DNA of 64,000 bases from Streptomyces caniferus. Its GTDB lineage: Bacteria > Actinomycetota > Actinomycetes > Streptomycetales > Streptomycetaceae. Numbering within the stretch: the first letter of the stretch is position 1; each line of letters begins with the position of its first letter. The position numbers and the translations under genes were made by a program. The notes below the pieces were generated by a model. The model had not been told where the DNA came from, did no database searches, and saw only the letters and a program-made list of their open reading frames with translations. This document shows positions 1-64,000 of the stretch, one piece after another. The stretch lies in the NCBI RefSeq assembly GCF_009811555.1, contig NZ_BLIN01000005.1, positions 2,179,501 to 2,243,500 on the forward strand, written 5' to 3'.

Positions 1-112
1 GGCCGTGGGCGCCGACCGCGGCGGCGAGGTGGGTCTCGAACGATCCGAGGCCGAGCTCACCGTGCACCGCGCCGTGGCTGTGCTGATCGATGAGCGCTGG
101 GAGCCCGTCCAT
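1..112 (-). CDS. Amidohydrolase family protein, 5' end only
   Basis: The first 37 codons of a minus-strand gene that runs off the left edge. The start is an ATG at 112-110, preceded closely by a strong ribosome binding site (GAGGAGGAG). The peptide opens MDGLPALIDQHSHGAV and goes on to ELGLGSFETHLA. The D-Q-H-S-H stretch matches the first metal-binding HxH motif at the N-terminus of amidohydrolases with a TIM-barrel metal site. Only the N-terminus is visible, so the substrate cannot be named. Its neighbour upstream on the same strand is a small conserved protein at 249-632, from which it is separated by about 136 bp and a small hairpin. Confidence 0.65.
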   Translation of the reverse strand, partial: MDGLPALIDQHSHGAVHGELGLGSFETHLAAAVGAHG

Positions 113-212
113 CCGCTCCTCCTCGCCGTGAGCCCGCCGGACGCGGCCGGAGCGCCGCGCCTGGTGGGCCTAACGGACGAGGAGGTGGTGAGGTATCGGG
201 CTCCGCTTCCGG

Positions 213-230
213 CGTGCGCTCCGGCGCACG
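213..230 (-). terminator. Small hairpin after the 249-632 gene
   Basis: A perfect 7-bp stem (CGTGCGC / GCGCACG) with a TCCG loop lies 19 bases past the stop codon of the minus-strand gene at 249-632. It has no T-tract, so it is at most a weak Streptomyces-type terminator or an mRNA 3' stabiliser. Confidence 0.3.
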
Positions 231-248
231 GCGCCCGGCACCGGACCG

Positions 249-632
249 TCAGCCGTTGGCCGGGCCGCCCACCTGGATGCCCGCCATCCTGGACCACTCG
301 TAGCGGCCGGTGCGGACCTTGGCGGCGACCTCGCCGTCGAAGTCGTCGTGGAGGGTGAGGCCGGCCTTGTCGGCGGCGTCCTTGGCGGAGCCGAAGGTGT
401 CCGCGACGAGATTGCCCCACTCGCCGTCGGCCCCGACGAGCGCGATCCGGGTGCGGCCCCGGCCGATGTGCGCGAGCTGGCCCTCGGCGCTGCCGCCGTG
501 TGTGGCGGCGAAGGCGCGGATCTGCTTCGCGAGCCTGTCCGCGTGCTTGCCGGCCCGCTTGTCGGTGCGCGCCGTGGCCTTCACGTCGGCCACCGTCTCC
601 GTCTGCTCGTCCGCCTGCTGGGTGTCTGCCAT
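249..632 (-). CDS. Conserved hypothetical protein
   Basis: About 127 residues if started at MADTQQ (632); an in-frame ATG at 650 would add MGSMLF. The N-terminal 40 residues are charged (DEQTETVADVKATARTDK). The rest is a compact domain with the line GRGRTRIALVGADGEWGN and a conserved-looking EWSRMAGIQ near the end. There is no signal peptide or membrane segment, and I recognise no named domain. It starts 7 to 25 nt after the ctaB stop with no good ribosome binding site, so it is probably translated by coupling to ctaB. Function unknown. Confidence 0.75.
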   Translation of the reverse strand: MADTQQADEQTETVADVKATARTDKRAGKHADRLAKQIRAFAATHGGSAEGQLAHIGRGRTRIALVGADGEWGNLVADTFGSAKDAADKAGLTLHDDFDGEVAAKVRTGRYEWSRMAGIQVGGPANG

Positions 633-656
633 GAACAGCATGCTACCCATCGGTAA

Positions 657-1607
657 TCAACGAAGGAAGGGATCCACGGCGACGGCGACGAAGAGCAGCG
701 ACACATAGGTGATGGACCAGTGGAACAGCCGCATCTCCTTGAGCTTGGCGCCCGTGATCCCGGCCTTCGCGCGGGACTGCAGACCGTGCGCCTCCTTGAG
801 CCAGAAGGCGCCGCAGGCGACCGCGACGACGGTGTAGAACCAGCCCGTGTAGCCCAGCGGCTGCAGCAGCAGCGACACGGCCACCATCACCCAGCTGTAG
901 GCGACGATCTGCCGCGCGACGACCTTGTTGCCCGCGACGGCCGGCAGCATCGGCACACCGGCGCGCTCGTAGTCGTCCTTGACCTTCATCGACAGCGGCC
1001 AGTAATGCGGCGGCGTCCAGAAGAAGATGACGAGGAAGAGGATGAACGAGGCCCAGGAGACGGAGTTCGTCACCGCCGACCAGCCGATGAAGACCGGCAT
1101 GCAGCCGGCGATACCGCCCCAGACGATGTTCTGGCTGGTACGCCGCTTCAGGATCATCGTGTAAACGACGACGTAGAAAAGCAGCGCACCGAGCGACAGC
1201 ATCGCCGACAGCGGGTTGACGAGGAACCAGAACCAGGCCGTGGACCCCACCGCGAGGGCGGTCGCGAACACCAGGCATTCGCCGGGGCTCACCATGCCGG
1301 TGACCAGGGGCCGCTGGGACGTACGGTCCATCAGCGCGTCGATGTCACGGTCGAGGTACATGTTGAACGCGGCGGCACCGCCGGCGGAGAGGTATCCGCC
1401 GACACAGGTCGCCAGCACCAGCCACAGATTCGGCACGCCCTCGGCGGCCAGGAACATCACCGGCACCGTGGTCATCAGCAGCAGCTCGATGACCCGCGGC
1501 TTGGTCAGCGCCACGAACGCCTTGACGCGGGCCCCGAACGGCCGGTCGCCGGGACGCCCGGGGACCGGAGAAAGCGCCCCCACAGGACGGGATTCGACGG
1601 CCGTCAC
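657..1607 (-). CDS. ctaB: Protoheme IX farnesyltransferase (heme O synthase)
   Basis: Transfers a farnesyl group to heme b to make heme O, the precursor of heme A for cytochrome oxidase; an integral membrane UbiA-family prenyltransferase. The aspartate-rich motif [20 protein letters not shown] and the second conserved region [17 protein letters not shown] are present, with about nine hydrophobic segments. I chose GTG at 1607 ([12 protein letters not shown]...), which has AGGGG five bases upstream, giving 316 residues. The open frame continues upstream to 1709, but that part looks non-coding. It is divergent from tkt and followed closely by a small conserved gene. Confidence 0.95.
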
Positions 1608-2065
1608 GCACACCCCTGGAAGTAACATCAGCGGCCTCTGCCGCAGAAGAAATAAGGCCTGCAAGCCCTTCCGGCCGTGAATACCCGGTGAAGGGCCTGC
1701 GCGTACCACGCCACTTTAGACGTTGGCCATACAGCGATCTTCGCGGGGGTCGGGTCGTGTTGGGCGCCGGGCGGTGTGGTGTCGGCGACGCCTTCCCCCG
1801 GGTGTTCGCCCGGCGTTCGGGAGGCGAAGGCCACCACCTCCCGGCAGTCTGGTCGTAGGGCCGCCGCCTCGGGGACGGGAATGCACCCGGTGCCGATGTG
1901 GTTGCCCGAAGCGACGAGCTGTCGTGGCGTCCGGCCTCCGACTGAGCGCCGGGAACACCGACTGAGCGTCGAAAAGACGCACGCACTTGCGGGGGTAGGC
2001 TCGACACCGCCTGGCGGACATACCGTCCGCGGCATTCGACATGTGGAGAGGAGCCCTGACTCAGG
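1608..2065. other. Divergent ctaB/tkt intergenic region
   Basis: A gene-free stretch of 458 bp between divergent ctaB and tkt that must hold both promoters. I see no convincing hairpin pair. The clearest structure is a direct repeat at 1938-1968 with 20-bp spacing. A TAGGCT hexamer at 1996-2001 could be a -10 for tkt, but no matching -35 is visible. Short open frames here look like chance. Confidence 0.5.
1938..1968. repeat. 11-bp direct repeat, two copies 20 bp apart
   Basis: CCGACTGAGCG occurs at 1938-1948 and again at 1958-1968. Spacing of about two helical turns, about 100 bp upstream of the tkt start, fits binding of a regulator to one face of the DNA. No regulator can be named. Confidence 0.4.
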
Positions 2066-4168
<2,103 letters not shown>

Positions 4169-4202
4169 CGCCCGCACACGACAAGTAGGAGATGCAGAAC
4201 CC

Positions 4203-5321
4203 ATGACAGACGCACTCAAGCGCCTCTCCGACGAAGGCGTCGCGATCTGGCTGGACGACCTGTCGCGCAAGCGCATCACGTCCGGCAACCTCGCCGAGCT
4301 GATCGACCAGCAGCACGTCGTCGGTGTCACGACGAACCCGTCGATCTTCCAGAAGGCGATCTCCTCGGGCGACGGCTACGAGCAGCAGGTCGCCGACCTC
4401 GCCGCCCGCAAGGTCACCGTCGAGGAAGCCATCCGCATGATCACGACGGCGGACGTCCGCGACGCCGCCGACATCCTGCGCCCGGTCTTCGACGCCACCG
4501 GCGGCCAGGACGGCCGGGTCTCCATCGAGGTGGACCCGCGCCTGGCGCACCACACCACCCCGACCATCGCCGAGGCCAAGCAGCTGGCCTGGCTGGTGGA
4601 CCGCCCGAACACGCTGATCAAGATCCCGGCCACCAAGGCGGGCCTCCCGGCGATCACCGAGGTCATCGGCCTGGGCATCAGCGTCAACGTCACCCTGATC
4701 TTCTCGCTGGAGCGCTACCGCGAGGTCATGGACGCCTACCTGGCGGGCCTGGAGAAGGCGAAGGCCGCGGGCCTGGACCTGTCCCTGATCCGTTCGGTCG
4801 CGTCCTTCTTCGTGTCCCGTGTGGACACCGAGATCGACAAGCGCCTGGAGAAGATCGGCACGGACGAGGCCAAGGCCCTCAAGGGCAAGGCCGCGCTGGC
4901 CAACGCCCGGCTGGCCTACCAGGCGTACGAGGAGGTCTTCTCCTCGGAGCGCTGGGCCGCCCTCGACAAGGCCGGCGCCAACAAGCAGCGTCCGCTGTGG
5001 GCCTCGACCGGCGTCAAGGACCCCGCGTTCAAGGACACCCTGTACGTCGAGGACCTGGTCGCCCCGGGCACGGTCAACACCATGCCGGAGGCCACCCTGG
5101 AGGCCACCGCCGACCACGGCTCGATCACCGGTGACACCGTGCGCGGCACGTACGACGCCGCCCAGGCCGACCTGGCGGCGATCGGGAAGCTCGGGATCTC
5201 GTACGACGACGTCGTCCAGGTCCTGGAGGACGAGGGCGTGGAGAAGTTCGAGGCGTCCTGGAACGACCTGCTCAAGTCCACGGAGGCGGAGCTCAAGCGC
5301 CTCGCTCCCTCGGAGGGCTGA
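4203..5321 (+). CDS. tal: Transaldolase
   Basis: Transfers a dihydroxyacetone unit from sedoheptulose 7-phosphate to glyceraldehyde 3-phosphate. It has 372 residues from ATG at 4203 ([16 protein letters not shown]), with AGGAG 11 nt upstream; this is typical of the long actinobacterial form. The Schiff-base lysine lies in [12 protein letters not shown], and substrate-binding motifs include [13 protein letters not shown] and WASTGVKDP. It lies 34 nt after tkt and 6 nt before zwf, in the same unit. An in-frame extension upstream of 4203 exists but overlaps tkt coding sequence and is not needed. Confidence 0.96.
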
Positions 5322-5327
5322 TCTCCC

Positions 5328-6860
5328 TTGTCTGATGCACACGGAGCCAACCCGCTTCGTGACGCCCTGGACCGACGGCTCCCGCGTATCGCGGGGCCGT
5401 CGGGCCTGGTGATCTTTGGCGTCACGGGCGATTTGTCCCGTAAAAAGCTGATGCCCGCCGTCTACGACCTGGCCAACCGCGGTCTGCTGCCGCCGGGTTT
5501 CTCGCTCGTCGGGTTCGCCCGCCGCGAGTGGGAGCACGAGGACTTCGCGCAGGAGGTGTACGCGGCGGTCAAGGAGCACGCCCGGACGCCGTTCCGCGAG
5601 GAGGTCTGGCAGCAGCTGGTCCAGGGCTGCCGCTTCGTCCAGGGCAACTTCGACGACGACGAGGCCTTCGAAACGCTGAAGGAGACGATAAACGAGCTCG
5701 ACAAGGCGCAGGGCACCGGCGGCAACTTCGCCTTCTACCTGTCCGTGCCGCCGAAGTTCTTCCCCCAGGTCGTCCAGCAGCTGAAGAAGCACGGGCTGGC
5801 CGACCAGAAGGAGGACTCGTGGCGGCGCGCCGTCATCGAGAAGCCCTTCGGCCACGACCTGAAGAGCGCCCAGGAGCTCAACCGGATCGTCCACGAGGTC
5901 TTCCCGCCCCACGAGGTCTTCCGGATCGACCACTACCTGGGCAAGGAGACGGTCCAGAACATCCTGGCGCTGCGGTTCGCCAACACGATGTTCGAGCCGC
6001 TGTGGAACCGCAGCTATGTCGACCACGTCCAGATCACGATGGCCGAGGACATCGGCATCGGCGGCCGGGCCGGCTACTACGACGGCATCGGCGCCGCCCG
6101 TGACGTCATCCAGAACCACCTCCTCCAGCTGCTCGCGCTGACCACCATGGAGGAGCCCGCCTCCTTCGAGGCCGATGCGCTGGTCGCGGAGAAGACCAAG
6201 GTGCTGGGCGCCGTCCGGCTGCCCAAGGACCTCGGCAAGGAGACGGTCCGCGCGCAGTACGCGGAGGGCTGGCAGGGCGGCGAGAAGGCCGTCGGCTACC
6301 TCCAGGAAGACGGCATCGACCCCAAGTCCAAGACCGACACCTACGCCGCGATCAAGCTGTCGATCGACAACCGCCGCTGGGCGGGCGTCCCCTTCTACCT
6401 GCGCACCGGCAAGCGCCTCGGCCGGCGCGTCACCGAGATCGCGGTGGTCTTCCAGCGCGCCCCGCACTCCCCCTTCGACCGCACCGCCACCGAGGAGCTG
6501 GGGCAGAACGCCCTGGTCATCCGGGTGCAGCCGGACGAGGGCGTGACCGTCAGGTTCGGCTCCAAGGTCCCGGGCACCTCGATGGAGGTCCGGGACGTGT
6601 CGATGGACTTCGCCTACGGCGAGTCCTTCACGGAGTCCAGCCCGGAGGCCTACGAGCGGCTGATCCTCGATGTGCTGCTCGGCGACGCCAACCTCTTCCC
6701 GCGCGTGGAGGAGGTGGAGCAGTCCTGGCGGATCCTCGACCCGATCGAGGCCTACTGGGACAGGCACGGCAAGCCCGCGCAGTACCCGGCGGGCACCTGG
6801 GGTCCCACCGAGGCGGACGAAATGCTCGCACGAGACGGACGGAGCTGGCGTCGGCCATGA
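5328..6860 (+). CDS. zwf: Glucose-6-phosphate 1-dehydrogenase
   Basis: Oxidises glucose 6-phosphate to 6-phosphogluconolactone, the first NADPH-forming step of the pentose phosphate pathway. It has 510 residues. The N-terminal nucleotide-binding motif is GVTGDLSRKKLMPAVYDL (residues about 28-45) and the active-site signature is RIDHYLGKETVQN near residue 200. The start is TTG at 5328, with GGAGG about 11 nt upstream inside the tal stop region. The stop overlaps the opcA ATG by four bases (ATGA), which indicates coupled translation with its assembly factor. Confidence 0.97.
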   Translation: MSDAHGANPLRDALDRRLPRIAGPSGLVIFGVTGDLSRKKLMPAVYDLANRGLLPPGFSLVGFARREWEHEDFAQEVYAAVKEHARTPFREEVWQQLVQGCRFVQGNFDDDEAFETLKETINELDKAQGTGGNFAFYLSVPPKFFPQVVQQLKKHGLADQKEDSWRRAVIEKPFGHDLKSAQELNRIVHEVFPPHEVFRIDHYLGKETVQNILALRFANTMFEPLWNRSYVDHVQITMAEDIGIGGRAGYYDGIGAARDVIQNHLLQLLALTTMEEPASFEADALVAEKTKVLGAVRLPKDLGKETVRAQYAEGWQGGEKAVGYLQEDGIDPKSKTDTYAAIKLSIDNRRWAGVPFYLRTGKRLGRRVTEIAVVFQRAPHSPFDRTATEELGQNALVIRVQPDEGVTVRFGSKVPGTSMEVRDVSMDFAYGESFTESSPEAYERLILDVLLGDANLFPRVEEVEQSWRILDPIEAYWDRHGKPAQYPAGTWGPTEADEMLARDGRSWRRP

Positions 6861-7867
6861 AGATCGATTTGACGGAAACCACGTCCAGCAAGATCAACAA
6901 GGCCCTGGTCGACGGACGCCGCGCGATCGGCACCCCGGCCATAGGCATGGTGCTCACCCTCGTCATCGTCACCGACGAGGAGAACGCCTACGACGCCCTC
7001 AAGGCGGCCAACGACGCGTCCCGTGAGCACCCCTCGCGCACCCTCGTCGTCATCAAGCGGGTCAGCCGGTCGCCGCGCGACCGCGCCAAGGCCCGCCTCG
7101 ACGCCGAGGTGCGGCTCGGCACGGACGCCGGCACCGGCGAGACGGTCATACTCCGGCTCTACGGCGACGTGATCGACCATGCCCAGTCGGTGGTGCTCCC
7201 GCTGCTGCTGCCGGACGCCCCGGTCGTGGTCTGGTGGGCGGTCAACGCCCCGCTGGACCCCGCCAAGGACCCGCTCGGCGCGCTGGCCCAGCGCCGTGTC
7301 ACCGACGCGTACGCCGCCGAGCAGCCCATCGAGGAGCTGTCGGCGCGCGCGAACACCTACACCCCGGGCGACACCGATCTGTCCTGGGCCCGCATCACGC
7401 CCTGGCGCTCCATGCTGGCGGCGGCGCTCGACCAGGCCCCGTGCACGGTCACCTCGGCCGAGGTGACCGGCGAGGAGTTCAACCCCAGCTGCGAGCTGCT
7501 CGCCATGTGGCTGGCCGACAGGCTGAAGGTCCCGGTCACCCGCAAGGTGTCCGGCGGCCCCGGTCTGACGGCCGTCCGCATGGAGTCCAGCGCCGGTGCG
7601 ATCGTGCTGGACCGCCCGGACGGTTCGCTGGCCACGCTCTCGATGCGCGGCCAGCCCGACCGCGCGGTGGCGCTCAAACGGCGGGACACCGCCGAGCTGC
7701 TCGCCGAGGAGCTGCGACGGCTCGACCCGGACGAGATCTACGCCGGCTCCCTGAAGTACGGCGTGGACCGGATCGGCGACGGCACGAACGAGCAGTCGGC
7801 GGCCGGCGGGGACACACCGGCCCCGCCCGCGGCGAAGAAGGCCGCCAAGAAGGCGGCCGCCAAGTGA
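6857..7867 (+). CDS. opcA: Glucose-6-phosphate dehydrogenase assembly protein OpcA
   Basis: 336 residues. OpcA proteins assemble and activate Zwf in cyanobacteria and actinobacteria, and this one overlaps zwf by ATGA. The central region carries conserved stretches such as LPDAPVVVWWAVNAPLDP and DLSWARITPWRSMLA. The last 20 residues are a lysine/alanine tail (PAAKKAAKKAAAK), which resembles the DNA-binding tails of nucleoid proteins and is not needed for the OpcA fold. The stop overlaps the pgl GTG. Confidence 0.93.
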   Translation: MKIDLTETTSSKINKALVDGRRAIGTPAIGMVLTLVIVTDEENAYDALKAANDASREHPSRTLVVIKRVSRSPRDRAKARLDAEVRLGTDAGTGETVILRLYGDVIDHAQSVVLPLLLPDAPVVVWWAVNAPLDPAKDPLGALAQRRVTDAYAAEQPIEELSARANTYTPGDTDLSWARITPWRSMLAAALDQAPCTVTSAEVTGEEFNPSCELLAMWLADRLKVPVTRKVSGGPGLTAVRMESSAGAIVLDRPDGSLATLSMRGQPDRAVALKRRDTAELLAEELRRLDPDEIYAGSLKYGVDRIGDGTNEQSAAGGDTPAPPAAKKAAKKAAAK

Positions 7868-8646
7868 GCGCTCCGCAGGTTGTCGTCCACCGCGACAAGG
7901 AGCTGATGGCCAAGGCCGCGGCGGCCCGGCTGATCACGAAGATCGTGGACGCCCAGACCGCCCGCGGCTTCGCCTCCGTGGTCCTGACCGGCGGGCGCAA
8001 CGGCAACGGGCTGCTCGCGGCCCTCGCCGAGGCGCCCGCCCGCGACGCCGTGGACTGGTCGCGGCTCGACCTGTGGTGGGGCGACGAGCGGTTCCTGCCG
8101 GACGGCGATCCGGAGCGCAACTACACCCAGGCCCGCCAGGTGCTGCTGGACAGCGTCCCGCTGGACCCGGCCCGGGTGCACCCGATGCCCCCGGCGGACG
8201 GCCCGTACGGCAAGGACGCGGATGCCGCCGCCGCGGCGTACGCGACCGAACTCGCCGCCGCCGCGGGCCCGGAGGACCACGGGCCGGTGCCCTCCTTCGA
8301 CGTCCTGCTGCTGGGCGTCGGGCCGGACACCCATGTGGCCTCGCTCTTCCCCGAGCTGCCCGCCGTCTACGAGCAGGAGCGGACGGTGGTGGGGGTGCAC
8401 GGCGCACCGAAGCCGCCGCCCACCCGTACCTCGCTGACCCTGCCCGCGATCCGCGCGGCACGGGAGGTCTGGCTGCTGGCGGCCGGTGCGGACAAGGCCA
8501 ATGCCGCGGCCATCGCCCTCTCCGGTGCCGGAGAGGTGCAGGCACCGGCGGCCGGCGCACGGGGGCGCAGCCGGACCCTGTGGCTGCTGGACGAGGCGGC
8601 GGCGGCCCAACTGCCGCGCGGCCTCTACCCGCCGGCCTCGGCCTGA
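7864..8646 (+). CDS. pgl: 6-phosphogluconolactonase
   Basis: Hydrolyses 6-phosphogluconolactone made by Zwf. It has 260 residues from a GTG at 7864 that overlaps the opcA stop (GTGA). Family motifs are VVLTGGRNGNGLLAAL near the N-terminus, the DLWWGDERFLPDGDPERN segment and DVLLLGVGPDTHVASLFP with the catalytic region. It closes the tkt-tal-zwf-opcA-pgl run and is followed by a long bidirectional terminator facing pgi. Confidence 0.95.
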   Translation: MSAPQVVVHRDKELMAKAAAARLITKIVDAQTARGFASVVLTGGRNGNGLLAALAEAPARDAVDWSRLDLWWGDERFLPDGDPERNYTQARQVLLDSVPLDPARVHPMPPADGPYGKDADAAAAAYATELAAAAGPEDHGPVPSFDVLLLGVGPDTHVASLFPELPAVYEQERTVVGVHGAPKPPPTRTSLTLPAIRAAREVWLLAAGADKANAAAIALSGAGEVQAPAAGARGRSRTLWLLDEAAAAQLPRGLYPPASA

Positions 8647-8664
8647 ACGCCGCACCAGGGCAAT

Positions 8665-8705
8665 GCCGAAGGCCCCGCACCCTTTGAGGGTGCGGGGCCT
8701 TCGGC
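8665..8705. terminator. Bidirectional terminator between pgl and pgi
   Basis: A perfect 18-bp inverted repeat (8665-8682 with 8688-8705, 5-nt TTTGA loop) lies between the convergent genes pgl and pgi. It is GC-rich and symmetrical, so it should act on both transcripts. Confidence 0.9.
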
Positions 8706-8738
8706 GTCACCGCGGTCACCGGGCGGCGACTCGGGGGA

Positions 8739-10400
8739 TCAACGCCCGCGCAGCGCCCGGTACGTGGCGACCAGGCCGGCCGTGGAGGCATCCAGGCCCG
8801 GCACCTCGGCGCCCTCCGTCAGGGCCGGTTCGACGCGCTTGGCGAGGACCTTGCCCAGCTCCACACCCCACTGGTCGAAGGAGTCGATGTTCCAGACCGC
8901 GCCCTGGACGAACACCTTCTGCTCGTAGAGCGCGACCAGCTGTCCCAGCACCGACGGGCTGAGTTCGCCGGCCAGGATGGTGGTGGTGGGACGGTTGCCC
9001 GGGAACGTCTTGTGCGGCACGAGTTCCTCGGCCACGCCCTCGGCACGCACCTCCTCGGGCGTCTTGCCGAAGGCCAGCGCCTGGCCCTGGGCGAACAGAT
9101 TGGCCATCAGCAGGTCGTGCTGGGCGACCAGGCCCGGCTGCAGATCGTCCACCGGCCGGGCGAAGCCGATGAAGTCGGCCGGGATCATCTTCGTGCCCTG
9201 ATGGAGCAGCTGGTAGTAGGCGTGCTGGCCGTTGGTGCCGGGCGTACCCCAGACCACGGGGCCGGTCTGCCAGGTGACCGGGTTGCCCTCGCGGTCCACG
9301 GACTTGCCGTCGGACTCCATGTCCAGCTGCTGCAGATAGGCGGTGAACTTGGAGAGGTAGTGGCTGTAGGGCAGCACGGCGTGCGACTGGGCGTCCCAGA
9401 AGTTGCCGTACCAGATGCCGAGCAGCCCCATCAGCAGCGGGGCGTTCTCCTCCGGCGGGGCGCTGCGGAAGTGCTCGTCGACGAGGTGGAAGCCGGCCAG
9501 CATCTCGCGGAAGCGCTCCGGGCCGATCGCGACCATCAGCGACAGGCCGATGGCGGAGTCGTAGGAGTAGCGGCCGCCGACCCAGTCCCAGAACTCGAAC
9601 ATGTTGTCCGTGTCGATACCGAACTCCGCCACCTTCTCGGCGTTGGTCGACACCGCCACGAAGTGCTTGGCGACGGCCTCCTGGCCGGCCCCCAGACCGG
9701 TCAGCAGCCAGTCGCGCGCCGAGGTGGCGTTGGTGATGGTCTCGATGGTGGTGAAGGTCTTCGAGGCGACGATGAACAGCGTCTCGGCCGGGTCCAGATC
9801 GCGCACCGCCTCGTGCAGATCGGCGCCGTCCACGTTGGAGACGAAGCGGAACTGCATGTCGCGGTGGGTGTAGGCGCGCAGCGCCTCGTACGCCATCGCC
9901 GGGCCCAGGTCCGAGCCGCCGATACCGATGTTGACGACGGTCTTGATGCGCCTGCCCGTGTGGCCCTTCCAGTCGCCGGAGCGGACCCGGTCGCTGAAGG
10001 TGCCCATCCTCGTCAGGACGTGGTGCACTCCGGGGACGACGTTCTCGCCGTCGCTCAGGATGGACTCGGAGGCAGGGGCGCGCAGCGCGACGTGCAGCAC
10101 GGAGCGCTGCTCGGTGATGTTGATCTTCTCGCCGCGGAACATCGCCTCCCGCAGCTCCGCCACACCGGTCGCCGCGGCCAGGTCGCGCAGCAGCCCCAGC
10201 GTCTCGTCGGTGACCAGGTGCTTGGAGTAGTCCAGGTGCAGATCGCCGACCTGAAGGGTGTAGCGCTCGGCGCGCGCCGGGTCGCGCTCGAACAGCTCGC
10301 GCAGATGCACCTGCGCCATCTGCTCCCGGTGCTTGCTCAGCGCGGTCCACTCAGGCAACTGATCGAGCCTGCTGCGGCCTTCTGCGTTCATCTCGGACAT
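8739..10400 (-). CDS. pgi: Glucose-6-phosphate isomerase
   Basis: Interconverts glucose 6-phosphate and fructose 6-phosphate, linking glycolysis with the oxidative genes just across the terminator. It has 553 residues from ATG at 10400 ([18 protein letters not shown]); AAGAAGG lies just upstream, and a second ATG three codons in is possible. The signatures [19 protein letters not shown] and [14 protein letters not shown] match the PGI family, and the C-terminal region [18 protein letters not shown] is the second signature. It appears monocistronic, because the gene upstream is a decayed MFS fragment. Confidence 0.96.
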
Positions 10401-10448
10401 CAGCCTTCTTCATCTCGTACCGGCCCCGCCACCTCCCAACCTAATTGA

Positions 10449-11168
10449 TCAGCGCACGGTGGGGGCACCTCCCACTCGAGCGAAGCCGAGAGTGGTGGAA
10501 GGTATCTGTCCGCCGTCGGACGAGGCGCTGTCGGGCGCCTGAAGAACAGGTAGCAGCACGACGGTGCCCAGCGCCGGCAGCCCGGCGGCCGGCCGGTTCT
10601 CGACGACCACCACCAGGGTCGCGACCAGCGCACCGATACCGACGTCGGCCGGCGCCACCGACAGACAGAAGGCGCGCAGCACCCGGTCGCGCCACAACTG
10701 GCGCAGCCCGTCGGCGTTTTCGCGCCGGAGGGTGCGCCCCGCCGTGGCCGGGCGGGCGGACGGCGGGGCGGCGTGCGGAGAGGCGACCAGGGCCGCCGCG
10801 AGGAGGTACGTGGCGGCATCGGCGAGGAACGGCAGCGCGGCACCGAGCGCGATGAGCACCGGCGCCGGCGGCCCGCCGACGAACCGGCCGGTCAGCTCCT
10901 GACCGGTCATCAGGCGGGCATTGGCGAGGTCCAGCGCCTCCTGGGGCACCACCACCGGCAGCAGGGCCGTGGCGGCGTTGTCGAAGAGCGTCTGGAGGGT
11001 GGTGAGCGCGAAGGAGAGGGCGAGCAGCGACAGCGCCGTACCGCGCAGTGCGTCACCGAAACGGGAGACGGCGGCGGCGCCCCATAACCGGCCGAAGCCG
11101 CCGTGCCAGGTGAGCGCGCCGGCTCCGGCCGTGCCTCCCGCTTCCACCTCCGCCGTGCTCCGCGTCAT
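10449..11168 (-). pseudogene. Decayed MFS transporter (internal deletion and lost C-terminal half)
   Basis: A 239-codon open frame with clear MFS pieces but not a whole protein. The N-terminus (FGRLWGAAAVSRFGDALR then GTALSLLALSF) is the usual first helix. It then jumps straight to TTLQTLFDNAATALLPVVVP and ALDLANARLMTGQELTGRFVGG, which normally follow several further helices. It then continues through helix 6 and a cytoplasmic loop and ends soon after helix 7, in a tail formed by a common intergenic repeat. Full-length relatives have about 400 residues and 12 helices, so roughly half is missing. Codon 28 is TTA. A damage-type promoter motif lies upstream at 11205-11227. The reading frame is intact, so a short product cannot be excluded. 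Confidence 0.75.
10456..10502. repeat. Streptomyces-type intergenic repeat
   Basis: GTGGGGGCACCTCCCACTCG followed by AGCGAAGCCGAGAGTGG is an imperfect palindromic element of a kind often seen between Streptomyces genes (from general familiarity, not a search). It forms the last codons of the MFS pseudogene, which suggests that the repeat marks the breakpoint where the rest of the gene was lost. Confidence 0.5.
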
Positions 11169-11204
11169 GCCGCCGCCCCCGTCCGCCTGATGTGCTTACG
11201 GAAA

Positions 11205-11227
11205 ACGGTACGGGCGACCACTGACAG
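11205..11227 (-). promoter_or_regulatory. RecA-NDp/PafBC-type damage promoter before MFS pseudogene
   Basis: On the minus strand CTGTCAGTGG, a 7-nt spacer and TACCGT fit the bipartite damage-promoter pattern TTGTCRGTGG-N7-TAnnnT, with one mismatch in the first base. The -10 lies 36 nt before the start codon of the MFS fragment. Confidence 0.6.
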
Positions 11228-11335
11228 TCGCCCTCGGGCAGCTTCCCCGGCCGTCTCCTCGGAAGCGGCCCGGTGCGGCTCGGCACGGCCGGGGCGGGAG
11301 GAAACCGCCGCTCGCGAGGGCGCACGAACGCGAAC

Positions 11336-11373
11336 GGCCCGGCCGGAGGGCGGTGTGTCCCTCCGGCCGGGCC
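11336..11373 (-). terminator. Terminator after the RbpA-family gene
   Basis: A perfect 15-bp stem (11336-11350 with 11359-11373) with an 8-nt loop begins 22 bases beyond the stop of the RbpA-family gene at 11396. Confidence 0.85.
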
Positions 11374-11395
11374 GGCCGGTGCGTGTGCGGGTCCG

Positions 11396-11731
11396 TCAGA
11401 TCTCGCCGCGGAGCTTGGCGAGTGCCTCCGCGAGGATCGCCTCGCCGTCGGCGTCGCTGCGCCGCTCCCGGACGTAGGCGAGGTGGGTCTTGTACGGCTC
11501 GGTGCGCGGCGGGTCCGGCGGGCTCTCCCGGTCCTTGCCTGCCGGGAAACCACAGCGCGGGCAGTCCCAGGTGTCCGGAACCTGCGCGTCGCCGGCGAAG
11601 CTGGGCTGCGTCTCGTGCCCGTTGGAGCACCAGAAGGAGATGCGGGTGCGCGGCGCGGACTCGCCGCGCTCGGCCTCCCCCATCGGCCCCGCCCCGACCC
11701 GACTTCCTCGGATCGCGTTGCCACTTGCCAC
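11396..11731 (-). CDS. RbpA-family RNA polymerase-binding protein (RbpB-like paralogue)
   Basis: 111 residues. RbpA proteins bind RNA polymerase and the principal sigma factor and stabilise the open complex. A four-ligand zinc site is visible as C35-x3-H39 and C57-x2-C60 (WCSNGHE and DCPRCGF). The N-terminal NAIRGSRVG and the C-terminal EPYKTHLAYVRERRSDADGE align with the core and sigma-binding parts of RbpA, including the conserved E-R-R. The sequence differs clearly from the main Streptomyces RbpA (which starts MSERALRGTRLV), so I take it as the second paralogue. Start GTG at 11731, AGGGAG eight bases upstream. A strong terminator follows. Confidence 0.85.
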   Translation of the reverse strand: MASGNAIRGSRVGAGPMGEAERGESAPRTRISFWCSNGHETQPSFAGDAQVPDTWDCPRCGFPAGKDRESPPDPPRTEPYKTHLAYVRERRSDADGEAILAEALAKLRGEI

Positions 11732-11886
11732 GGTCGTAACTCCCTGCGTAATGGTGCTGCACAGCCTCTCGCAGCAGCTGCGCTGCGGAACGCCCCAGTC
11801 TACGTAAGGCCCAACGCGCGTCCAGTGGCTGGAGTTACCCGTCCGAGGACGCCTCCCTCATGATAGGCCGCGTCTCCGACGCTGTG

Positions 11887-12123
11887 TCAGTTGCCGAGCT
11901 TCATCAGAATGCCAAGCACGACAATGCAGGCGAACCACAACAGACCGATCACGATGGTGATGCGGTCGAGGTTGCGCTCGGCGACCGAGGAGCCACCGAC
12001 CGAGGACTGCATGCCGCCACCGAACATGTCGGACAGGCCGCCGCCCTTCCCCTTGTGCATGAGCACCAGCATCATCAGCAGCAGGCTGAAGACGATGAGG
12101 GCGATCGAGAACCCGATGACCAC
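11887..12123 (-). CDS. secG: Preprotein translocase subunit SecG
   Basis: Small membrane subunit of the SecYEG channel, 78 residues with two hydrophobic segments (residues about 2-22 and 54-73) joined by a glycine-rich cytoplasmic loop containing MHKGKGGGLSDMFGGG, the SecG signature. Start GTG at 12123; no strong ribosome binding site is visible. It lies downstream of tpiA, separated by a terminator-like hairpin, so it probably has its own promoter in the 140-bp gap. Confidence 0.95.
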   Translation of the reverse strand: MVIGFSIALIVFSLLLMMLVLMHKGKGGGLSDMFGGGMQSSVGGSSVAERNLDRITIVIGLLWFACIVVLGILMKLGN

Positions 12124-12188
12124 GGCTGGACCAACTCTCTAGGACTGACGGACGGACGTATGGATCACGATATCTGCACCAAAGGGTG

Positions 12189-12228
12189 CGGGGCCGGGGG
12201 CGGCGCTGCTGCACCGGTCCCGGCCCCG
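12189..12228 (-). terminator. Hairpin after tpiA
   Basis: A perfect 10-bp stem (CGGGGCCGGG / CCCGGCCCCG) with a 20-nt loop lies 37 bp past the tpiA stop and before secG. Confidence 0.6.
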
Positions 12229-12264
12229 ACAGGGTACGACGAGGGTTCCCCCTCGTCATAGCTG

Positions 12265-13041
<777 letters not shown>

Positions 13042-13046
13042 GTTGT

Positions 13047-14249
13047 TCAGTCCTCCAGAGCGGCAAGGCCGGGGAGCGTCTTGCCTTCGAGGTATTCGAG
13101 GCTGGCGCCGCCGCCGGTCGAAATATGGCCGAATGCATTCTCGTCGAAGCCCAGCAGGCGCACGGCAGCGGCCGAGTCACCGCCGCCGACGACGGTGAAG
13201 GCGTCCGAGTCCAGCAGACCCTGCGCGACGGCCTTGGTGCCGCCGGCGTAGTCGGGGTGCTCGAAGACGCCCATCGGACCGTTCCAGAAGACGGTGCCCG
13301 CGTCGGCGAGCTTCGCGGCGTAGAGCTCGCGGGTCTTCGGGCCGATGTCCAGGCCCTCCTTGTCGGCCGGGATGGCGTCCGCGGCGACGATGTCGGGGTT
13401 CGCCGGGGCCTTGGTCTTCAGGTCCGGGAACTCGGCGGAGACCAGCACGTCGACGGGGAGGACGAACTCCACACCGCGCTTCTCGGCCCGTGCCAGGTAC
13501 TCCAGGCAGACCGGGACCTGGTCCTCCTGCAGCAGCGAGATGCCGACCTCGTGGCCCTTGGCCTTGAGGAAGGTGTACGCCATGCCGCCGCCGACCAGGA
13601 TGCGGTCGGCCTTCTCGACGAGCTGGTCGATGACGGCCAGCTTGTCGGAGACCTTGGCACCACCCAGCGCGACGACGTAGGGGCGCTTGACGTTCTCGGT
13701 GAGCTTCTTGAGGACGGCGACCTCGGCCGCGATCAGGTCACCGGCAGCATGCGGAAGGCGCTGGGGCAGGTCGTAGACGGAGGCGTGCTTGCGGTGCACG
13801 GCGCCGAAGCCGTCGCCCACGTACAGGTCGGCGAGGGCGGCGAGCTGGTCGGCGAAGGCGCCGCGCTCGGCGTCGTCCTTGCTGGTCTCGCCGGCGTTGA
13901 AGCGGAGGTTCTCCAGCACCGCCACCTGACCGTCGGCGAGGCCCTCGGTCACGGAGCGGGCGGAGTCCCCCACCGTGTCGGTCGCGAAGGCCACGTCCTG
14001 CCCGAGGATCTCCCCCAGCCGCCGGGCCGCGGGGGCCAGCGAGAAGGCCGGGTCCGGGGCGCCCTTGGGACGGCCCAGGTGCGAGGCGACGATCACCTTG
14101 GCGCCGCGCTCGACGAGCTTGGCGATCGTCGGGGCGACGGCGCGGATCCGGCCGTCGTCGGTGATGGTGGTGCCGTCCAGCGGCACGTTCAGATCAGCGC
14201 GGACAAAGACGCGCTGTCCGGCGACCTGGAGGTCGTCGATCGTCTTCAT
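13047..14249 (-). CDS. pgk: Phosphoglycerate kinase
   Basis: Transfers the acyl phosphate of 1,3-bisphosphoglycerate to ADP. It has 400 residues from ATG at 14249 ([17 protein letters not shown]); an upstream in-frame start at 14282 would lack family support. The N-terminal signature [14 protein letters not shown], the ASHLGRPKG substrate loop and the nucleotide-binding [13 protein letters not shown] near the C-terminus are present. It is followed five bases later by tpiA and preceded by gap with a terminator-like hairpin between. Confidence 0.97.
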
Positions 14250-14283
14250 GAGGAAGTGACTCCGTTTGCGTAGGTCGGTCACG

Positions 14284-14329
14284 GGACGGGGCCCGTACGA
14301 CGCATCTTCGCGTCATACGAGCCCCGTCC
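14284..14329 (-). terminator. Hairpin between gap and pgk
   Basis: An outer 9-bp stem GGACGGGGC (14284-14292) / GCCCCGTCC (14321-14329) encloses a second, imperfect stem (GTACGACGC with GCGTCATAC). It sits in the 113-bp gap after gap, and could end or attenuate gap transcription ahead of pgk-tpiA. Confidence 0.65.
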
Positions 14330-14362
14330 TCACATCTCGGTGCCTCGGGTGTCAACCAGTGG

Positions 14363-15382
<1,020 letters not shown>

Positions 15383-15611
15383 TTAGGTACGCCGATGGGT
15401 CACCGGCGAGCTGTATGGGCTGTCCCCGACCGCCTCCGACCCTACCCCCAATAAGAGACGTACGTGACATTGACAAACGGGCCTCGATACCCTCAAACGA
15501 GCGCCCCCTGTCGCGTCCTTCGGCACCCGCCCGCGCCGCTCCCGACAGCACCGATCCGGGAGTGACACGAGGGCGTGAGAAGGACACCGGGGGCGAACGC
15601 GACGCGGGTCG

Positions 15612-16601
15612 TCAGCCGACCATGCCCTCGGCGAGTTCCTCGGTGAGGTTGGACTCCGTGCCGGGGATGCCGAGGTCCTGGGCGCGCTTGTCGGCCATCG
15701 CCAGCAGCCGGCGGATCCGGCCGGCGACGGCGTCCTTGGTCAGCGGCGGGTCGGCGAGGGCGCCCAGCTCCTCCAGGGAGGCCTGCTTGTGCTCCATGCG
15801 CAGGCGGCCGGCCGCCGCGAGGTGCTCGGGCACCTCCTCGCCCAGGATCTCCAGGGCCCGCTGCACCCGGGCGCCGGCGGCGACCGCGGCGCGCGCCGAG
15901 CGGCGGAGGTTGGCGTCGTCGAAGTTGGCGAGGCGGTTGGCGGTGGCGCGCACCTCGCGGCGCATCCGCCGCTCCTCCCACGCGAGCACCGACTCATGGG
16001 CGCCGAGCCGCGTCAGCAGCGCGCCGATGGCGTCACCGTCACGGACGACGACGCGGTCCACGCCGCGCACCTCGCGGGCCTTGGCGCCGATGCCGAGCCG
16101 GCGGGCGGCGCCGACCAGCGCGAGGGCCGCCTCGGGCCCGGGGCAGGTGACCTCCAGCGACGAGGAGCGGCCGGGCTCGGTCAGCGAGCCGTGGGCCAGG
16201 AAGGCGCCGCGCCAGGCCGCCTCGGCATCGCAGGTCGCGCCGGAGACCACCTGTGGTGGCAGCCCGCGGATGGGCCGGCCGCGGCCGTCCACCAGACCGG
16301 TCTGGCGCGCCAGCTGGTCCCCGCCGGCCACGACCCGGACGACGTAGCGGCTGCCGCGCCGCAGGCCGCCGGGGGCCATCACCACCAGGTCGGAGCTGTG
16401 CCCGAAGATTTCCAGGATGTCCTTGCGCAGCCGCCGGGCGGCGATGCCCGTGTCCAGCTCCGCCTCGATCACGATGCGCCCGCTGACCAGGTGCAGACCG
16501 CCCGCAAACCGCAGGATCGACGAGACCTCCGACTTCCGGCAGCAGGTCCGGGTGACGGGGAGCCGGGAGATTTCATCCTTCACCGCTGCCGTCATCGCCA
16601 T
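15612..16601 (-). CDS. whiA: Sporulation transcription regulator WhiA
   Basis: Needed in Streptomyces for the switch from aerial growth to sporulation septation, acting with WhiB. It has 329 residues: a degenerate LAGLIDADG-type N-terminal part ([20 protein letters not shown], then a repeat around [17 protein letters not shown]) and a C-terminal helix-turn-helix ([20 protein letters not shown]). ATG at 16601 overlaps the yvcK 3' end by ten bases; a second ATG at 16595 would give the classic ATGA overlap. It is the last gene of uvrC-rapZ-yvcK-whiA. Confidence 0.96.
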
Positions 16602-17653
16602 GGGCCGATCCTTCCATGCATCCGAAAAATACGGTCGTACGCGGCTGCCAGCAGCTCCGGGTCGTGCCGGTCGGGGGCTCCCCCGGCGCTCGACCGGGCG
16701 TCGTCTCCTTGTGCGGCGACCGCCGCCAGCTCGACCTCGCTGCCGACCAGCTGCTTGGCGGCAACCGTCAGACCTTCGATGTCGGGCACGGCGGCCTTGT
16801 CGGCCAGCACCACGTCGAAGGCGAGTTTAGGGGCGTGTCGGGCCAAAACCTCCAAATGACGCTGCGGGGAGAAGCCATCGGTTTCGCCCGGTTGGGGCGC
16901 AAGGTTGAGCGAAAGGACCTTTCGGGCCTTGGTCTCCTCCAGCGCTTCGCGCAGCTCGGGCACCAGCAGATGCGGGATCACGGAGGAGAACCAGGAACCC
17001 GGTCCGAGCACCACCCAATCGGCGTCACGCACCGCGGCGACGGCCTCCGGGACGGCCGGCGGGTCCTCGGGGACCACATGGACGGACTGCACCTCACCGC
17101 GGGTGAGCGCGACGGTGGCCTGGCCGCGGACCGTGGTGATCGCGTCCGGACGGCCCTCGTCATGGCCCTTGACCTGGGCCTGGAGCTCCAGGGGCACCGC
17201 CGACATGGGCAGCACCCGGCCGTGCGCGCCGAGCAGCTTGCCGACCAGGTCGAGCGCCTGGACATGGTCGCCGAGCTGCTCCCACAGGGCGACGATCAGC
17301 AGATTGCCGACCGCGTGGTCGTGCAGCTCGCCCTCGCTGGTGAAGCGGTGCTGGATCACCCGGGACCAGGTCTGGCCCCAGTCGTCGTCGCCGCACAGTG
17401 CGGCCAGCGCCTTGCGCAGGTCGCCGGGCGGCAGGACGCCCAGCTCGTCGCGGAGCCGGCCGCTGGAGCCGCCGTCGTCGGCGACCGTGACGACGGCGGT
17501 CAGGTCACCGGTGATACGGCGCAGCGCGGTGAGTGAGGCGGACAGGCCCATGCCGCCGCCCAGTGCCACCACCTTGGGGGTGGCCCCCTTCGTCATACGG
17601 CCGCTGGGTACGAGGCGCCGGACCCTGCGCAGCCGTGGGGCACGCCCGCTCAC
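16592..17653 (-). CDS. yvcK: YvcK/CofD-like gluconeogenesis factor
   Basis: 353 residues. Members of this UDP-sugar-binding family are needed for growth on gluconeogenic carbon sources and for cell shape in other Gram-positives. The motif [19 protein letters not shown] and then [20 protein letters not shown] mark the family. The GTG at 17653 overlaps the rapZ stop (GTGA); an internal ATG (MTKGATPK) 19 codons in is an alternative. The end overlaps whiA, and rapZ-yvcK-whiA is a widely conserved trio. Confidence 0.93.
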
Positions 17654-18594
17654 TCGCGCCCCATGTCCCGGTGGACGACGACGGTTTCCACCCCTTCGGA
17701 GACCAGCCGGCGGGCGAGCTTCTCGGACATCGCGACACTGCGGTGCTTGCCGCCCGTGCAGCCCACGGCGATGGTCACATAGCGCTTGCCCTCACGGCGG
17801 TAGCCCTCGGCCACGATCCGCAGCAGCTCGGCGTAGCCGTCCAGGAACTCCTTGGAGCCCGGCTGGCTGAAGACGTAGTTGGAGACCTCGTCGTTGAGAC
17901 CCGTGAAGGGGCGCAGCTCGGGGACCCAGTGCGGGTTGGGGATGAAGCGGCAGTCGATGACCATGTCGGCGTCGACCGGCAGGCCGTACTTGAAGCCGAA
18001 GGACATGACCGTGGCGCGCAGCTCGGGGACCTCTTCGCCGGCGAACTGGGCGTCCATCTTGGCGCGCAGTTCATGGACGTTGAGGCTGGAGGTGTCGATG
18101 ACCAGGTCGGCGTCGCCGCGCAGCTCGCGCAGCAGATCGCGCTCGGCGACGATGCCGTCGACGATCCGGCCGTCGCCCTGGAGGGGGTGCGGGCGGCGCA
18201 CCGACTCGAAGCGGCGCACCAGGGCCTCGTCGGAGGACTCCAGGAAGACGATGCGGCGCTTGACGTTCTGCGCGTCGAGGGTGGCCAGCGACTCCTTGAG
18301 GTTGGCGAAGAAGCGGCGGCCGCGGACGTCGACGACGACCGCGATCCGGGCGACGTTGCCCTGCGAGCGGGCGCCCAGCTCGACCATCGGGGCGATCAGC
18401 TCGGGCGGGATGTTGTCGACCACGAACCAGCCGAGGTCCTCCAGACACTTCGCGGCCGTACTGCGGCCGGCGCCGGACATCCCGGAGATGATCACCAACT
18501 CGGGGATCGCGGCGCTCTCGCCCTGGTCGGTCGTGCCCGTACTCACCTGTGCACCGTCTCTCTCGGTTTCCTGCGCTTCGTGCGGTGTGCTCAT
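17650..18594 (-). CDS. rapZ: RNase adapter / nucleotide-binding protein RapZ
   Basis: 314 residues with an N-terminal P-loop ([21 protein letters not shown]) and the conserved C-terminal domain with [16 protein letters not shown] and [21 protein letters not shown]. In enterobacteria RapZ guides an RNase to a small RNA controlling amino-sugar synthesis; the actinobacterial role is not established. The first 25 residues are a poorly conserved acidic extension. ATG at 18594 overlaps the uvrC stop (ATGA), so it is translated with uvrC. Confidence 0.94.
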
Positions 18595-20720
18595 CGTTCC
18601 TGCCCCCGTTCTGCCGACAACGCGGCCGGTGGGGCCCCGTCATCCTCAATGATCTCTCCTGTGGCGGTGTTCACCGCGGGGGCGGACGGCGCCGCCCCGG
18701 CGAGCGCCGCGGCGACCGTCTCCGCGGTCTTGCGGCCGACGCCCGGCACCTCGCAGATCTCGTCGACCGTCGCGGCCCGCAGCTTCTTCACCGAGCCGAA
18801 GTGTTTGAGCAGTGCCTGGCGGCGGGTGTCGCCGAGGCCGGCGACGGCGTCGAGCGGCGAGGACTTCAGCCGCTTGGTGCGCTTGCTGCGCTGGTAGGTG
18901 ATGGCGAAGCGGTGCGCCTCGTCGCGGACGCGCTGGAGGAGGTAGAGGCCCTCGCTGCTGCGCGGCAGCACGACCGGGTCGTCGTCCTCGGGCAGCCAGA
19001 CCTCTTCGAGGCGCTTGGCCAGGCCGCAGACCGCGACATCGTCGATGCCGAGTTCGTCCAGGGCCCGGCGGGCGGCCGCGACCTGGGGGGCGCCGCCGTC
19101 GACGACCACGAGCTGGGGCGGGTAGGCGAACCGCTTGGGGCGGCCGTCCTCGTCGGTCGGGCGGCCGGCCAGGGGGTCCGTCTCCAGGTCGTCGGCGAGG
19201 GCCGTGACCGGACCGCTGCCGGGTGTGACGCCGGTGTCGGGTGTGACACCGCTGCCGTTGACGCCGGTGCCGTCCGCGGGGGCGTTCCCGGCCGGCTCCT
19301 CCGTCCACTCGCCGGACTTCTGCTTCTCCTGGAGATAGCGCTTGAAGCGGCGGCCGATGACCTCGTGCATGGACCGGACATCGTCCTGGCCCTGGAAGGT
19401 CTTGATCTGGAAGCGGCGGTATTCGCTCTTCCGGGCGAGACCGTCCTCGAACACCACCATCGAGGCCACGACGTCGTCGCCCTGGAGGTGGGAGATGTCG
19501 AAGCACTCGATGCGCAGCGGTACCGCGTCCAGGCCGAGCGCCTCGGCGATCTCCTCCAGGGCGCGGGAGCGGGTGGTGAGGTCGGAGGCGCGCTTGGTCT
19601 TGTGCAGCGCCAGGGCCTGCTGGGCGTTGCGGCCGACCGTGGCCATCAGGTCCTTCTTGTCGCCGCGCTGCGGGATGCGCAGCGAGACCTGGGAGCCGCG
19701 GCGCTCGGAGAGCCACTGCGCGATCGGCTCGACGGGCTCGGGGAGCGCCGGGACCAGGACCTCCTTGGGGACGGCGTCGCCCCGCTCCTCGCCGTACAGC
19801 TGCTGGAGGGCGTGCTCGACGAGACCGCTGGTGGTGACGGCCTCGACCTTGTCCGTCACCCAGCCGCGCTGGCCGCGCACCCGGCCGCCGCGGACGTGGA
19901 AGATCTGGACGGCGGCTTCGAGTTCGTCCTCGGCGACGGCGATCAGATCGGCGTCCGTGGCGTCGGCGAGCACCACGGCGCTCTTCTCCATGGCCCGCTT
20001 GAGCGCCCCTATGTCGTCCCGCAGCCGGGCGGCGCGTTCGTACTCCATCTCCTCGGCGGCCTTCTGCATCCGGCGCTCCAGGCGGCGGATGTACGCGCCG
20101 GTGCGGCCGGCCATGAAGTCGCAGAACTCCTCGGCGAGTTCGTGGTGCTCCTCGGCGGAGACCCGCCCGACGCAGGGGGCCGAGCACTTGCCGATGTAGC
20201 CGAGCAGACAGGGGCGGCCGATCTGCGCGGAGCGCTTGAAGACGCCGGCGGAGCACGTCCGTACGGGGAAGACGCGCAGCATCAGGTCGACGGTCTCGCG
20301 GATGGCCCAGGCATGGCCGTACGGACCGAAGTAGCGCACGCCCTTCTTCTTGGCGCCGCGCATGACCTGGACCCGCGGGAACTCCTCGTTGAGGGTCACC
20401 GCGAGGTACGGATAGCTCTTGTCGTCGCGGTACTTGACGTTGAACCGCGGGTCGAACTCCTTGATCCAGGTGTATTCGAGCTGGAGCGCCTCGACCTCGG
20501 TGGAGACGACGGTCCACTCCACGGCGGCCGCGGTGGTGACCATCGTGCGCGTCCGCGGATGGAGGCCGGCCAGGTCCTGGAAGTAGTTGGCCAGGCGCTG
20601 GCGCAGGCTCTTGGCCTTGCCGACGTAGATGACCCGGCCGTGTTCGTCGCGGAACTTATAGACCCCCGGCGAGTCGGGGATCTGTCCCGGCTTGGGTCGA
20701 TAGCTGCTGGGGTCTGCCAT
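18591..20720 (-). CDS. uvrC: Excinuclease ABC subunit C
   Basis: Makes the dual incisions in nucleotide excision repair. About 709 residues from ATG at 20720 ([21 protein letters not shown]). Domains in order: GIY-YIG nuclease ([20 protein letters not shown]), cysteine-rich region, UVR motif ([20 protein letters not shown]), RNase H-like nuclease half and C-terminal helix-hairpin-helix pair ([30 protein letters not shown]). A low-complexity insert of about 45 residues rich in G, T, P and V lies near residue 490, encoded by short tandem DNA repeats. The damage-type promoter at 20728-20750 puts the -10 seven bases before the ATG, which predicts a leaderless mRNA. First gene of uvrC-rapZ-yvcK-whiA. 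Confidence 0.97.
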
Positions 20721-20727
20721 GCACACC

Positions 20728-20750
20728 ACCCTACTGACCGGGACCGACAA
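20728..20750 (-). promoter_or_regulatory. RecA-NDp/PafBC-type damage promoter of uvrC
   Basis: Minus strand TTGTCGGTCC (20750-20741), 7-nt spacer, TAGGGT (20733-20728). It matches TTGTCRGT and TAnnnT exactly; only the last two bases of the upstream box differ. Transcription would start at or next to the uvrC ATG. Confidence 0.7.
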
Positions 20751-20921
20751 TCACCGTTCCCGGACCATGCTCGTCCGCCACCGGCGGCGGCCCGGGCCGG
20801 GAGCGACGGGGCCGGCGTGCCGGGGCGGGCCGGCACCCCCCCGACCCGGCGCGCGGCCGGGCCCGGCACAACCGACCGTCCGCCCCGGCACGACGGCCGG
20901 CCCGCCCCGCCCCCGAACCCC

Positions 20922-21803
20922 TCAGCCGCTCCGCCGCCTGCGCAGCGCCGCCGAGGCGGACAGTGCCAGGGCGAGCAGGGCGGCGGTGCCCGCCACGGTC
21001 GTGGCGGCGATCACCGGGAGGCTGTCGCCCGCGAGCGTGGCCGCCGTGACGGGCGGGGGGACGTGCGGCTCCCGCGGCCCGGCCCCGGCGGTGGCCGCCG
21101 GCCCGTAGCCGCCGGCCTCGCCGCGCCGGTCGTACGCGGAGCCGGGGAGCTTGTCCCCGTAGGCCCGCACCACCCGCTTCCGGTAGGCGGCGAGGGTGGT
21201 GCCGTGCGCGCCGACGGCCTTGCGGGCGTCCGGGTCCAGCGGCTCGACCCGGTCGCCGTGCTGTACGTACCAGGCGTCGATCTGCGGTTCCTGGAAGACC
21301 GTGCCGCCCTCGGCCCGCGCGGCCCCGGCCGCGGTGTAGCGGGTCTCGTCGTCGCCGGCGGCGATGTTGACGACCTTCCAGGCGGCGCCCCGCCGTGCGG
21401 TCCACACCGAAGCCGTGCGGCCGTCGCCCGCGACGGCCTTGCTGGCGAGGAACTCCAGGCGGGCGACGGGAGCGCCGTCGCGGCCGCGGACGAAGTCCGG
21501 TGACAGGACGTAGACGGGCACGGCGCCGCCCTCGATGTGCGGCGCGGCCTGCGCGGCGCCGGGAGCGGCGGCGGGCGCACCGCCGTGCTTCCGTTCGGCG
21601 GCGAAGAACCGGGCGACGGTCTCCAGCGTCGCGGGGTCGGTGGCCGCCGCGTGCGCGGCGGTGACGCTCGCCGGGGCGGGTGTCCGGGGCACGGGGACGG
21701 GTGCGGCCAGGGCGAGATGCGGGGTGAGGCCGAGGAGGACCGTGGCGGACGTGCCGGTGGCGACGGCGCGGAGGGCGGTGCGGACGGCGGTGCGCTTCGT
21801 CAT
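20922..21803 (-). CDS. Secreted/membrane-anchored protein partnered with papain-like protease
   Basis: 293 residues of unknown function. It has a signal peptide (residues 1-33, ending HLALAAP), a central domain of about 150 residues (GAVPVYVLSPDFVRGRD, AWKVVNIAAGDDETRYTA, PQIDAWYVQHGDRVEPLDPDA) and a single C-terminal membrane helix (VIAATTVAGTAALLALAL) followed by RRRRSG, as in cell-surface anchored proteins. ATG lies four bases after the stop of the secreted protease gene, so the two are translated together. The pairing suggests a partner, inhibitor or anchor for the protease; that is inference. Confidence 0.85.
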   Translation of the reverse strand: MTKRTAVRTALRAVATGTSATVLLGLTPHLALAAPVPVPRTPAPASVTAAHAAATDPATLETVARFFAAERKHGGAPAAAPGAAQAAPHIEGGAVPVYVLSPDFVRGRDGAPVARLEFLASKAVAGDGRTASVWTARRGAAWKVVNIAAGDDETRYTAAGAARAEGGTVFQEPQIDAWYVQHGDRVEPLDPDARKAVGAHGTTLAAYRKRVVRAYGDKLPGSAYDRRGEAGGYGPAATAGAGPREPHVPPPVTAATLAGDSLPVIAATTVAGTAALLALALSASAALRRRRSG

Positions 21804-21807
21804 GGCC

Positions 21808-22452
21808 TCAGGCTCCTATCCGGTACAGGGAGTGTGTCCAGGAGAAGGAGCTGCCGTTCACGTAGTAGTCGAAATCGCCCCAGTTGTAGCGATTGTTGGT
21901 CGACCATGGATCACCCCAGTACACCCAGTGGCGGTCCGTGTCATATCCGTAAATCACATGCATATGGCCACCCCCGGAGGACCACTGGATGCGGGTCTCG
22001 ACGGGCCGGCCGGCGTCGATCTCGCTCCGCACGGTGTCGTCGCGGAGCCAACCGGCCACGTAGGAACCGGAGTTGATGCCCATCCAGGCGAAGGCGTTCT
22101 GCACATTGCCGAGAGTGGCTTGGTCATTGGGGCAGGCGGTGCCCTGCCCGCGGCCGAAGGCGGCATTGCAGAACTGGTTCTGGCTGTAGTTCCTGCCGTA
22201 CCAGGCCGCGATGGTGTTGCCGGAGCCCGCCCAGCACCAGTTGGTCTGTTCCTGGGCCTGCATGGCGATGTCGAGGCGGTGAGTGGCACCGGATGCGGCG
22301 GCCGGCCGGGGGGCGGCGGCGTACGCCGGGGGCGCGACGGGGGTGGCGAAGGCGGCGGTCGTCCCGGTGAGCAGGGTCAGTGCGGCGGCGGCGAGCGCCG
22401 CGGCCGACAGCCCTCTGCGGCGGGAACGGCGTGCGTGGGGTGCACGGGTCAT
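21808..22452 (-). CDS. Secreted papain-like cysteine protease
   Basis: 214 residues with a signal peptide (cut near TTAAFA/TP). The mature part has the papain-fold catalytic layout: Cys73 in EQTNWCWAGSGNTIAAWYG, His165 (or His163) in GGGHMHVIYGYD and Asp181 in VYWGDPW. The size and WCWA context resemble the C39-like/C70-type papain-like proteases of actinobacteria and plant pathogens. The ribosome binding site GGAGGAA is five bases from ATG at 22452. A 62-bp inverted repeat sits in the leader. The substrate is unknown. Confidence 0.85.
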   Translation of the reverse strand: MTRAPHARRSRRRGLSAAALAAAALTLLTGTTAAFATPVAPPAYAAAPRPAAASGATHRLDIAMQAQEQTNWCWAGSGNTIAAWYGRNYSQNQFCNAAFGRGQGTACPNDQATLGNVQNAFAWMGINSGSYVAGWLRDDTVRSEIDAGRPVETRIQWSSGGGHMHVIYGYDTDRHWVYWGDPWSTNNRYNWGDFDYYVNGSSFSWTHSLYRIGA

Positions 22453-22758
22453 GGCGTTCCTCCGAACTTGGGCCTGTCTTCAAAATCCCGTCGTTCGCCC
22501 GCAAGGCAGGCGGGACTTTGACGACAGGCCCTAGGGGGGGGTGAGGGGGAGAGGAGCGCATCCGGATGCTGCTGAGGAGCATCAAGTGTTGTCGCAGGCA
22601 GGTCAACACGCTTGAATGCGGGATGACATGGGGGGTGTGGACGGACCGCTCCGCATGTGAACGGCCGGTGCCCGGCGTACTGCGGTGAACAGGCAGGCAG
22701 AGCGTGCAGCGTGCGATCCGGTTGTGAACGTTCACCCGCGCGCCGGAGGATGGAAGCA
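22453..22758. other. Divergent intergenic region with inverted repeat and G-tract
   Basis: 306 bp between the protease gene and a divergent HTH regulator. It holds the 22470-22531 inverted repeat, a run of nine G residues just after it (22534-22540 region) and otherwise AT-poor sequence. Promoters for both directions must lie here, but I could not assign hexamers. A longer in-frame start for the regulator at 22657 is less likely than 22759. Confidence 0.5.
22470..22531. repeat. 62-bp near-perfect inverted repeat (MITE-like or regulatory hairpin)
   Basis: The arms 22470-22490 and 22511-22531 pair over 21 bp with two mismatches; the outer ends are GGGCCTGTC / GACAGGCCC. The 20-nt centre has no long stem of its own. 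It starts 18 bp upstream of the protease ATG and would be transcribed in its leader. Size and terminal repeats fit a miniature inverted-repeat element, but no clear target-site duplication is seen. Confidence 0.7.
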
Positions 22759-23697
22759 ATGGCACAGAACACCCCCCGGTCGGCCGAGCTGGCCCAACTG
22801 CTGCGGACCGGGCCGTTCCATCTCGCGCTGCGCTCGGCGCTCACCGAACGGGGGCTCGCCCTCACCCGCGTTCAGCACAAGCTCGCCCAGCGCGGCATCA
22901 CCATCGGGGTGACCAGCCTGAGTTACTGGCAGCAGGGCGCCCGGCGGCCGCAGCGCCCCGAGTCGCTGCGGGCGGTGCGCGCCCTGGAGGACGTCCTCGA
23001 CCTGCCGGCGTACTCGCTGCACCGGCTGCTGGTCCCGGAGGGCGGCGCCCCTATCGAGGCCGAGCGGCCGCCCGCCCGCGCGTACCGCTCACTGATCGCG
23101 CCCGCCACCGCGCTGCAGCAGCTGTTCGCCGAGCTGGAGGCCCCCGTGGACGGCGGACTGCACACCGTGGGCCATCACGAACGGGTCCGGATCGGCCCCG
23201 AGCGCCGGCTGCTCGCCCGTGAATCGCTCCAGGTGGTGCGCGCCCACCGGGACGGCGTGGACCGCTATGTCGCCATCCACCGGGGCGAGGCGGGCTGCGA
23301 TCCCTCCCGGGTACGGGTGCGGGCCGCGGAGAACTGCCGGCTGGGCCGGGTGCGCGGGCACGCCGAGGCCGGGGTGGTCGTCGCCGAGCTGCTCTTCGAC
23401 GCCCGGCTGCGGGCCGGTGACACGCATGTCTTCGGCTACGCCTTCGAGGACGACAGCGGCGGCCCGAGCGCGGAGTACCTGCGCGGGTTCAGCTTCGCCG
23501 GCGGGCAGTACGTGCTGCAGGTGTGCTTCGACGAGGCGGCGCTGCCGGTGCGCTGCACCCGCTTCGCCCAGACCTCGGCGGGCGCCCCGCGCAGCGGCCG
23601 GCAGGAGCTGACGCTCAGCGGGCGGCACCGCGCCGTGCACCTCGTGGAGCAGGGGGTACGGCCCGGGATACTGGGCATCGCCTGGGACTGGGGGTGA
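22759..23697 (+). CDS. Helix-turn-helix (XRE-type) regulator
   Basis: 312 residues from ATG at 22759 (MAQNTPRSAELAQLLRTGPF), which has GGAGG nine bases upstream. The N-terminal 80 residues form an XRE-like fold (LTRVQHKLAQRGITIGVTSL, YWQQGARRPQRPESLRAV, LEDVLDLPAYSLHRLL). The C-terminal 200 residues are an all-beta-looking effector domain without a name I recognise (VRVRAAENCRLGRVRGHAEA). It is divergent from the protease operon, so control of that operon is plausible but untested. Confidence 0.8.
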   Translation: MAQNTPRSAELAQLLRTGPFHLALRSALTERGLALTRVQHKLAQRGITIGVTSLSYWQQGARRPQRPESLRAVRALEDVLDLPAYSLHRLLVPEGGAPIEAERPPARAYRSLIAPATALQQLFAELEAPVDGGLHTVGHHERVRIGPERRLLARESLQVVRAHRDGVDRYVAIHRGEAGCDPSRVRVRAAENCRLGRVRGHAEAGVVVAELLFDARLRAGDTHVFGYAFEDDSGGPSAEYLRGFSFAGGQYVLQVCFDEAALPVRCTRFAQTSAGAPRSGRQELTLSGRHRAVHLVEQGVRPGILGIAWDWG

Positions 23698-23726
23698 GCC
23701 CCGGGGCGGCGCCGGCGGGCCGGGGC
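23698..23726. terminator. Weak hairpin between convergent genes
   Basis: GCCCCGG / CCGGGGC (7 bp, 15-nt loop) fills the short gap between the HTH regulator stop and the Rieske gene stop. Confidence 0.35.
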
Positions 23727-23727
23727 C

Positions 23728-24141
23728 TCAGCCCGCGATCAGCTTGCCGTCCTCGGCCTTGACCGGGACCTCGGGCAGCGGCTCGGTCGCCGGACCCTGG
23801 ACGACCTTGCCGGTGGTGACGTCGAAGCGGCTGCCGTGGCAGGGGCAGCTGCCCTCCTTCTTCTCCACCTCGGCCAGGATGCAGCCGGCGTGCGTGCACT
23901 TGGCGCTGAAGCACTTGTAGGTGCCCTCGGCGGGCTGGGAGACGACGAGCCGGTCCTCGCGGTAGAGCTTGGCGCCGCCGACCGGCACGTCGGCGGCGGC
24001 CCCGAGGTCGACCGGCTTGTCGGGCACCGCCGAGGCGTTCGCGCCCGAGTCCCCCGGCGAGCAGGCCGCCAGACCGAAGCCGGCGGCGCCGGCGAGCGCG
24101 GCCCCCCGCAGCACGGTTCGGCGGGCGGGGGGCTGGCTCAT
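23728..24141 (-). CDS. Rieske [2Fe-2S] protein, Tat-exported lipoprotein
   Basis: 137 residues from ATG at 24141 (MSQPPARRTVLRGAALAG). A twin-arginine signal (ARRTVLRG) is followed by a lipobox (LAAC, Cys27), so it should be exported folded and lipid-anchored. The cluster motifs are KCTHAGC (Cys82, His84, disulfide Cys87) and CPCHGSRF (Cys99, His102, disulfide Cys101). It is a small stand-alone electron carrier, not the large Rieske subunit of the bc1 complex, which has extra membrane helices. It lies 37 bp downstream of the sugar porter, same strand, with no clear functional link. Confidence 0.92.
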   Translation of the reverse strand: MSQPPARRTVLRGAALAGAAGFGLAACSPGDSGANASAVPDKPVDLGAAADVPVGGAKLYREDRLVVSQPAEGTYKCFSAKCTHAGCILAEVEKKEGSCPCHGSRFDVTTGKVVQGPATEPLPEVPVKAEDGKLIAG

Positions 24142-24178
24142 GGCTGCTCCAGAGGTCACGGCGTCAGTGGCGGGCGGC

Positions 24179-25576
24179 TCACGACGATACCGGCACAGAT
24201 CGCTCCGCTTCCGGCCGGGCCGGACGCCCCCGCAGCAGGTCCTGCTCGATCTCCTCCAGGCTGCGGCCCTTGGTCTCCGGCAGCAGCCGCTGCACGAAGA
24301 GGAACGCCAGCAGGGTCGTACCGGCGAAGAACAGGAAGTTGATGCCGGCGCCCCAGGCGTGCAGCAGCGAGGGGAACACCAGCGCCACGATCATGTTGAA
24401 CAGCCAGTTGAAGAGCACGCACAGGCCGACCGCGGACGCCCGGATCCGCATCGGGAACAGCTCCGGCAGCATCACCCACTGCACCGGCCCCCAGGAGATC
24501 GCGAAGGACGCGATGTACAGCGCGATCCCCAGCAGGGTGAGCACGGAGAGCAGGGCGCCGTAGCCGAGTCCGGAGAGGTTGGTGACGGCCAGCAGCACCA
24601 TCGCCGCACACATGCCCAGCGCGCCGCACAGCAGCAGCGGCTTGCGCCCCTTGCGGTCGATGAGCCGCATCGCCGGGAGCGTCATCAGCATGTTGAGGAG
24701 GCCGATGCCGACCTCGGCGAGGATCGCGCCGCCCGAGCCGAAACCGATGTCGGTGAGCAGGGTCGGCGCGTAGTAGATGATCGTGTTGATGCCGACGAAG
24801 TTCTGGAAGAGGACCAGCAGCATCCCCACGGCGAACACCGGACGCAGCCGGGGCGACAGCAGCCGCCGCAGGGTCAGCGGCTCGCTCTGCGCCCGCTCGG
24901 TGCGCTCGGCCCGCTCGATCTCCGCCAGCTCCTCCCCCGCCGCGCCGGCGTCGCCGCGCAGCCGGGTCAGCACCGTACGGGCCTCGTCGGCGCGGCCCTT
25001 GCCCACCAGCCAGCGCGGGCTCTCCGGCTGGGTGATGATGCCCAGCGCCAGCACGGCGGCCGGGACCACGCCGAGGCCGATCATCCAGCGCCAGGCCTCG
25101 GCGTCGGCCAGCAGGTAGTCGGTGACGTACGCGACGAAGATGCCGACCGTGACCAGCAGTTGCATCAGGGACGTCAGCCCGCCGCGCAGCTGCTTGGGGG
25201 CGAGTTCGGTGAGGTAGAGCGGGACGGCGACGGAGGCGATGCCGACGCCGATGCCGAGCACGAACCGGAAGGCGATCAGCGAGGCGGCATCGAAGGCGAA
25301 GGACGCGCCCAGCGTGCCGAGGATGAAGACCCCGGAGGCCGCGAGGATCAGCCGGCGGCGCCCCCATGAGTCGCTCAGCCGTCCCGAGAGACCCGCGCCG
25401 AGCATGGCGCCCACCAGGAGGCCCGAGACGACCAGACCCTCCAGGAGCGGGGTGAGGGGGATGTCGTTCTTGATGAAGAGCATGGCCCCGGAGATCACTC
25501 CGGTGTCATAGCCCCACAGGATGCCGCCGAGGGCCCCGAAGACCCAGATCAGTGCGTTCTTGATACGTGTGGGCAC
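24179..25576 (-). CDS. MFS sugar porter
   Basis: 465 residues with 12 predicted membrane helices. Sugar-porter signatures are present: GGILWGYDTGVISGAMLFI in helix 1, DSWGRRRLIL between helices 2 and 3, PESPRWLVGKGR at the end of helix 6, DRKGRKPLLL in the second half and PETKGRSLEEIE after helix 12. GTG start at 25576 lies five bases past the dehydrogenase stop, so the two are coupled. With the adjacent dehydrogenase, LacI regulator and PfkB kinase it probably imports a polyol or sugar; the substrate is not visible from sequence. Confidence 0.92.
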   Translation of the reverse strand: MPTRIKNALIWVFGALGGILWGYDTGVISGAMLFIKNDIPLTPLLEGLVVSGLLVGAMLGAGLSGRLSDSWGRRRLILAASGVFILGTLGASFAFDAASLIAFRFVLGIGVGIASVAVPLYLTELAPKQLRGGLTSLMQLLVTVGIFVAYVTDYLLADAEAWRWMIGLGVVPAAVLALGIITQPESPRWLVGKGRADEARTVLTRLRGDAGAAGEELAEIERAERTERAQSEPLTLRRLLSPRLRPVFAVGMLLVLFQNFVGINTIIYYAPTLLTDIGFGSGGAILAEVGIGLLNMLMTLPAMRLIDRKGRKPLLLCGALGMCAAMVLLAVTNLSGLGYGALLSVLTLLGIALYIASFAISWGPVQWVMLPELFPMRIRASAVGLCVLFNWLFNMIVALVFPSLLHAWGAGINFLFFAGTTLLAFLFVQRLLPETKGRSLEEIEQDLLRGRPARPEAERSVPVSS

Positions 25577-25581
25577 CGCGC

Positions 25582-26598
25582 TCAGCCCTTCTGCGGGGCG
25601 ATGTGGATCTTGCGGCCGGTGCCCGCCCGGAACCGGGCCACCGCCTCGTCGAACCCGTCCAGCGGGTAGACGTCGCTGACCAGCGAGTCGATGTCCGCTG
25701 TGCCGAAGCCGGCGGCGAGCAGGTCGATGGCGGGCTGGAAGCTGTGGTGCACCGCCATCGAACCGATGATGTCGATCTCGTGGTGGTAGACGCGGTACGG
25801 CGAGAAGGACGCCGCACGCGCCGGGTCCGCGACGCCGAACTGCAGGAAGGTACCGCCGCGGCGCACCCGGCCCAGCCCGTCCTCGATGGCCGCGACGGCG
25901 CCGGTCGCATCGACCACGACCTCGAAGCCGGGCGGACGCCCGAGCCGGTCGGCGCTGGTCACCGCCGCGTCGGCCCCGAAGGACTCGGCGAAGGCCAGCC
26001 GCTCCTCGTTGAGGTCCACGACGGACACCGAGGCGGCGCCCGCGGTCCGTACGAGGGCGGCCATCATCAGGCCCATCGTGCCGGCGCCGTAGATCAGATA
26101 GTGCTCGCCGGACCGGCGCGGCAGCCGGTTGAGGCCGTGCACCGCACAGGACAGCGGCTCGACGAGTCCCGCCGCGGCCTCCGAGAGGCCGTCGGGCAGG
26201 ACGTAACAGCAGCGCGCGGGGACGGCGACCAGCTCGGCGAAGCCGCCGGCGCGGGTGACGCCGATCGCGGTGTAGTCCTCGCAGAGGTTGCCGCGGCCGA
26301 TCCGGCAGTAGTGGCAGGCGCCGCACGGCATGTTCGGGTCGACGGCGACCCGGTCCCCGACCGCCCGGCCGGTCACCGCCGCGCCCACCGCCACGATCTC
26401 GCCGGTCAGCTCGTGCCCGGGAACCAGCGGATAGACCGCGGCCGGCAGCTCACCGCCGAGGAGGTGCATATCGGTGCCGCACAGCCCACAGGACGTGACG
26501 CGCACGACCACCTCATCGGGCTCCGGGCGGGGGTCGGGCAGTTCGGCGACAGCGGTGCCGCCGGCCTTGCCCGGTGCGGTGACCACGAGAGCGCGCAT
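25582..26598 (-). CDS. Zinc-dependent alcohol/polyol dehydrogenase
   Basis: 338 residues of the medium-chain dehydrogenase family. Catalytic zinc ligands are visible in SCGLCGTDMHLLG and VPGHELTGEI, and the structural zinc site is the four-cysteine stretch CGACHYCRIGRGNLC. The Rossmann part includes YLIYGAGTMGLMMAALV. A sorbitol/arabitol/threonine-type subgroup seems likely from the zinc layout and the neighbours. ATG at 26598 has GGAGG six bases upstream. It is divergent from the LacI regulator, with a palindromic operator between them. Confidence 0.88.
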   Translation of the reverse strand: MRALVVTAPGKAGGTAVAELPDPRPEPDEVVVRVTSCGLCGTDMHLLGGELPAAVYPLVPGHELTGEIVAVGAAVTGRAVGDRVAVDPNMPCGACHYCRIGRGNLCEDYTAIGVTRAGGFAELVAVPARCCYVLPDGLSEAAAGLVEPLSCAVHGLNRLPRRSGEHYLIYGAGTMGLMMAALVRTAGAASVSVVDLNEERLAFAESFGADAAVTSADRLGRPPGFEVVVDATGAVAAIEDGLGRVRRGGTFLQFGVADPARAASFSPYRVYHHEIDIIGSMAVHHSFQPAIDLLAAGFGTADIDSLVSDVYPLDGFDEAVARFRAGTGRKIHIAPQKG

Positions 26599-26652
26599 CG
26601 GCGCCTCCTCACGACGTCGTGCGGGGATTGCGATGCCGGAAGGCAGCTTGGG

Positions 26653-26678
26653 CGTAAACGCTTACGCAAGCGTTTACG
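26653..26678. promoter_or_regulatory. LacI-type operator
   Basis: A perfect 11-bp inverted repeat, CGTAAACGCTT / AAGCGTTTACG with a 4-nt spacer, lies between the divergent dehydrogenase and LacI genes. The AAACG core with a central CG dyad is typical of LacI-family sites. Probable target of the adjacent repressor, controlling both directions. Confidence 0.8.
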
Positions 26679-26778
26679 TTTCGGGCCGGGTGCTCGTAAT
26701 GTGGTGGACTTCGCGGGAAGCGGCCGTGGGAGGCCGCGGCACCGACGGGGTGCCGCACGCTCGGGGAGGAAGAGCCGG

Positions 26779-27825
26779 ATGACGACGATGACGGATGTGG
26801 CACGGCGCGCGGGGGTCTCCGTCGCGACGGTGTCGCACGTGCTGAACGACACCCGTCCGGTGCGCCCCGACACCCGCGCCGCGGTGCTCGGCGCCATCGA
26901 GGAGCTCGGCTACACCCACAACACCCTGGCCCGCTCCCTGGTCACCTCCCGCACCCGCTCGATCGGCCTGGCGGTCTCCGCGATCAGCAACCCGTACTTC
27001 ACCGAGATCCTCCAGGGCGTCGAGGCCGGCGCCCTGGCGGCCGGCTACAGCCTGCTGCTCACCGATCCGCACGACGACCCGCGGCACGAGCGCACGGTCG
27101 TCCAGCTGCTGCACGAGCGCCGCGTGGACGGCATGATCGTGGCGCCGTCCGCGGAGCCCGCCGCGATGGTGGAGTATCTGGCCCGCCGCGAGGTGCCCAC
27201 CGTGTTCCTGGACCGGCTGGTCGGCGACGACCACGACCAGGTGTGCGCCGAGAACTCCGGACCGGTGCGGCAACTGGTGGAGCATCTGGCCGAGTTGGGG
27301 CACACCCGGATCGGCCTGGTGGCCGGTCTGCCCGGCCTGAGCACGACCACCGAACGGGTCGAGGGCTACCGCGAGGGACTGCGCTCGCGCGGCCTGCCCT
27401 TCGCACCCGGGCTCCTCGCCGGCGGCAACTCCGAGGCGGCCGGCGCCCAGGACGCCACCCGCCGGCTGCTGGCCGCCCCGCAGCCGCCCACCGCGATCAT
27501 CACCGCCAACAACGCGATGACCATCGGCGCGCTCCGTGCGCTGCGCGAGCTCGGCCTGGAGGTGCCCCGCGACATCGCGCTGGCCTGCTTCGACGACTTC
27601 TCGTGGGCCGATCTGTTCACGCCCCGGCTGACCGCGATCGCCCAGCCCAGCAAGGACATCGGGGCGGCAGCGGTCCGGCTGCTGCTGGAGCGCCTGGCGG
27701 AACCGGACCGGCCCCCGCGCACCGTCCGCCTCCCCTGCACCTTTGTGCACCGTACGTCGTGCGGCTGCGCCGAATCCGCCCCGGCCACGCCCCCGGCCGC
27801 CCAGGAAAGGAACCCCACCTCGTGA
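26779..27825 (+). CDS. LacI-family transcriptional repressor
   Basis: 348 residues from ATG at 26779 with GGGGAGGAAG upstream. The N-terminal helix-turn-helix and hinge are standard (TDVARRAGVSVATVSHVLND, ARSLVTSRTRSIGLAVS), followed by a periplasmic-binding-protein-like sensor domain with DRLVGDDHDQVCAEN and PPTAIITANNAMTIGALRAL. The last 25 residues include HRTSCGCAES, a common LacI ending. The stop overlaps the pfkB-like GTG (GTGA), so repressor and kinase are translated together. Confidence 0.93.
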   Translation: MTTMTDVARRAGVSVATVSHVLNDTRPVRPDTRAAVLGAIEELGYTHNTLARSLVTSRTRSIGLAVSAISNPYFTEILQGVEAGALAAGYSLLLTDPHDDPRHERTVVQLLHERRVDGMIVAPSAEPAAMVEYLARREVPTVFLDRLVGDDHDQVCAENSGPVRQLVEHLAELGHTRIGLVAGLPGLSTTTERVEGYREGLRSRGLPFAPGLLAGGNSEAAGAQDATRRLLAAPQPPTAIITANNAMTIGALRALRELGLEVPRDIALACFDDFSWADLFTPRLTAIAQPSKDIGAAAVRLLLERLAEPDRPPRTVRLPCTFVHRTSCGCAESAPATPPAAQERNPTS

Positions 27826-28826
27826 TCGTCGTCGCCGGCGAGGCACTGATCGACCTCGTCCCCAGCCCGCAGGACACGTCCCCCTCCGTGGAGGGCCCGG
27901 GAGAAGCCCCCGCCGTGGACGGCCGGTTGCCGGCGCTGCTGCCGCGCCGCGGCGGCGGCCCGTACAACACCGCGGTCGCGCTGGGGCGGCTGGGCTCGCC
28001 CGCCGCGTTCTGCTCCCGGATCTCGACCGACAGCTTCGGCGAGGCGCTGCTCCAGGGGCTGCACCGCGGCGGTGTCGACACCTCCCTAATGCAGCGCGGC
28101 GGTGAGCCGACCACCCTCGCCGTGGCGGACATCAGTCCCGACGGGTCGGCGGGCTACGGCTTCTACGCGGACGGCACCGCCGACCGGCTCTTCACCCTGC
28201 CGCCGGCGCTGCCCGCCGCGGCCCGCGCGCTCTCCCTGGGCACCTGCTCGCTCGTCCTGGAACCGGGCGCGAGCGCGTACGAGTCCCTGCTGCGCCGCGA
28301 GGCCCGGCGCGGTGTCTTCACGGCGCTCGACCCCAACATCCGGCCCGGTCTGATCCCGGACCCGGACGCCTACCGGGCCCGTTTCCGCTCCTGGCTGCCC
28401 GATGTCGCCCTGCTGAAGCTGTCGGAGGAGGACGCCCTGTGGCTGGCCGGGGCCGGGGCCGGCGCCGCGCCGGGCGGCACGTGGGAGGCGGTCACCGCGG
28501 CGGCGAAGGAGTGGCTGGGCGCGGGGCCCGCGGCGATCGTCCTCACCCGTGGGGGCGACGGTCTGACGGTGCTGACGCGGGACGGCGGGGAGCTGACGGT
28601 CCCCGGCGAGCGGGTCACCGTCGTCGACACCATCGGGGCCGGCGACACGGTCAACGCCGCGCTCCTGCACCGCCTGGACGCCCACGACGCCCTGTCGTAC
28701 GCCGCCGTCGCGGCGCTCGGTGACGACGACTGGTACGACATCCTGCGCTTCGCCGCCCGCGCGGCCGCCGTCACCTGCTCCCGCGCGGGAGCGGAACCCC
28801 CGTTCGCCACGGAGCTGGCGGCGTAG
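27822..28826 (+). CDS. PfkB-family carbohydrate kinase (fructokinase-like)
   Basis: 334 residues. The N-terminal VAGEALIDLVPS, the GGGPYNTAVALGRLG substrate loop and the C-terminal signature DTIGAGDTVNAALL (catalytic Asp in GAGD) mark the PfkB/ribokinase family. Residues 18-40 are a proline-rich insert. A fructokinase role is likely: the neighbouring dehydrogenase would make a ketose from a polyol, and this kinase would phosphorylate it. The start GTG overlaps the LacI stop. Confidence 0.9.
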   Translation: MIVVAGEALIDLVPSPQDTSPSVEGPGEAPAVDGRLPALLPRRGGGPYNTAVALGRLGSPAAFCSRISTDSFGEALLQGLHRGGVDTSLMQRGGEPTTLAVADISPDGSAGYGFYADGTADRLFTLPPALPAAARALSLGTCSLVLEPGASAYESLLRREARRGVFTALDPNIRPGLIPDPDAYRARFRSWLPDVALLKLSEEDALWLAGAGAGAAPGGTWEAVTAAAKEWLGAGPAAIVLTRGGDGLTVLTRDGGELTVPGERVTVVDTIGAGDTVNAALLHRLDAHDALSYAAVAALGDDDWYDILRFAARAAAVTCSRAGAEPPFATELAA

Positions 28827-29017
28827 CGGCGAAAGGGGCCACGGCGCCGGGCGGGGGGACAACGGCCTGGGGACGCGGCGGCCCGGCGGGAAGCGGCGAC
28901 CACCGTGGATCCGCGGCCCGGCGGGGCTCCGTCGTCCAGTCCTCCGCACCGAAGCGGGCCGCCACCACTCCCCGTACGGAGAAGCGGTGACGGCCCGGCC
29001 GGGTCCGTCCGGCGACG

Positions 29018-31999
29018 TCAGGAGGCCTTGCGGGCCCGCGCCGTCGTCTTCTTGGCCGCGGTCTTCTTAGCGGCCGTCGTCGCGGCAGTCTTCTTCGCCG
29101 CGGCCTTCTTGGCCACCGGCTTCTTCGCGGTGGCCCCTGTCGGCGCGGCATCGCTGACGCGGTCGCCGAGGATCTCCCGCAGGAACTTGCCGGTGTGGCT
29201 GGCCGGGATCGACGCGACGCCCTCCGGGGTGCCCTCGGCGACGACCAGGCCGCCGCCGTTGCCGCCCTCGGGGCCCATGTCGACGACCCAGTCCGCCGTC
29301 TTGATCACATCGAGGTTGTGCTCGATGACGATCACCGTGTTGCCCTTGTCCACCAGGCCGGACAGCACATTGATCAGCTTGCTGATGTCGTCGAAGTGCA
29401 GACCGGTGGTCGGCTCGTCGAGGACGTAGACCGTGCTGCCCGTCGAGCGCTTCTGGAGCTCGCTGGCCAGCTTGACGCGCTGCGCCTCACCGCCGGAGAG
29501 CGTCGGCGCGGACTGGCCGAGCCGGACATAGCCGAGGCCGACCTCGTTGAGCGTCTTGAGATGCCGGGCGATGGTCGGCACCGCCTCGAAGAAGCTCAGC
29601 GCCTCCTCGATGGGCATGTCCAGCACCTCGGCGATGGACTTGCCCTTGTAGTGGACCTCCAGCGTCTCCCGGTTGTAGCGCGCGCCATGGCAGACCTCGC
29701 ACGGCACATACACATCCGGCAGGAAGTTCATCTCGATCTTGATCGTGCCGTCGCCGGAGCAGTTCTCGCAGCGGCCGCCCTTGACGTTGAAGGAGAAGCG
29801 CCCCGGCAGGTAGCCGCGGACCTTGGCCTCCATCGTCTCCGCGAAGAGCTTGCGAACATGGTCGAAGACGCCGGTGTAGGTGGCCGGGTTGGAGCGCGGG
29901 GTGCGGCCGATCGGCGACTGGTCGACATGCACGACCTTGTCCACCAGGTCGTCACCGGCCACCCGGGTGTGCCGGCCCGGCACCGACTTGGCGCCGTTCA
30001 GCTCGCGCGCCAGGTGGGTGTAGAGGATGTCGTTGACCAGCGTCGACTTGCCGGATCCGGAGACGCCGGTGACGGCGGTGAACACCCCGAGCGGGAAGGA
30101 GACGTCGATGTCGCGGAGGTTGTTCTCCTTCGCGCCGTGGACCGTCAGCTGCCGGGAGGGGTCGGCGGGCCGCCGGATGTCCGGGGTCGCGATGGACTTC
30201 TTGCCGGAGAGGTACTGGCCGGTGATCGACTCCTTGGTGGCCAGCAGCTGCTTCATCGGGCCGCTGTGCACGACCTTGCCGCCGTGCTCGCCCGCACCGG
30301 GGCCGATGTCCACGACCCAGTCCGCGACCTTGATGGTGTCCTCGTCGTGCTCGACGACGATCAGGGTGTTGCCCATGTCGCGCAGCCGCACCAGGGTCTC
30401 GATCAACCGGTGGTTGTCGCGCTGGTGCAGACCGATCGACGGCTCGTCCAGGACGTAGAGCACGCCCACCAGGCCGGAGCCGATCTGGGTGGCGAGGCGG
30501 ATGCGCTGGGCCTCGCCACCGGAGAGGGTGCCGGCCGCGCGGTTCAGCGAGAGGTAGTCCAGGCCGACGTCGACCAGGAACTTCAGCCGCTCGTTGACCT
30601 CCTTGAGGACCCGCTCGGCGATCTTCTTCTCGCGGGCGGTGAGCCTCATGTCCCGCAGGAAGTCGGCGCAGTCGCTGATCGACATGGCCGCGACATCGGC
30701 GATCGACTTCTCCTGGACCGTGACGGCGAGCACGATCGGCTTCAGCCGGGTGCCCTCACAGGTCGGGCAGGGCACCTCGCGCATATAGCCCTCGAAGCGC
30801 TCCCGGCTGCTGTCGCTCTCCGCCTCGGAGTGCCGCCGCTTGACGAACGGGACGGCGCCCTCGAAGGGGGTGGTGTAGGCCCGCTGCCGGCCGTACCGGT
30901 TGCGGTAGCGCACCTCGATCTGGGTCTTGTGGCCGTTGAGCAGGGCCTTCTTGGCGCGGGTGGGCAGCCCGGCCCAGGGGATGTCCGTACGGAACCCGAG
31001 GGCGTCGGCCAGCGCGCCGACCAGGCGGCCGAAGTACTCCTTGGTGTGGCCGTGCGACCAGGGGTGGATGGCGCCCTCGTCGAGGGAACGGTCCTCGTCC
31101 GGGATGATCAGCTCGGGGTCGACCTCCATGCGCGTACCGATGCCGGTGCAGTCCGGGCAGGCGCCGAAGGGCGAGTTGAAGGAGAAGGAGCGGGGCTCCA
31201 GCTCCTCGAAGGAGAGATCGTCGTAGGCGCAGTACAGATGCTCGGAGTACATCCGCTCGCGCTGCGGGTCGTCCGCGTCCAGATCGACGAAGTCGAGGAT
31301 CACCATGCCGCCGGAGAGCCCGAGGGCCGTCTCGACGGAGTCGGTCAGCCGCCGCTTGGCGGTCTCCTTGACCGTGAGGCGGTCGACGACCACCTCGATG
31401 GTGTGCTTCTCCTGCTTCTTCAGCTTCGGCGGCTCGGAGAGCTGGATCGTCTCCCCGTCGACCCGGGCCCGGCTGTAGCCCTTGGTCTGGAGGTCGGAGA
31501 AGAGATCGACGAACTCGCCCTTGCGCTCGCGCACCAGCGGCGAGAGCACCTGGAAGCGGCTGCCCTCGGGGAGTTCGAGCACCTTGTCGACGATGGCCTG
31601 CGGCGACTGCCGGGCGATCGGCCGCCCGCACTCGGGACAGTGCGGCTTGCCGATACGGGCGAAGAGCAGGCGGAGGTAGTCGTAGACCTCGGTGATCGTG
31701 CCGACCGTCGAGCGCGGGTTGCGCGACGTCGATTTCTGGTCGATCGATACCGCGGGGGACAGGCCCTCGATGAAGTCCACATCGGGCTTGTCCATCTGCC
31801 CGAGGAACTGCCGGGCATAGGAGGAGAGCGACTCGACATAACGCCGCTGCCCCTCGGCGAAGATCGTGTCGAAGGCGAGCGAGGACTTGCCCGACCCGGA
31901 GAGCCCCGTGAAGACGATGAGGGAGTCGCGGGGGAGGTCGAGCGAGACGTTCTTGAGATTGTGCTCGCGAGCGCCACGGACGATGAGACGGTCGGCCAC
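29018..31999 (-). CDS. uvrA: Excinuclease ABC subunit A
   Basis: DNA damage-recognition ATPase of nucleotide excision repair, 993 residues from GTG at 31999 ([18 protein letters not shown]). Two ABC ATPase modules are complete: Walker [17 protein letters not shown] and [14 protein letters not shown]; signatures [12 protein letters not shown] and [12 protein letters not shown]. Zinc modules include [11 protein letters not shown] and [10 protein letters not shown] with [10 protein letters not shown]. The last 45 residues are an unusual lysine/alanine tail ([20 protein letters not shown]...). I see no SOS box and no RecA-NDp-type motif upstream, unlike uvrB and uvrC in this window. Confidence 0.97.
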
Positions 32000-32265
32000 G
32001 CCGGTCGGCACCTTTCTTGGAGGGGGGCGGAGGGCCGCGGCTCCTGCGTCCGCCGCGCGGTGGGTGAGCAGAGGCGACGGAGCGGAGCGGAGCCCCCGCC
32101 CCAGGGTATGGGGCCCGCCGCGGCACTGTCTTTGGGATGCCACACACGAGCCTATAGCACGCGCATTCGATTTAGAGGGCTCGCAAGTCCTCTTCACCCG
32201 AACGTGTGGCGGCCCCACAATCTTCCCGCCCCGCCACAGGCCCGTGCGCTGCAGGAACTCCCCCG

Positions 32266-33012
32266 TCAGACGAGACCGGACAGCGCCCGCTCCAGCGCAT
32301 CGAACGTGCGCCGCAGCACCTCCGCCTGCCCAACGGCCACCTCGTCCACCGGGTCACCCCCGAGCTGCCGGGCCACCGCTTCGGCGCTCGCCGCCCGGAT
32401 CCCCGCGACGATCAGCGCCGCGGCCAGCCGGGCCTCGCGGCCGGGGCGGTCCGCGTCGCCGCCCGCCGCCTCGGCCAGCAGCGCGGCCAGTGTGTCCTCC
32501 ATCTCCTCGACCGCCTCGCGGCCCCGCGCGCGCAGCGCCGGCGAGTCCAGCACCGTGCGCCAGAAGTGCTCGAACCCCTCCCCCACGGCGGCCAGCGGAT
32601 GCCGCTCGGCCAGCAGCCCGAGGGCGAGCCGGCGCAGCGCGGCGAGCGGCGACTCGTCCGCACCGCGCCCGCGGACAGCACGGGTGATCAGCTCCCGGGC
32701 CTCGGGGACCCGGTCGAGGAAGAGGTCCTCCTTGCGCGGGAAGTAATTGAAGACCGTCATCGTGGACACCTCGGCGGCGCGGGCCACCTCGGCGACGGTG
32801 ACATGGTCGAAGCCGCGCCGGATGAACAGCAGCGTGGCCTCGCCGGAGATCCGCTGCCGGGTGCGCAGCTTCTTGCGCTCGCGCAGTGTCAGCCGCCCCT
32901 CGTCCGCGGTGAAACCGGTCGCCTCCCACCGGCCGCCGCTCCCGCCGTCCGCCGCCGCGTCACCGCCGCGCCGCTCTTCGTCCGTGGCGCCGTCTGTCGT
33001 GCCGTCCGTCAT
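32266..33012 (-). CDS. TetR/AcrR-family repressor
   Basis: 248 residues from ATG at 33012 ([15 protein letters not shown]). After a 45-residue charged extension comes the TetR helix-turn-helix ([20 protein letters not shown], then [31 protein letters not shown]). The C-terminal ligand domain is alanine-rich and not diagnostic. Divergent from a FAD monooxygenase gene with a palindrome between, so it probably represses both. An upstream in-frame start at 33219 would run through the promoter and monooxygenase gene and is rejected. Confidence 0.92.
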
Positions 33013-33035
33013 GGCCGGAATCCTAGCCCCGATTT

Positions 33036-33061
33036 TAGTCACAACAAATTTATAGTGACTA
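33036..33061. promoter_or_regulatory. Probable TetR operator
   Basis: The perfect 7-bp inverted repeat TAGTCAC / GTGACTA with a 12-nt A/T-rich spacer lies between tetR and the monooxygenase gene. TATAGT at 33051-33056 overlaps the right arm and is a reasonable -10 for the monooxygenase. Confidence 0.7.
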
Positions 33062-33073
33062 CACTTACCTTCC

Positions 33074-34633
33074 ATGAAGCATGACGCAGACGTAGTAGTG
33101 GCAGGGGGCGGCCCGGTGGGGCTGATGCTCGCCTGCGAACTCGCACTGGCCCAGGTGTCGGTCGTCGTCCTGGAGCGGCTGACCGACGTGGATACGACCA
33201 TCAAGGCGGGGGCGATCAACTCCCCTACGGCAGAGGCCCTTTACCGGCGCGGGATGCTGCCCGGCCTCGCGGCGGCACAGCGCGACGCGTACGAGAGATT
33301 CCGCTCGTTCCTGCGGCAGCGCCAGGCCGCCGGCGCCACCGGGGTGCGGCAACCGCCGAAGTTCGCCGGGCACTTCGCGGGCATCATGCTGCGCGGCGAT
33401 CTGCTGGACGAGTCCGACCCCGACTTCGACGGCCTCGGCCCCGCCGCCGAGGCCGGTTTCGTCCCGCAGGAGGCACTGGAGCGGCTGCTCGGCGCCCGCG
33501 CCGCCGAGCTGGGGGTCGACCTGCGCCGCGGGGTGACCCTGACCGGCTTCGACGCCGACGAGGACGGTGTGCACGTCCACACCTCGGACGGGTCGCTGCG
33601 CACCGGCTGGCTGGCCGGCTGCGACGGCGGCCGCAGTACCGTCCGCCGGCTCGCCGGCTTCCCCTTCCCCGGCACGGACCCGGAGATCACCGGCCACCAG
33701 GCCGTCGTCGAGATGACCGGCGCCGATGCCCTGGGCGCCGGCTGGAACTTCACCCGGACGGGGACGTACGTCCACGGCCCCGTGCCCGGCCGGATCCTCA
33801 CCGTGGAGTTCGACGGGCCCCCCTCGGACCGCGAAGCCCCCCTCACCGCCGAGGAGTTGCAGACCGCCCTGCGGAAGGTGTCCGGCGTCGCGGACGTCAC
33901 GATCCATACGGTGCACTCGGCGACCCGGTTCACCGACAACGCGCGACAGGTACCCGACTACCGGTCGGGGCGGGTACTGCTCGCCGGGGACGCGGCGCAT
34001 GTCCACTCGCCCTTCGGCGGACAGGGGCTGAACCTCGGCCTCGGCGACGCCATGAACCTCGGCTGGAAGCTGGCCGCCACGGTGCGCGGCTGGGCGCCGG
34101 AGGGGCTGCTGGACACATACACGGCCGAGCGGCACCCCCTGGGCGCATGGGTACTGGACTGGACCCGGGCCCAAGTGGCGCTGATGCGGCCGGAGTCGCA
34201 CGCCCGGGCGCTGCGCGAGGTGATCGCCGAACTGACCGGGACGACCACCGCCGCCACCTTCTTCGCCAAGAAGATCTCCGGGGTCCTGCAGCGCTACGAC
34301 CTGCCCGGCGACCATCCGCTGACCGGTCGCAGCGCACCCGACCTGGAACTCTCCGACGGCACCCGGCTCGCGGAGCATCTGCACGGCGGGCAGGGGTTGT
34401 TGCTCGATCTCGCCGAGGACGCCGGGGTGCGCCGGCGCGCCACCGGATACGGGGAGCGCGTACGGGTGCTCTCGGCGCGCTGCCCGGAGCGGCCCGGACT
34501 GGCCGGCCTTCTGGTGCGTCCCGACGGCTGTACCGCCTGGGCGGCGGACTCCCCCGGCGGGCCGGGCACCCCGGACGAGCTGGACGCCGCGCTGCGGCGC
34601 TGGTTCGGGACGCCCGGCGAAGCCGCGGCCTGA
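33074..34633 (+). CDS. FAD-dependent aromatic monooxygenase (PheA/TfdB type)
   Basis: 519 residues. The FAD-binding motifs are DVVVAGGGPVGLMLACELAL at the N-terminus, GCDGGRSTVRRLAG in the middle (DG motif) and VLLAGDAAHVHSPFGGQGLN (GD motif). The C-terminal 120 residues are the thioredoxin-like domain seen in phenol hydroxylase-type and rifampicin monooxygenase-type enzymes. Substrate unknown; control by the divergent TetR protein suggests induction by an aromatic or antibiotic ligand. No strong ribosome binding site is visible; TATAGT only 17 bp upstream suggests a very short leader. Confidence 0.88.
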   Translation: MKHDADVVVAGGGPVGLMLACELALAQVSVVVLERLTDVDTTIKAGAINSPTAEALYRRGMLPGLAAAQRDAYERFRSFLRQRQAAGATGVRQPPKFAGHFAGIMLRGDLLDESDPDFDGLGPAAEAGFVPQEALERLLGARAAELGVDLRRGVTLTGFDADEDGVHVHTSDGSLRTGWLAGCDGGRSTVRRLAGFPFPGTDPEITGHQAVVEMTGADALGAGWNFTRTGTYVHGPVPGRILTVEFDGPPSDREAPLTAEELQTALRKVSGVADVTIHTVHSATRFTDNARQVPDYRSGRVLLAGDAAHVHSPFGGQGLNLGLGDAMNLGWKLAATVRGWAPEGLLDTYTAERHPLGAWVLDWTRAQVALMRPESHARALREVIAELTGTTTAATFFAKKISGVLQRYDLPGDHPLTGRSAPDLELSDGTRLAEHLHGGQGLLLDLAEDAGVRRRATGYGERVRVLSARCPERPGLAGLLVRPDGCTAWAADSPGGPGTPDELDAALRRWFGTPGEAAA

Positions 34634-34654
34634 CCCCGGGCCCCCGCGGGCGGC

Positions 34655-34698
34655 GCGGAGCGGCGTACCCGGCCGGCCGGCGTGCGCTGCCGCTCCGC
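34655..34698 (+). terminator. Hairpin after the FAD monooxygenase gene
   Basis: A perfect 10-bp stem, GCGGAGCGGC (34655-34664) and GCCGCTCCGC (34689-34698), starts 21 bases past the stop. Confidence 0.6.
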
Positions 34699-34763
34699 CC
34701 GCGTACCCCCCGATCGGCGCCGGCCCACTCCCGAACCCGCCCCGACGGCGCTAGCGTCGGACC

Positions 34764-35507
34764 ATGACCCCCACCGCGCCTGACTTCCCGCACGATGTGG
34801 CAGCCGTCCGCGAGGCCACCGACCGGCTCCTGGTCTCGGTGAGCAAACTCGACGACGCGGCGATCGGCGAACCGTCGCTGCTGCCCGGCTGGACCCGCGG
34901 CCACGTCCTGTCCCATCTGGCCCGCAACGCCGACGCGCTGGGCAACCTCCTCACCTGGGCAACGACCGGTGTCCGGACGCCGATGTACGCCGGCCCCGAG
35001 GCCCGCGAGGCCGATATCGAGCGGGGCGCCGACCGGTCGCTGGCGGCGCATCTGGAGGACCTCAGACAGTCCGCGGCGCGGTTCGACACGGCGATGGACG
35101 CCCTGCCCGAGGCCCGCCGGACCTACGAGGTCGAGATGCGCAACAACGTCGTCGAGCGGGCCGACCGGCTGCCCCTGCGCCGGCTGGCCGAGCTCGAACT
35201 GCACCATGTCGACCTCGGCGTGGGCCACACCGTCGACCAGCTGTCCCCCTCCTTCGTCGACAGCGAACTGGCCTTCCTGGCCACGGTCAAGTTCGCCGGT
35301 CACCCGGATCTGCCCGCGCTGGAACTCCGGGCCGACGACGGCCGCCGGTGGCGCACCGGCCGTCTCGGCACCGGGCCGGGCGCCGAGGACGGGCCCGTGG
35401 TGGTGACCGGCTCCGCGGCCGCGCTGGTGGGCTGGCTCACCGGGCGCGGCGAGGGCGGCAAACTCGACAGTCACGGCTCCGTCCTGCCCGTGGTGCCGCC
35501 GCTCTAG
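34764..35507 (+). CDS. Mycothiol-dependent maleylpyruvate isomerase family protein
   Basis: 247 residues of the DinB-like MDMPI family. The hallmark SLLPGWTRGHVLSHLARNADAL is at residues about 32-55, and a second metal-ligand stretch ELELHHVDLGVGHTVDQL at about 145-163; together these supply the His/Glu/His zinc site. Related enzymes use mycothiol, the actinobacterial thiol. A TAGCGT hexamer 7 bp before the ATG suggests a leaderless transcript. It is followed nine bases later by a metallo-beta-lactamase-fold gene, and the two may act on thiol conjugates together (inference). Confidence 0.88.
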   Translation: MTPTAPDFPHDVAAVREATDRLLVSVSKLDDAAIGEPSLLPGWTRGHVLSHLARNADALGNLLTWATTGVRTPMYAGPEAREADIERGADRSLAAHLEDLRQSAARFDTAMDALPEARRTYEVEMRNNVVERADRLPLRRLAELELHHVDLGVGHTVDQLSPSFVDSELAFLATVKFAGHPDLPALELRADDGRRWRTGRLGTGPGAEDGPVVVTGSAAALVGWLTGRGEGGKLDSHGSVLPVVPPL

Positions 35508-35516
35508 AGTGGTCCC

Positions 35517-36173
35517 ATGGGCTACAGCGGAGCAGTGAAGGTCGGCGGACCGGCCGACGTGCACGAGCTGACCGACCTGATGATCTCGAAGGTCGCGGTC
35601 GGTCCGATGGACAACAACGCCTATGTGCTGCGGTGCCGGGCGACCGATGAGCAGTTGCTGATCGACGCGGCCGCCGAACCGCACACCCTCCTCTCGCTGA
35701 TCGGCGACAGCGGCATCCGATCCGTGGTCACCACGCACCGGCACGGCGACCACTGGGGGGCGCTGCGCGAGGTGGTCGATGCGACGGGTGCGCGGACCTA
35801 TGCGGGGCGGTACGACGCCGAGGGCATTCCCGTGCCCACGGATGTGCCGGTCGAGGACGGCGACACCCTCACCGTCGGACGGGTGGAGCTGACCGCGCGC
35901 CACCTCGTCGGCCACACCCCGGGCAGCATCGCGCTGGTCTACGACGACCCGCACGGCGCCCCGCATCTGTTCACCGGGGACTGCCTGTTCCCCGGCGGCG
36001 TCGGCAACACCTTCGGCAGCGCCGAGAACTTCACCCGCCTGATCGACGACGTGGAGCGCAAGTTCTTCGGCGAACTCCCCGACGAGACCTGGGTCTACCC
36101 GGGCCACGGCAGCGACACCACCCTCGGCGCGGAGCGGCCGCAGCTCGCCCAGTGGCGCGAGCGCGGCTGGTAG
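35517..36173 (+). CDS. Metallo-beta-lactamase-fold hydrolase (glyoxalase II-like)
   Basis: 218 residues. The metal-binding motif THRHGDHWGA gives His74, His76, Asp78 and His79; further ligands lie in HLVGHTPGSIAL, FTGDCLFPGG and YPGHGSDTT. Size and motif order fit hydroxyacylglutathione hydrolase-like enzymes, which in actinobacteria often act on mycothiol or other thioesters. It follows the MDMPI-family gene by nine bases; TAGAGT at 35505-35510, overlapping that gene's stop, could be an additional -10. Confidence 0.9.
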   Translation: MGYSGAVKVGGPADVHELTDLMISKVAVGPMDNNAYVLRCRATDEQLLIDAAAEPHTLLSLIGDSGIRSVVTTHRHGDHWGALREVVDATGARTYAGRYDAEGIPVPTDVPVEDGDTLTVGRVELTARHLVGHTPGSIALVYDDPHGAPHLFTGDCLFPGGVGNTFGSAENFTRLIDDVERKFFGELPDETWVYPGHGSDTTLGAERPQLAQWRERGW

Positions 36174-36190
36174 CACGACGGCGGACTAGC

Positions 36191-36220
36191 GTACGGGCTC
36201 CCTCAGCGGCGGGCCCGTAC
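36191..36220. terminator. First of two hairpins between convergent genes
   Basis: An 8-bp stem GTACGGGC / GCCCGTAC with a 14-nt loop, just past the hydrolase stop. Confidence 0.55.
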
Positions 36221-36225
36221 GAGCG

Positions 36226-36273
36226 ACGGCGCCCGGTTCCCCCGCCTCGTCGGAGGGGGGAACCGGGCGCCGT
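36226..36273. terminator. Strong bidirectional terminator between the hydrolase and terC
   Basis: A perfect 18-bp stem (36226-36243 with 36256-36273) and 12-nt loop in the gap between the convergent hydrolase and terC genes. Confidence 0.9.
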
Positions 36274-36295
36274 TTGCGCCGTGTCGGCGGCGGCG

Positions 36296-37279
36296 TCAGG
36301 CGTCGATACGCTCCTTGGCCGCCGCATCGGCCGCGGCCTGCTTCTTCGAGGCGCGCAGGCTGGTGATCGTCGTGACGACCAGGACGGCGCCGATGACGCC
36401 CAGCGAGACCGGAATGCTGATCTCCGGAACGGCCACACCGGACTCGTGCAGGGCGTGCAGCACCAGCTTCACGCCGATGAAGCCCAGGATGACCGACAGG
36501 CCGTACGAGAGGTGGACCAGCTTCTTCAGCAGGCCGCCGATCAGGAAGTACAGCTGCCGCAGACCCATCAGGGCGAAGGCGTTGGCGGTGAAGACGATGT
36601 ACGGGTCCTGGGTGAGGCCGAAGATCGCCGGGATGGAGTCCAGGGCGAAGAGGACGTCGGTGGTGCCGATCGCCAGCATGACGATCAGCATCGGCGTCAT
36701 CAGCCGCTTGCCGTTCTCGACCACGAACAGCTTGGTCCCGTGGTACTTGTCGGTCGACGGGAAGCGCTTCTCGACCATCTTGAGGAAGCGGTTCTCCTCG
36801 AACTCCTCGTCCTCCTCCTCGGCGCGGGCCTCCTTGATCAGCTTCCATGCGGTCCAGATGAGGAACGCACCGAAGAGGTAGAACACCCAGGAGAAGTTGG
36901 CGATGATCGCGGCACCCGCGCCGATGAAGCCGGCTCGCAGCACCAGCGCGATCAGCACACCCACCATCAGCACCCGCTGCTGGTAGATCGTCGGGACCGC
37001 GAACTTCGCCATGATCAGGACGAAGACGAAGAGGTTGTCGACGCTCAGGGACTTCTCGGTGATGAAGCCCGCGAAGAATTCACCTGCCGGTGCGCCGCCG
37101 CCGAACAGCAGCAGCCCGAGGCCGAAGAGCGCGGCGAGCGCGATCCAGACACCGGTCCAGATTCCGGCCTCCTTGAGGGAGACCTCGTGCGGTTTGCGGC
37201 CACCGATGAAGAAATCGGCGGCGATCAGGACGCACAGACCAAGAATGGTCAGCGCCCACAGGGTCGGGGAAACGTCCAC
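36296..37279 (-). CDS. terC: TerC-family membrane protein (probable Mn2+ exporter)
   Basis: 327 residues with about eight or nine membrane helices. TerC signatures: FFAGFITEKSLSVDNLFVFV and AIGTTDVLFALDSIPAIFGL, each with conserved acidic residues in the membrane. I chose GTG at 37279 (VDVSPTLWALTILG), with GGAGGA just upstream, over an ATG at 37306. TerC/Alx-type proteins are linked to tellurite resistance and to manganese export and metal loading during secretion. A yybP-ykoY riboswitch in the leader supports a manganese role, and the neighbours are two TerD-family genes. Confidence 0.93.
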   Translation of the reverse strand: MDVSPTLWALTILGLCVLIAADFFIGGRKPHEVSLKEAGIWTGVWIALAALFGLGLLLFGGGAPAGEFFAGFITEKSLSVDNLFVFVLIMAKFAVPTIYQQRVLMVGVLIALVLRAGFIGAGAAIIANFSWVFYLFGAFLIWTAWKLIKEARAEEEDEEFEENRFLKMVEKRFPSTDKYHGTKLFVVENGKRLMTPMLIVMLAIGTTDVLFALDSIPAIFGLTQDPYIVFTANAFALMGLRQLYFLIGGLLKKLVHLSYGLSVILGFIGVKLVLHALHESGVAVPEISIPVSLGVIGAVLVVTTITSLRASKKQAAADAAAKERIDA

Positions 37280-37283
37280 TGCT

Positions 37284-37330
37284 CCTCCGGCAGAGTCGTA
37301 CGGCACTTACAGCGTCGTCGCTGCCGGAGG
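37284..37330 (-). promoter_or_regulatory. Expression-platform hairpin masking the terC ribosome binding site
   Basis: On the minus strand CCTCCGGCAG (37330-37321), the 3' strand of the riboswitch closing stem, is a perfect 10-nt complement of CTGCCGGAGG (37293-37284), which contains the terC Shine-Dalgarno. The two pairings are mutually exclusive: when the ligand-bound P1 stem forms, the ribosome binding site is free. Confidence 0.7.
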
Positions 37331-37443
37331 TCTCTTCCGCCCCGTTCCGCCCGATGGGTGAACGGGGCCGACGCCCCGGGATCTCGTCACACTCGCAATC
37401 CGTGATGACGGGTACGTCGTAGCGGGAATACTCCCCTCCGCAC
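37322..37443 (-). ncRNA. yybP-ykoY (Mn2+) riboswitch upstream of terC
   Basis: The leader has the family's two conserved loops: 5' GGAGGGGAGTATTCCCGC and 3' GGAAGAGACCTCCGGCA, with the closing P1 stem made by TGCGGAGG and CCTCCGGCA. Between them are further stems, including GGCCCCGTTC / GAACGGGGC-like pairing. In this class Mn2+ binds between the two loops and turns on exporter genes. The position, 42 nt before the terC start, and the gene identity agree. Confidence 0.85.
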
Positions 37444-37497
37444 AAAGAAGCGTAAAGGAAGGACAATGAATAGTAAAGAGATAGGTAAAATACCTGG

Positions 37498-39597
37498 TCA
37501 GGAGGCTCGACGGGCAGCCGTGACGCGGCTCAGCACCTGGCGCACCACCTGACTCCCCTTCGGAACGAGCGAGGGCTCGTACGTCCAGGCGTGACCGACC
37601 CAGGGGTCGGCGAGATGGGCGTCGGGTACTGGTGTGATCCGCAGCAGCGAGCGCCACAGCGGGTCCAGGACCGGGCCGTAGTCCCTGGTCCGGGCGCGGT
37701 CGGCGACCATCATCAGATGCACGCCGACGGCCGGCCCCTCGTCGGCGAGGTAGCGGAGCCGGGTGAGGGCGCGGTCGTCGAAACCGTGCGGGAAGTCGTG
37801 CACGATCAGCAGCTGGTCGGCGGGGTCGAGATCCGGTGGGAGAGAGTCCGCGGCGCGGTGGCGCACGGCCATCTGGACGAGTTCCACCCGGCGGGTCAGC
37901 GTCTCCAGCACCGAGGTCACGCCCTGCGGGCCGGGCACCGGGGCGGCGGACAGCGCACCGCTCTCCACCAGCGGCGCGAGTGCGGGCGCGGCGGTACCGC
38001 CCGGGTCGATGACCTGGACCGCGAAGTCACCGGCGGGGTGGATGGCCAGCAGCCGGGCGGCGATCGCCACGGCCGTCTCCATGGCCAGCCGGCGCAGCTC
38101 GGCCTCGTCGGGCGGCCCGTCCGTCAGCGCACTGCCCAGTTCCCGCCGGGCGATGTCGCGCCCGGGGTCGTGGCCGGCGCTCAGGGCGTAGGCGTCGGGT
38201 CCGCTGTCGATCCACAGCCCGCGCTCCAGGGGGAGGCGCACGAGCATGGGAATGCGCAGGTCCAGGACTTCCGGGAGGTGCAGATCGCCCAGGCGCAACG
38301 CCATCGGGCGCTCCAGCGGGACGTGGTAGCCCTGCCAGACGGGGTTGTCCCAGCGGGCGAAGGCGGGCGGCAGGGCGGGCTCGACGACCGCCGACTCGGC
38401 CGCGAGCTGCGCGAGGTCACGGTCGAGGGCGGCGCGGGCCTGGGCGACGAGGGCGGCGTGCTTGTCGCGGGCGGTGGCGCGGGCGGCATCGGCGGCCGTG
38501 CCGAGGCGGTTGCGCGGGTCGGACAGGGCCTGGTCGAGCTCCTGCTCCAGGCGGGACTCGGCGAAGCCGGAGGCGCTGCGGTAGGCCGCGACCGAGCGGG
38601 CCAGGTCCTCGAACATCCCCCAGACCTGGTTGTAGAGCCGCTCCTCCATGCTCCAGCCGGCGGCGTCACCGGCCACGGGCTGCGGGGGGCCGGCGGGCGT
38701 CTCGGGGCTGCCGGGCGACACGGTCGCGGGGGCGGTCGGGGCGGGGCCGGCCGCGGCGGGAGTGCTGCGGCGCTTCGGGTGCCGGTAGTCGACGCGGCCG
38801 CCGCCGACGGGGTCGGGGGTGGGTGCGGGTGATGCGCCGTCGGCGTCGGGGCCGGTCTCCGCGCCGGTCCCTGGGCCGGTTCCGATCTCGGTTCCGGTCC
38901 CGGTCCCTGGGCCGGTTCCGGAGGGTGCCGGGCCGTCAGATGCGGGAGGGTGGGCGGGAGCCGGCCGGTCCGCGGCGGCCGGGCCGGCCGCGGGTCGTTC
39001 GGAACGGCTCGCCGCCACGGGGGCGGGCGAGGGGACCGCGCGGGCCTGCCCCCGGCTGATCGCGTCCTCGATCTCCGCGGCCAGCTCCGCCGCCTGCGGC
39101 AGGCCCTGGTCGCGCAGCATCGCCGTGAGGCCGTCGGCGTACCCCTGGCCCACGGCACGTACCTTCCAGGCACCCTGCCGGCGGTAGAGCTCCACGGCGA
39201 CGACGGCGGACTCGGCGCCCAGGCCGGTGACGGTGTAGCGGGCGATGCCGGTGCCGTCGAGGCCGGTGACCGTGACGGAGGGCGCGGAGGATGTTCCGAA
39301 GGCGGTCGGGGCACCGATTCCGGTGGGCAGCGCCAGCAGCACGCTCACCCGGTGGACGGCGCCGGGCAGCGCGTCGAGATCCACCGCGATGCGGTGCTCG
39401 GCGGCCGCCTGACGGGGAACCTCGATGCCGGTGCGCCGGGGCGCGCCCGGGTGGGCCACCGCCTCGGCGCCGGCGAGCCTGCCCTGCTCGTCGCCGAGGG
39501 CGACCCCGGCCATGACGGCAGCACCCGCGGTCACCCGGATCTCCACCCGGGTCCGGTCCAGTGGATGGTTCTGCCCCCGGACCAGCTCGGCCGTCAT
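37498..39597 (-). CDS. TerD-domain protein fused to an FtsK-like ATPase domain without a P-loop
   Basis: 699 residues in three parts. Residues 1-180 are a TerD-like beta-sandwich (MTAELVRGQNHPLDRTRVEI, ending AWKVRAVGQGYADGLTAMLR). Residues 190-330 are a P/A/T/G-rich linker with little structure. From 330 on is a domain laid out like the FtsK/SpoIIIE-type motor in TerD neighbourhoods (LRIPMLVRLPLERGLWIDSG, DQLLIVHDFPHGFDDRALTR), but the expected GxxGxGK[ST] Walker A is absent and the Walker B position reads LLIVHDF. It may be a scaffold rather than a motor. It lies 103 bp downstream of terD, same strand. Confidence 0.8.
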   Translation of the reverse strand: MTAELVRGQNHPLDRTRVEIRVTAGAAVMAGVALGDEQGRLAGAEAVAHPGAPRRTGIEVPRQAAAEHRIAVDLDALPGAVHRVSVLLALPTGIGAPTAFGTSSAPSVTVTGLDGTGIARYTVTGLGAESAVVAVELYRRQGAWKVRAVGQGYADGLTAMLRDQGLPQAAELAAEIEDAISRGQARAVPSPAPVAASRSERPAAGPAAADRPAPAHPPASDGPAPSGTGPGTGTGTEIGTGPGTGAETGPDADGASPAPTPDPVGGGRVDYRHPKRRSTPAAAGPAPTAPATVSPGSPETPAGPPQPVAGDAAGWSMEERLYNQVWGMFEDLARSVAAYRSASGFAESRLEQELDQALSDPRNRLGTAADAARATARDKHAALVAQARAALDRDLAQLAAESAVVEPALPPAFARWDNPVWQGYHVPLERPMALRLGDLHLPEVLDLRIPMLVRLPLERGLWIDSGPDAYALSAGHDPGRDIARRELGSALTDGPPDEAELRRLAMETAVAIAARLLAIHPAGDFAVQVIDPGGTAAPALAPLVESGALSAAPVPGPQGVTSVLETLTRRVELVQMAVRHRAADSLPPDLDPADQLLIVHDFPHGFDDRALTRLRYLADEGPAVGVHLMMVADRARTRDYGPVLDPLWRSLLRITPVPDAHLADPWVGHAWTYEPSLVPKGSQVVRQVLSRVTAARRAS

Positions 39598-39604
39598 CGT
39601 TGTT

Positions 39605-39658
39605 CCCCCTGGTGGTTGTGGCGTGCCCGGGCCGTACCCCGGGCACGGGCCCAGGGGG
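39605..39658 (-). terminator. Nested hairpin between terD and the TerD-fusion gene
   Basis: An outer stem CCCCCTGG / CCAGGGGG and an inner 10-bp stem CGTGCCCGGG / CCCGGGCACG form one long stem-loop in the 103-bp gap. It could end or attenuate terD transcription ahead of the fusion gene. Confidence 0.6.
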
Positions 39659-39700
39659 TCCGGCGGCGCGGCCCGGTACGCGCTGCCACGACGGTGGTGG

Positions 39701-40279
39701 TTACAGGTGCGGCAGGATCGCCGGCACGAGGTCCTGGAAGGTGCGGCCGACGGAGGGCTCGCCGATGGCGGTCATCTGCCAGCCGCCTCCCACACGGTGC
39801 ACCTTGGACATGACCTGTGCGGTGTAGTTGCCGCCGCCGGTGAGGGTGTAGCGGGCCAGTTCCTGGCCGGTGGTCTCGTCCACCAGGCGGCAGAAGGCGT
39901 CCTGCACCTCGGCGAACGTCTGGCCGGTGAAGGAGTTGACGGTGAACACGATCTGGTCGATGTGCACCGGCACCCGCGCCAGGTCGACCAGGATCGCCTC
40001 GTCGTCGCCGCCCTGGCCCGCGCCGCCGACCAGGTTGTCGCCGGTGTGCCGGACCGCGCCGTCGTCGCTGACCAGGTGCTGGAAGAAGACGACGTCTATC
40101 GGCTTCTTGTCGGCGAAGAGCACCGCCGAGGCGTCGAGGTCGATCTCGCTGGTCCGCCTGCCGAACAGGCCACGGCGCGGCGCCGAGCGCCACCCCAGCC
40201 CCATCCGTACCGCGGTCAGGTTTCCTCCGTCGGACTTCTGCAGGCTGATGCCCTGCCCCTTGGACAAATTGACCGACAC
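39701..40279 (-). CDS. terD: TerD-family calcium-binding stress protein
   Basis: 192 residues from GTG at 40279 (VSVNLSKGQGISLQKSDGGN), with AGAGGGGA upstream. TerD motifs are complete: IDLDASAVLFADKKPIDVVF, GAVRHTGDNLVGGAGQGGDDEAILVDL (calcium-binding acidic loop) and FTVNSFTGQTFAEVQDAFCR. Such proteins are linked to tellurite, phage and oxidative stress resistance and to development in Streptomyces, with unclear biochemistry. An upstream in-frame frame to 40495 lacks family similarity. Confidence 0.93.
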   Translation of the reverse strand: MSVNLSKGQGISLQKSDGGNLTAVRMGLGWRSAPRRGLFGRRTSEIDLDASAVLFADKKPIDVVFFQHLVSDDGAVRHTGDNLVGGAGQGGDDEAILVDLARVPVHIDQIVFTVNSFTGQTFAEVQDAFCRLVDETTGQELARYTLTGGGNYTAQVMSKVHRVGGGWQMTAIGEPSVGRTFQDLVPAILPHL

Positions 40280-40460
40280 GCGCCGTCCCCTCTCTGTACT
40301 GTCCCCGCCCAGCTTTCCGGCGGCCCCTTCGACCCTATGCACGACGGCGGGCCGAGGGCGTACCGGACCCGCGTTTTGTGGCGCTTCTGCAACACACCGG
40401 GCACCGCTGGACACACCCCGCTCACGTGCGGCGATACCGCCCCGTTGGCGGGTGTGCCCT

Positions 40461-40502
40461 GGGCGGTGTGATCCGCCCGGGCCGAGCAGCCGCACACCGC
40501 CC
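40461..40502 (-). terminator. Hairpin after uvrB
   Basis: A perfect 10-bp stem, GGGCGGTGTG (40461-40470) and CACACCGCCC (40493-40502), lies 31 bases past the uvrB stop. Confidence 0.65.
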
Positions 40503-40533
40503 CGGTGGTCCCCCTCGGCTGCTGCCGCTCCCC

Positions 40534-42666
40534 CTACTTCACCCCGGCCTCCCTCATTTGCCGCAGCTCCTTCTTCAGTTCGCCCACCTCGTCGCGCAGC
40601 CTGGCGGCGACCTCGAACTGCAGCTCGGCCGCGGCGGCCCGCATCCGCTCCGTCATCTCCTCGATCAGCTCGGCGAGTTCGGCGGCGGGACGGTCCGTCA
40701 GCGCCGCCCCCGCCTTGCCGCCCTTGCCCTTCGCGGCCTTTCCGCCGAGCGCCGGGACCGGCGCCTTGCCCTGGCCCTCCTTGGGCTCGGCGCCCTTGCG
40801 GTACCCCGTGCCCAGCAGCTCCCGGGTGTCGATCTCCTCGCGGGCGAGGGTGGCGACGATGTCGCCGATCTTCTTGCGGAGCGGCTGCGGGTCGATGCCG
40901 TTCTCCTTGTTGTACGCCAGCTGCTTCTCCCGGCGGCGGTTGGTCTCGTCGATGGCCTTCTCCATCGCCGGGGTGACCTTGTCGGCGTACATGTGCACCT
41001 GACCGGAGACGTTGCGCGCCGCACGTCCGATGGTCTGGATGAGCGCCGAACCGGACCGCAGGAAGCCCTCCTTGTCGGCGTCCAGAATGGCCACCAGGGA
41101 GACCTCGGGCAGGTCGAGGCCCTCACGCAGCAGGTTGATGCCCACCAGGACGTCGTACTCACCCGATCGCAGCTCACGCAGCAGCTCCACCCGGCGCAGG
41201 GTGTCCACGTCGCTGTGCAGATAGCGGACCTGGATACCGAGCTCCAGGAAGTAGTCCGTGAGGTCCTCGGCCATCTTCTTGGTGAGGGTGGTGACGAGGA
41301 TGCGCTCGTCCTTGTCCGTACGCGTACGGATCTCGTGCACCAGATCGTCGATCTGCCCGTCGGTGGGCTTGACCACCACCTCCGGGTCGACCAGACCGGT
41401 CGGCCGGATGATCTGCTCCACGAAGCCGTCACCCCTGGCGAGCTCGTACGAGCCCGGGGTCGCGGACAGATAGATGGTCTGGCCGATGCGCCCCAGGAAC
41501 TCTTCCCACTTCAGCGGCCGGTTGTCCATGGCGGACGGCAGCCGGAAACCGTGCTCGACGAGGGTGCGCTTCCGGGAGGCGTCGCCCTCGTACATGGCGC
41601 CGATCTGCGGGACCGTGACATGCGACTCGTCGATGACCAGGAGGAAGTCCTCCGGGAAGTAGTCGAGGAGGGTGTTGGGCGCGGAGCCGGGCTCGCGGCC
41701 GTCCATGTGCATCGAATAGTTCTCGATGCCCGAGCAGGAGCCGATCTGACGCATCATCTCGATGTCGTAGGTGGTGCGCATCCGCAGCCGCTGGGCCTCC
41801 AGATGCTTGCCCTGCTTCTCCATCGTGGCGAGGCTGTCCGCCAGCTCGGCCTCGATCCCGGCGATGGCCCGCTCCATGCGCTCCGGACCGGCGATGTAGT
41901 GGCTGGCCGGGAAGACGTACAGCTCCCGGTCGTCGCTGATGACCTCGCCGGTGAGCGGATGGAGGGTGGACAGCGCCTCGATCTCGTCGCCGAACATCTC
42001 GATCCGCACGGCCAGCTCTTCGTACACCGGGAAGATCTCGATGGTGTCGCCGCGCACCCGGAAGGTGCCGCGGGTGAAGGCCACGTCGTTGCGCGTGTAC
42101 TGGATGTCGACGAAGCGGCGCAGCAGCGCGTCCCGGTCGAACTCGTCGCCGACCTTCAGCGGCACCATGCGGTCGACGTACTCCTGCGGCGTACCCAGAC
42201 CGTAGATGCAGGACACCGAGGCGACCACGACGACATCACGCCGGGTGATCAGCGAATTCGTCGCGGAGTGCCGCAGCCGCTCGACCTCCTCGTTGACCGA
42301 GGAGTCCTTCTCGATGTACGTATCGGACTGCGGGACGTACGCCTCGGGCTGGTAGTAGTCGTAGTAGGAGACGAAGTATTCGACCGCGTTGTTCGGCAGC
42401 AGCTCTCGGAATTCGTTGGCGAGCTGGGCCGCGAGGGTCTTGTTGGGCGCCAGGACGAGCGTCGGGCGCTGCAGCTTCTCGATCATCCACGCGGTGGTCG
42501 CCGACTTGCCGGTGCCGGTCGCGCCGAGCAGGACGACATCCTTTTCACCCCCGCGGATACGCCGCTCGAGTTCGGCGATGGCCGTGGGCTGGTCGCCACT
42601 GGGCTGGAAGGGGCTGACGACCTCGAAGGGCGCCACCGTGCGTTCGATGCTTGATACGGGCCGCAT
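40534..42666 (-). CDS. uvrB: Excinuclease ABC subunit B
   Basis: Damage-verifying helicase-like subunit, 710 residues from ATG at 42666 ([20 protein letters not shown]). Walker [18 protein letters not shown], the beta-hairpin region [18 protein letters not shown], helicase motifs [18 protein letters not shown] and [19 protein letters not shown], and the C-terminal UVR motif ([20 protein letters not shown]) that binds UvrC are all present. The -10 of a damage-type promoter ends seven bases before the ATG, so the mRNA is probably leaderless. The frame stays open upstream to 43101, but that part has no family similarity. Confidence 0.97.
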
Positions 42667-42673
42667 GGGATCC

Positions 42674-42696
42674 ACCGTACGACTCGGCACTGACAA
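42674..42696 (-). promoter_or_regulatory. RecA-NDp/PafBC-type damage promoter of uvrB
   Basis: Minus strand TTGTCAGTGC (42696-42687), 7-nt spacer, TACGGT (42679-42674), nine of ten bases matching the upstream box. The predicted start is at or next to the uvrB ATG. Confidence 0.8.
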
Positions 42697-43330
42697 TCGA
42701 CGCAGCCAGCGCCCTGACCTGCGGTTGCGCGGTGTGCGGCGGCACCGGCGGGCGGGGGCAGGGCCGGCGATCGGTCGGGAGCTCCGGCCGGCAGGAGGCG
42801 ACGCGGGCGGCACGGGAGCAGGGGATGACGCGGGCGACGGGGGACGCGTGGCACGACGCGGCGCGGCGCGGGCGATGAACGCAGTGGGCGACAGGCGCGC
42901 GGACGACGGACGCGCGGGCCACGCGCGACGCCGAGCGCGGGACACCGCAGGGCCATGGCCCTCGGGCGCAGAAGCCGTACCGCACAAGCCGTACAGGAGA
43001 GCCGCCCGCTTCCCCCTCCGGCTCCGGACGGCCGGCCGTGAGCGCGACGCGCCGTGCGCGGAGCCGGCCGCGGCGGGTCGGCCCTTCGGGTGGTCGGCCA
43101 AAACCGTTCAGACGCACGAGGGGTGACGCATCATCGGCCAAGATGCGCGGATGCCGCGGCTCCGGCAAGTTGGACGGCGTCGGAGCGTACGTCTGTAGCA
43201 CGGCTGATCCGGGCATCCTGCAACTGCGCGTCGCTCCAAACGGAAACCGGCCACTTCCCGTTCAGCGCCCGGCAACTACACGACCGCCTCCCGCTACGGC
43301 CCGGCTGCGAGCCTCTGCCCGTCCGACCCG

Positions 43331-43370
43331 GTTCACGTCACTTCACGTCAGCTCACGTCCACGACGTCAC
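43331..43370 (+). repeat. Four 10-bp direct repeats before the phosphodiesterase gene
   Basis: GTTCACGTCA, CTTCACGTCA, GCTCACGTCC and ACGACGTCAC follow each other without gaps, ending just before the GAGGAG ribosome binding site. The TTCAC core resembles PHO-box half sites, but those repeat every 11 bp, not 10. Confidence 0.55.
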
Positions 43371-43381
43371 GAGGAGTCCGT

Positions 43382-44266
43382 ATGCGTATTCGCCCCGTCG
43401 CCACCGTTGTCGCCGGTGCGCTCATGGGTCTGTCCGCGCTCGCCCTCTCCACAACCGTCGTCCAGGCCGCACCCGCCGGACATCCTCCGGTGACGGTCGC
43501 CCACCGCGGCGCCTCGTCGTACGCGCCCGAGAACACCCTCGCCTCGATCGACGCGGCCGACCGGCTCGGCTTCGAATGGGTCGAGAACGACGTCCAGCGC
43601 ACCAGGGACGGCGAGCTGGTCATCCTCCACGACAACTCGCTCGCCCGGACGACCAACGTCGAGCAGGTGTTCCCCGGCCGCTCCCCGTGGAACGTATCGG
43701 ACTTCACGCTGAAGGAGATCGAGAAGCTGGACGCGGGCAGCTGGTTCGGGCCGAAGTTCCGCGGGGAGCGGGTGCCGACCCTCGAGGACTACATGGACGA
43801 GGTCGAGAACAACGACCAGAGTCTGCTGATGGAGCTGAAGTCGCCGGAGCTCTACCCCGGCATCGAGCTGCAGACCCTCACCGAGCTGCGCCGCGCGGGC
43901 TGGCTGGACAAGGGGCACGTCAAGGACCGTCTGATCATCCAGAGCTTCAATGCCGACGCGATCAAGACCGTGCACCGCCTGCGGCCGGAGGTCAAAACGG
44001 GCTTCCTCGGCAATCCGTCCGTCGCCGACCTCCCGAAGTTCGCCAAGTACTGCGACCAGATCAACCCCGTCCACACGGCGGTCACCCCGGAGTACGTCGC
44101 CGCCGTGCACGGCCTGAAGGGCCCGCACCGCCGGCCCCTGGACCTGTACACCTGGACCGTCGACGACGCGGCCACCGCGGTCAAGGTCGCCGGTCTGGGC
44201 GTCGACGGCATCATCACCAACAAGCCGGACGTGGTGCGTGACGCCCTGGGGGACTACGACGACTGA
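43382..44266 (+). CDS. Secreted glycerophosphodiester phosphodiesterase
   Basis: Splits glycerophosphodiesters from phospholipids into glycerol 3-phosphate and an alcohol. It has 294 residues with a signal peptide (cut near VVQAAPA). GDPD catalytic residues are visible: His41 in VAHRGASSYAPENT, Glu68 and Asp70 in FEWVENDVQ and His83 in VILHDNSLAR. It resembles Streptomyces GlpQ-type enzymes, which scavenge phosphate and glycerol outside the cell. ATG at 43382 has GAGGAG upstream. A terminator-like stem follows. Confidence 0.94.
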   Translation: MRIRPVATVVAGALMGLSALALSTTVVQAAPAGHPPVTVAHRGASSYAPENTLASIDAADRLGFEWVENDVQRTRDGELVILHDNSLARTTNVEQVFPGRSPWNVSDFTLKEIEKLDAGSWFGPKFRGERVPTLEDYMDEVENNDQSLLMELKSPELYPGIELQTLTELRRAGWLDKGHVKDRLIIQSFNADAIKTVHRLRPEVKTGFLGNPSVADLPKFAKYCDQINPVHTAVTPEYVAAVHGLKGPHRRPLDLYTWTVDDAATAVKVAGLGVDGIITNKPDVVRDALGDYDD

Positions 44267-44288
44267 GACCGGAGCCGCCGGGGACGGG

Positions 44289-44340
44289 GCGGCGGGACGG
44301 GGGCGGCGACAGCGACAGCGACCGATCCCTGTCCCGCCGC
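44289..44340 (+). terminator. Hairpin after the phosphodiesterase gene
   Basis: GCGGCGGGAC (44289-44298) and GTCCCGCCGC (44331-44340) form a perfect 10-bp stem with a long loop. Confidence 0.6.
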
Positions 44341-44341
44341 A

Positions 44342-44364
44342 CTGTCAGTGGTGCGTCCTACCCT
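44342..44364 (+). promoter_or_regulatory. RecA-NDp/PafBC-type damage promoter of ogt
   Basis: CTGTCAGTGG (44342-44351), 7-nt spacer, TACCCT (44359-44364). The GTG start at 44371 is six bases after the -10, so the transcript should be leaderless. Confidence 0.75.
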
Positions 44365-44370
44365 GATCAG

Positions 44371-44970
44371 GTGATGCATTCCGAGCAGGATTCCCACCCG
44401 GCGGCAGCGCCGGACGCCGCGCCGGAGGCAGCGGTGCCGGCCCCGCGCGACTGGGCCTGGACGCGGCTGGAGACCCCGATCGGCCCGCTGCTGCTCGCCG
44501 CGACCCGAAAGGGCCTGGTCCGCGTCGTCTTCCATGCCGACGAGCGGACGTCCCGCCGTGAGCTGACCCGTCTGGAGCAGTTCTTCGGCGGGGCGCCACT
44601 GGCCGCGCTCCCCCATCTGGCGACGGCCGCGGCCGAGCTCACCGCCTACTTCGCCGGAGAGCTCCGGTCCTTCACCGTCCCGCTGGACTGGTCGCTGTCC
44701 GCCGGCTTCCCCGCCCGGGTCCTCGGGGCCCTGGCCACCGGGGTCCCCTATGGCGCCGTCGTCGGCTACCAGGACCTCGCCGACCGGGTCGGGGAGCCGG
44801 GCGCCGCCCGCGCGGTGGGCGCCGCGATGGGCTCCAATCCGCTCCCGGTCGTCGTCCCGTGCCACCGTGTCGTGGCCAGTGACGGCGGCATCGGCGGCTT
44901 CGGCGGCGGGCTGGAGACCAAGCGTCTGCTGCTGGCCCTCGAAGGCGTGCTGCCCGCTCCGCTCTTCTGA
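44371..44970 (+). CDS. ogt: Methylated-DNA--protein-cysteine methyltransferase
   Basis: Repairs O6-alkylguanine by moving the alkyl group to its own cysteine. It has 199 residues from GTG at 44371 (ATG at 44374 also possible). The acceptor Cys164 is in VVVPCHRVVASDGGIGGFGG, preceded by the DNA-binding helix VPYGAVVGYQDLADRVGEPG. There is no Ada-type zinc domain; instead a 28-residue P/A-rich extension. The damage-type promoter directly upstream fits a role in alkylation repair. Confidence 0.94.
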   Translation: MMHSEQDSHPAAAPDAAPEAAVPAPRDWAWTRLETPIGPLLLAATRKGLVRVVFHADERTSRRELTRLEQFFGGAPLAALPHLATAAAELTAYFAGELRSFTVPLDWSLSAGFPARVLGALATGVPYGAVVGYQDLADRVGEPGAARAVGAAMGSNPLPVVVPCHRVVASDGGIGGFGGGLETKRLLLALEGVLPAPLF

Positions 44971-45022
44971 TCCCGACCGTCGTCCGCCCTCGCCGAGGCC
45001 GGCTCCTACGAATGGCAGCGCC

Positions 45023-45565
45023 ATGTCCCGTCAGATCGCTCTGCTCCGCGGCATCAATGTCGGCGGCCACAACTCCTTCCCCAAGGCGAAGCAGCTGGAG
45101 CTGGCCGAGTCCCTGGGCTTCCAGGACGTCTCGGTGCTCCTGCAGACCGGCAACATCGTCTTCGCCGACCCGGGTACTCCGCCGTCCGAAACCGCCCGGG
45201 TGCTCCACGACCGGATCGCCGACGAGCTCGGCCTGACGGTGCCGGTCATCGTCCGGACCCGCGACGAGCTGGCCGCCGCCGTCGCCGCGAACCCGTTTCC
45301 GCAGGCCGTACCGGAGCCCAAGAGCCTGCACGTCACGTTCCTGTCGGCGGTGCCGGCCGACACCTCCCGGCTGGATGCGCTCGACCCGGCCGCGTTCGCG
45401 CCCGACCAGTACCGGCTGATCGGGCGCGAACTGTATTTGTGGTGCCCCGGCGGCATCGGCCGCTCCAAGCTCGCCGAGGTGGTGGGCCGCGCCCGCCTCG
45501 GGGTGACGGCCACCGCCCGTAACTGGAACACCGTCAGCAAGCTCCTGGCGCTGGCCGACGCCTGA
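45023..45565 (+). CDS. DUF1697 family protein
   Basis: 180 residues from ATG at 45023 (MSRQIALLRGINVGGHNSFP). The opening ALLRGINVGG followed by VSVLLQTGNIVFADPG, and the C-terminal CPGGIGRSKLAEVVGRARLG then TATARNWNTVSKLLAL, define DUF1697. Biochemical role unknown. It follows ogt by about 50 bp on the same strand and may be co-transcribed with it from the damage-type promoter. Confidence 0.9.
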   Translation: MSRQIALLRGINVGGHNSFPKAKQLELAESLGFQDVSVLLQTGNIVFADPGTPPSETARVLHDRIADELGLTVPVIVRTRDELAAAVAANPFPQAVPEPKSLHVTFLSAVPADTSRLDALDPAAFAPDQYRLIGRELYLWCPGGIGRSKLAEVVGRARLGVTATARNWNTVSKLLALADA

Positions 45566-45584
45566 GGCCCCGAAGGCCGGGCCG

Positions 45585-46046
45585 TCAGCGCCAGCCGTAG
45601 CGCTCGCGCAGCCGGTTGACGACCAGGTTGAAGCGGCCCCGGTCCAGCGCGCAGGCCTCGCGCCGCATTCCGGCCGGGTGCACCCGCAGCACCCGGTCCA
45701 CGGCCACCCATGAGTCGCGCCCCGCGCGGTCCCACGGGCCGGTCCCGAGGGGGACCCACTCCCGGTCGTTGTTGTGCCGCTTGCTGGACAGCTGCACGGC
45801 CAGCAGCGTCCCGCCGGTCTCCCGGGCGACGACCAGCACGGGGCGGTCCTTGCCCCGGCCGTCGTTCTCCTCGTACGGCACCCAGGTCCACACGATCTCG
45901 CCGGGGTCCGGGTCGCCGTCGGGGTCGGGTGCGTAGGACATCTTTACGGTGCCGACGGACCGCGGCCGGGCCTCCACGGTCGCGGTGGGTCCCTGGCTGC
46001 CGGGCAGCGCGGCGGGTTCGTCGGATGCGTTGAATGAAGTGGTCAC
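45585..46046 (-). CDS. Solitary PemK/MazF-like (CcdB-barrel) protein
   Basis: 153 residues. After a 45-residue disordered N-terminus the core PGEIVWTWVPYEENDGRGKD, RPVLVVARE, LSSKRHNNDREWVPLGTGPW and DSWVAVDRVLRVHPAGM follow the MazF beta-barrel order, including the G-x-I-W start and the K-D-R-P turn. No antitoxin gene is adjacent: the neighbours are DUF1697 (convergent) and a WGR-domain gene (divergent). So it is either an orphan toxin-like RNase or a domesticated family member. GTG start at 46046. Confidence 0.8.
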   Translation of the reverse strand: MTTSFNASDEPAALPGSQGPTATVEARPRSVGTVKMSYAPDPDGDPDPGEIVWTWVPYEENDGRGKDRPVLVVARETGGTLLAVQLSSKRHNNDREWVPLGTGPWDRAGRDSWVAVDRVLRVHPAGMRREACALDRGRFNLVVNRLRERYGWR

Positions 46047-46111
46047 GGGCTCACGCTAACCGCCGCCGCCGGCGCGGCGATCAGCGGTCCCGCCCGGCGG
46101 TCCGGGCTCGA

Positions 46112-46134
46112 TTGTCAGTGGTCGGCCGTACGGT
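46112..46134 (+). promoter_or_regulatory. RecA-NDp/PafBC-type damage promoter of the WGR gene
   Basis: TTGTCAGTGG (46112-46121), 7-nt spacer, TACGGT (46129-46134): a full match to the mycobacterial recA damage-promoter layout and the best copy in this window. It leads into a 48-nt leader before the start at 46183. Confidence 0.85.
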
Positions 46135-46182
46135 TTTTTCCAGCGGGGGACGGCCGTGGGGCCGCCCGGGGAGGGGATCGCC

Positions 46183-47613
46183 ATGTCCGAGAACACGACG
46201 TATCTGGAGCTGTCGCAAGAGGGCGGCGGCGCCCACAAGTTCTACGAGGTGACGGTGCGGGACACGGTCGTCTCGGTGCGCTACGGACGCATCGGCGCGG
46301 GCGGCCAGCAGCAGACCTCGACGTTCCCGACGCGGGACAAGGCGCAGGCCGCCGCCGCCAGGAAGGTCGGCGAGAAGGTCCGCAAGGGCTATGCGCCGGC
46401 GGTCCGGGGCCGGCGCGCCGCCCGGCCGGTGACACGGCGCCAGGTCTCCTCCGCCCCCTCGACGGCCCGCGCGGTCGCACCGGTGCTGTGGCGCTTCCGT
46501 ACGGGCGCGGCCGCCTTCGGGATCCACATCGCGGAGGACCGCTGCTGGGTGGGAAACCAGAACGGCGACGTCTACACCCTCGGCCACGACGGTGAGGTGC
46601 TGGCGCGCTATCAGCTGCCCGACGGCGTCAAGTGCCTGGTGGCGGACGACTTCTGGATCTATGCGGGCGGCGACGACGGCACGGTCTACGACCTCTCCTC
46701 GAAGGTCCCCTTCGCCGCCTACGACATCGCCGCCGACGTCGACATCTTCTGGCTGGACATCCGCGAGGGCATCCTCCATGTGGCCGACCGCAACGGCGGA
46801 CTGACGGTGATCGACCACGAGGACGAGTACCAGTGGTCGCGGCGCAGCGCGGGCGAGCACGCCTGGATGGTGCGGCGGGACGAACACGCCGTCTACCACG
46901 GGCATCACCGCGGTGTGACCGCCTACTCGGCCGACGGCAGCGGCGAGTTGTGGCACACCGCGACCCAGGGCTCGGTGCTGTTCGGCTGGCAGGAGGACCA
47001 CGCGGTGTACGCCGGCACCAACCGGAACGTCGTCCAGCGGCTGGCGAAGGACAGCGGAGCGCTGGAGGCCACGTACCGGTGCGACACCGTCGTCTACTCG
47101 TGCGCCACGGCCCCCGGCGGCCGGTATGTCTTCGCCGGCGACTCGGCCTCCTCGGTGTACTGCTTCGCCGCCGACGGCACCCGGCTGTGGAAGCTGGGCA
47201 CCGGCGGCGGATCGGCGCTGTCCATGCAGTACCTGGACGAGAAGCTGTACATGGTCACCACCGACGGGTCCCTGGTGTGCGTGGACGCGAGTGACGCGGC
47301 CGTCGCCGCCGCCCGGTCGGGCACGGTGCCGGTGGCCCGGGACGTGAAGTCGGCCGCCGCGCTGCCCACGTACACCCCGTCGGCCACGGTCCGGACGGTG
47401 GCGTCCGCCACCGCCTCGGGGATCGTGGTGGAGTGCGTGCAGGAGAGCGGCCGACTGCGGGTCCATGTCCTCTCCGACGGCTACGAACCGTCCTGGAACG
47501 TGCAGTTCCCGCGTCATATACGCCGGGCCGGGGCGCGGTACGTCGTCGATGAACTGTCGGCGGCCGCGGGCGGCTTCTACCGCGTCCGCGGCGAGATCCG
47601 GCAGCTCGTCTGA
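46183..47613 (+). CDS. WGR-domain / beta-propeller protein
   Basis: 476 residues from ATG at 46183 (MSENTTYLELSQEGGGAHKF) with GGAGGGGA five bases upstream. Residues 1-75 are a WGR domain (KFYEVTVRDTVVSVRYGRIG, then TSTFPTRDKAQAAAARKVGE), a module found in PARPs and MolR-like proteins. A basic linker (RGRRAARPVTRRQ) leads into a PQQ-like/WD-type beta-propeller of about 370 residues with repeated blades (CWVGNQNGDVYTLGHDGEVL, IYAGGDDGTVYDLSSKVP, VFAGDSASSVYCFAADGTRL). The perfect damage-type promoter suggests a DNA damage-response role. No catalytic motif is visible. Confidence 0.85.
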   Translation: MSENTTYLELSQEGGGAHKFYEVTVRDTVVSVRYGRIGAGGQQQTSTFPTRDKAQAAAARKVGEKVRKGYAPAVRGRRAARPVTRRQVSSAPSTARAVAPVLWRFRTGAAAFGIHIAEDRCWVGNQNGDVYTLGHDGEVLARYQLPDGVKCLVADDFWIYAGGDDGTVYDLSSKVPFAAYDIAADVDIFWLDIREGILHVADRNGGLTVIDHEDEYQWSRRSAGEHAWMVRRDEHAVYHGHHRGVTAYSADGSGELWHTATQGSVLFGWQEDHAVYAGTNRNVVQRLAKDSGALEATYRCDTVVYSCATAPGGRYVFAGDSASSVYCFAADGTRLWKLGTGGGSALSMQYLDEKLYMVTTDGSLVCVDASDAAVAAARSGTVPVARDVKSAAALPTYTPSATVRTVASATASGIVVECVQESGRLRVHVLSDGYEPSWNVQFPRHIRRAGARYVVDELSAAAGGFYRVRGEIRQLV

Positions 47614-47640
47614 GGCCAGATGGGCAGGCCGGCCCGGTCC

Positions 47641-48279
47641 TCAGGGCAGGCCGCTCCAGGCCGGCCGCCGGGGATCGTCGGCCCGTACGACCACATCCGC
47701 CGCCTCCTCGGGCCGGGTCCCGGCCTCGTAGCGCGCGAACGCGGGCAGGGTCCAGCGCTCGTCCTGCGGGGTGCGGCGGGCGAGGGCGGCGGGCGACAGC
47801 TTCAGGTGCACCGAGAGATCGAAGGGGAACCAGTGGCCGAGCAGCAGCGGGCCGTGCAGCAGCAGGACGCCGCCGGGCGGCAGCTGCGCATACGCGCTGC
47901 GCGTCGCCCGGTCCGCCACCGGATCCCAGAGGTCCGGCAGCACCCGCCCGCTGCCGCCCGGGTCCAGCGGCTGGAACACCTCGCGCCACAGGGCCTGCCG
48001 GTCGAACCATTCGTCGTGGAAGGCGTCGGGGTCCTCACGGCCGTATTCGAGCCGCAGCGAGGCGGGGCGCAGGAAGCCGAAGGTGCCGGCCTTGTGCACC
48101 GCCCGCCCCCGGAGCCGGAGCGCCTCGGCGAGCCGGCCGGCCAGCGCGCCGGGCGAGGCGGCGGGCGCCCCGTCGAGGGCCACGCGCAGCCAGGGGCTCC
48201 CGTCCCTCGCAGGCATCGTGGCGATGCGCTCGGCGAGGGCGTCGGTGAGCCGTTCCCAGGTGATCGCTTCGAGCCGCAC
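47641..48279 (-). CDS. Uridine kinase-like protein with a degenerate P-loop
   Basis: 212 residues. The fold order is that of nucleoside kinases (RVALDGAPAASPGALAGRLA at the P-loop position, then RPASLRLEYGREDPDAFHDEWFD, LPPGGVLLLHGPLLLG and a LID-like SPAALARRTPQDERWT). The usual GxxxxGKS is replaced by GAPAASPG, so ordinary ATP binding is doubtful, although this variant seems shared by Streptomyces relatives. Convergent with the WGR gene across a 27-bp gap. Confidence 0.75.
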   Translation of the reverse strand: MRLEAITWERLTDALAERIATMPARDGSPWLRVALDGAPAASPGALAGRLAEALRLRGRAVHKAGTFGFLRPASLRLEYGREDPDAFHDEWFDRQALWREVFQPLDPGGSGRVLPDLWDPVADRATRSAYAQLPPGGVLLLHGPLLLGHWFPFDLSVHLKLSPAALARRTPQDERWTLPAFARYEAGTRPEEAADVVVRADDPRRPAWSGLP

Positions 48280-48339
48280 CCCGCCATTCTGCCCGGCCGG
48301 GCCGCGCGGGGCGCCCCGCGTCGGGCCGGGCGCCGTGGT

Positions 48340-49266
48340 TCAGGCCTGGTCCGCGGACGGCCGGGCGGCTCCGTAGCGGCTGAGTTCGGCCGCCGCCTCC
48401 TTCGTCGCCTCGATGACGCTGTCGGGGGCCACCGGCATCACGGACTTGAGCTTGAGCAGCAGGACCGCTCCCATGATGGAGCCGTCCCACATGATCGGCG
48501 CCGCACAGGAATTCCAGCCGGCCATGCACTCCTCGTACCCGAGCGCATGCCCGAGGTCGCGCACCTCCGCCAGGGACTCCGCCAGCGCCTCGTTGTCCCG
48601 GTAGACGCCGGGTCCCGCCTGCTCGGGGACGGGCTCGGCCAGCACCCGCTGCTGGAGCACCTCCGGCAGGTAGGCGAGGATCGTCCGCCCGGAGGCACCG
48701 GTGCGCAGCGAACGCGTCACGGACAGCACATCACGCGGCGTCATCCCCAGTTCCGCGAGGTCGGAGTCGCCGACGGCCATGTCGACGCACTGTCGTTGCG
48801 CGCCGGAGAAGGGCGCCACCATGTAGAGAAACGCCAGCCCGCCGTCCGTGGCCGTCCGCAGTTCGCGCAGCACCGTCTGCGAGGTGGCCCCGTCGAGGCG
48901 GTGGTCGAGTGCGGTGAAGGCGAGTTGGGCGGCCGAGGTCCGCAACCGGTAGAGGCCGCGGTCCACCCGCTCGAAGATGCGCTGGTAGATGCCGGACTGC
49001 AGGATGCGGTAGACGACGGAGTCGTCCAGGCCGGTGAACTCCGCGATCTCCCCCGGCCCATGGGCGGATCCGCCCAGCTCGGCGAAGGCCGTCTGGACGA
49101 GGAAGACCCGCTCGGCATGGCCGGATCCCGACGCACGGGAGCCGGACGACGTGCCCTTGGGTGCCTGACGCGCCTTCTTGGAGTGGCCCGTGGTACGCGG
49201 CGCCACACCGGTGGCGGTCGCGTCGGCCGAGGCCGACGATCCCGTGGCCGTGGTGCTGTTGCCCAT
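48340..49266 (-). CDS. IclR-family transcriptional regulator
   Basis: 308 residues from ATG at 49266 (MGNSTTATGSSASADATA), GGGGAGAG upstream. A 55-residue S/T/A-rich extension precedes the winged helix (AERVFLVQTAFAELGGSAHG, PGEIAEFTGLDDSVVYRIL), and the C-terminal half is the IclR effector domain (SLRTGASGRTILAYLPEVLQ, GHALGYEECMAGWNSCAAPI). Upstream and on the same strand are a quinone oxidoreductase gene and a palindrome at 50508-50526 that may be its site. Ligand unknown. Confidence 0.85.
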   Translation of the reverse strand: MGNSTTATGSSASADATATGVAPRTTGHSKKARQAPKGTSSGSRASGSGHAERVFLVQTAFAELGGSAHGPGEIAEFTGLDDSVVYRILQSGIYQRIFERVDRGLYRLRTSAAQLAFTALDHRLDGATSQTVLRELRTATDGGLAFLYMVAPFSGAQRQCVDMAVGDSDLAELGMTPRDVLSVTRSLRTGASGRTILAYLPEVLQQRVLAEPVPEQAGPGVYRDNEALAESLAEVRDLGHALGYEECMAGWNSCAAPIMWDGSIMGAVLLLKLKSVMPVAPDSVIEATKEAAAELSRYGAARPSADQA

Positions 49267-49419
49267 CGTGTGCTCTCTCCCCTGGCAGTGGTGGGCGCCC
49301 GAAGGCGCAGGGCATGTGCGCTGCGGGCCGGCACCCCCGCGGTCCGCGGTTCCCTGCGGCCGGTCCCGGGGTGCGCTCCCGCAGCCGTGGTGCCCGTACG
49401 ACACCCCGGGCTACCGCAA

Positions 49420-50364
49420 TTATCGGGCGACGTCGAGGGCCAGTTTCCCGGTCGGGGTGCGTGCGGCCAGATCGTGGTGCGCCCGTGCCGCCTCACCGAG
49501 CGCGTACACGGCGCCGGTCAGCGGCCGGAGGGTGCCGTCGGCGACCGCGTCGAACAGCGCCCGCATGGACGTCGGCAGCGCCGTACGGTCCGCGTAGAGC
49601 TGCGGCAGCCAGAAGCCCGAGACGGTGATGCTCCGCTCCATCAGCTCCCGGGTCGGCACGCTCGCCAGGTCGCCGCCGGCGAACCCGTACACGGCGAGGC
49701 GGCCGCGCGGCGCGACGGCGGCGAGGGTCCGCTCGAAGGTGGCCCCGCCGGTCATCTCCAGCGCCGCCGCGACCGGACCGCCGGCCGCGTCCAGGATGCG
49801 CTCGGTCAGGTCCTCGGCGGTCGAGTCGACCACCGCGTGGGCGCCCAGCTCCTCGGCCAGTTTGCGCTTTTCGGGCGAGCCCGCGAGGCCGATGACCTTG
49901 GCGCCGGCGTGCGCGGCGAGCTGGACGGCCAGCGAACCGACGCCGCCCGCCGCGGCCGGTACGACGACGGTCTCGCCCTCGGTGAGGCGCAGCGAGGTGA
50001 ACAGCAGATGCCAGGCGCTGTTGCCCTGCAGCGCCAGCGCGACGGCCTGTTCGTCGCTGATGGCGTCGGGGACGTCCCAGGTCACGCGGCGGTGCAGCAG
50101 CGTCCGTTCCGCGTATCCGCCGCCGCGGCAGAGCCCGACGACGCGCCGTCCGCCGTCCACCGTGCCCACGACCTCGTTCCCGGGGACGTACGGCAGCTCG
50201 ACGGGTGCGAGGTAGGAGTCCCCCCGTACGTGCACATCGGCGTAGTTGATACCGGCCAGGGACACCTCGACCAGCGAGTGGCCGCCGCGGGGCGCGGGCT
50301 CGGGAACGTCTTCGAGCCGCAGCACGTCCGGGCCGCCGAATTCTCGCATCACAATCGCGCGCAC
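49420..50364 (-). CDS. Zinc-type/quinone oxidoreductase (NADPH:quinone reductase-like)
   Basis: 314 residues from GTG at 50364 (VRAIVMREFGGPDVLRLEDV) with GAGGGAGAG upstream. Medium-chain reductase fold: VSLAGINYADVHVRGDSY, LPYVPGNEVVGTVDGG, the nucleotide-binding VPAAAGGVGSLAVQLAAHAG and VDSTAEDLTERILDAAGG. No zinc-ligand cysteines, so it belongs to the zinc-free quinone reductase/crotonyl-type branch. It lies 153 bp upstream of the IclR gene and may be controlled by it. Confidence 0.9.
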   Translation of the reverse strand: MRAIVMREFGGPDVLRLEDVPEPAPRGGHSLVEVSLAGINYADVHVRGDSYLAPVELPYVPGNEVVGTVDGGRRVVGLCRGGGYAERTLLHRRVTWDVPDAISDEQAVALALQGNSAWHLLFTSLRLTEGETVVVPAAAGGVGSLAVQLAAHAGAKVIGLAGSPEKRKLAEELGAHAVVDSTAEDLTERILDAAGGPVAAALEMTGGATFERTLAAVAPRGRLAVYGFAGGDLASVPTRELMERSITVSGFWLPQLYADRTALPTSMRALFDAVADGTLRPLTGAVYALGEAARAHHDLAARTPTGKLALDVAR

Positions 50365-51087
50365 GACTCTCCCTCGGGTTCTCCTGTGCGGTGCCCGCAC
50401 AGGGTAGGCAGGCCCGCCATCTGCCCGTCAGTGCCCGATCATTTCGCGCCAACCCTGCGGGACTTCGCGGGCCACCGCCCCTCTTCCCACGACTTTTTGC
50501 CGACCGCTTTCTCGCGTCGCGAGAAACCTCCGCAGCGGTTTCCACCCATTGCGCCGTTTTGCTGCAGATCTACCCATCGGTATCCCCGGGGTGGCCGCCA
50601 CGCGTCTCTCGCTCAAACCTGGCTGTCGATTGTGATCGCCGCCGCCTACGATCCGGAAATGTGGCCGCCGTCGACCGGATGTTACGGCCGCGTCCGCCGG
50701 GGCAGCGTGCATTCCGCGAGGCAGTGGCGCCCGCCCGCCCCGCCCGGTGATACGGGCGGGTGGAGGAGGACGTGGCGGTGCGCTGGGCGGGGCGGGCACG
50801 GCCTGAGGGGGAATCATGATGGGGAAATCGGGGGGCGGCAGGCCGGCGTTCGCGTCGGCCTGCCGGGACCCACAACGCGCGCAACCGCTTCCACCGGTAC
50901 CTCTGCGCCTTCTGCGGACCGCATCCGCGTCCCTGCCGTTCTCGTTGACGGCTTCGTTCACGGCCGCCACCGACGCCGTCATCGCCGCCGCGCGCCGGCG
51001 TTCCCGACCGTATGCGGCACCGCCCTTTCTGGACGTGTCCCGCAGCCCCCGGGGATCCGTGCTCCGCCGCCGAGAAAGGGACTGCCC
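50365..51087. other. Divergent intergenic region before the FAD oxidoreductase
   Basis: About 720 bp between the quinone reductase and a FAD oxidoreductase gene. It holds a 19-bp palindrome (50508-50526), a short inverted repeat CGGCAGGCC / GGCCTGCCG (50836-50865) and a doubtful small open frame (50816-51091). Locally lower GC around 50490-50640 suggests promoters there. Confidence 0.5.
50508..50526. promoter_or_regulatory. 19-bp palindrome, probable operator
   Basis: TTTCTCGCG-T-CGCGAGAAA is a perfect inverted repeat with a one-base centre, about 145 bp upstream of the quinone reductase start. The size fits a dimeric regulator site; the IclR-family protein nearby is one candidate. Confidence 0.55.
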
Positions 51088-51091
51088 ATGA
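50816..51091 (+). CDS. Doubtful small protein coupled to the FAD oxidoreductase
   Basis: A 91-codon frame starting MMGKSGGGRPAF with a fair ribosome binding site (GAGGGGGAA) five bases upstream; its stop overlaps the next ATG (ATGA). That arrangement is typical of coupled genes here. Against it, the product is Arg/Pro/Ala-rich without recognisable domain, and the frame has mediocre third-position GC. It may be a leader peptide or chance. Confidence 0.25.
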   Translation: MMGKSGGGRPAFASACRDPQRAQPLPPVPLRLLRTASASLPFSLTASFTAATDAVIAAARRRSRPYAAPPFLDVSRSPRGSVLRRRERDCP

Positions 51092-52725
51092 ACGGATCGA
51101 GCACGACGAACAGCAACGGGCTCCAGTTCAACCATCCCTACCTCGCCGTGGTGCTCGGCGGCGGCTTCACGGGCATGCTCGCCGCCGCGGCACTGTCCGA
51201 ACACGCCGACGTCATCGTCGTCGAGCGGGACCGGCTGCCGCACACCCCCGCCCTCCCCACGGACCTTCCGCAGGCCCGGCACGCCCATCTGCTGACGTCC
51301 CACGGTGCCCGGCTGGTGGATGCCCTGCTGCCCGGCAGCGTCGAACGCTGGCTGGCCGAGGGCGCCCGCCGGGTACCGAGGCCGGCGGAGCTCACGGGCC
51401 GGCAGCCGGCGGGCTGGTGGGGCCGACGGGCACGCCGGGAGCATCTGATCGCCTGCTCCCGCGACCTGCTCGACCGGGCCGTACGCCGGCAGGTGCCGGC
51501 CCTCCCCGGGGTGACCGTGCTCGACGGCACCGAAGCAGCCGGACTCACCGGTACCGCGGAGCACGTCACCGGGGTGCGCGTCCGGGACACCACCACCGGC
51601 GCCACCTACCGCCTGGATGCCGACCTCGTCGTCGATGCCACCGGCCGGCACTCCACCACCCAGGACCGGCTGGCCGCGCTGGGACTGCCCACCGCACGCG
51701 AAGACCTCGCGGACTGCGGAATCGTCTCGGCGACCCGTATCTTCCGTGCCCCTCCCGGCATGGAGAACTGCCCCGTGCTGACCACCCGTTCGGCGTTCCC
51801 CGGCCCGGTCACCGGCCCCGCGGGACCCCGGCGCCCGGTTCCCGCGAAGACGGCGACGCTGGTGCCGATCGAGGGCGGCCGCTGGCTGGTCACGCTCACC
51901 GGCACCGGCGACGACCGGCCCTCCGAACACGCGAACCGGTTCGTGCCGTTCGCCCGTCGCACGGGTAGCGCCGTCATCGGCGACCTCATCGCGGACGCCG
52001 AACCGCTGAGCGAGGTGCGGCTGTCCCGCGACACCACCAGCCGGCGGCGGCGCTACGAACAACTGCCGTCCTGGCCCACGGGTTTCCTCGTCCTCGGCGG
52101 CGCCCTGGTCTCGCTCGCCCCCGACTGCGGCCAGAGCCTGTCCCTCGCCGCCCATGGCGCCACCGCACTGCGCGGGGCACTACGGCGGCACGGGATGGAC
52201 GATCCGGCCCTCGCCCGGAAGGTGCAGCGGACCCTCGGACGCCTCGCCCGGGCACCGTGGTCCCTGGCCACCGGCACGCCGCTCCCCTCCCCCACCGCCG
52301 ACCGGCCCACCGTCAGCCGCGCCTACCTGGACGTCGTCACGCCCGCCGCGCCGACGGCCCCGGCCCTGCGCCTCTCCGCCGCACTCGGCCTGCTCCGGGA
52401 CACGGCACGGGCCCGTCCGGCGGCCGACAGCACACCGGCAGGCCCGGCGCCGTCGCAGGCGGCCCCTGTCCCTCGGCCGTCGACGACCGGTTCCGCGCCG
52501 TCCGCCGCCCCGCGTCCCCCGGCCGCGGCCGGTACCGGCTCCGCCCTCTCGGCGAAGCCTGCCGCCACGCTCTCCGCCGCCTCGCCCGCTCCGGGAGCGC
52601 CCTCGGCCCCGCCGCACCTCCCCGGCCCTGAAGCCACCCCCAGACGCCTCCCGCGCCTCGGCTTCAGGCCGACGGCACTGCGCCGCATCAGCGGGTCCGG
52701 CCGACGGAAACCGGCCGACGACTGA
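51088..52725 (+). CDS. FAD-dependent oxidoreductase (monooxygenase-like) with long disordered tail
   Basis: 545 residues from ATG at 51088, AGAAAGGGA upstream. Dinucleotide fold YLAVVLGGGFTGMLAAAALS with VIVVERDRLP, then PQARHAHLLTSHGARLVDAL, typical of a family of FAD-dependent monooxygenase/halogenase-like proteins; ADLVVDATGRHSTTQDRL and SLAPDCGQSLSLAAHGATAL complete the FAD site. From about residue 410 on it is a Pro/Ala/Ser-rich tail of over 130 residues ending in basic RRISGSGRRKPADD, not part of the fold. Substrate unknown. Confidence 0.8.
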   Translation: MNGSSTTNSNGLQFNHPYLAVVLGGGFTGMLAAAALSEHADVIVVERDRLPHTPALPTDLPQARHAHLLTSHGARLVDALLPGSVERWLAEGARRVPRPAELTGRQPAGWWGRRARREHLIACSRDLLDRAVRRQVPALPGVTVLDGTEAAGLTGTAEHVTGVRVRDTTTGATYRLDADLVVDATGRHSTTQDRLAALGLPTAREDLADCGIVSATRIFRAPPGMENCPVLTTRSAFPGPVTGPAGPRRPVPAKTATLVPIEGGRWLVTLTGTGDDRPSEHANRFVPFARRTGSAVIGDLIADAEPLSEVRLSRDTTSRRRRYEQLPSWPTGFLVLGGALVSLAPDCGQSLSLAAHGATALRGALRRHGMDDPALARKVQRTLGRLARAPWSLATGTPLPSPTADRPTVSRAYLDVVTPAAPTAPALRLSAALGLLRDTARARPAADSTPAGPAPSQAAPVPRPSTTGSAPSAAPRPPAAAGTGSALSAKPAATLSAASPAPGAPSAPPHLPGPEATPRRLPRLGFRPTALRRISGSGRRKPADD

Positions 52726-53109
52726 GGGCGCCGACGCGTCGAGGTGATGCTGCTGCCGGGCCGGCTGTCGTGGGGATCAACTGCCGGCCTCGACCCACCG
52801 GATGGGGTGGACGGGGCAGACGCGGCGCGGGCCTATGCGGACCGGGCGCATCTCGACCTGGTGCGGGTGCGGGTGCATGAGGAGCGGCCATGACGTGCCG
52901 CGGGGCACGGCAGGAATCCCTGGGAGCTGCGAGCGTCGCGGGTCCGGCGTACCGCAGGCGCTGGGCGGGCCGACCGCCGCCGTGTAGATGATCGGCGGCG
53001 CGTATCGGCGCCACGCAACCGACGCGCAGGGCAGCACGGAGGACGGAGGGCGGAAAGCCGCTATGCCGCCGCGCTGCGGACCGCACCTCGGTCGCTGCCC
53101 GGCAACGGG
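52726..53109. other. Intergenic region after the FAD oxidoreductase
   Basis: 384 bp between convergent genes. I see only a 49-codon frame at 52744-52893 and a small hairpin GTGCC-GCGG-GGCAC just after it. Longer minus-strand frames overlap both neighbours and look like chance. Confidence 0.4.
52744..52893 (+). CDS. Doubtful 49-residue frame
   Basis: It starts GTG-ATG (MMLLPGRLSW), 18 bases after the FAD oxidoreductase stop, and ends in a protein-like stretch ADAARAYADRAHLDLVRVRV followed by HEERP. The end looks more like real protein than chance GC-rich sequence, so it may be a small coupled gene or the remnant of a longer one. No domain and only a weak ribosome binding site. Confidence 0.2.
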   Translation: MMLLPGRLSWGSTAGLDPPDGVDGADAARAYADRAHLDLVRVRVHEERP

Positions 53110-55068
53110 TCAGGCATCACCGTTCGTCGTGGCCTCCTGGGGCTGCGCCGGGAGGCCCAGGAGGCGGTGGGCGAGGGCGAGCGGTGCGTGCGGATTGCGG
53201 GTCGGGGCGGGGGCCTTGGTGCGGTGCGCGGGGAGGCGTTCGACGGTCGTGGTGCCGGTGTCGGATTCCAGGGCCGGCGCATAGCCCGCGGCGCGCAGGG
53301 CGTCCAGGGTGGCGGCCGGCGGGCGGCTGCTGACCAGGACGGTCGGGGCGATGGCGCGCAGCCCGAGGTCGCGCAGTGCCCGGTGGGCGGCCAGCTCTTC
53401 GACGAGGGTTTCGTCGTCGGAGCGGATGCAGCAGGCGGCGGGCAGGACCCGCATCCGGCCATGGGAGCGGGCGGCGTCCTGGACGAGGTAGCGGAGCGGC
53501 TGCGGCAGGGTGCCGGTCGTGGAGGCGTGGGCGAGGTCCTCGAGGAGGATTTCGGCGTGGTGGCCCGTGTCCAGCGCGCGGCGTACGGAGTGGGGGGTGA
53601 AGCGCCAGGTCACGGCGTGGCCTTCGGATTCCCGGTCGGCCGCGGCGGCGAGCAGTCCGGCGAGCGGGGCGGCGGGGCGGCCGGGCACGACGGCGGTCAG
53701 ATCGGCCTGGAAGTGGGCCTGTTCGAGGAGCGGCGGGAGCAGATCGGCGAGCGGCTCGTCGAGGGAGCGCGGGTCGGCGAGCAGTGCCCGGCCGAGGGGG
53801 GTGAGGGTGCCGTGGGCGACCAGTCCCAGAAAGGCGGCCTCGTGGAGGGTGTGGGCGGCACGTTCCCCGGCCATCGGCTGGTGCGTGACGGCGAGGGGGC
53901 GGTGCCAGTCCGCGGCCCGGAGGAGGCCCTCCCATGGGGTGGGGGCAGCCGTCTCCTGCTCCGGGGGCTTCGCAGGCTCCGAGAACGGCAAGGGCGGAAG
54001 GGGTGCTCCCGCGCCGAGGGGCACGTCGGCCAGGGCGGCGAGGAGCGCGTGCCGGAGGGCGGGGGCGTGCCGGTCGTGGCCACGGACCAGTGCGGTCGGG
54101 GTCTCGCCGAACGGCGTGTGCGTGGGGATCTCCCACAGCGCTGACCAGGCGGCCAGCAGGGGCGCGAGGCGGGCTCCGGGCGGGCGGCCGAGCCAGTCGT
54201 CGTAGGCACCGGTGGGCAGTGCGGTGATGCCGGACGGGCTGCGGGTCAGCGCGATCAGATCGGCCGCGAGCGTGAGGTCGAGAAGGAGGCGGGTGTGCGC
54301 TTCGGTGGCACCGGCCGACTTGGCCAGCCGTTTGATCTCCCGTACGGCCAGCCCGCCCGACTTGCGCAGCGCGGCGGGCTGCGTCGCCAGGGCGGTCAGC
54401 AGGCGCTCGACGGTGGCGGCGAGGGTCGCGGCGGCGGCCCGGGACTCGTCGTGCAGCGAGGTCGGGGGGACGGCCGCGGCGGGCGTCGTGGGGGTGGCGG
54501 TGTCGTCCGGGGCGGGCCGCGGGGCGTCCGCGAGGAAGGGTCCGAGGTCGTGGGCGGCCAGGAGTTGCGGGGCGCGCGGCGGCACGACGATCGAGCCGTC
54601 CCCGGTCGGCGCGGCGAGTCCGTCGTCGTAGAGGTGGCGCAGGGCCGTTTCGGCGGCGGTGCGCGGGGGGCCGGGCGAGGTGGCCCCGAGGGCGGCGAAG
54701 ACGTCCTCGGGCGGGACGGGTTCGGTGGCCAGGTGCGCGAAGGACAGCCGGTGCGCCATCAGGGACTGGTAGTCGGCGCCCGGGGCGGGGGCGGCGGGGC
54801 CGGGGGCTGCGCGCGCGGCCCGCTCCTGGCTGATGAGGGCGGTGGTGGCGAGCACCTGGAGCCGGGGGTGGTCGAGGTGCAGCACGAGGTGGTGGAGGGT
54901 TTCGTAGGACCACAACGCATGGGCCAGGCCGCGGAGTTCGGTGGGGGCGGGCCGGCGGGCGAGCGGTTCGGCATGCCGGGTGAGGAGCGCGGCGAGCTGC
55001 TCGGGGGTGCGCCCGGCGAGGGATCGGGTGACTGCGTCGAGACCTTCCACGGCGTCGAGGTTAGTCAT
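53110..55068 (-). CDS. XPB/Ssl2 N-terminal-like helicase-associated protein without a motor
   Basis: 652 residues from ATG at 55068 (MTNLDAVEGLDAVTRSLAGR), overlapping the SWIM gene stop (ATGA). The family (helicase-associated/XPB N-terminal-like) is recognised from the C-terminal module: PRSLDEPLADLLPPLLEQ, then HFQADLTAVVPGRPAAPLAG, VTWRFTPHSVRRALDTGHHA, TLPQPLRYLVQDAARSHGRM and RAIAPTVLVSSRPP. There is no Walker A, DEAD/H box or other helicase motif. It is the last gene of SNF2-SWIM-XPB-N, so it probably acts with the SNF2 ATPase. Confidence 0.8.
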   Translation of the reverse strand: MTNLDAVEGLDAVTRSLAGRTPEQLAALLTRHAEPLARRPAPTELRGLAHALWSYETLHHLVLHLDHPRLQVLATTALISQERAARAAPGPAAPAPGADYQSLMAHRLSFAHLATEPVPPEDVFAALGATSPGPPRTAAETALRHLYDDGLAAPTGDGSIVVPPRAPQLLAAHDLGPFLADAPRPAPDDTATPTTPAAAVPPTSLHDESRAAAATLAATVERLLTALATQPAALRKSGGLAVREIKRLAKSAGATEAHTRLLLDLTLAADLIALTRSPSGITALPTGAYDDWLGRPPGARLAPLLAAWSALWEIPTHTPFGETPTALVRGHDRHAPALRHALLAALADVPLGAGAPLPPLPFSEPAKPPEQETAAPTPWEGLLRAADWHRPLAVTHQPMAGERAAHTLHEAAFLGLVAHGTLTPLGRALLADPRSLDEPLADLLPPLLEQAHFQADLTAVVPGRPAAPLAGLLAAAADRESEGHAVTWRFTPHSVRRALDTGHHAEILLEDLAHASTTGTLPQPLRYLVQDAARSHGRMRVLPAACCIRSDDETLVEELAAHRALRDLGLRAIAPTVLVSSRPPAATLDALRAAGYAPALESDTGTTTVERLPAHRTKAPAPTRNPHAPLALAHRLLGLPAQPQEATTNGDA

Positions 55069-56525
55069 CGCGCGAGCAGGGTGGTGAGGGCGCCCACGGG
55101 GTCGGGGTCCGCGGGGCCGGTGGGCCACCAGTCCTCGGTGCCGGGCTCGGATTCGTACGGATACCAGCGGTTGTCATGACCGAAGCGGAGCTGGATACCG
55201 CGGGCCGCGTCGGTGAGGTGGTTGTGGCGCGGGCGCAAGGACGGAAGGTCCGCGGCGAGGAGGGCGCTGCGGGCCCGGTCGAAGTCGCCGGCCGGGGGGT
55301 TCCACGGGGCATCGAGGAGGGCGAGGCCTTCGGGGCCGCCCTGCCGCCAGGCGGCGACCGAGCGGGCGACGTCCGTGGTGGTCCGGCCGGTGGCCGCGGC
55401 GAGGTCGCGGTAGAGGGCCCGGGTGGCGGAGGTGAGGCCCGCGGTGGGATCGGCGGTGGCCGCCAGCCGGATGGCGTCCTCCCATACGGGCAGCGTCGGG
55501 AAGGGGCTGGGGGAGGCCGGCCTCCCTCCCCCGGGACCCGGGGAGCCGGCGGCGGACACGCAGGCGTGGGCGCGGGCCGTGGCGTCGGCTGCCAGGAAGG
55601 CGAGGGTCGCGGGGTCGAAGGGGAGGTGGTCGGCGTCCGGCAGGGCCGGCGGGGAGCCGGGCCGGGGCGGGGCCGGCAGCGGCGGTGGGAGCGGTGGGCG
55701 GAGGCGGTCGGCGAGCGCCTCCCTGGCGGGGACACCGCGGGGCTGCGGCACGGCCCGTGCCGCCGGCTCTTCGGGGCCCTCCCCAGGAACTGCCACGCCG
55801 CCGCTCGGCACGGAGGCGGCGGACGGTGTCCCTCCCCCGGTAGCTCGGGCAGGGCGGTGCGGGGGCGGCTGGGTGGTGGCGGGCGCGTGGGCGCGGGCCT
55901 CGCGGGCGGTGAGGGCGGTGTTCCGGCGGGAGAGCGCGTCGAGGAGCTCGCGTTCGCCGCGGCCGCGCATCAGCAGCAGGACGAACGGGTCGGCGTCCAG
56001 GAGGCGGGCGACCTGGAAGCAGAGCGCGGCGGCGTGTTTGCAGGGCCGGCCCTGGTCGGGGCAGGAGCAGCGGGGGACGAGATCGCCCGGCCCCGGGAGG
56101 AGGCGCACCTCGCCCTCGGCCAGGGCCCGGGGCAGCTTCTTGGACAGCAGGGCCGTGAGCTGCCCGGGCTCCGCGGCGATGGCGTCCAGGAGTCCGTCCC
56201 ACTCCTGGTCGCTGAGGGTCCGGAGGCGGATCTCGGCGCTGTAGGGGCGGGGTCTGCTGCCGCGTACGGTGGCGACGATGCGGCCCGGCGTGACGTTGAT
56301 GGTGTCGACATGGCCGTCGCGGGCGTAGGTCCGGCCGCGGGCGAGCCGGGCGCCGTCGAGGGCCGTGGTCTCCAGCGCGTCCAGCCAGGCGCTGCCCCAC
56401 CAGGATTCGGCGAACAGCCCGCGGGCTCCGGTCCGGGCCGGCAGGGGCGGGAAGGTGCGCGAGCGGTCCGCGCGGGCCAGCCGGTCCGCGGCGGCGGCGC
56501 GCCCGGAGACGGGGCGGGGGGTCAT
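55065..56525 (-). CDS. SWIM zinc-finger protein
   Basis: 486 residues from ATG at 56525 (MTPRPVSGRAAAADRLARAD), overlapping the SNF2 stop (ATGA). The SWIM motif CSCPDQGRPCKHAAALCF gives the C-x-C...C-x-H zinc ligands near residue 175, within the usual context GLFAESWWGSAWLDALE and DTINVTPGRIVATVRGSRPR. Residues 230-330 are a proline-rich linker; the C-terminal part (WEDAIRLAATADPTAGLTS onward) is helical and unnamed. SWIM proteins next to SNF2 ATPases are a repeated actinobacterial pairing thought to bind DNA or protein. Confidence 0.9.
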   Translation of the reverse strand: MTPRPVSGRAAAADRLARADRSRTFPPLPARTGARGLFAESWWGSAWLDALETTALDGARLARGRTYARDGHVDTINVTPGRIVATVRGSRPRPYSAEIRLRTLSDQEWDGLLDAIAAEPGQLTALLSKKLPRALAEGEVRLLPGPGDLVPRCSCPDQGRPCKHAAALCFQVARLLDADPFVLLLMRGRGERELLDALSRRNTALTAREARAHAPATTQPPPHRPARATGGGTPSAASVPSGGVAVPGEGPEEPAARAVPQPRGVPAREALADRLRPPLPPPLPAPPRPGSPPALPDADHLPFDPATLAFLAADATARAHACVSAAGSPGPGGGRPASPSPFPTLPVWEDAIRLAATADPTAGLTSATRALYRDLAAATGRTTTDVARSVAAWRQGGPEGLALLDAPWNPPAGDFDRARSALLAADLPSLRPRHNHLTDAARGIQLRFGHDNRWYPYESEPGTEDWWPTGPADPDPVGALTTLLAR

Positions 56526-59473
56526 CCGGGCCTCCTGAGGGCGACGAGGTCGGCCAGTTCGGCGTCGGAGAGTTCGGTGAGCGCACTCTCGCTGCCGGAG
56601 AGCACCGCATCGGCGAGCGCCCTTTTGGCGCTGAGGAGTTGGGCGATGTTGTCCTCGACCGTGCCCTCGGTGATCAGCCGGTGGACCTGGACAGGCTGGG
56701 TCTGGCCGATGCGGTACGCACGGTCGGTGGCCTGTTCCTCCACCGCCGGATTCCACCAGCGGTCGTAGTGGATCACGTGTCCCGCGCGGGTCAGGTTCAG
56801 GCCGGTGCCCGCCGCCTTCAGGGACAGCAGGAACACCGGAGCGTCGCCCGACTGGAAGCGGTCGAGCATCTTCTCCCGTTCGGCTACGGGGGTGCCGCCG
56901 TGCAGGAGCTGTACCGGGACGCCCCGGTGGGTCAGATGGCGTTCCAGCAGCCGCGCCATGCCGACGTACTGGGTGAAGATCAAGGTGGCGCCGCCCTCGG
57001 CGAGGATGGTGTCCAGGAGTTCGTCGAGGAGTTCGAGCTTCCCGGAGCGGGCGGCGAGACCGGGCGCGGCCTCCTTGAGGTACTGCGCGGGGTGGTTGCA
57101 GATCTGCTTGAGGGCGGTGAGCAGCTTCATGACCAGGCCGCGGCGCGCCATGCCCTCGGCGGTCTCGATCCGGGAGAGGGTCTCGCGGACGACGGCCTGG
57201 TACAGCGCGGCCTGTTCGCGGCCCAGTGCCACCGGATGGTCCGTCTCGGTCTTGGGCGGCAGTTCGGGGGCGATACCGGGGTCGGACTTCTTACGGCGCA
57301 GGATGAACGGGCGCACCAGCCGGGCCAGCCGCTCGGCCGCCCGCGGATCCTCGCCGCCCTCGACCTCACGGGCGTGCAGCGCGCGGAAGGCCTTGAGGGA
57401 TCCGAGGAGCCCGGGGGTCGTCCAGTCGAGGAGAGCCCACAACTCGGAGAGGTTGTTCTCGACGGGCGTGCCGGTGAGGGCGATCCGGGCGGGGGCCTTG
57501 ATGCTGCGCAGCGCCTTGGCCGTCGAGGAGCGCGGATTCTTCACGTGCTGGGCCTCATCGGCGACGATCCAGGCCCATGCGTGTCCGGCCAGTTGGGGAG
57601 CGCTGCTGCGCATCGTCCCGTAGGTCGTCAGTACGAAGCCGCCCGCCAGGCCGTCGAGGCTGCGCCCCGCACCGTGGAAGCGGCGTACGGGGGTGCCGGG
57701 GGCGAAGCGTTCGATCTCGCGCTGCCAGTTGCCGAGGAGGGACGCCGGGCAGACCACGAGGACCGGTGCGGCGGGCCGGCGGTGCAGGTGGAGCGCGATG
57801 ACGGTGATGGTCTTGCCGAGGCCCATGTCGTCGGCGAGGCAGCCGCCGAGACCGAGGGAGGTCACGGTGTCGAGCCAGGCCACGCCCCGTAGTTGATAGT
57901 CACGGAGGGTGGCCTGCAATCCTGGCGGCTGGGGCAAGTGCCGTGCCTCGGCGGTGAGGCGCGTGCGCAACGCGGCGAGGGCGCCCTGGGGCACCACCTC
58001 GACCTCCTCGCCGTCCACCTCCGTGGTGCCGTTGAGCGTCGCGGCGAGGGCGTCGGCAGGCTCCAGGTAGCCCAGTTCGCGTTTCCGGGCCTTGCGGACG
58101 AGCCCGGGGTCGACCAGGACCCACTGGTCGCGCAGCCGGACGACGGGGCGGTGCGCCTCGGCGAGGGCGTCCATTTCCGCCTCGCTCAGCGGCACCCCGT
58201 CCATCGCCACCTGCCAGCGGAAGTGCAGCAGTTCACGGGTGTCGAAGAAACCGAAGCCGTCCGCGGCCGAGCCCGGTGCCGGGCGCAGCACCGCCGCCGC
58301 GGTCAGGCCGCGGGTCAGTTCCTTGGGCCAGTGGACGGCCACTCCCGCGGCGCCCAGGCGTGGTGCGGCCTCCCCCAGCAGGTCGTACAACTCGTCCTCG
58401 GAGAGCGGCAGTACGTCGGGGACCGGCTGTTCCAGGAGGCGGGTGAGCGGGTCCCAGATACGGGCGGCGCGACGCAGCGCCAGGAGGGTGTCGACACGGG
58501 AGCGCGGCCCGAAGTGATCGGGGCCCTCGCCTTCCCACAGGCCGCGGGCGTCCGCGACCAGGGTGGGGTCGGTGAGGCTGTGCACCTGGAGGACGGCGGC
58601 CGCCGCACTGCGCTCCTCGGCCCCGCCGCCCGTCCCGCTGTCCTCCCGCCGGTCGAAGATCTTGTGCGGGGCGAGATCGAGGCGCAGGGAGAGCCGCACC
58701 CCGGCGTCGACGCCGGCCGCGACCTCGGCGGCCCACTCCCGGGCGCCGGGAAGATGCTGGGGCGCACTCGCGGCGAACGGGGCACCGGCCACCAGTCCGG
58801 CCGCGGGGGTGCGCGGCAGCGTATCGGCGACCGCATCCACGTAGAGCCGCACCAGAGCAGCCGGGTCGTGCACCTGGAGCGGTCGGCTGCCGGCGATCGG
58901 CACGGCGTAGGCCTCGGCGGGCATAGCGGCGGCGATGGCCCGGAGATGCGCGATGTCGTCGGGGTCCAGCGGACCGGCGCGCCAGGCGTCGGTGTCCTCG
59001 GCGGTCAGCCCGGGCAGCAGTCTGCCGCGGGCGGCGAGATGCAGCGCATGCAGGGTGGCCGCGCCCCAGCAGGCGGCGGCCGGGTGGGCGACCGGGTCGT
59101 GCCGGGCACGGACCAGCAGCGGAACGGCTTCGGCCAGCGGAAGCAGCACGGCGGGGACCGTACGGCTGCGGGCACCGTTTCCATGGCGGCGGGCGACGAT
59201 GAGCTGCCCCGGCTCGCCGGCCCCGCCGTTGCCCGACGCCACCCCGCCGCTTTCCCCGCCTCCGACATCCGGGAGCGGGCCGCCATCCGGACGCCATAGG
59301 GCGATCTTCCCGGCGCGCGGCGGCTGGGCGGGCAGGAAGACCGCGGCGCAGCGAGCCGAGGCGGCCCCGGTGTCACCGCTTGCCACCGTGCCTCCGATCC
59401 CGGCCGTGGGCGTGTGCATCGGCGGTGCGTGCACGGGCCGGGCCTCCCCTGCCGCCTCCCACCGCCTCGTCAT
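56522..59473 (-). CDS. SNF2/RapA-type helicase-like ATPase
   Basis: 983 residues from ATG at 59473 (MTRRWEAAGEARPVHAPPMH), AAGGGA upstream. A 480-residue N-terminal region without a named fold is followed by the SNF2 motor: GGCLADDMGLGKTITVIALH (motifs I/Ia), WIVADEAQHVKNPRS (II), ALTGTPVENNLSELWALLDW (III), TLIFTQYVGMARLLERHLTH (IV), SLKAAGTGLNLTRAGHVIHY (V) and EQATDRAYRIGQTQPVQVHR (VI). All motifs look active. SNF2 proteins move or remodel protein-DNA complexes. First gene of a three-gene overlapping unit; a half-matching damage-type motif lies far upstream at 59933-59955. Confidence 0.92.
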   Translation of the reverse strand: MTRRWEAAGEARPVHAPPMHTPTAGIGGTVASGDTGAASARCAAVFLPAQPPRAGKIALWRPDGGPLPDVGGGESGGVASGNGGAGEPGQLIVARRHGNGARSRTVPAVLLPLAEAVPLLVRARHDPVAHPAAACWGAATLHALHLAARGRLLPGLTAEDTDAWRAGPLDPDDIAHLRAIAAAMPAEAYAVPIAGSRPLQVHDPAALVRLYVDAVADTLPRTPAAGLVAGAPFAASAPQHLPGAREWAAEVAAGVDAGVRLSLRLDLAPHKIFDRREDSGTGGGAEERSAAAAVLQVHSLTDPTLVADARGLWEGEGPDHFGPRSRVDTLLALRRAARIWDPLTRLLEQPVPDVLPLSEDELYDLLGEAAPRLGAAGVAVHWPKELTRGLTAAAVLRPAPGSAADGFGFFDTRELLHFRWQVAMDGVPLSEAEMDALAEAHRPVVRLRDQWVLVDPGLVRKARKRELGYLEPADALAATLNGTTEVDGEEVEVVPQGALAALRTRLTAEARHLPQPPGLQATLRDYQLRGVAWLDTVTSLGLGGCLADDMGLGKTITVIALHLHRRPAAPVLVVCPASLLGNWQREIERFAPGTPVRRFHGAGRSLDGLAGGFVLTTYGTMRSSAPQLAGHAWAWIVADEAQHVKNPRSSTAKALRSIKAPARIALTGTPVENNLSELWALLDWTTPGLLGSLKAFRALHAREVEGGEDPRAAERLARLVRPFILRRKKSDPGIAPELPPKTETDHPVALGREQAALYQAVVRETLSRIETAEGMARRGLVMKLLTALKQICNHPAQYLKEAAPGLAARSGKLELLDELLDTILAEGGATLIFTQYVGMARLLERHLTHRGVPVQLLHGGTPVAEREKMLDRFQSGDAPVFLLSLKAAGTGLNLTRAGHVIHYDRWWNPAVEEQATDRAYRIGQTQPVQVHRLITEGTVEDNIAQLLSAKRALADAVLSGSESALTELSDAELADLVALRRPG

Positions 59474-59932
59474 GCCATCCCTTACTGCTCGGTCGTCTCT
59501 TGCGTGGTCGTTCTCCGAGCGGCCGTGCGCTGAGTTGCCGCCCGTTGCGCAGTCGTCCCCTGCCAGGTCGTCAGCCGCAGGGTCGCTCCGCCCTCGCCGT
59601 GGCGCCCGCAGAGCCTGCCGCACCCGGCCCGATCCTGCGCCCCCGACCTGCGAGTCTACGGTCGTACGCACCACGCTTCCCGCCTCCCTCCCCAGCGTTC
59701 ACACCTCCCTCGGGCGCCAGGCCCTCAAGCCCCCGGACAAGCGCCAGGACCGTCCGGACCGGCACCTCTCAACCGCTCCGCGCTCGGCACCGCTCGGCAC
59801 GGGAGCCGGACGGCACAGGAACCGAACGGACAAGCACGCCGCGTACCGGCCCCGGCTCCACCCGCGACACCCGGCCTGAACGTCGACATCGACATCGAGG
59901 CCAACGCCGACGCGACGTCCACACCGACATCG

Positions 59933-59955
59933 ATGGAAGCAGACAGCACTGACAA
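59933..59955 (-). promoter_or_regulatory. Incomplete RecA-NDp/PafBC-type motif upstream of the SNF2 operon
   Basis: Minus strand TTGTCAGTGC (59955-59946), identical to the uvrB box, with the correct 7-nt spacer but TTCCAT instead of TAnnnT. It lies about 460 bp from the chosen SNF2 start, so the leader would be long unless translation starts further upstream. Confidence 0.4.
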
Positions 59956-59993
59956 TCCGCTCCGACCAGGCCTTTCTGCGCCCCGCGCCAGGG

Positions 59994-60002
59994 TTATCCA
60001 CA
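59994..60002 (+). promoter_or_regulatory. DnaA box
   Basis: TTATCCACA, a perfect consensus DnaA box, 97 bp upstream of the UvrD-like gene. It is single, so not an origin; it may titrate DnaA or tie expression to replication. Confidence 0.5.
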
Positions 60003-60098
60003 GCCCGCAGAAATCCTCCTCGCGCTCAGCCCGAAATCCGCTACGGTAAGTGACATCATCACTCTCGGTAATCGATCGACCTCGGTGAGGAGCACGTC

Positions 60099-61658
60099 AT
60101 GCACATCCCCACGCCCGAACAATCCGCTGCGGCGGCGGCCTTCCCGACCGGCTCGCACCTGGTGATCCAGGCCGGCGCCGGGACCGGCAAGACGACGACC
60201 CTCGCGATGCTCGCCCGCACCGCGCGCCGACAGGGCCGATCGGGCCGGTACATCGCCTTCAACAGAGCGGTCGCGCGCCATGCCGCGCGGACGTTCCCCG
60301 CCGAGGTGTCCTGCGGAACCGCCCACGCCCTCGCCTATACCGCCGTGGGCAGGCGCTACCAGGCACGAATGAACGCCCCGCGGCAAGCAGGGTGGCGCAC
60401 GGGCGCCGCCCTGGGCATCGACGAGGACATGACCGTGCGCATCGGCGCACGCAAGATGACCAACAAGGCGCTGTCGTACACGGTCCTGCGCACCGTCACC
60501 CGCTTCTGCCAGTCGGCCGACAGCAAGATCGCTCCCCACCACGTCCCGCCCCTGCGCGGAGCCGAATCCGCGCCGCTGCACGCACAACTCGCCGATCTCG
60601 TCCTGACCTACGCACGCAGGGCCTGGGCGGACCTGCAGCATCCGGACCGTGGCGTCGTCCGCTTCGAGCACGACCACTACCTCAAGATGTGGGCGCTGCG
60701 CGCCCCCGTCATCCCGGCGGACTTCCTGCTGCTGGACGAGGCGCAGGACACCAACCCCGTGGTCGAGCAGGTCTTCACCGCGCAGCGCGATCACGCACAA
60801 CTGGTGCTGGTCGGAGACTCGGCCCAGGCCATCTACGGCTGGCGCGGCGCGCGCGACGTCATGACCGGGTTCGACGGCAGACAGCTCAGTCTTTCCCGCT
60901 CGTTCCGCTTCGGACCGGCGCTCGCGGCCGAGGCGAATCGCTGGCTCACCATCGTCGGTGCCCCGATCCGGCTCACCGGATCCCCCTTACTGGAGACGGA
61001 GTTGCGCACGGTCCACGCGCCGGAGGCGATCCTGTGCCGAACGAATGTGGGAGCGATGGTGGAGGTGATACGGCAACTGGAGGCGGGCCGCCGGGTCGCC
61101 CTCGCGGGCGGCGGCGAGGCACTCAGCGCTCTCGCACGCGCCGCATACGACCTCGAGGCCGGCCGCCGTACCGTCCACCCCGAGCTGATGCTCTTCGAGA
61201 CCTGGGCCGATCTGCGCGAGTACGCGGAGTTCGACCCGGCCGGACGGGACCTGTTGCCCTTGACGGAGCTCGTCGACGAACACGGTACGGAGGCGTTGCT
61301 GCACGCCCTGGATCGGCTCTCACCCGAGGGCTCCGCCGAAGTGACGGTGTCCACGGCTCACCGGGCCAAGGGCCGGGAGTGGGCAAGCGTGCGCATCGCG
61401 GACGACTTCACGGGCCCCGACGACCTCGACGAGTCCGACGAGGAGGGAACCCCGCTGCCCGGCCCGATCGACCTCGACGAAGCACGCCTGGCGTACGTCG
61501 CCGTCACGCGTGCCCGCTCACTCCTCGACATCGGCGGACTGTCCTGGATCAACAGTCACCCCTCCGGCGACCCTCCGCTCCCCGGCCCCCACCCAACGGC
61601 AGGAAGCCCGCAGAACGGCAGGCGGAAAGGACAGTCCACACCGGCAAAGGAAGGGTAA
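60099..61658 (+). CDS. UvrD/Rep-type superfamily 1 DNA helicase with a TTA codon
   Basis: 519 residues, shorter than full UvrD (about 700 or more). Helicase motifs: VIQAGAGTGKTTTLAMLA (I), DFLLLDEAQDTNPVVEQVF (II), GDSAQAIYGWRGARDVMTG (III), LSLSRSFRFGPALAAEANR (IV), VSTAHRAKGREWASVRIADD (V) and LAYVAVTRARSLLDIGG (VI). The size and AIYGWRGA form resemble the FBH1-like/short SF1 helicases of actinobacteria. Codon 297 (60987-60989) is TTA, so full translation should need the bldA tRNA, and the protein is probably made late in development. Divergent from the SNF2 operon. Confidence 0.9.
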   Translation: MHIPTPEQSAAAAAFPTGSHLVIQAGAGTGKTTTLAMLARTARRQGRSGRYIAFNRAVARHAARTFPAEVSCGTAHALAYTAVGRRYQARMNAPRQAGWRTGAALGIDEDMTVRIGARKMTNKALSYTVLRTVTRFCQSADSKIAPHHVPPLRGAESAPLHAQLADLVLTYARRAWADLQHPDRGVVRFEHDHYLKMWALRAPVIPADFLLLDEAQDTNPVVEQVFTAQRDHAQLVLVGDSAQAIYGWRGARDVMTGFDGRQLSLSRSFRFGPALAAEANRWLTIVGAPIRLTGSPLLETELRTVHAPEAILCRTNVGAMVEVIRQLEAGRRVALAGGGEALSALARAAYDLEAGRRTVHPELMLFETWADLREYAEFDPAGRDLLPLTELVDEHGTEALLHALDRLSPEGSAEVTVSTAHRAKGREWASVRIADDFTGPDDLDESDEEGTPLPGPIDLDEARLAYVAVTRARSLLDIGGLSWINSHPSGDPPLPGPHPTAGSPQNGRRKGQSTPAKEG

Positions 61659-61661
61659 GAA

Positions 61662-62039
61662 ATGCCGGGGACAGGTGACTGGCTCACCGAACGGGAGGAC
61701 TCTGGAGGTGGGAGATGGGTGCCGATGCGTACGGGAAATGAGCCCCTTCAGGCACGCAGCCCGCTGAGAATCCGCTGCGGACTGGCGCTGTGGGGGTTGC
61801 TGTGGGCAATCGCCGGAGCCGTGGCCTTCATCAATGCCGGACGGCCGGAATGGGCGGCGGCATGTGCCGCGCTGGCGATGGTGGCGGCCGCGGACCTGGT
61901 CATGGTGATCCGCCACATCCGCCAGGGACCGCACTACCAGCCGGGAAGGGATATACCCCCCTATGCCCCGGACCGAGGCCGGAACGACGCCTTCGGCATA
62001 CGTAGCGGCCCCGGGCGGAGACGGAACACCAGACCGTAA
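61662..62039 (+). CDS. DUF6343-family membrane protein
   Basis: 125 residues with ATG at 61662 (GGAAGGG six bases upstream, three bases after the helicase stop). The conserved part begins MRTGNEPLQARSPLRIR at 61725, so a 104-residue form is possible. Two membrane helices (LALWGLLWAIAGAVAFINA and AACAALAMVAAADLVMVI) are followed by the family ending RHIRQGPHYQPGRDIPPYAP. Function unknown. Probably co-transcribed with the helicase. Confidence 0.8.
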   Translation: MPGTGDWLTEREDSGGGRWVPMRTGNEPLQARSPLRIRCGLALWGLLWAIAGAVAFINAGRPEWAAACAALAMVAAADLVMVIRHIRQGPHYQPGRDIPPYAPDRGRNDAFGIRSGPGRRRNTRP

Positions 62040-62165
62040 GTACTGCGCCGCGAGGGTGTGGCGGGGCGCATCGCGTAGAGCAATAGGCGGGGACATCACC
62101 GTAGCCGCGACAAGACGCCACACCAACCGCGTTCGCACGGAGGCACGGACGACGAGGAGCGTGCG

Positions 62166-62585
62166 CTACTCCGGCTCACCGTCCGGAGGCTGGGGGCCTG
62201 GGGCGCGATCATTGTTGCCCGTGCCGAGTGCGAAACGGGCGGCTTCGATGAAGTCCGGGCGCGGTTCGAGGGCCGCTGCCAGTCGGAAGTGGCGCCTCGC
62301 CTCCTCGGCGCGGCCGGCACGCTCCAGGGTGCGGCCGAGCGCGAAGTGCGCAAAGGCGTTGTCCGGCTCGCGTTCCAGCACGATCTGGAACTCCAGCTCA
62401 GCGGGCCGCAGTTGAGCGGCGAGGAAAAAGGCACGGGCGCGTAGCAGTCGGGCCGCGGTGTTCTCGGGGTGCGCGGTGATGACCGAGTCCAGCAGCCGGA
62501 TCGCGCCGCGTGGGTCACGGGCCTCCAACAACTGCTCCGCGGCGCGGAAGTCGATGACATGCGTCTCGGGGCTGCTCTCGGGCAC
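62166..62585 (-). CDS. Small tetratricopeptide-repeat protein
   Basis: 139 residues from GTG at 62585 (MPESSPETHVIDFRAAEQLL), GAGAGGAG about seven bases upstream. Three TPR units cover residues 12-115 (AIRLLDSVITAHPENTAARL, ARAFFLAAQLRPAELEFQIV, NAFAHFALGRTLERAGRAEE); the end is acidic and proline-rich. No membrane segment or catalytic site. TPR proteins scaffold other proteins. In related genomes such a gene often sits near coaE, as here. Confidence 0.85.
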   Translation of the reverse strand: MPESSPETHVIDFRAAEQLLEARDPRGAIRLLDSVITAHPENTAARLLRARAFFLAAQLRPAELEFQIVLEREPDNAFAHFALGRTLERAGRAEEARRHFRLAAALEPRPDFIEAARFALGTGNNDRAPGPQPPDGEPE

Positions 62586-62923
62586 GTCTGCTCCTCTCCG
62601 TCGCCGTCGGGGCAGGCATCAGCCACGGACCGTACGGCGCTACCTGCCACACAACAATCCCATCGGTCGCGGCATTCCCCGGCCGTCACGACCTCAACCG
62701 GGCCTCGGCCGCCGCGTGAGCACACGACCGGCTGGGCGCGGCGGATTACCGACCAGTTGGGGCAGAGGAGACACGACCCGCTTGGGCAAAGACACGCGGA
62801 CGGTGTGCAGAGCTCGCGAAGGAGGCGAGGCAGCAGGGAGAGGCCCCGGCCAGACGCGGGATGGATGGGCGTCAGGAGGCACGACCGACGGACAGCAATG
62901 CCTGCGAGCAGTCGTGGTCGGCA

Positions 62924-62990
62924 GGCAGCCGTGAACGCCAGGCCGTCATGAACGCCGGGCAGTCGTGAACGCTGGCAGTCCTGATCGCCA
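62924..62990. repeat. 17-bp tandem repeat, about four copies
   Basis: Units at 62924-62940, 62941-62957, 62958-62973 (one base short) and 62974-62990 share the pattern GGCAGTCGTGAACGCCA with one to four changes each. Confidence 0.75.
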
Positions 62991-63061
62991 GGGGTGGGAG
63001 TGGAGGAAGGCGGAGGGAGGGGTGGGGGTGGGGAGGCGGGGGGGGGAGGCGGGGTGGGGGC
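62991..63061 (+). other. G-rich polypurine tract (possible G-quadruplex)
   Basis: Seventy bases made almost only of G with single A, T or C, including GGGAGGGGTGGGGGTGGGG and two GGGGAGGC-like copies. Many runs of three or more G on one strand meet the usual G-quadruplex pattern. Confidence 0.6.
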
Positions 63062-63266
63062 CCCGGCACCAAGGTGTCACCCCTGCCAACCCCAGATCGA
63101 CACGACCCACTCACCCCATCGGGCTCGCCCCAACGCGCCCGGTTCCGTCGCCGCCAGACGCCGCCGCCGCGCCACGCCCCGGGCCCAGCCCTGGCCCTCG
63201 TAGTCGGCCCTATCGCCGTCATCCGCTGGCCGCGCCGAGCCTCCCGCTGCCGGCCCCTTCCCGGAC

Positions 63267-63376
63267 TCCGGGCAGCTCCCCCACAGGCGCCAGGTCACTC
63301 CCCCACAGGCTCCGGGCCACTCCCCTATAGGCTCCCGGCCGCTTGCCTCCAGACTCTGGGCCGCTCGCCTACAGGC
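63267..63376. repeat. 22-bp tandem repeat, five copies
   Basis: Five gap-free 22-bp units (63267, 63289, 63311, 63333 and 63355) follow TCCGGGCCACTCCCCYACAG then GC, with a degenerate part-unit before the first. The last copy includes the cupin stop codon. There are no spacers, so it is a minisatellite and not a CRISPR array. Confidence 0.85.
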
Positions 63377-63848
63377 TGATGTGGTACGCCTTGCGCAACG
63401 TCTCGTGCACGGTCCACTGCGTGCGGTCGCCCTCGCGCAGGACGCAGGCGTCGCCGGGGCCGACCTCCAGCACCGACCCGCCCTCGACCTCGATGGTGGC
63501 GCGCCCGCTGACGACCACGAACAGCTCGTTGGCCTCGGTGTCCGTCACCACGCCCGGCGTGATCTGCCAGATTCCGCGGATCTGCTGCCCGTCGGGGGAC
63601 TCCCACAGCACCTTGCCCGTCACCACCGGCTCGCCGGCGACAATCTGCGAAGCGTCGAGCGGTTCCGGCTCCAGATCGGCGTCCGCGATGCCGGGGATAT
63701 TGACCACGAACGATGCGGGAGCCGGGTCGCCGGTAACGGGCGCCGCGGCGGATTCGGAAACAGAGCCGGACTCGGAGCCGGGCTCCGCGGTGGTGATGGC
63801 AGGCTCGGTGGCGGCGGTCTGGGCGTCAAAGCCGGAAGCAGCAGTCAT
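63369..63848 (-). CDS. Cupin-domain protein
   Basis: 159 residues from ATG at 63848 (MTAASGFDAQTAATEPAITT); a start at 63896 would add 16 residues that overlap coaE. The first 50 residues are low-complexity (S/A/E/T-rich), and the rest is a single small cupin barrel (GKVLWESPDGQQIRGIWQ, VVTDTEANELFVVVSGRATI, EVEGGSVLEVGPGDACVLRE, RTQWTVHETLRKAYH), of the short (S)-ureidoglycine aminohydrolase-like/DUF861 kind. Probable metal ligands E in NELF and H in TVHE. It follows coaE on the same strand. Substrate unknown. Confidence 0.85.
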   Translation of the reverse strand: MTAASGFDAQTAATEPAITTAEPGSESGSVSESAAAPVTGDPAPASFVVNIPGIADADLEPEPLDASQIVAGEPVVTGKVLWESPDGQQIRGIWQITPGVVTDTEANELFVVVSGRATIEVEGGSVLEVGPGDACVLREGDRTQWTVHETLRKAYHISL

Positions 63849-63871
63849 GGCGGCGAGGGTATCGTCCGGCC

Positions 63872-64000
63872 TCAGGCGCTCCGCAGCCGCTCCCATACGG
63901 CGCGGACCTGGGGTTCCAACGCCTCCAGCGGCCCGTCGTTGTCGATGACGAGATCCGCGACGGCCAGCCGCTGTTCACGGGTCGCCTGGGCCCCCATCCG
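63872..64000 (-). CDS. coaE: Dephospho-CoA kinase, 3' end only
   Basis: The last 42 residues of a gene that begins beyond the right edge. The peptide [20 protein letters not shown] followed by [20 protein letters not shown] is the typical C-terminus of CoaE, which phosphorylates dephospho-CoA in the last step of coenzyme A synthesis; the segment covers the LID/base-binding region and the final helix. The stop is at 63872-63874. Confidence 0.85.

Follow-up and report, generated by a model that had tools for sequence, protein, structure and literature searches.

The window analysed here is a 64,000-nucleotide stretch of the Streptomyces caniferus genome, in which a sequence-only reading had placed five copies of a damage-promoter element, each pointing toward one of the genes for a truncated MFS transporter, uvrC, uvrB, ogt and a WGR-domain protein. 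The positions and orientations of all five hold when read from the window sequence, and Pfam agreed with the five gene identities (UvrB, Ogt, WGR, an MFS fragment and UvrC). The features considered, including a sixth site outside that earlier list, are as follows:

10449..11168, minus strand: truncated MFS transporter gene, 239 aa (Pfam MFS fragment)
11205..11227, minus strand: candidate RecA-NDp site of the MFS gene, CTGTCAGTGGTCGCCCGTACCGT, exact to TGTCRGTG-N8-TAnnnT
11396..11731, minus strand: rbpA, RNA polymerase-binding protein (Pfam RbpA), conserved neighbour of the MFS gene
18591..20720, minus strand: uvrC (Pfam UvrC_RNaseH_dom, GIY-YIG, UVR)
20728..20750, minus strand: degenerate site of uvrC, TTGTCGGTCCCGGTCAGTAGGGT, two mismatches to TTGTCRGTGG-N7-TAnnnT
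40534..42666, minus strand: uvrB (Pfam UvrB, UvrB_inter, UVR)
42674..42696, minus strand: candidate RecA-NDp site of uvrB, TTGTCAGTGCCGAGTCGTACGGT, exact to TGTCRGTG-N8-TAnnnT, 7 nt before the ATG
44342..44364, plus strand: candidate RecA-NDp site of ogt, CTGTCAGTGGTGCGTCCTACCCT, exact to the same pattern, with a GTG 6 nt on and an ATG 9 nt on
44371..44970, plus strand: ogt, O6-methylguanine-DNA methyltransferase (Pfam DNA_binding_1, Methyltransf_1N)
46112..46134, plus strand: candidate RecA-NDp site of the WGR gene, TTGTCAGTGGTCGGCCGTACGGT, exact to TTGTCRGTGG-N7-TAnnnT
46156..47613, plus strand: gene for a WGR-domain and beta-propeller protein (Pfam WGR and propeller)
56522..59674, minus strand: SNF2-family helicase gene, DUF3670 (Pfam SNF2-rel_dom, DUF3670, Helicase_C)
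59933..59955, minus strand: sixth site, TTGTCAGTGCTGTCTGCTTCCAT, element present, TTCCAT replacing TAnnnT

The element had been worded as TTGTCRGTGG-N7-TAnnnT, a pattern which we rejected as a consensus because it is too narrow; its single match is the WGR site, whereas the MFS, uvrB and ogt sites carry one mismatch each and the uvrC site two. The shorter form TGTCRGTG-N8-TAnnnT is exact at four of the five sites, with uvrC deviating by a C in place of the last G. When up to two mismatches to the literal pattern were allowed, the window contained six matches against 0.49 expected, a number reached by 0 of 100 dinucleotide shuffles. Across the S. caniferus genome, the shorter form yielded 60 exact sites and its reversed control none; with spacings of 3-13 permitted, 60 of 64 sites sat at 8 (the reversed loose-pattern control gave 12). 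The tenth base over the 60 sites is G in 40, C in 18 and T in 2, and thus falls outside the consensus. Sites with one mismatch numbered 116 genome-wide versus 11 in the control, so that the ones that are not exact form a mixed group. No conserved column was found 5' of the element over the 60 sites, consistent with a promoter that has no -35 box.

The five sites had also been described as a local regulon. Some clustering does exist: the probability of finding such a group anywhere in the genome is ~0.004 for five sites in 35 kb (uvrC included), 0.08 for the same span when the exact four alone are counted, and 0.015 for the three exact sites of uvrB, ogt and the WGR gene in 3.5 kb. The window nevertheless holds only 4 of the 60 exact sites, in separate transcription units, and because the remainder are scattered over the genome, "local" is unsuited as a description. 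Sites were present in 101/101 genus genomes searched (17-85 apiece), amounting to 4716 versus 52 in the control, and the density of the motif therefore lies far above controls both in this genome and in every genus genome. These totals, together with the occurrence of the sites of four of the five genes in every relative locus read, make it extremely improbable that the five are chance matches in GC-rich DNA, a reading to which the single exact match to the literal pattern and the poor conservation at uvrC would otherwise lend weight. On these sequence comparisons, chance is excluded as the origin of four sites and possible for that of uvrC.

Conservation was read gene by gene. The uvrB site is kept in 22/22 relatives with a readable start, with the start codon 6-7 nt past the -10, and the ogt site in 9/9 relatives read. 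For the WGR gene, a full-length match was found in 38/101 genus genomes, and merely weak matches in 5 more; the site was kept in all 109 relative loci read (29/29 genus loci and 80/80 further relatives), the loci taken being 30 from the genus, our own included, and the best 80 of 353 further relatives. The MFS gene has matches in 91/101 genus genomes, many of them paralogues; among the best 30 loci, it adjoins rbpA in 30/30, and the site lies within one mismatch in 29/29 relatives, of which 28 keep the frame open over 403 aa or more, the window copy being truncated. The earlier proposal of the WGR and MFS genes as new candidate members stood up to this comparison, and, judging from the conservation of their sites, both genes, neither of them known for a role in repair, are clear members of the predicted promoter set.

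Alignment indicates that the WGR gene likely starts at the ATG at 46183, behind GGGGAGGGG. The predicted model of its protein has a mean pLDDT of 72, and the 50 Foldseek matches listed for it were propellers of unrelated kinds, many of them designed. A 1701-aa open reading frame (47620-52725) was considered as an operon partner and rejected; it is largely domainless and has the look of an antisense frame, and a flavin domain occurs only towards the end.

The equal footing given to uvrC did not survive. The gene was matched in 61/61 genomes, of which 30 were taken and 2 of those 30 loci dropped, as the start was not located; in just 6 of the 27 relatives read did the site lie within one mismatch. 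What is conserved is the -10 and the 7-nt gap to the ATG, not the upstream element, and uvrC is at best a weak candidate for membership. The sixth site is probably a degenerate member of the set, as its orthologous loci suggest: a variant or intact element lies upstream in 27/30, our own included, comprising xTGTCRGAC with a TAnnnT -10 in 23, the exact consensus in 1 and TTGTCAGTG with TTCCAT in 3 (our own among them), with no element in 3/30. It points away from a UvrD-like gene at 60099 and toward the SNF2 gene, the true start of which may lie ~300 nt inward, because the match to most relatives begins at residue 90-107.

Genes behind the 60 sites were scanned with Pfam (57/60 scanned); by a strict reading 17/60 carry repair or replication domains (a raw count), rising to 21/60 when a DEAD helicase, ThyX, MazG and a DarG-like gene are added. 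Targets include recA, ruvC, ung, rarA, a RecB-type nuclease, pcrA, UvrD-like and DinG-type helicases, xseA, an xthA-type nuclease, an HhH-GPD glycosylase, AlkZ, dnaX, an RNase_T exonuclease, uvrB and ogt; recA (L002) carries TTGTCAGTGGCAGGCGTTAGCGT. Some sites (L018, L052, L060, L062 and L071) face no convincing gene. The LexA/SOS box is GAAC-N4-GTTC, and this strict form, the only one searched, occurred at 0/67 sites (60 exact, 7 variant) between -200 and +150; the window holds one match, at 28794, with 0.65 expected. LexA controls recA and ruvC in S. venezuelae, and a LexA peak at uvrA has been reported (PMC9380542). We rejected uvrA as a member of the set, its best match in 401 nt upstream having five mismatches.

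PafB and PafC are encoded in the S. caniferus genome by intact, adjacent genes, and both match chains of the PafBC entries 7p5x (8e-57 and 3.7e-56) and 6sj9. Since both proteins are encoded, RecA-NDp/PafBC-type promoters are the best explanation of the sites; we put the probability at roughly 0.87 that they are RecA-independent damage promoters of this type, at which PafBC acts with the housekeeping RNA polymerase. The original assignment of the element to this type is thus upheld at the level of sequence, by consensus, fixed spacing and density, and S. caniferus has in common with the mycobacterial regulon the element, its spacing, repair targets and the PafBC genes. In mycobacteria, the WYL domains of PafBC bind ssDNA, PafB touches the -26 element and PafC touches sigma domain 4, at promoters that need a -10 and have no -35; the same mode of activation would apply to the S. 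caniferus sites.

The gap from TTGTCA to TAnnnT, ~11 nt, is shorter than a sigma spacer allows, which argues against recognition by an alternative sigma factor with the two blocks serving as its -35 and -10. We regard that as highly unlikely, even though the two-block motif came from a program seeking sigma-factor sites (PMC2375139), given that mycobacteria use the housekeeping sigma (PMC11804915). A different activator, such as ClgR, for which recognition of the P1 region in mycobacteria has been reported (PMC5656591), or another of the WYL proteins (12 matches in the S. caniferus genome), might read the element instead of PafBC; this is unlikely, as intact pafB and pafC genes lie side by side in S. 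caniferus, and deletion of pafBC in M. smegmatis left P1-driven recA transcription absent and uvrB expression 37% lower (PMC5656591). We retain the PafBC reading, and for S. caniferus infer that PafBC binds the sites, that damage induces them, and where transcripts start and lack a leader. In M. tuberculosis, mapping placed a RecA-NDp start immediately downstream of the motif, and mitomycin induces it (PMC2897130).

An ATG or GTG lies 6-9 nt past the -10 at ~60% of genus-wide sites, and leaderless mRNAs are therefore predicted. By position only, a start codon coincides with the expected transcription start at 33/60 S. caniferus sites (gene filter applied) versus a mean of 3.4 in 21 control windows. 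In two other genus genomes, the first 20 sites by position gave a weaker share, 7/20 versus a control mean of 1.95, and these genomes as wholes 36/59 and 28/39. Transcription would start ~6-9 nt past the -10, in over half of cases at the start codon itself; the mRNAs of many repair genes, uvrB and ogt among them, would be leaderless, and those of the WGR and MFS genes of S. caniferus would have a leader. We tentatively propose, though it may well prove wrong, that in Streptomyces, and probably class-wide, the PafBC response is mainly a leaderless programme, in which activation and start codon share a ~30 bp unit and repair proteins can be made without Shine-Dalgarno initiation under damage. 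In this proposal the accessory members would include a WGR-propeller protein, maybe reading DNA ends, an rbpA-linked efflux pump, maybe clearing the cell of the damaging agent, and the SNF2 helicase, whose element is of the variant form. If predicted correctly, leaderless mRNAs tie damage control to an unusual translation start.

The motif is already in print for Streptomyces. The UV-inducible recA promoter of S. rimosus, TTGTCAGTGGC-N6-TAGggT (Ahel 2002, quoted in PMC2375139), is alike in bases and spacing; that work, as quoted, concerned recA, whereas the present analysis covers 60 places in one genome and a 101-genome census. In S. coelicolor, SIGffRid predicted TGTCAGT motifs for 67 genes, uvrB, ung and recQ among them (PMC2375139); the motif family is the same and targets overlap, uvrB being one already predicted there, and the WGR or MFS gene may be among the 67. 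In the passage on these predictions the spacers vary, and a genus-wide or start-codon analysis does not appear (PMC2375139). The macrodomain gene SCO6735 is under a RecA-NDp promoter (PMC5087735, PMC9411070); its probable S. caniferus counterpart (L010) resembles DarG only weakly (37 bits against a cut-off of 250), has no Pfam match to a macrodomain and carries the site with an ATG 6 nt past the -10. The two are probably one target, which would thus be already known. An initial search in a 2022 S. venezuelae paper reported the M. smegmatis motif as not conserved, and a PafBC-type, RecA/LexA-independent damage response in Streptomyces was there called open (PMC9380542); the genus-wide sites therefore bear on that point, and constitute a promoter list ready for tests, with several sites on genes without an assigned role.

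At the level of the phylum, 38/396 genomes had at least 7 sites, all 38 with a PafB match; the maximum in the 108 genomes without such a match was 5 (both tallied by hand), and 250 genomes had a PafB match and fewer than 7 sites. Phylogeny and generic WYL proteins confound this comparison. As a difference from the mycobacterial regulon, 48/60 S. caniferus sites have A as the fifth core base, and 29/32 readings from three genomes of the f3 set (30 stretches, two sites being counted twice) have G, a contrast that is not clean between genera because G occupies this position in 10/20 sites from two further genomes of the genus to which the window belongs.

The five candidate damage-promoter sites lie where the sequence-only reading had placed them, each facing its named gene (the MFS gene, uvrC, uvrB, ogt and the WGR gene), although the literal ten-base pattern proposed for them, TTGTCRGTGG-N7-TAnnnT, is matched exactly by one site and with one or two mismatches by the other four. 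Because the tenth base of the element is free over the sites of the genome, an eight-base working consensus, TGTCRGTG with TAnnnT, was adopted; four of the five (MFS, uvrB, ogt, WGR) fit TGTCRGTG-N8-TAnnnT exactly, and uvrC departs from it at one base. At the variable core position, 48 of the 60 sites of the window's own genome have A and most of those read in other families have G (stretches L001-L079 versus L251-L330); two further genomes of the genus are mixed, with G in 10 of 20. This difference might weaken a search using a mycobacterial matrix.

A search of the whole genome (9.15 Mb) gave 60 matches to this pattern and 0 to a reversed control. With gaps of 3 to 13 bases allowed, the matches rose to 64, of which 60 kept a gap of exactly 8; reversing the looser pattern as a control gave 12. 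Each of 101 genomes of the genus (own included) carries 17-85 sites, for a total of 4716 versus 52 in the control; a like density elsewhere, named beforehand as the outcome that would count against the element, was not seen. The five sites are not well described as a local regulon: repair genes show some clustering in this stretch, but the sites drive separate genes of a genome-wide regulon. Four exact sites within 35 kb arise somewhere in 8% of random placements, five (uvrC counted) in 0.4%, and three within 3.5 kb in 1.5%.

Start codons fall at a preferred distance from these promoters. In the window's genome, an ATG or GTG opening a plausible gene lies 6-9 bases past the -10 in 33 of 60 sites, versus a mean of 3.4 for other four-base windows under the same gene filter; dropping the filter raises it to 39 of 60 (control mean 5.5), and over the 101 genomes, likewise unfiltered, the count is 2825 of 4716 (60%). 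The same placement was found in other families of the class: f3 (13/32, control mean 3.15), f5 (13/20, 1.6) and G161 (9/10, 1.3). The mycobacterial RecA-NDp gene Rv1955 differs, its leader being given as about 50 nt in PMC2897130. Leaderless transcripts form 21% of primary starts in S. coelicolor, according to PMC4895711. DNA repair and recA are absent from a paper on leaderless mycobacterial transcripts (PMC4633059), and the titles and abstract openings of the open-licence papers searched held no report joining leaderless transcription with PafBC or with DNA repair.

The genome holds adjacent pafB and pafC genes, whose products match chains of solved PafBC entries; one of these, 7p5x, is the M. 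smegmatis polymerase complex. Among 396 genomes of the phylum, tallied by hand, all 38 with at least seven sites have a PafB match, and the 108 without a match reach a maximum of five sites. This co-occurrence is only supportive: it is confounded by kinship and by WYL proteins of a generic kind, and 250 genomes that do have a match hold few sites. Activation by ssDNA and sigma adaptation are described for M. smegmatis in PMC11804915. PMC2375139 already describes the motif, ties it to DNA damage in Streptomyces and names uvrB as a target. A first search in S. venezuelae, described in PMC9380542, did not yield the motif known from M. smegmatis, and that paper treats the question as open; in contrast, all 101 genomes examined here carry sites, although S. 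venezuelae may not be among them. To judge by these searches, what is new is the census across the genus, the placement of the start codons, and the conserved members at the WGR, MFS and SNF2 genes.

The target of a site was taken to be the first plausible gene following it, for the 60 exact and the 7 variant sites alike, and was named from Pfam domains; the scan covered 57 genes of the exact set and 5 of the variant set. On a strict reading, repair or replication genes stand behind 17 of the 60 exact sites as a raw count, and behind 21 when ThyX, MazG, a DEAD helicase and a weakly DarG-like protein are added.

Genes behind the exact sites, named from Pfam domains
Repair or replication, strict reading: recA, ung, rarA, ruvC, a PD-(D/E)XK nuclease, a RecD2-type HHH protein, uvrB
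Repair or replication, strict reading: a DinG-type helicase, a UvrD-like helicase, pcrA, xseA, an xthA-type nuclease
Repair or replication, strict reading: an RNase_T exonuclease, ogt, AlkZ, dnaX, an HhH-GPD glycosylase
Non-repair: a radical-SAM protein resembling FO synthase, two MDMPI-type proteins, two MFS transporters
Non-repair: a pPIWI-associated nuclease, several proteins of unknown function

The exact site at the radical-SAM/CofH-type gene (L066, G000:C5:3779921-3779942 in the genome's own coordinates) has an ATG 6 nt past the -10. This gene is likely FO synthase; FO is an antenna pigment of photolyase, and such a target would connect the pathway with light repair. Another exact site lies 8 nt ahead of a gene with a pPIWI_RE-associated nuclease domain (L019, G000:C5:1506516), possibly a damage-linked defence gene. 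A DEAD/DSHCT helicase gene lying a few kb downstream of pafB-pafC has a variant site, TTGTCAGAGG..TAGGCT, in front of it (L075, G000:C5:1816400-1824500).

Among relatives, the uvrB site was found in 22 of 22 loci with a readable gene start and the ogt site in 9 of 9. At uvrC, a GTAGGGT -10 followed 7 nt later by ATG is present in all 28 loci read, whereas just 7 of them, the window's own among these, have an upstream element with no more than one mismatch; the best view of uvrC is of a leaderless-type promoter with an element that is weak or decaying. No such site lies near the start of uvrA (29018-31999, minus strand), so the control of uvrA seems to differ from that of uvrB.

The WGR site was found in all 29 relatives read in one set and in all 80 loci of a second (the best 80 of 353 named relatives, 78 labelled Streptomyces), the latter 68 exactly and 12 with one mismatch; the two sets may overlap in species. 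Among the named relatives, those that best match the window's gene, at 89-91% identity, are Streptomyces such as S. sioyaensis. Pfam, model and structure matches give its product a WGR domain and a propeller, and mean column identity is 81% in an alignment of 25 sequences. Eukaryotic PARPs have WGR domains that bind DNA breaks; that this protein reads breaks is a guess. In two relatives (L097, L109) the ATG is in frame 7 nt past the -10, and from its position the gene appears leaderless there and leadered elsewhere.

The MFS site occurs in 29 of 29 relatives read, with rbpA adjoining every time. The flanks of the MFS and WGR sites vary among the relatives compared while element and -10 are constant, a comparison anchored on the motif, as the 29/29 readings were not. 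The window's copy encodes 239 residues, versus an open frame of at least 403 in 28 of 29 relatives, and calling it a pseudogene was reasonable; in the relatives the promoter looks to drive a seemingly intact transporter gene. The truncated gene ends in a short sequence (10449-10520) that gives the impression of a dispersed Streptomyces repeat.

A sixth, imperfect match (59933-59955, minus strand) faces an SNF2-family helicase gene. Upstream of its orthologues, 23 of 30 loci have the variant form xTGTCRGAC with unchanged spacing to TAnnnT, and 1 of 30 has the exact consensus; the window's copy and two other loci have TTGTCAGTG with TTCCAT. Judged by these upstream sequences, the SNF2 gene probably belongs to the set, with a variant form of the element. 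The form xTGTCRGAC-N8-TAnnnT upstream of SNF2 helicase genes (L334-L359) points either to some tolerance by PafB for other bases where the element ends or to a second subclass.
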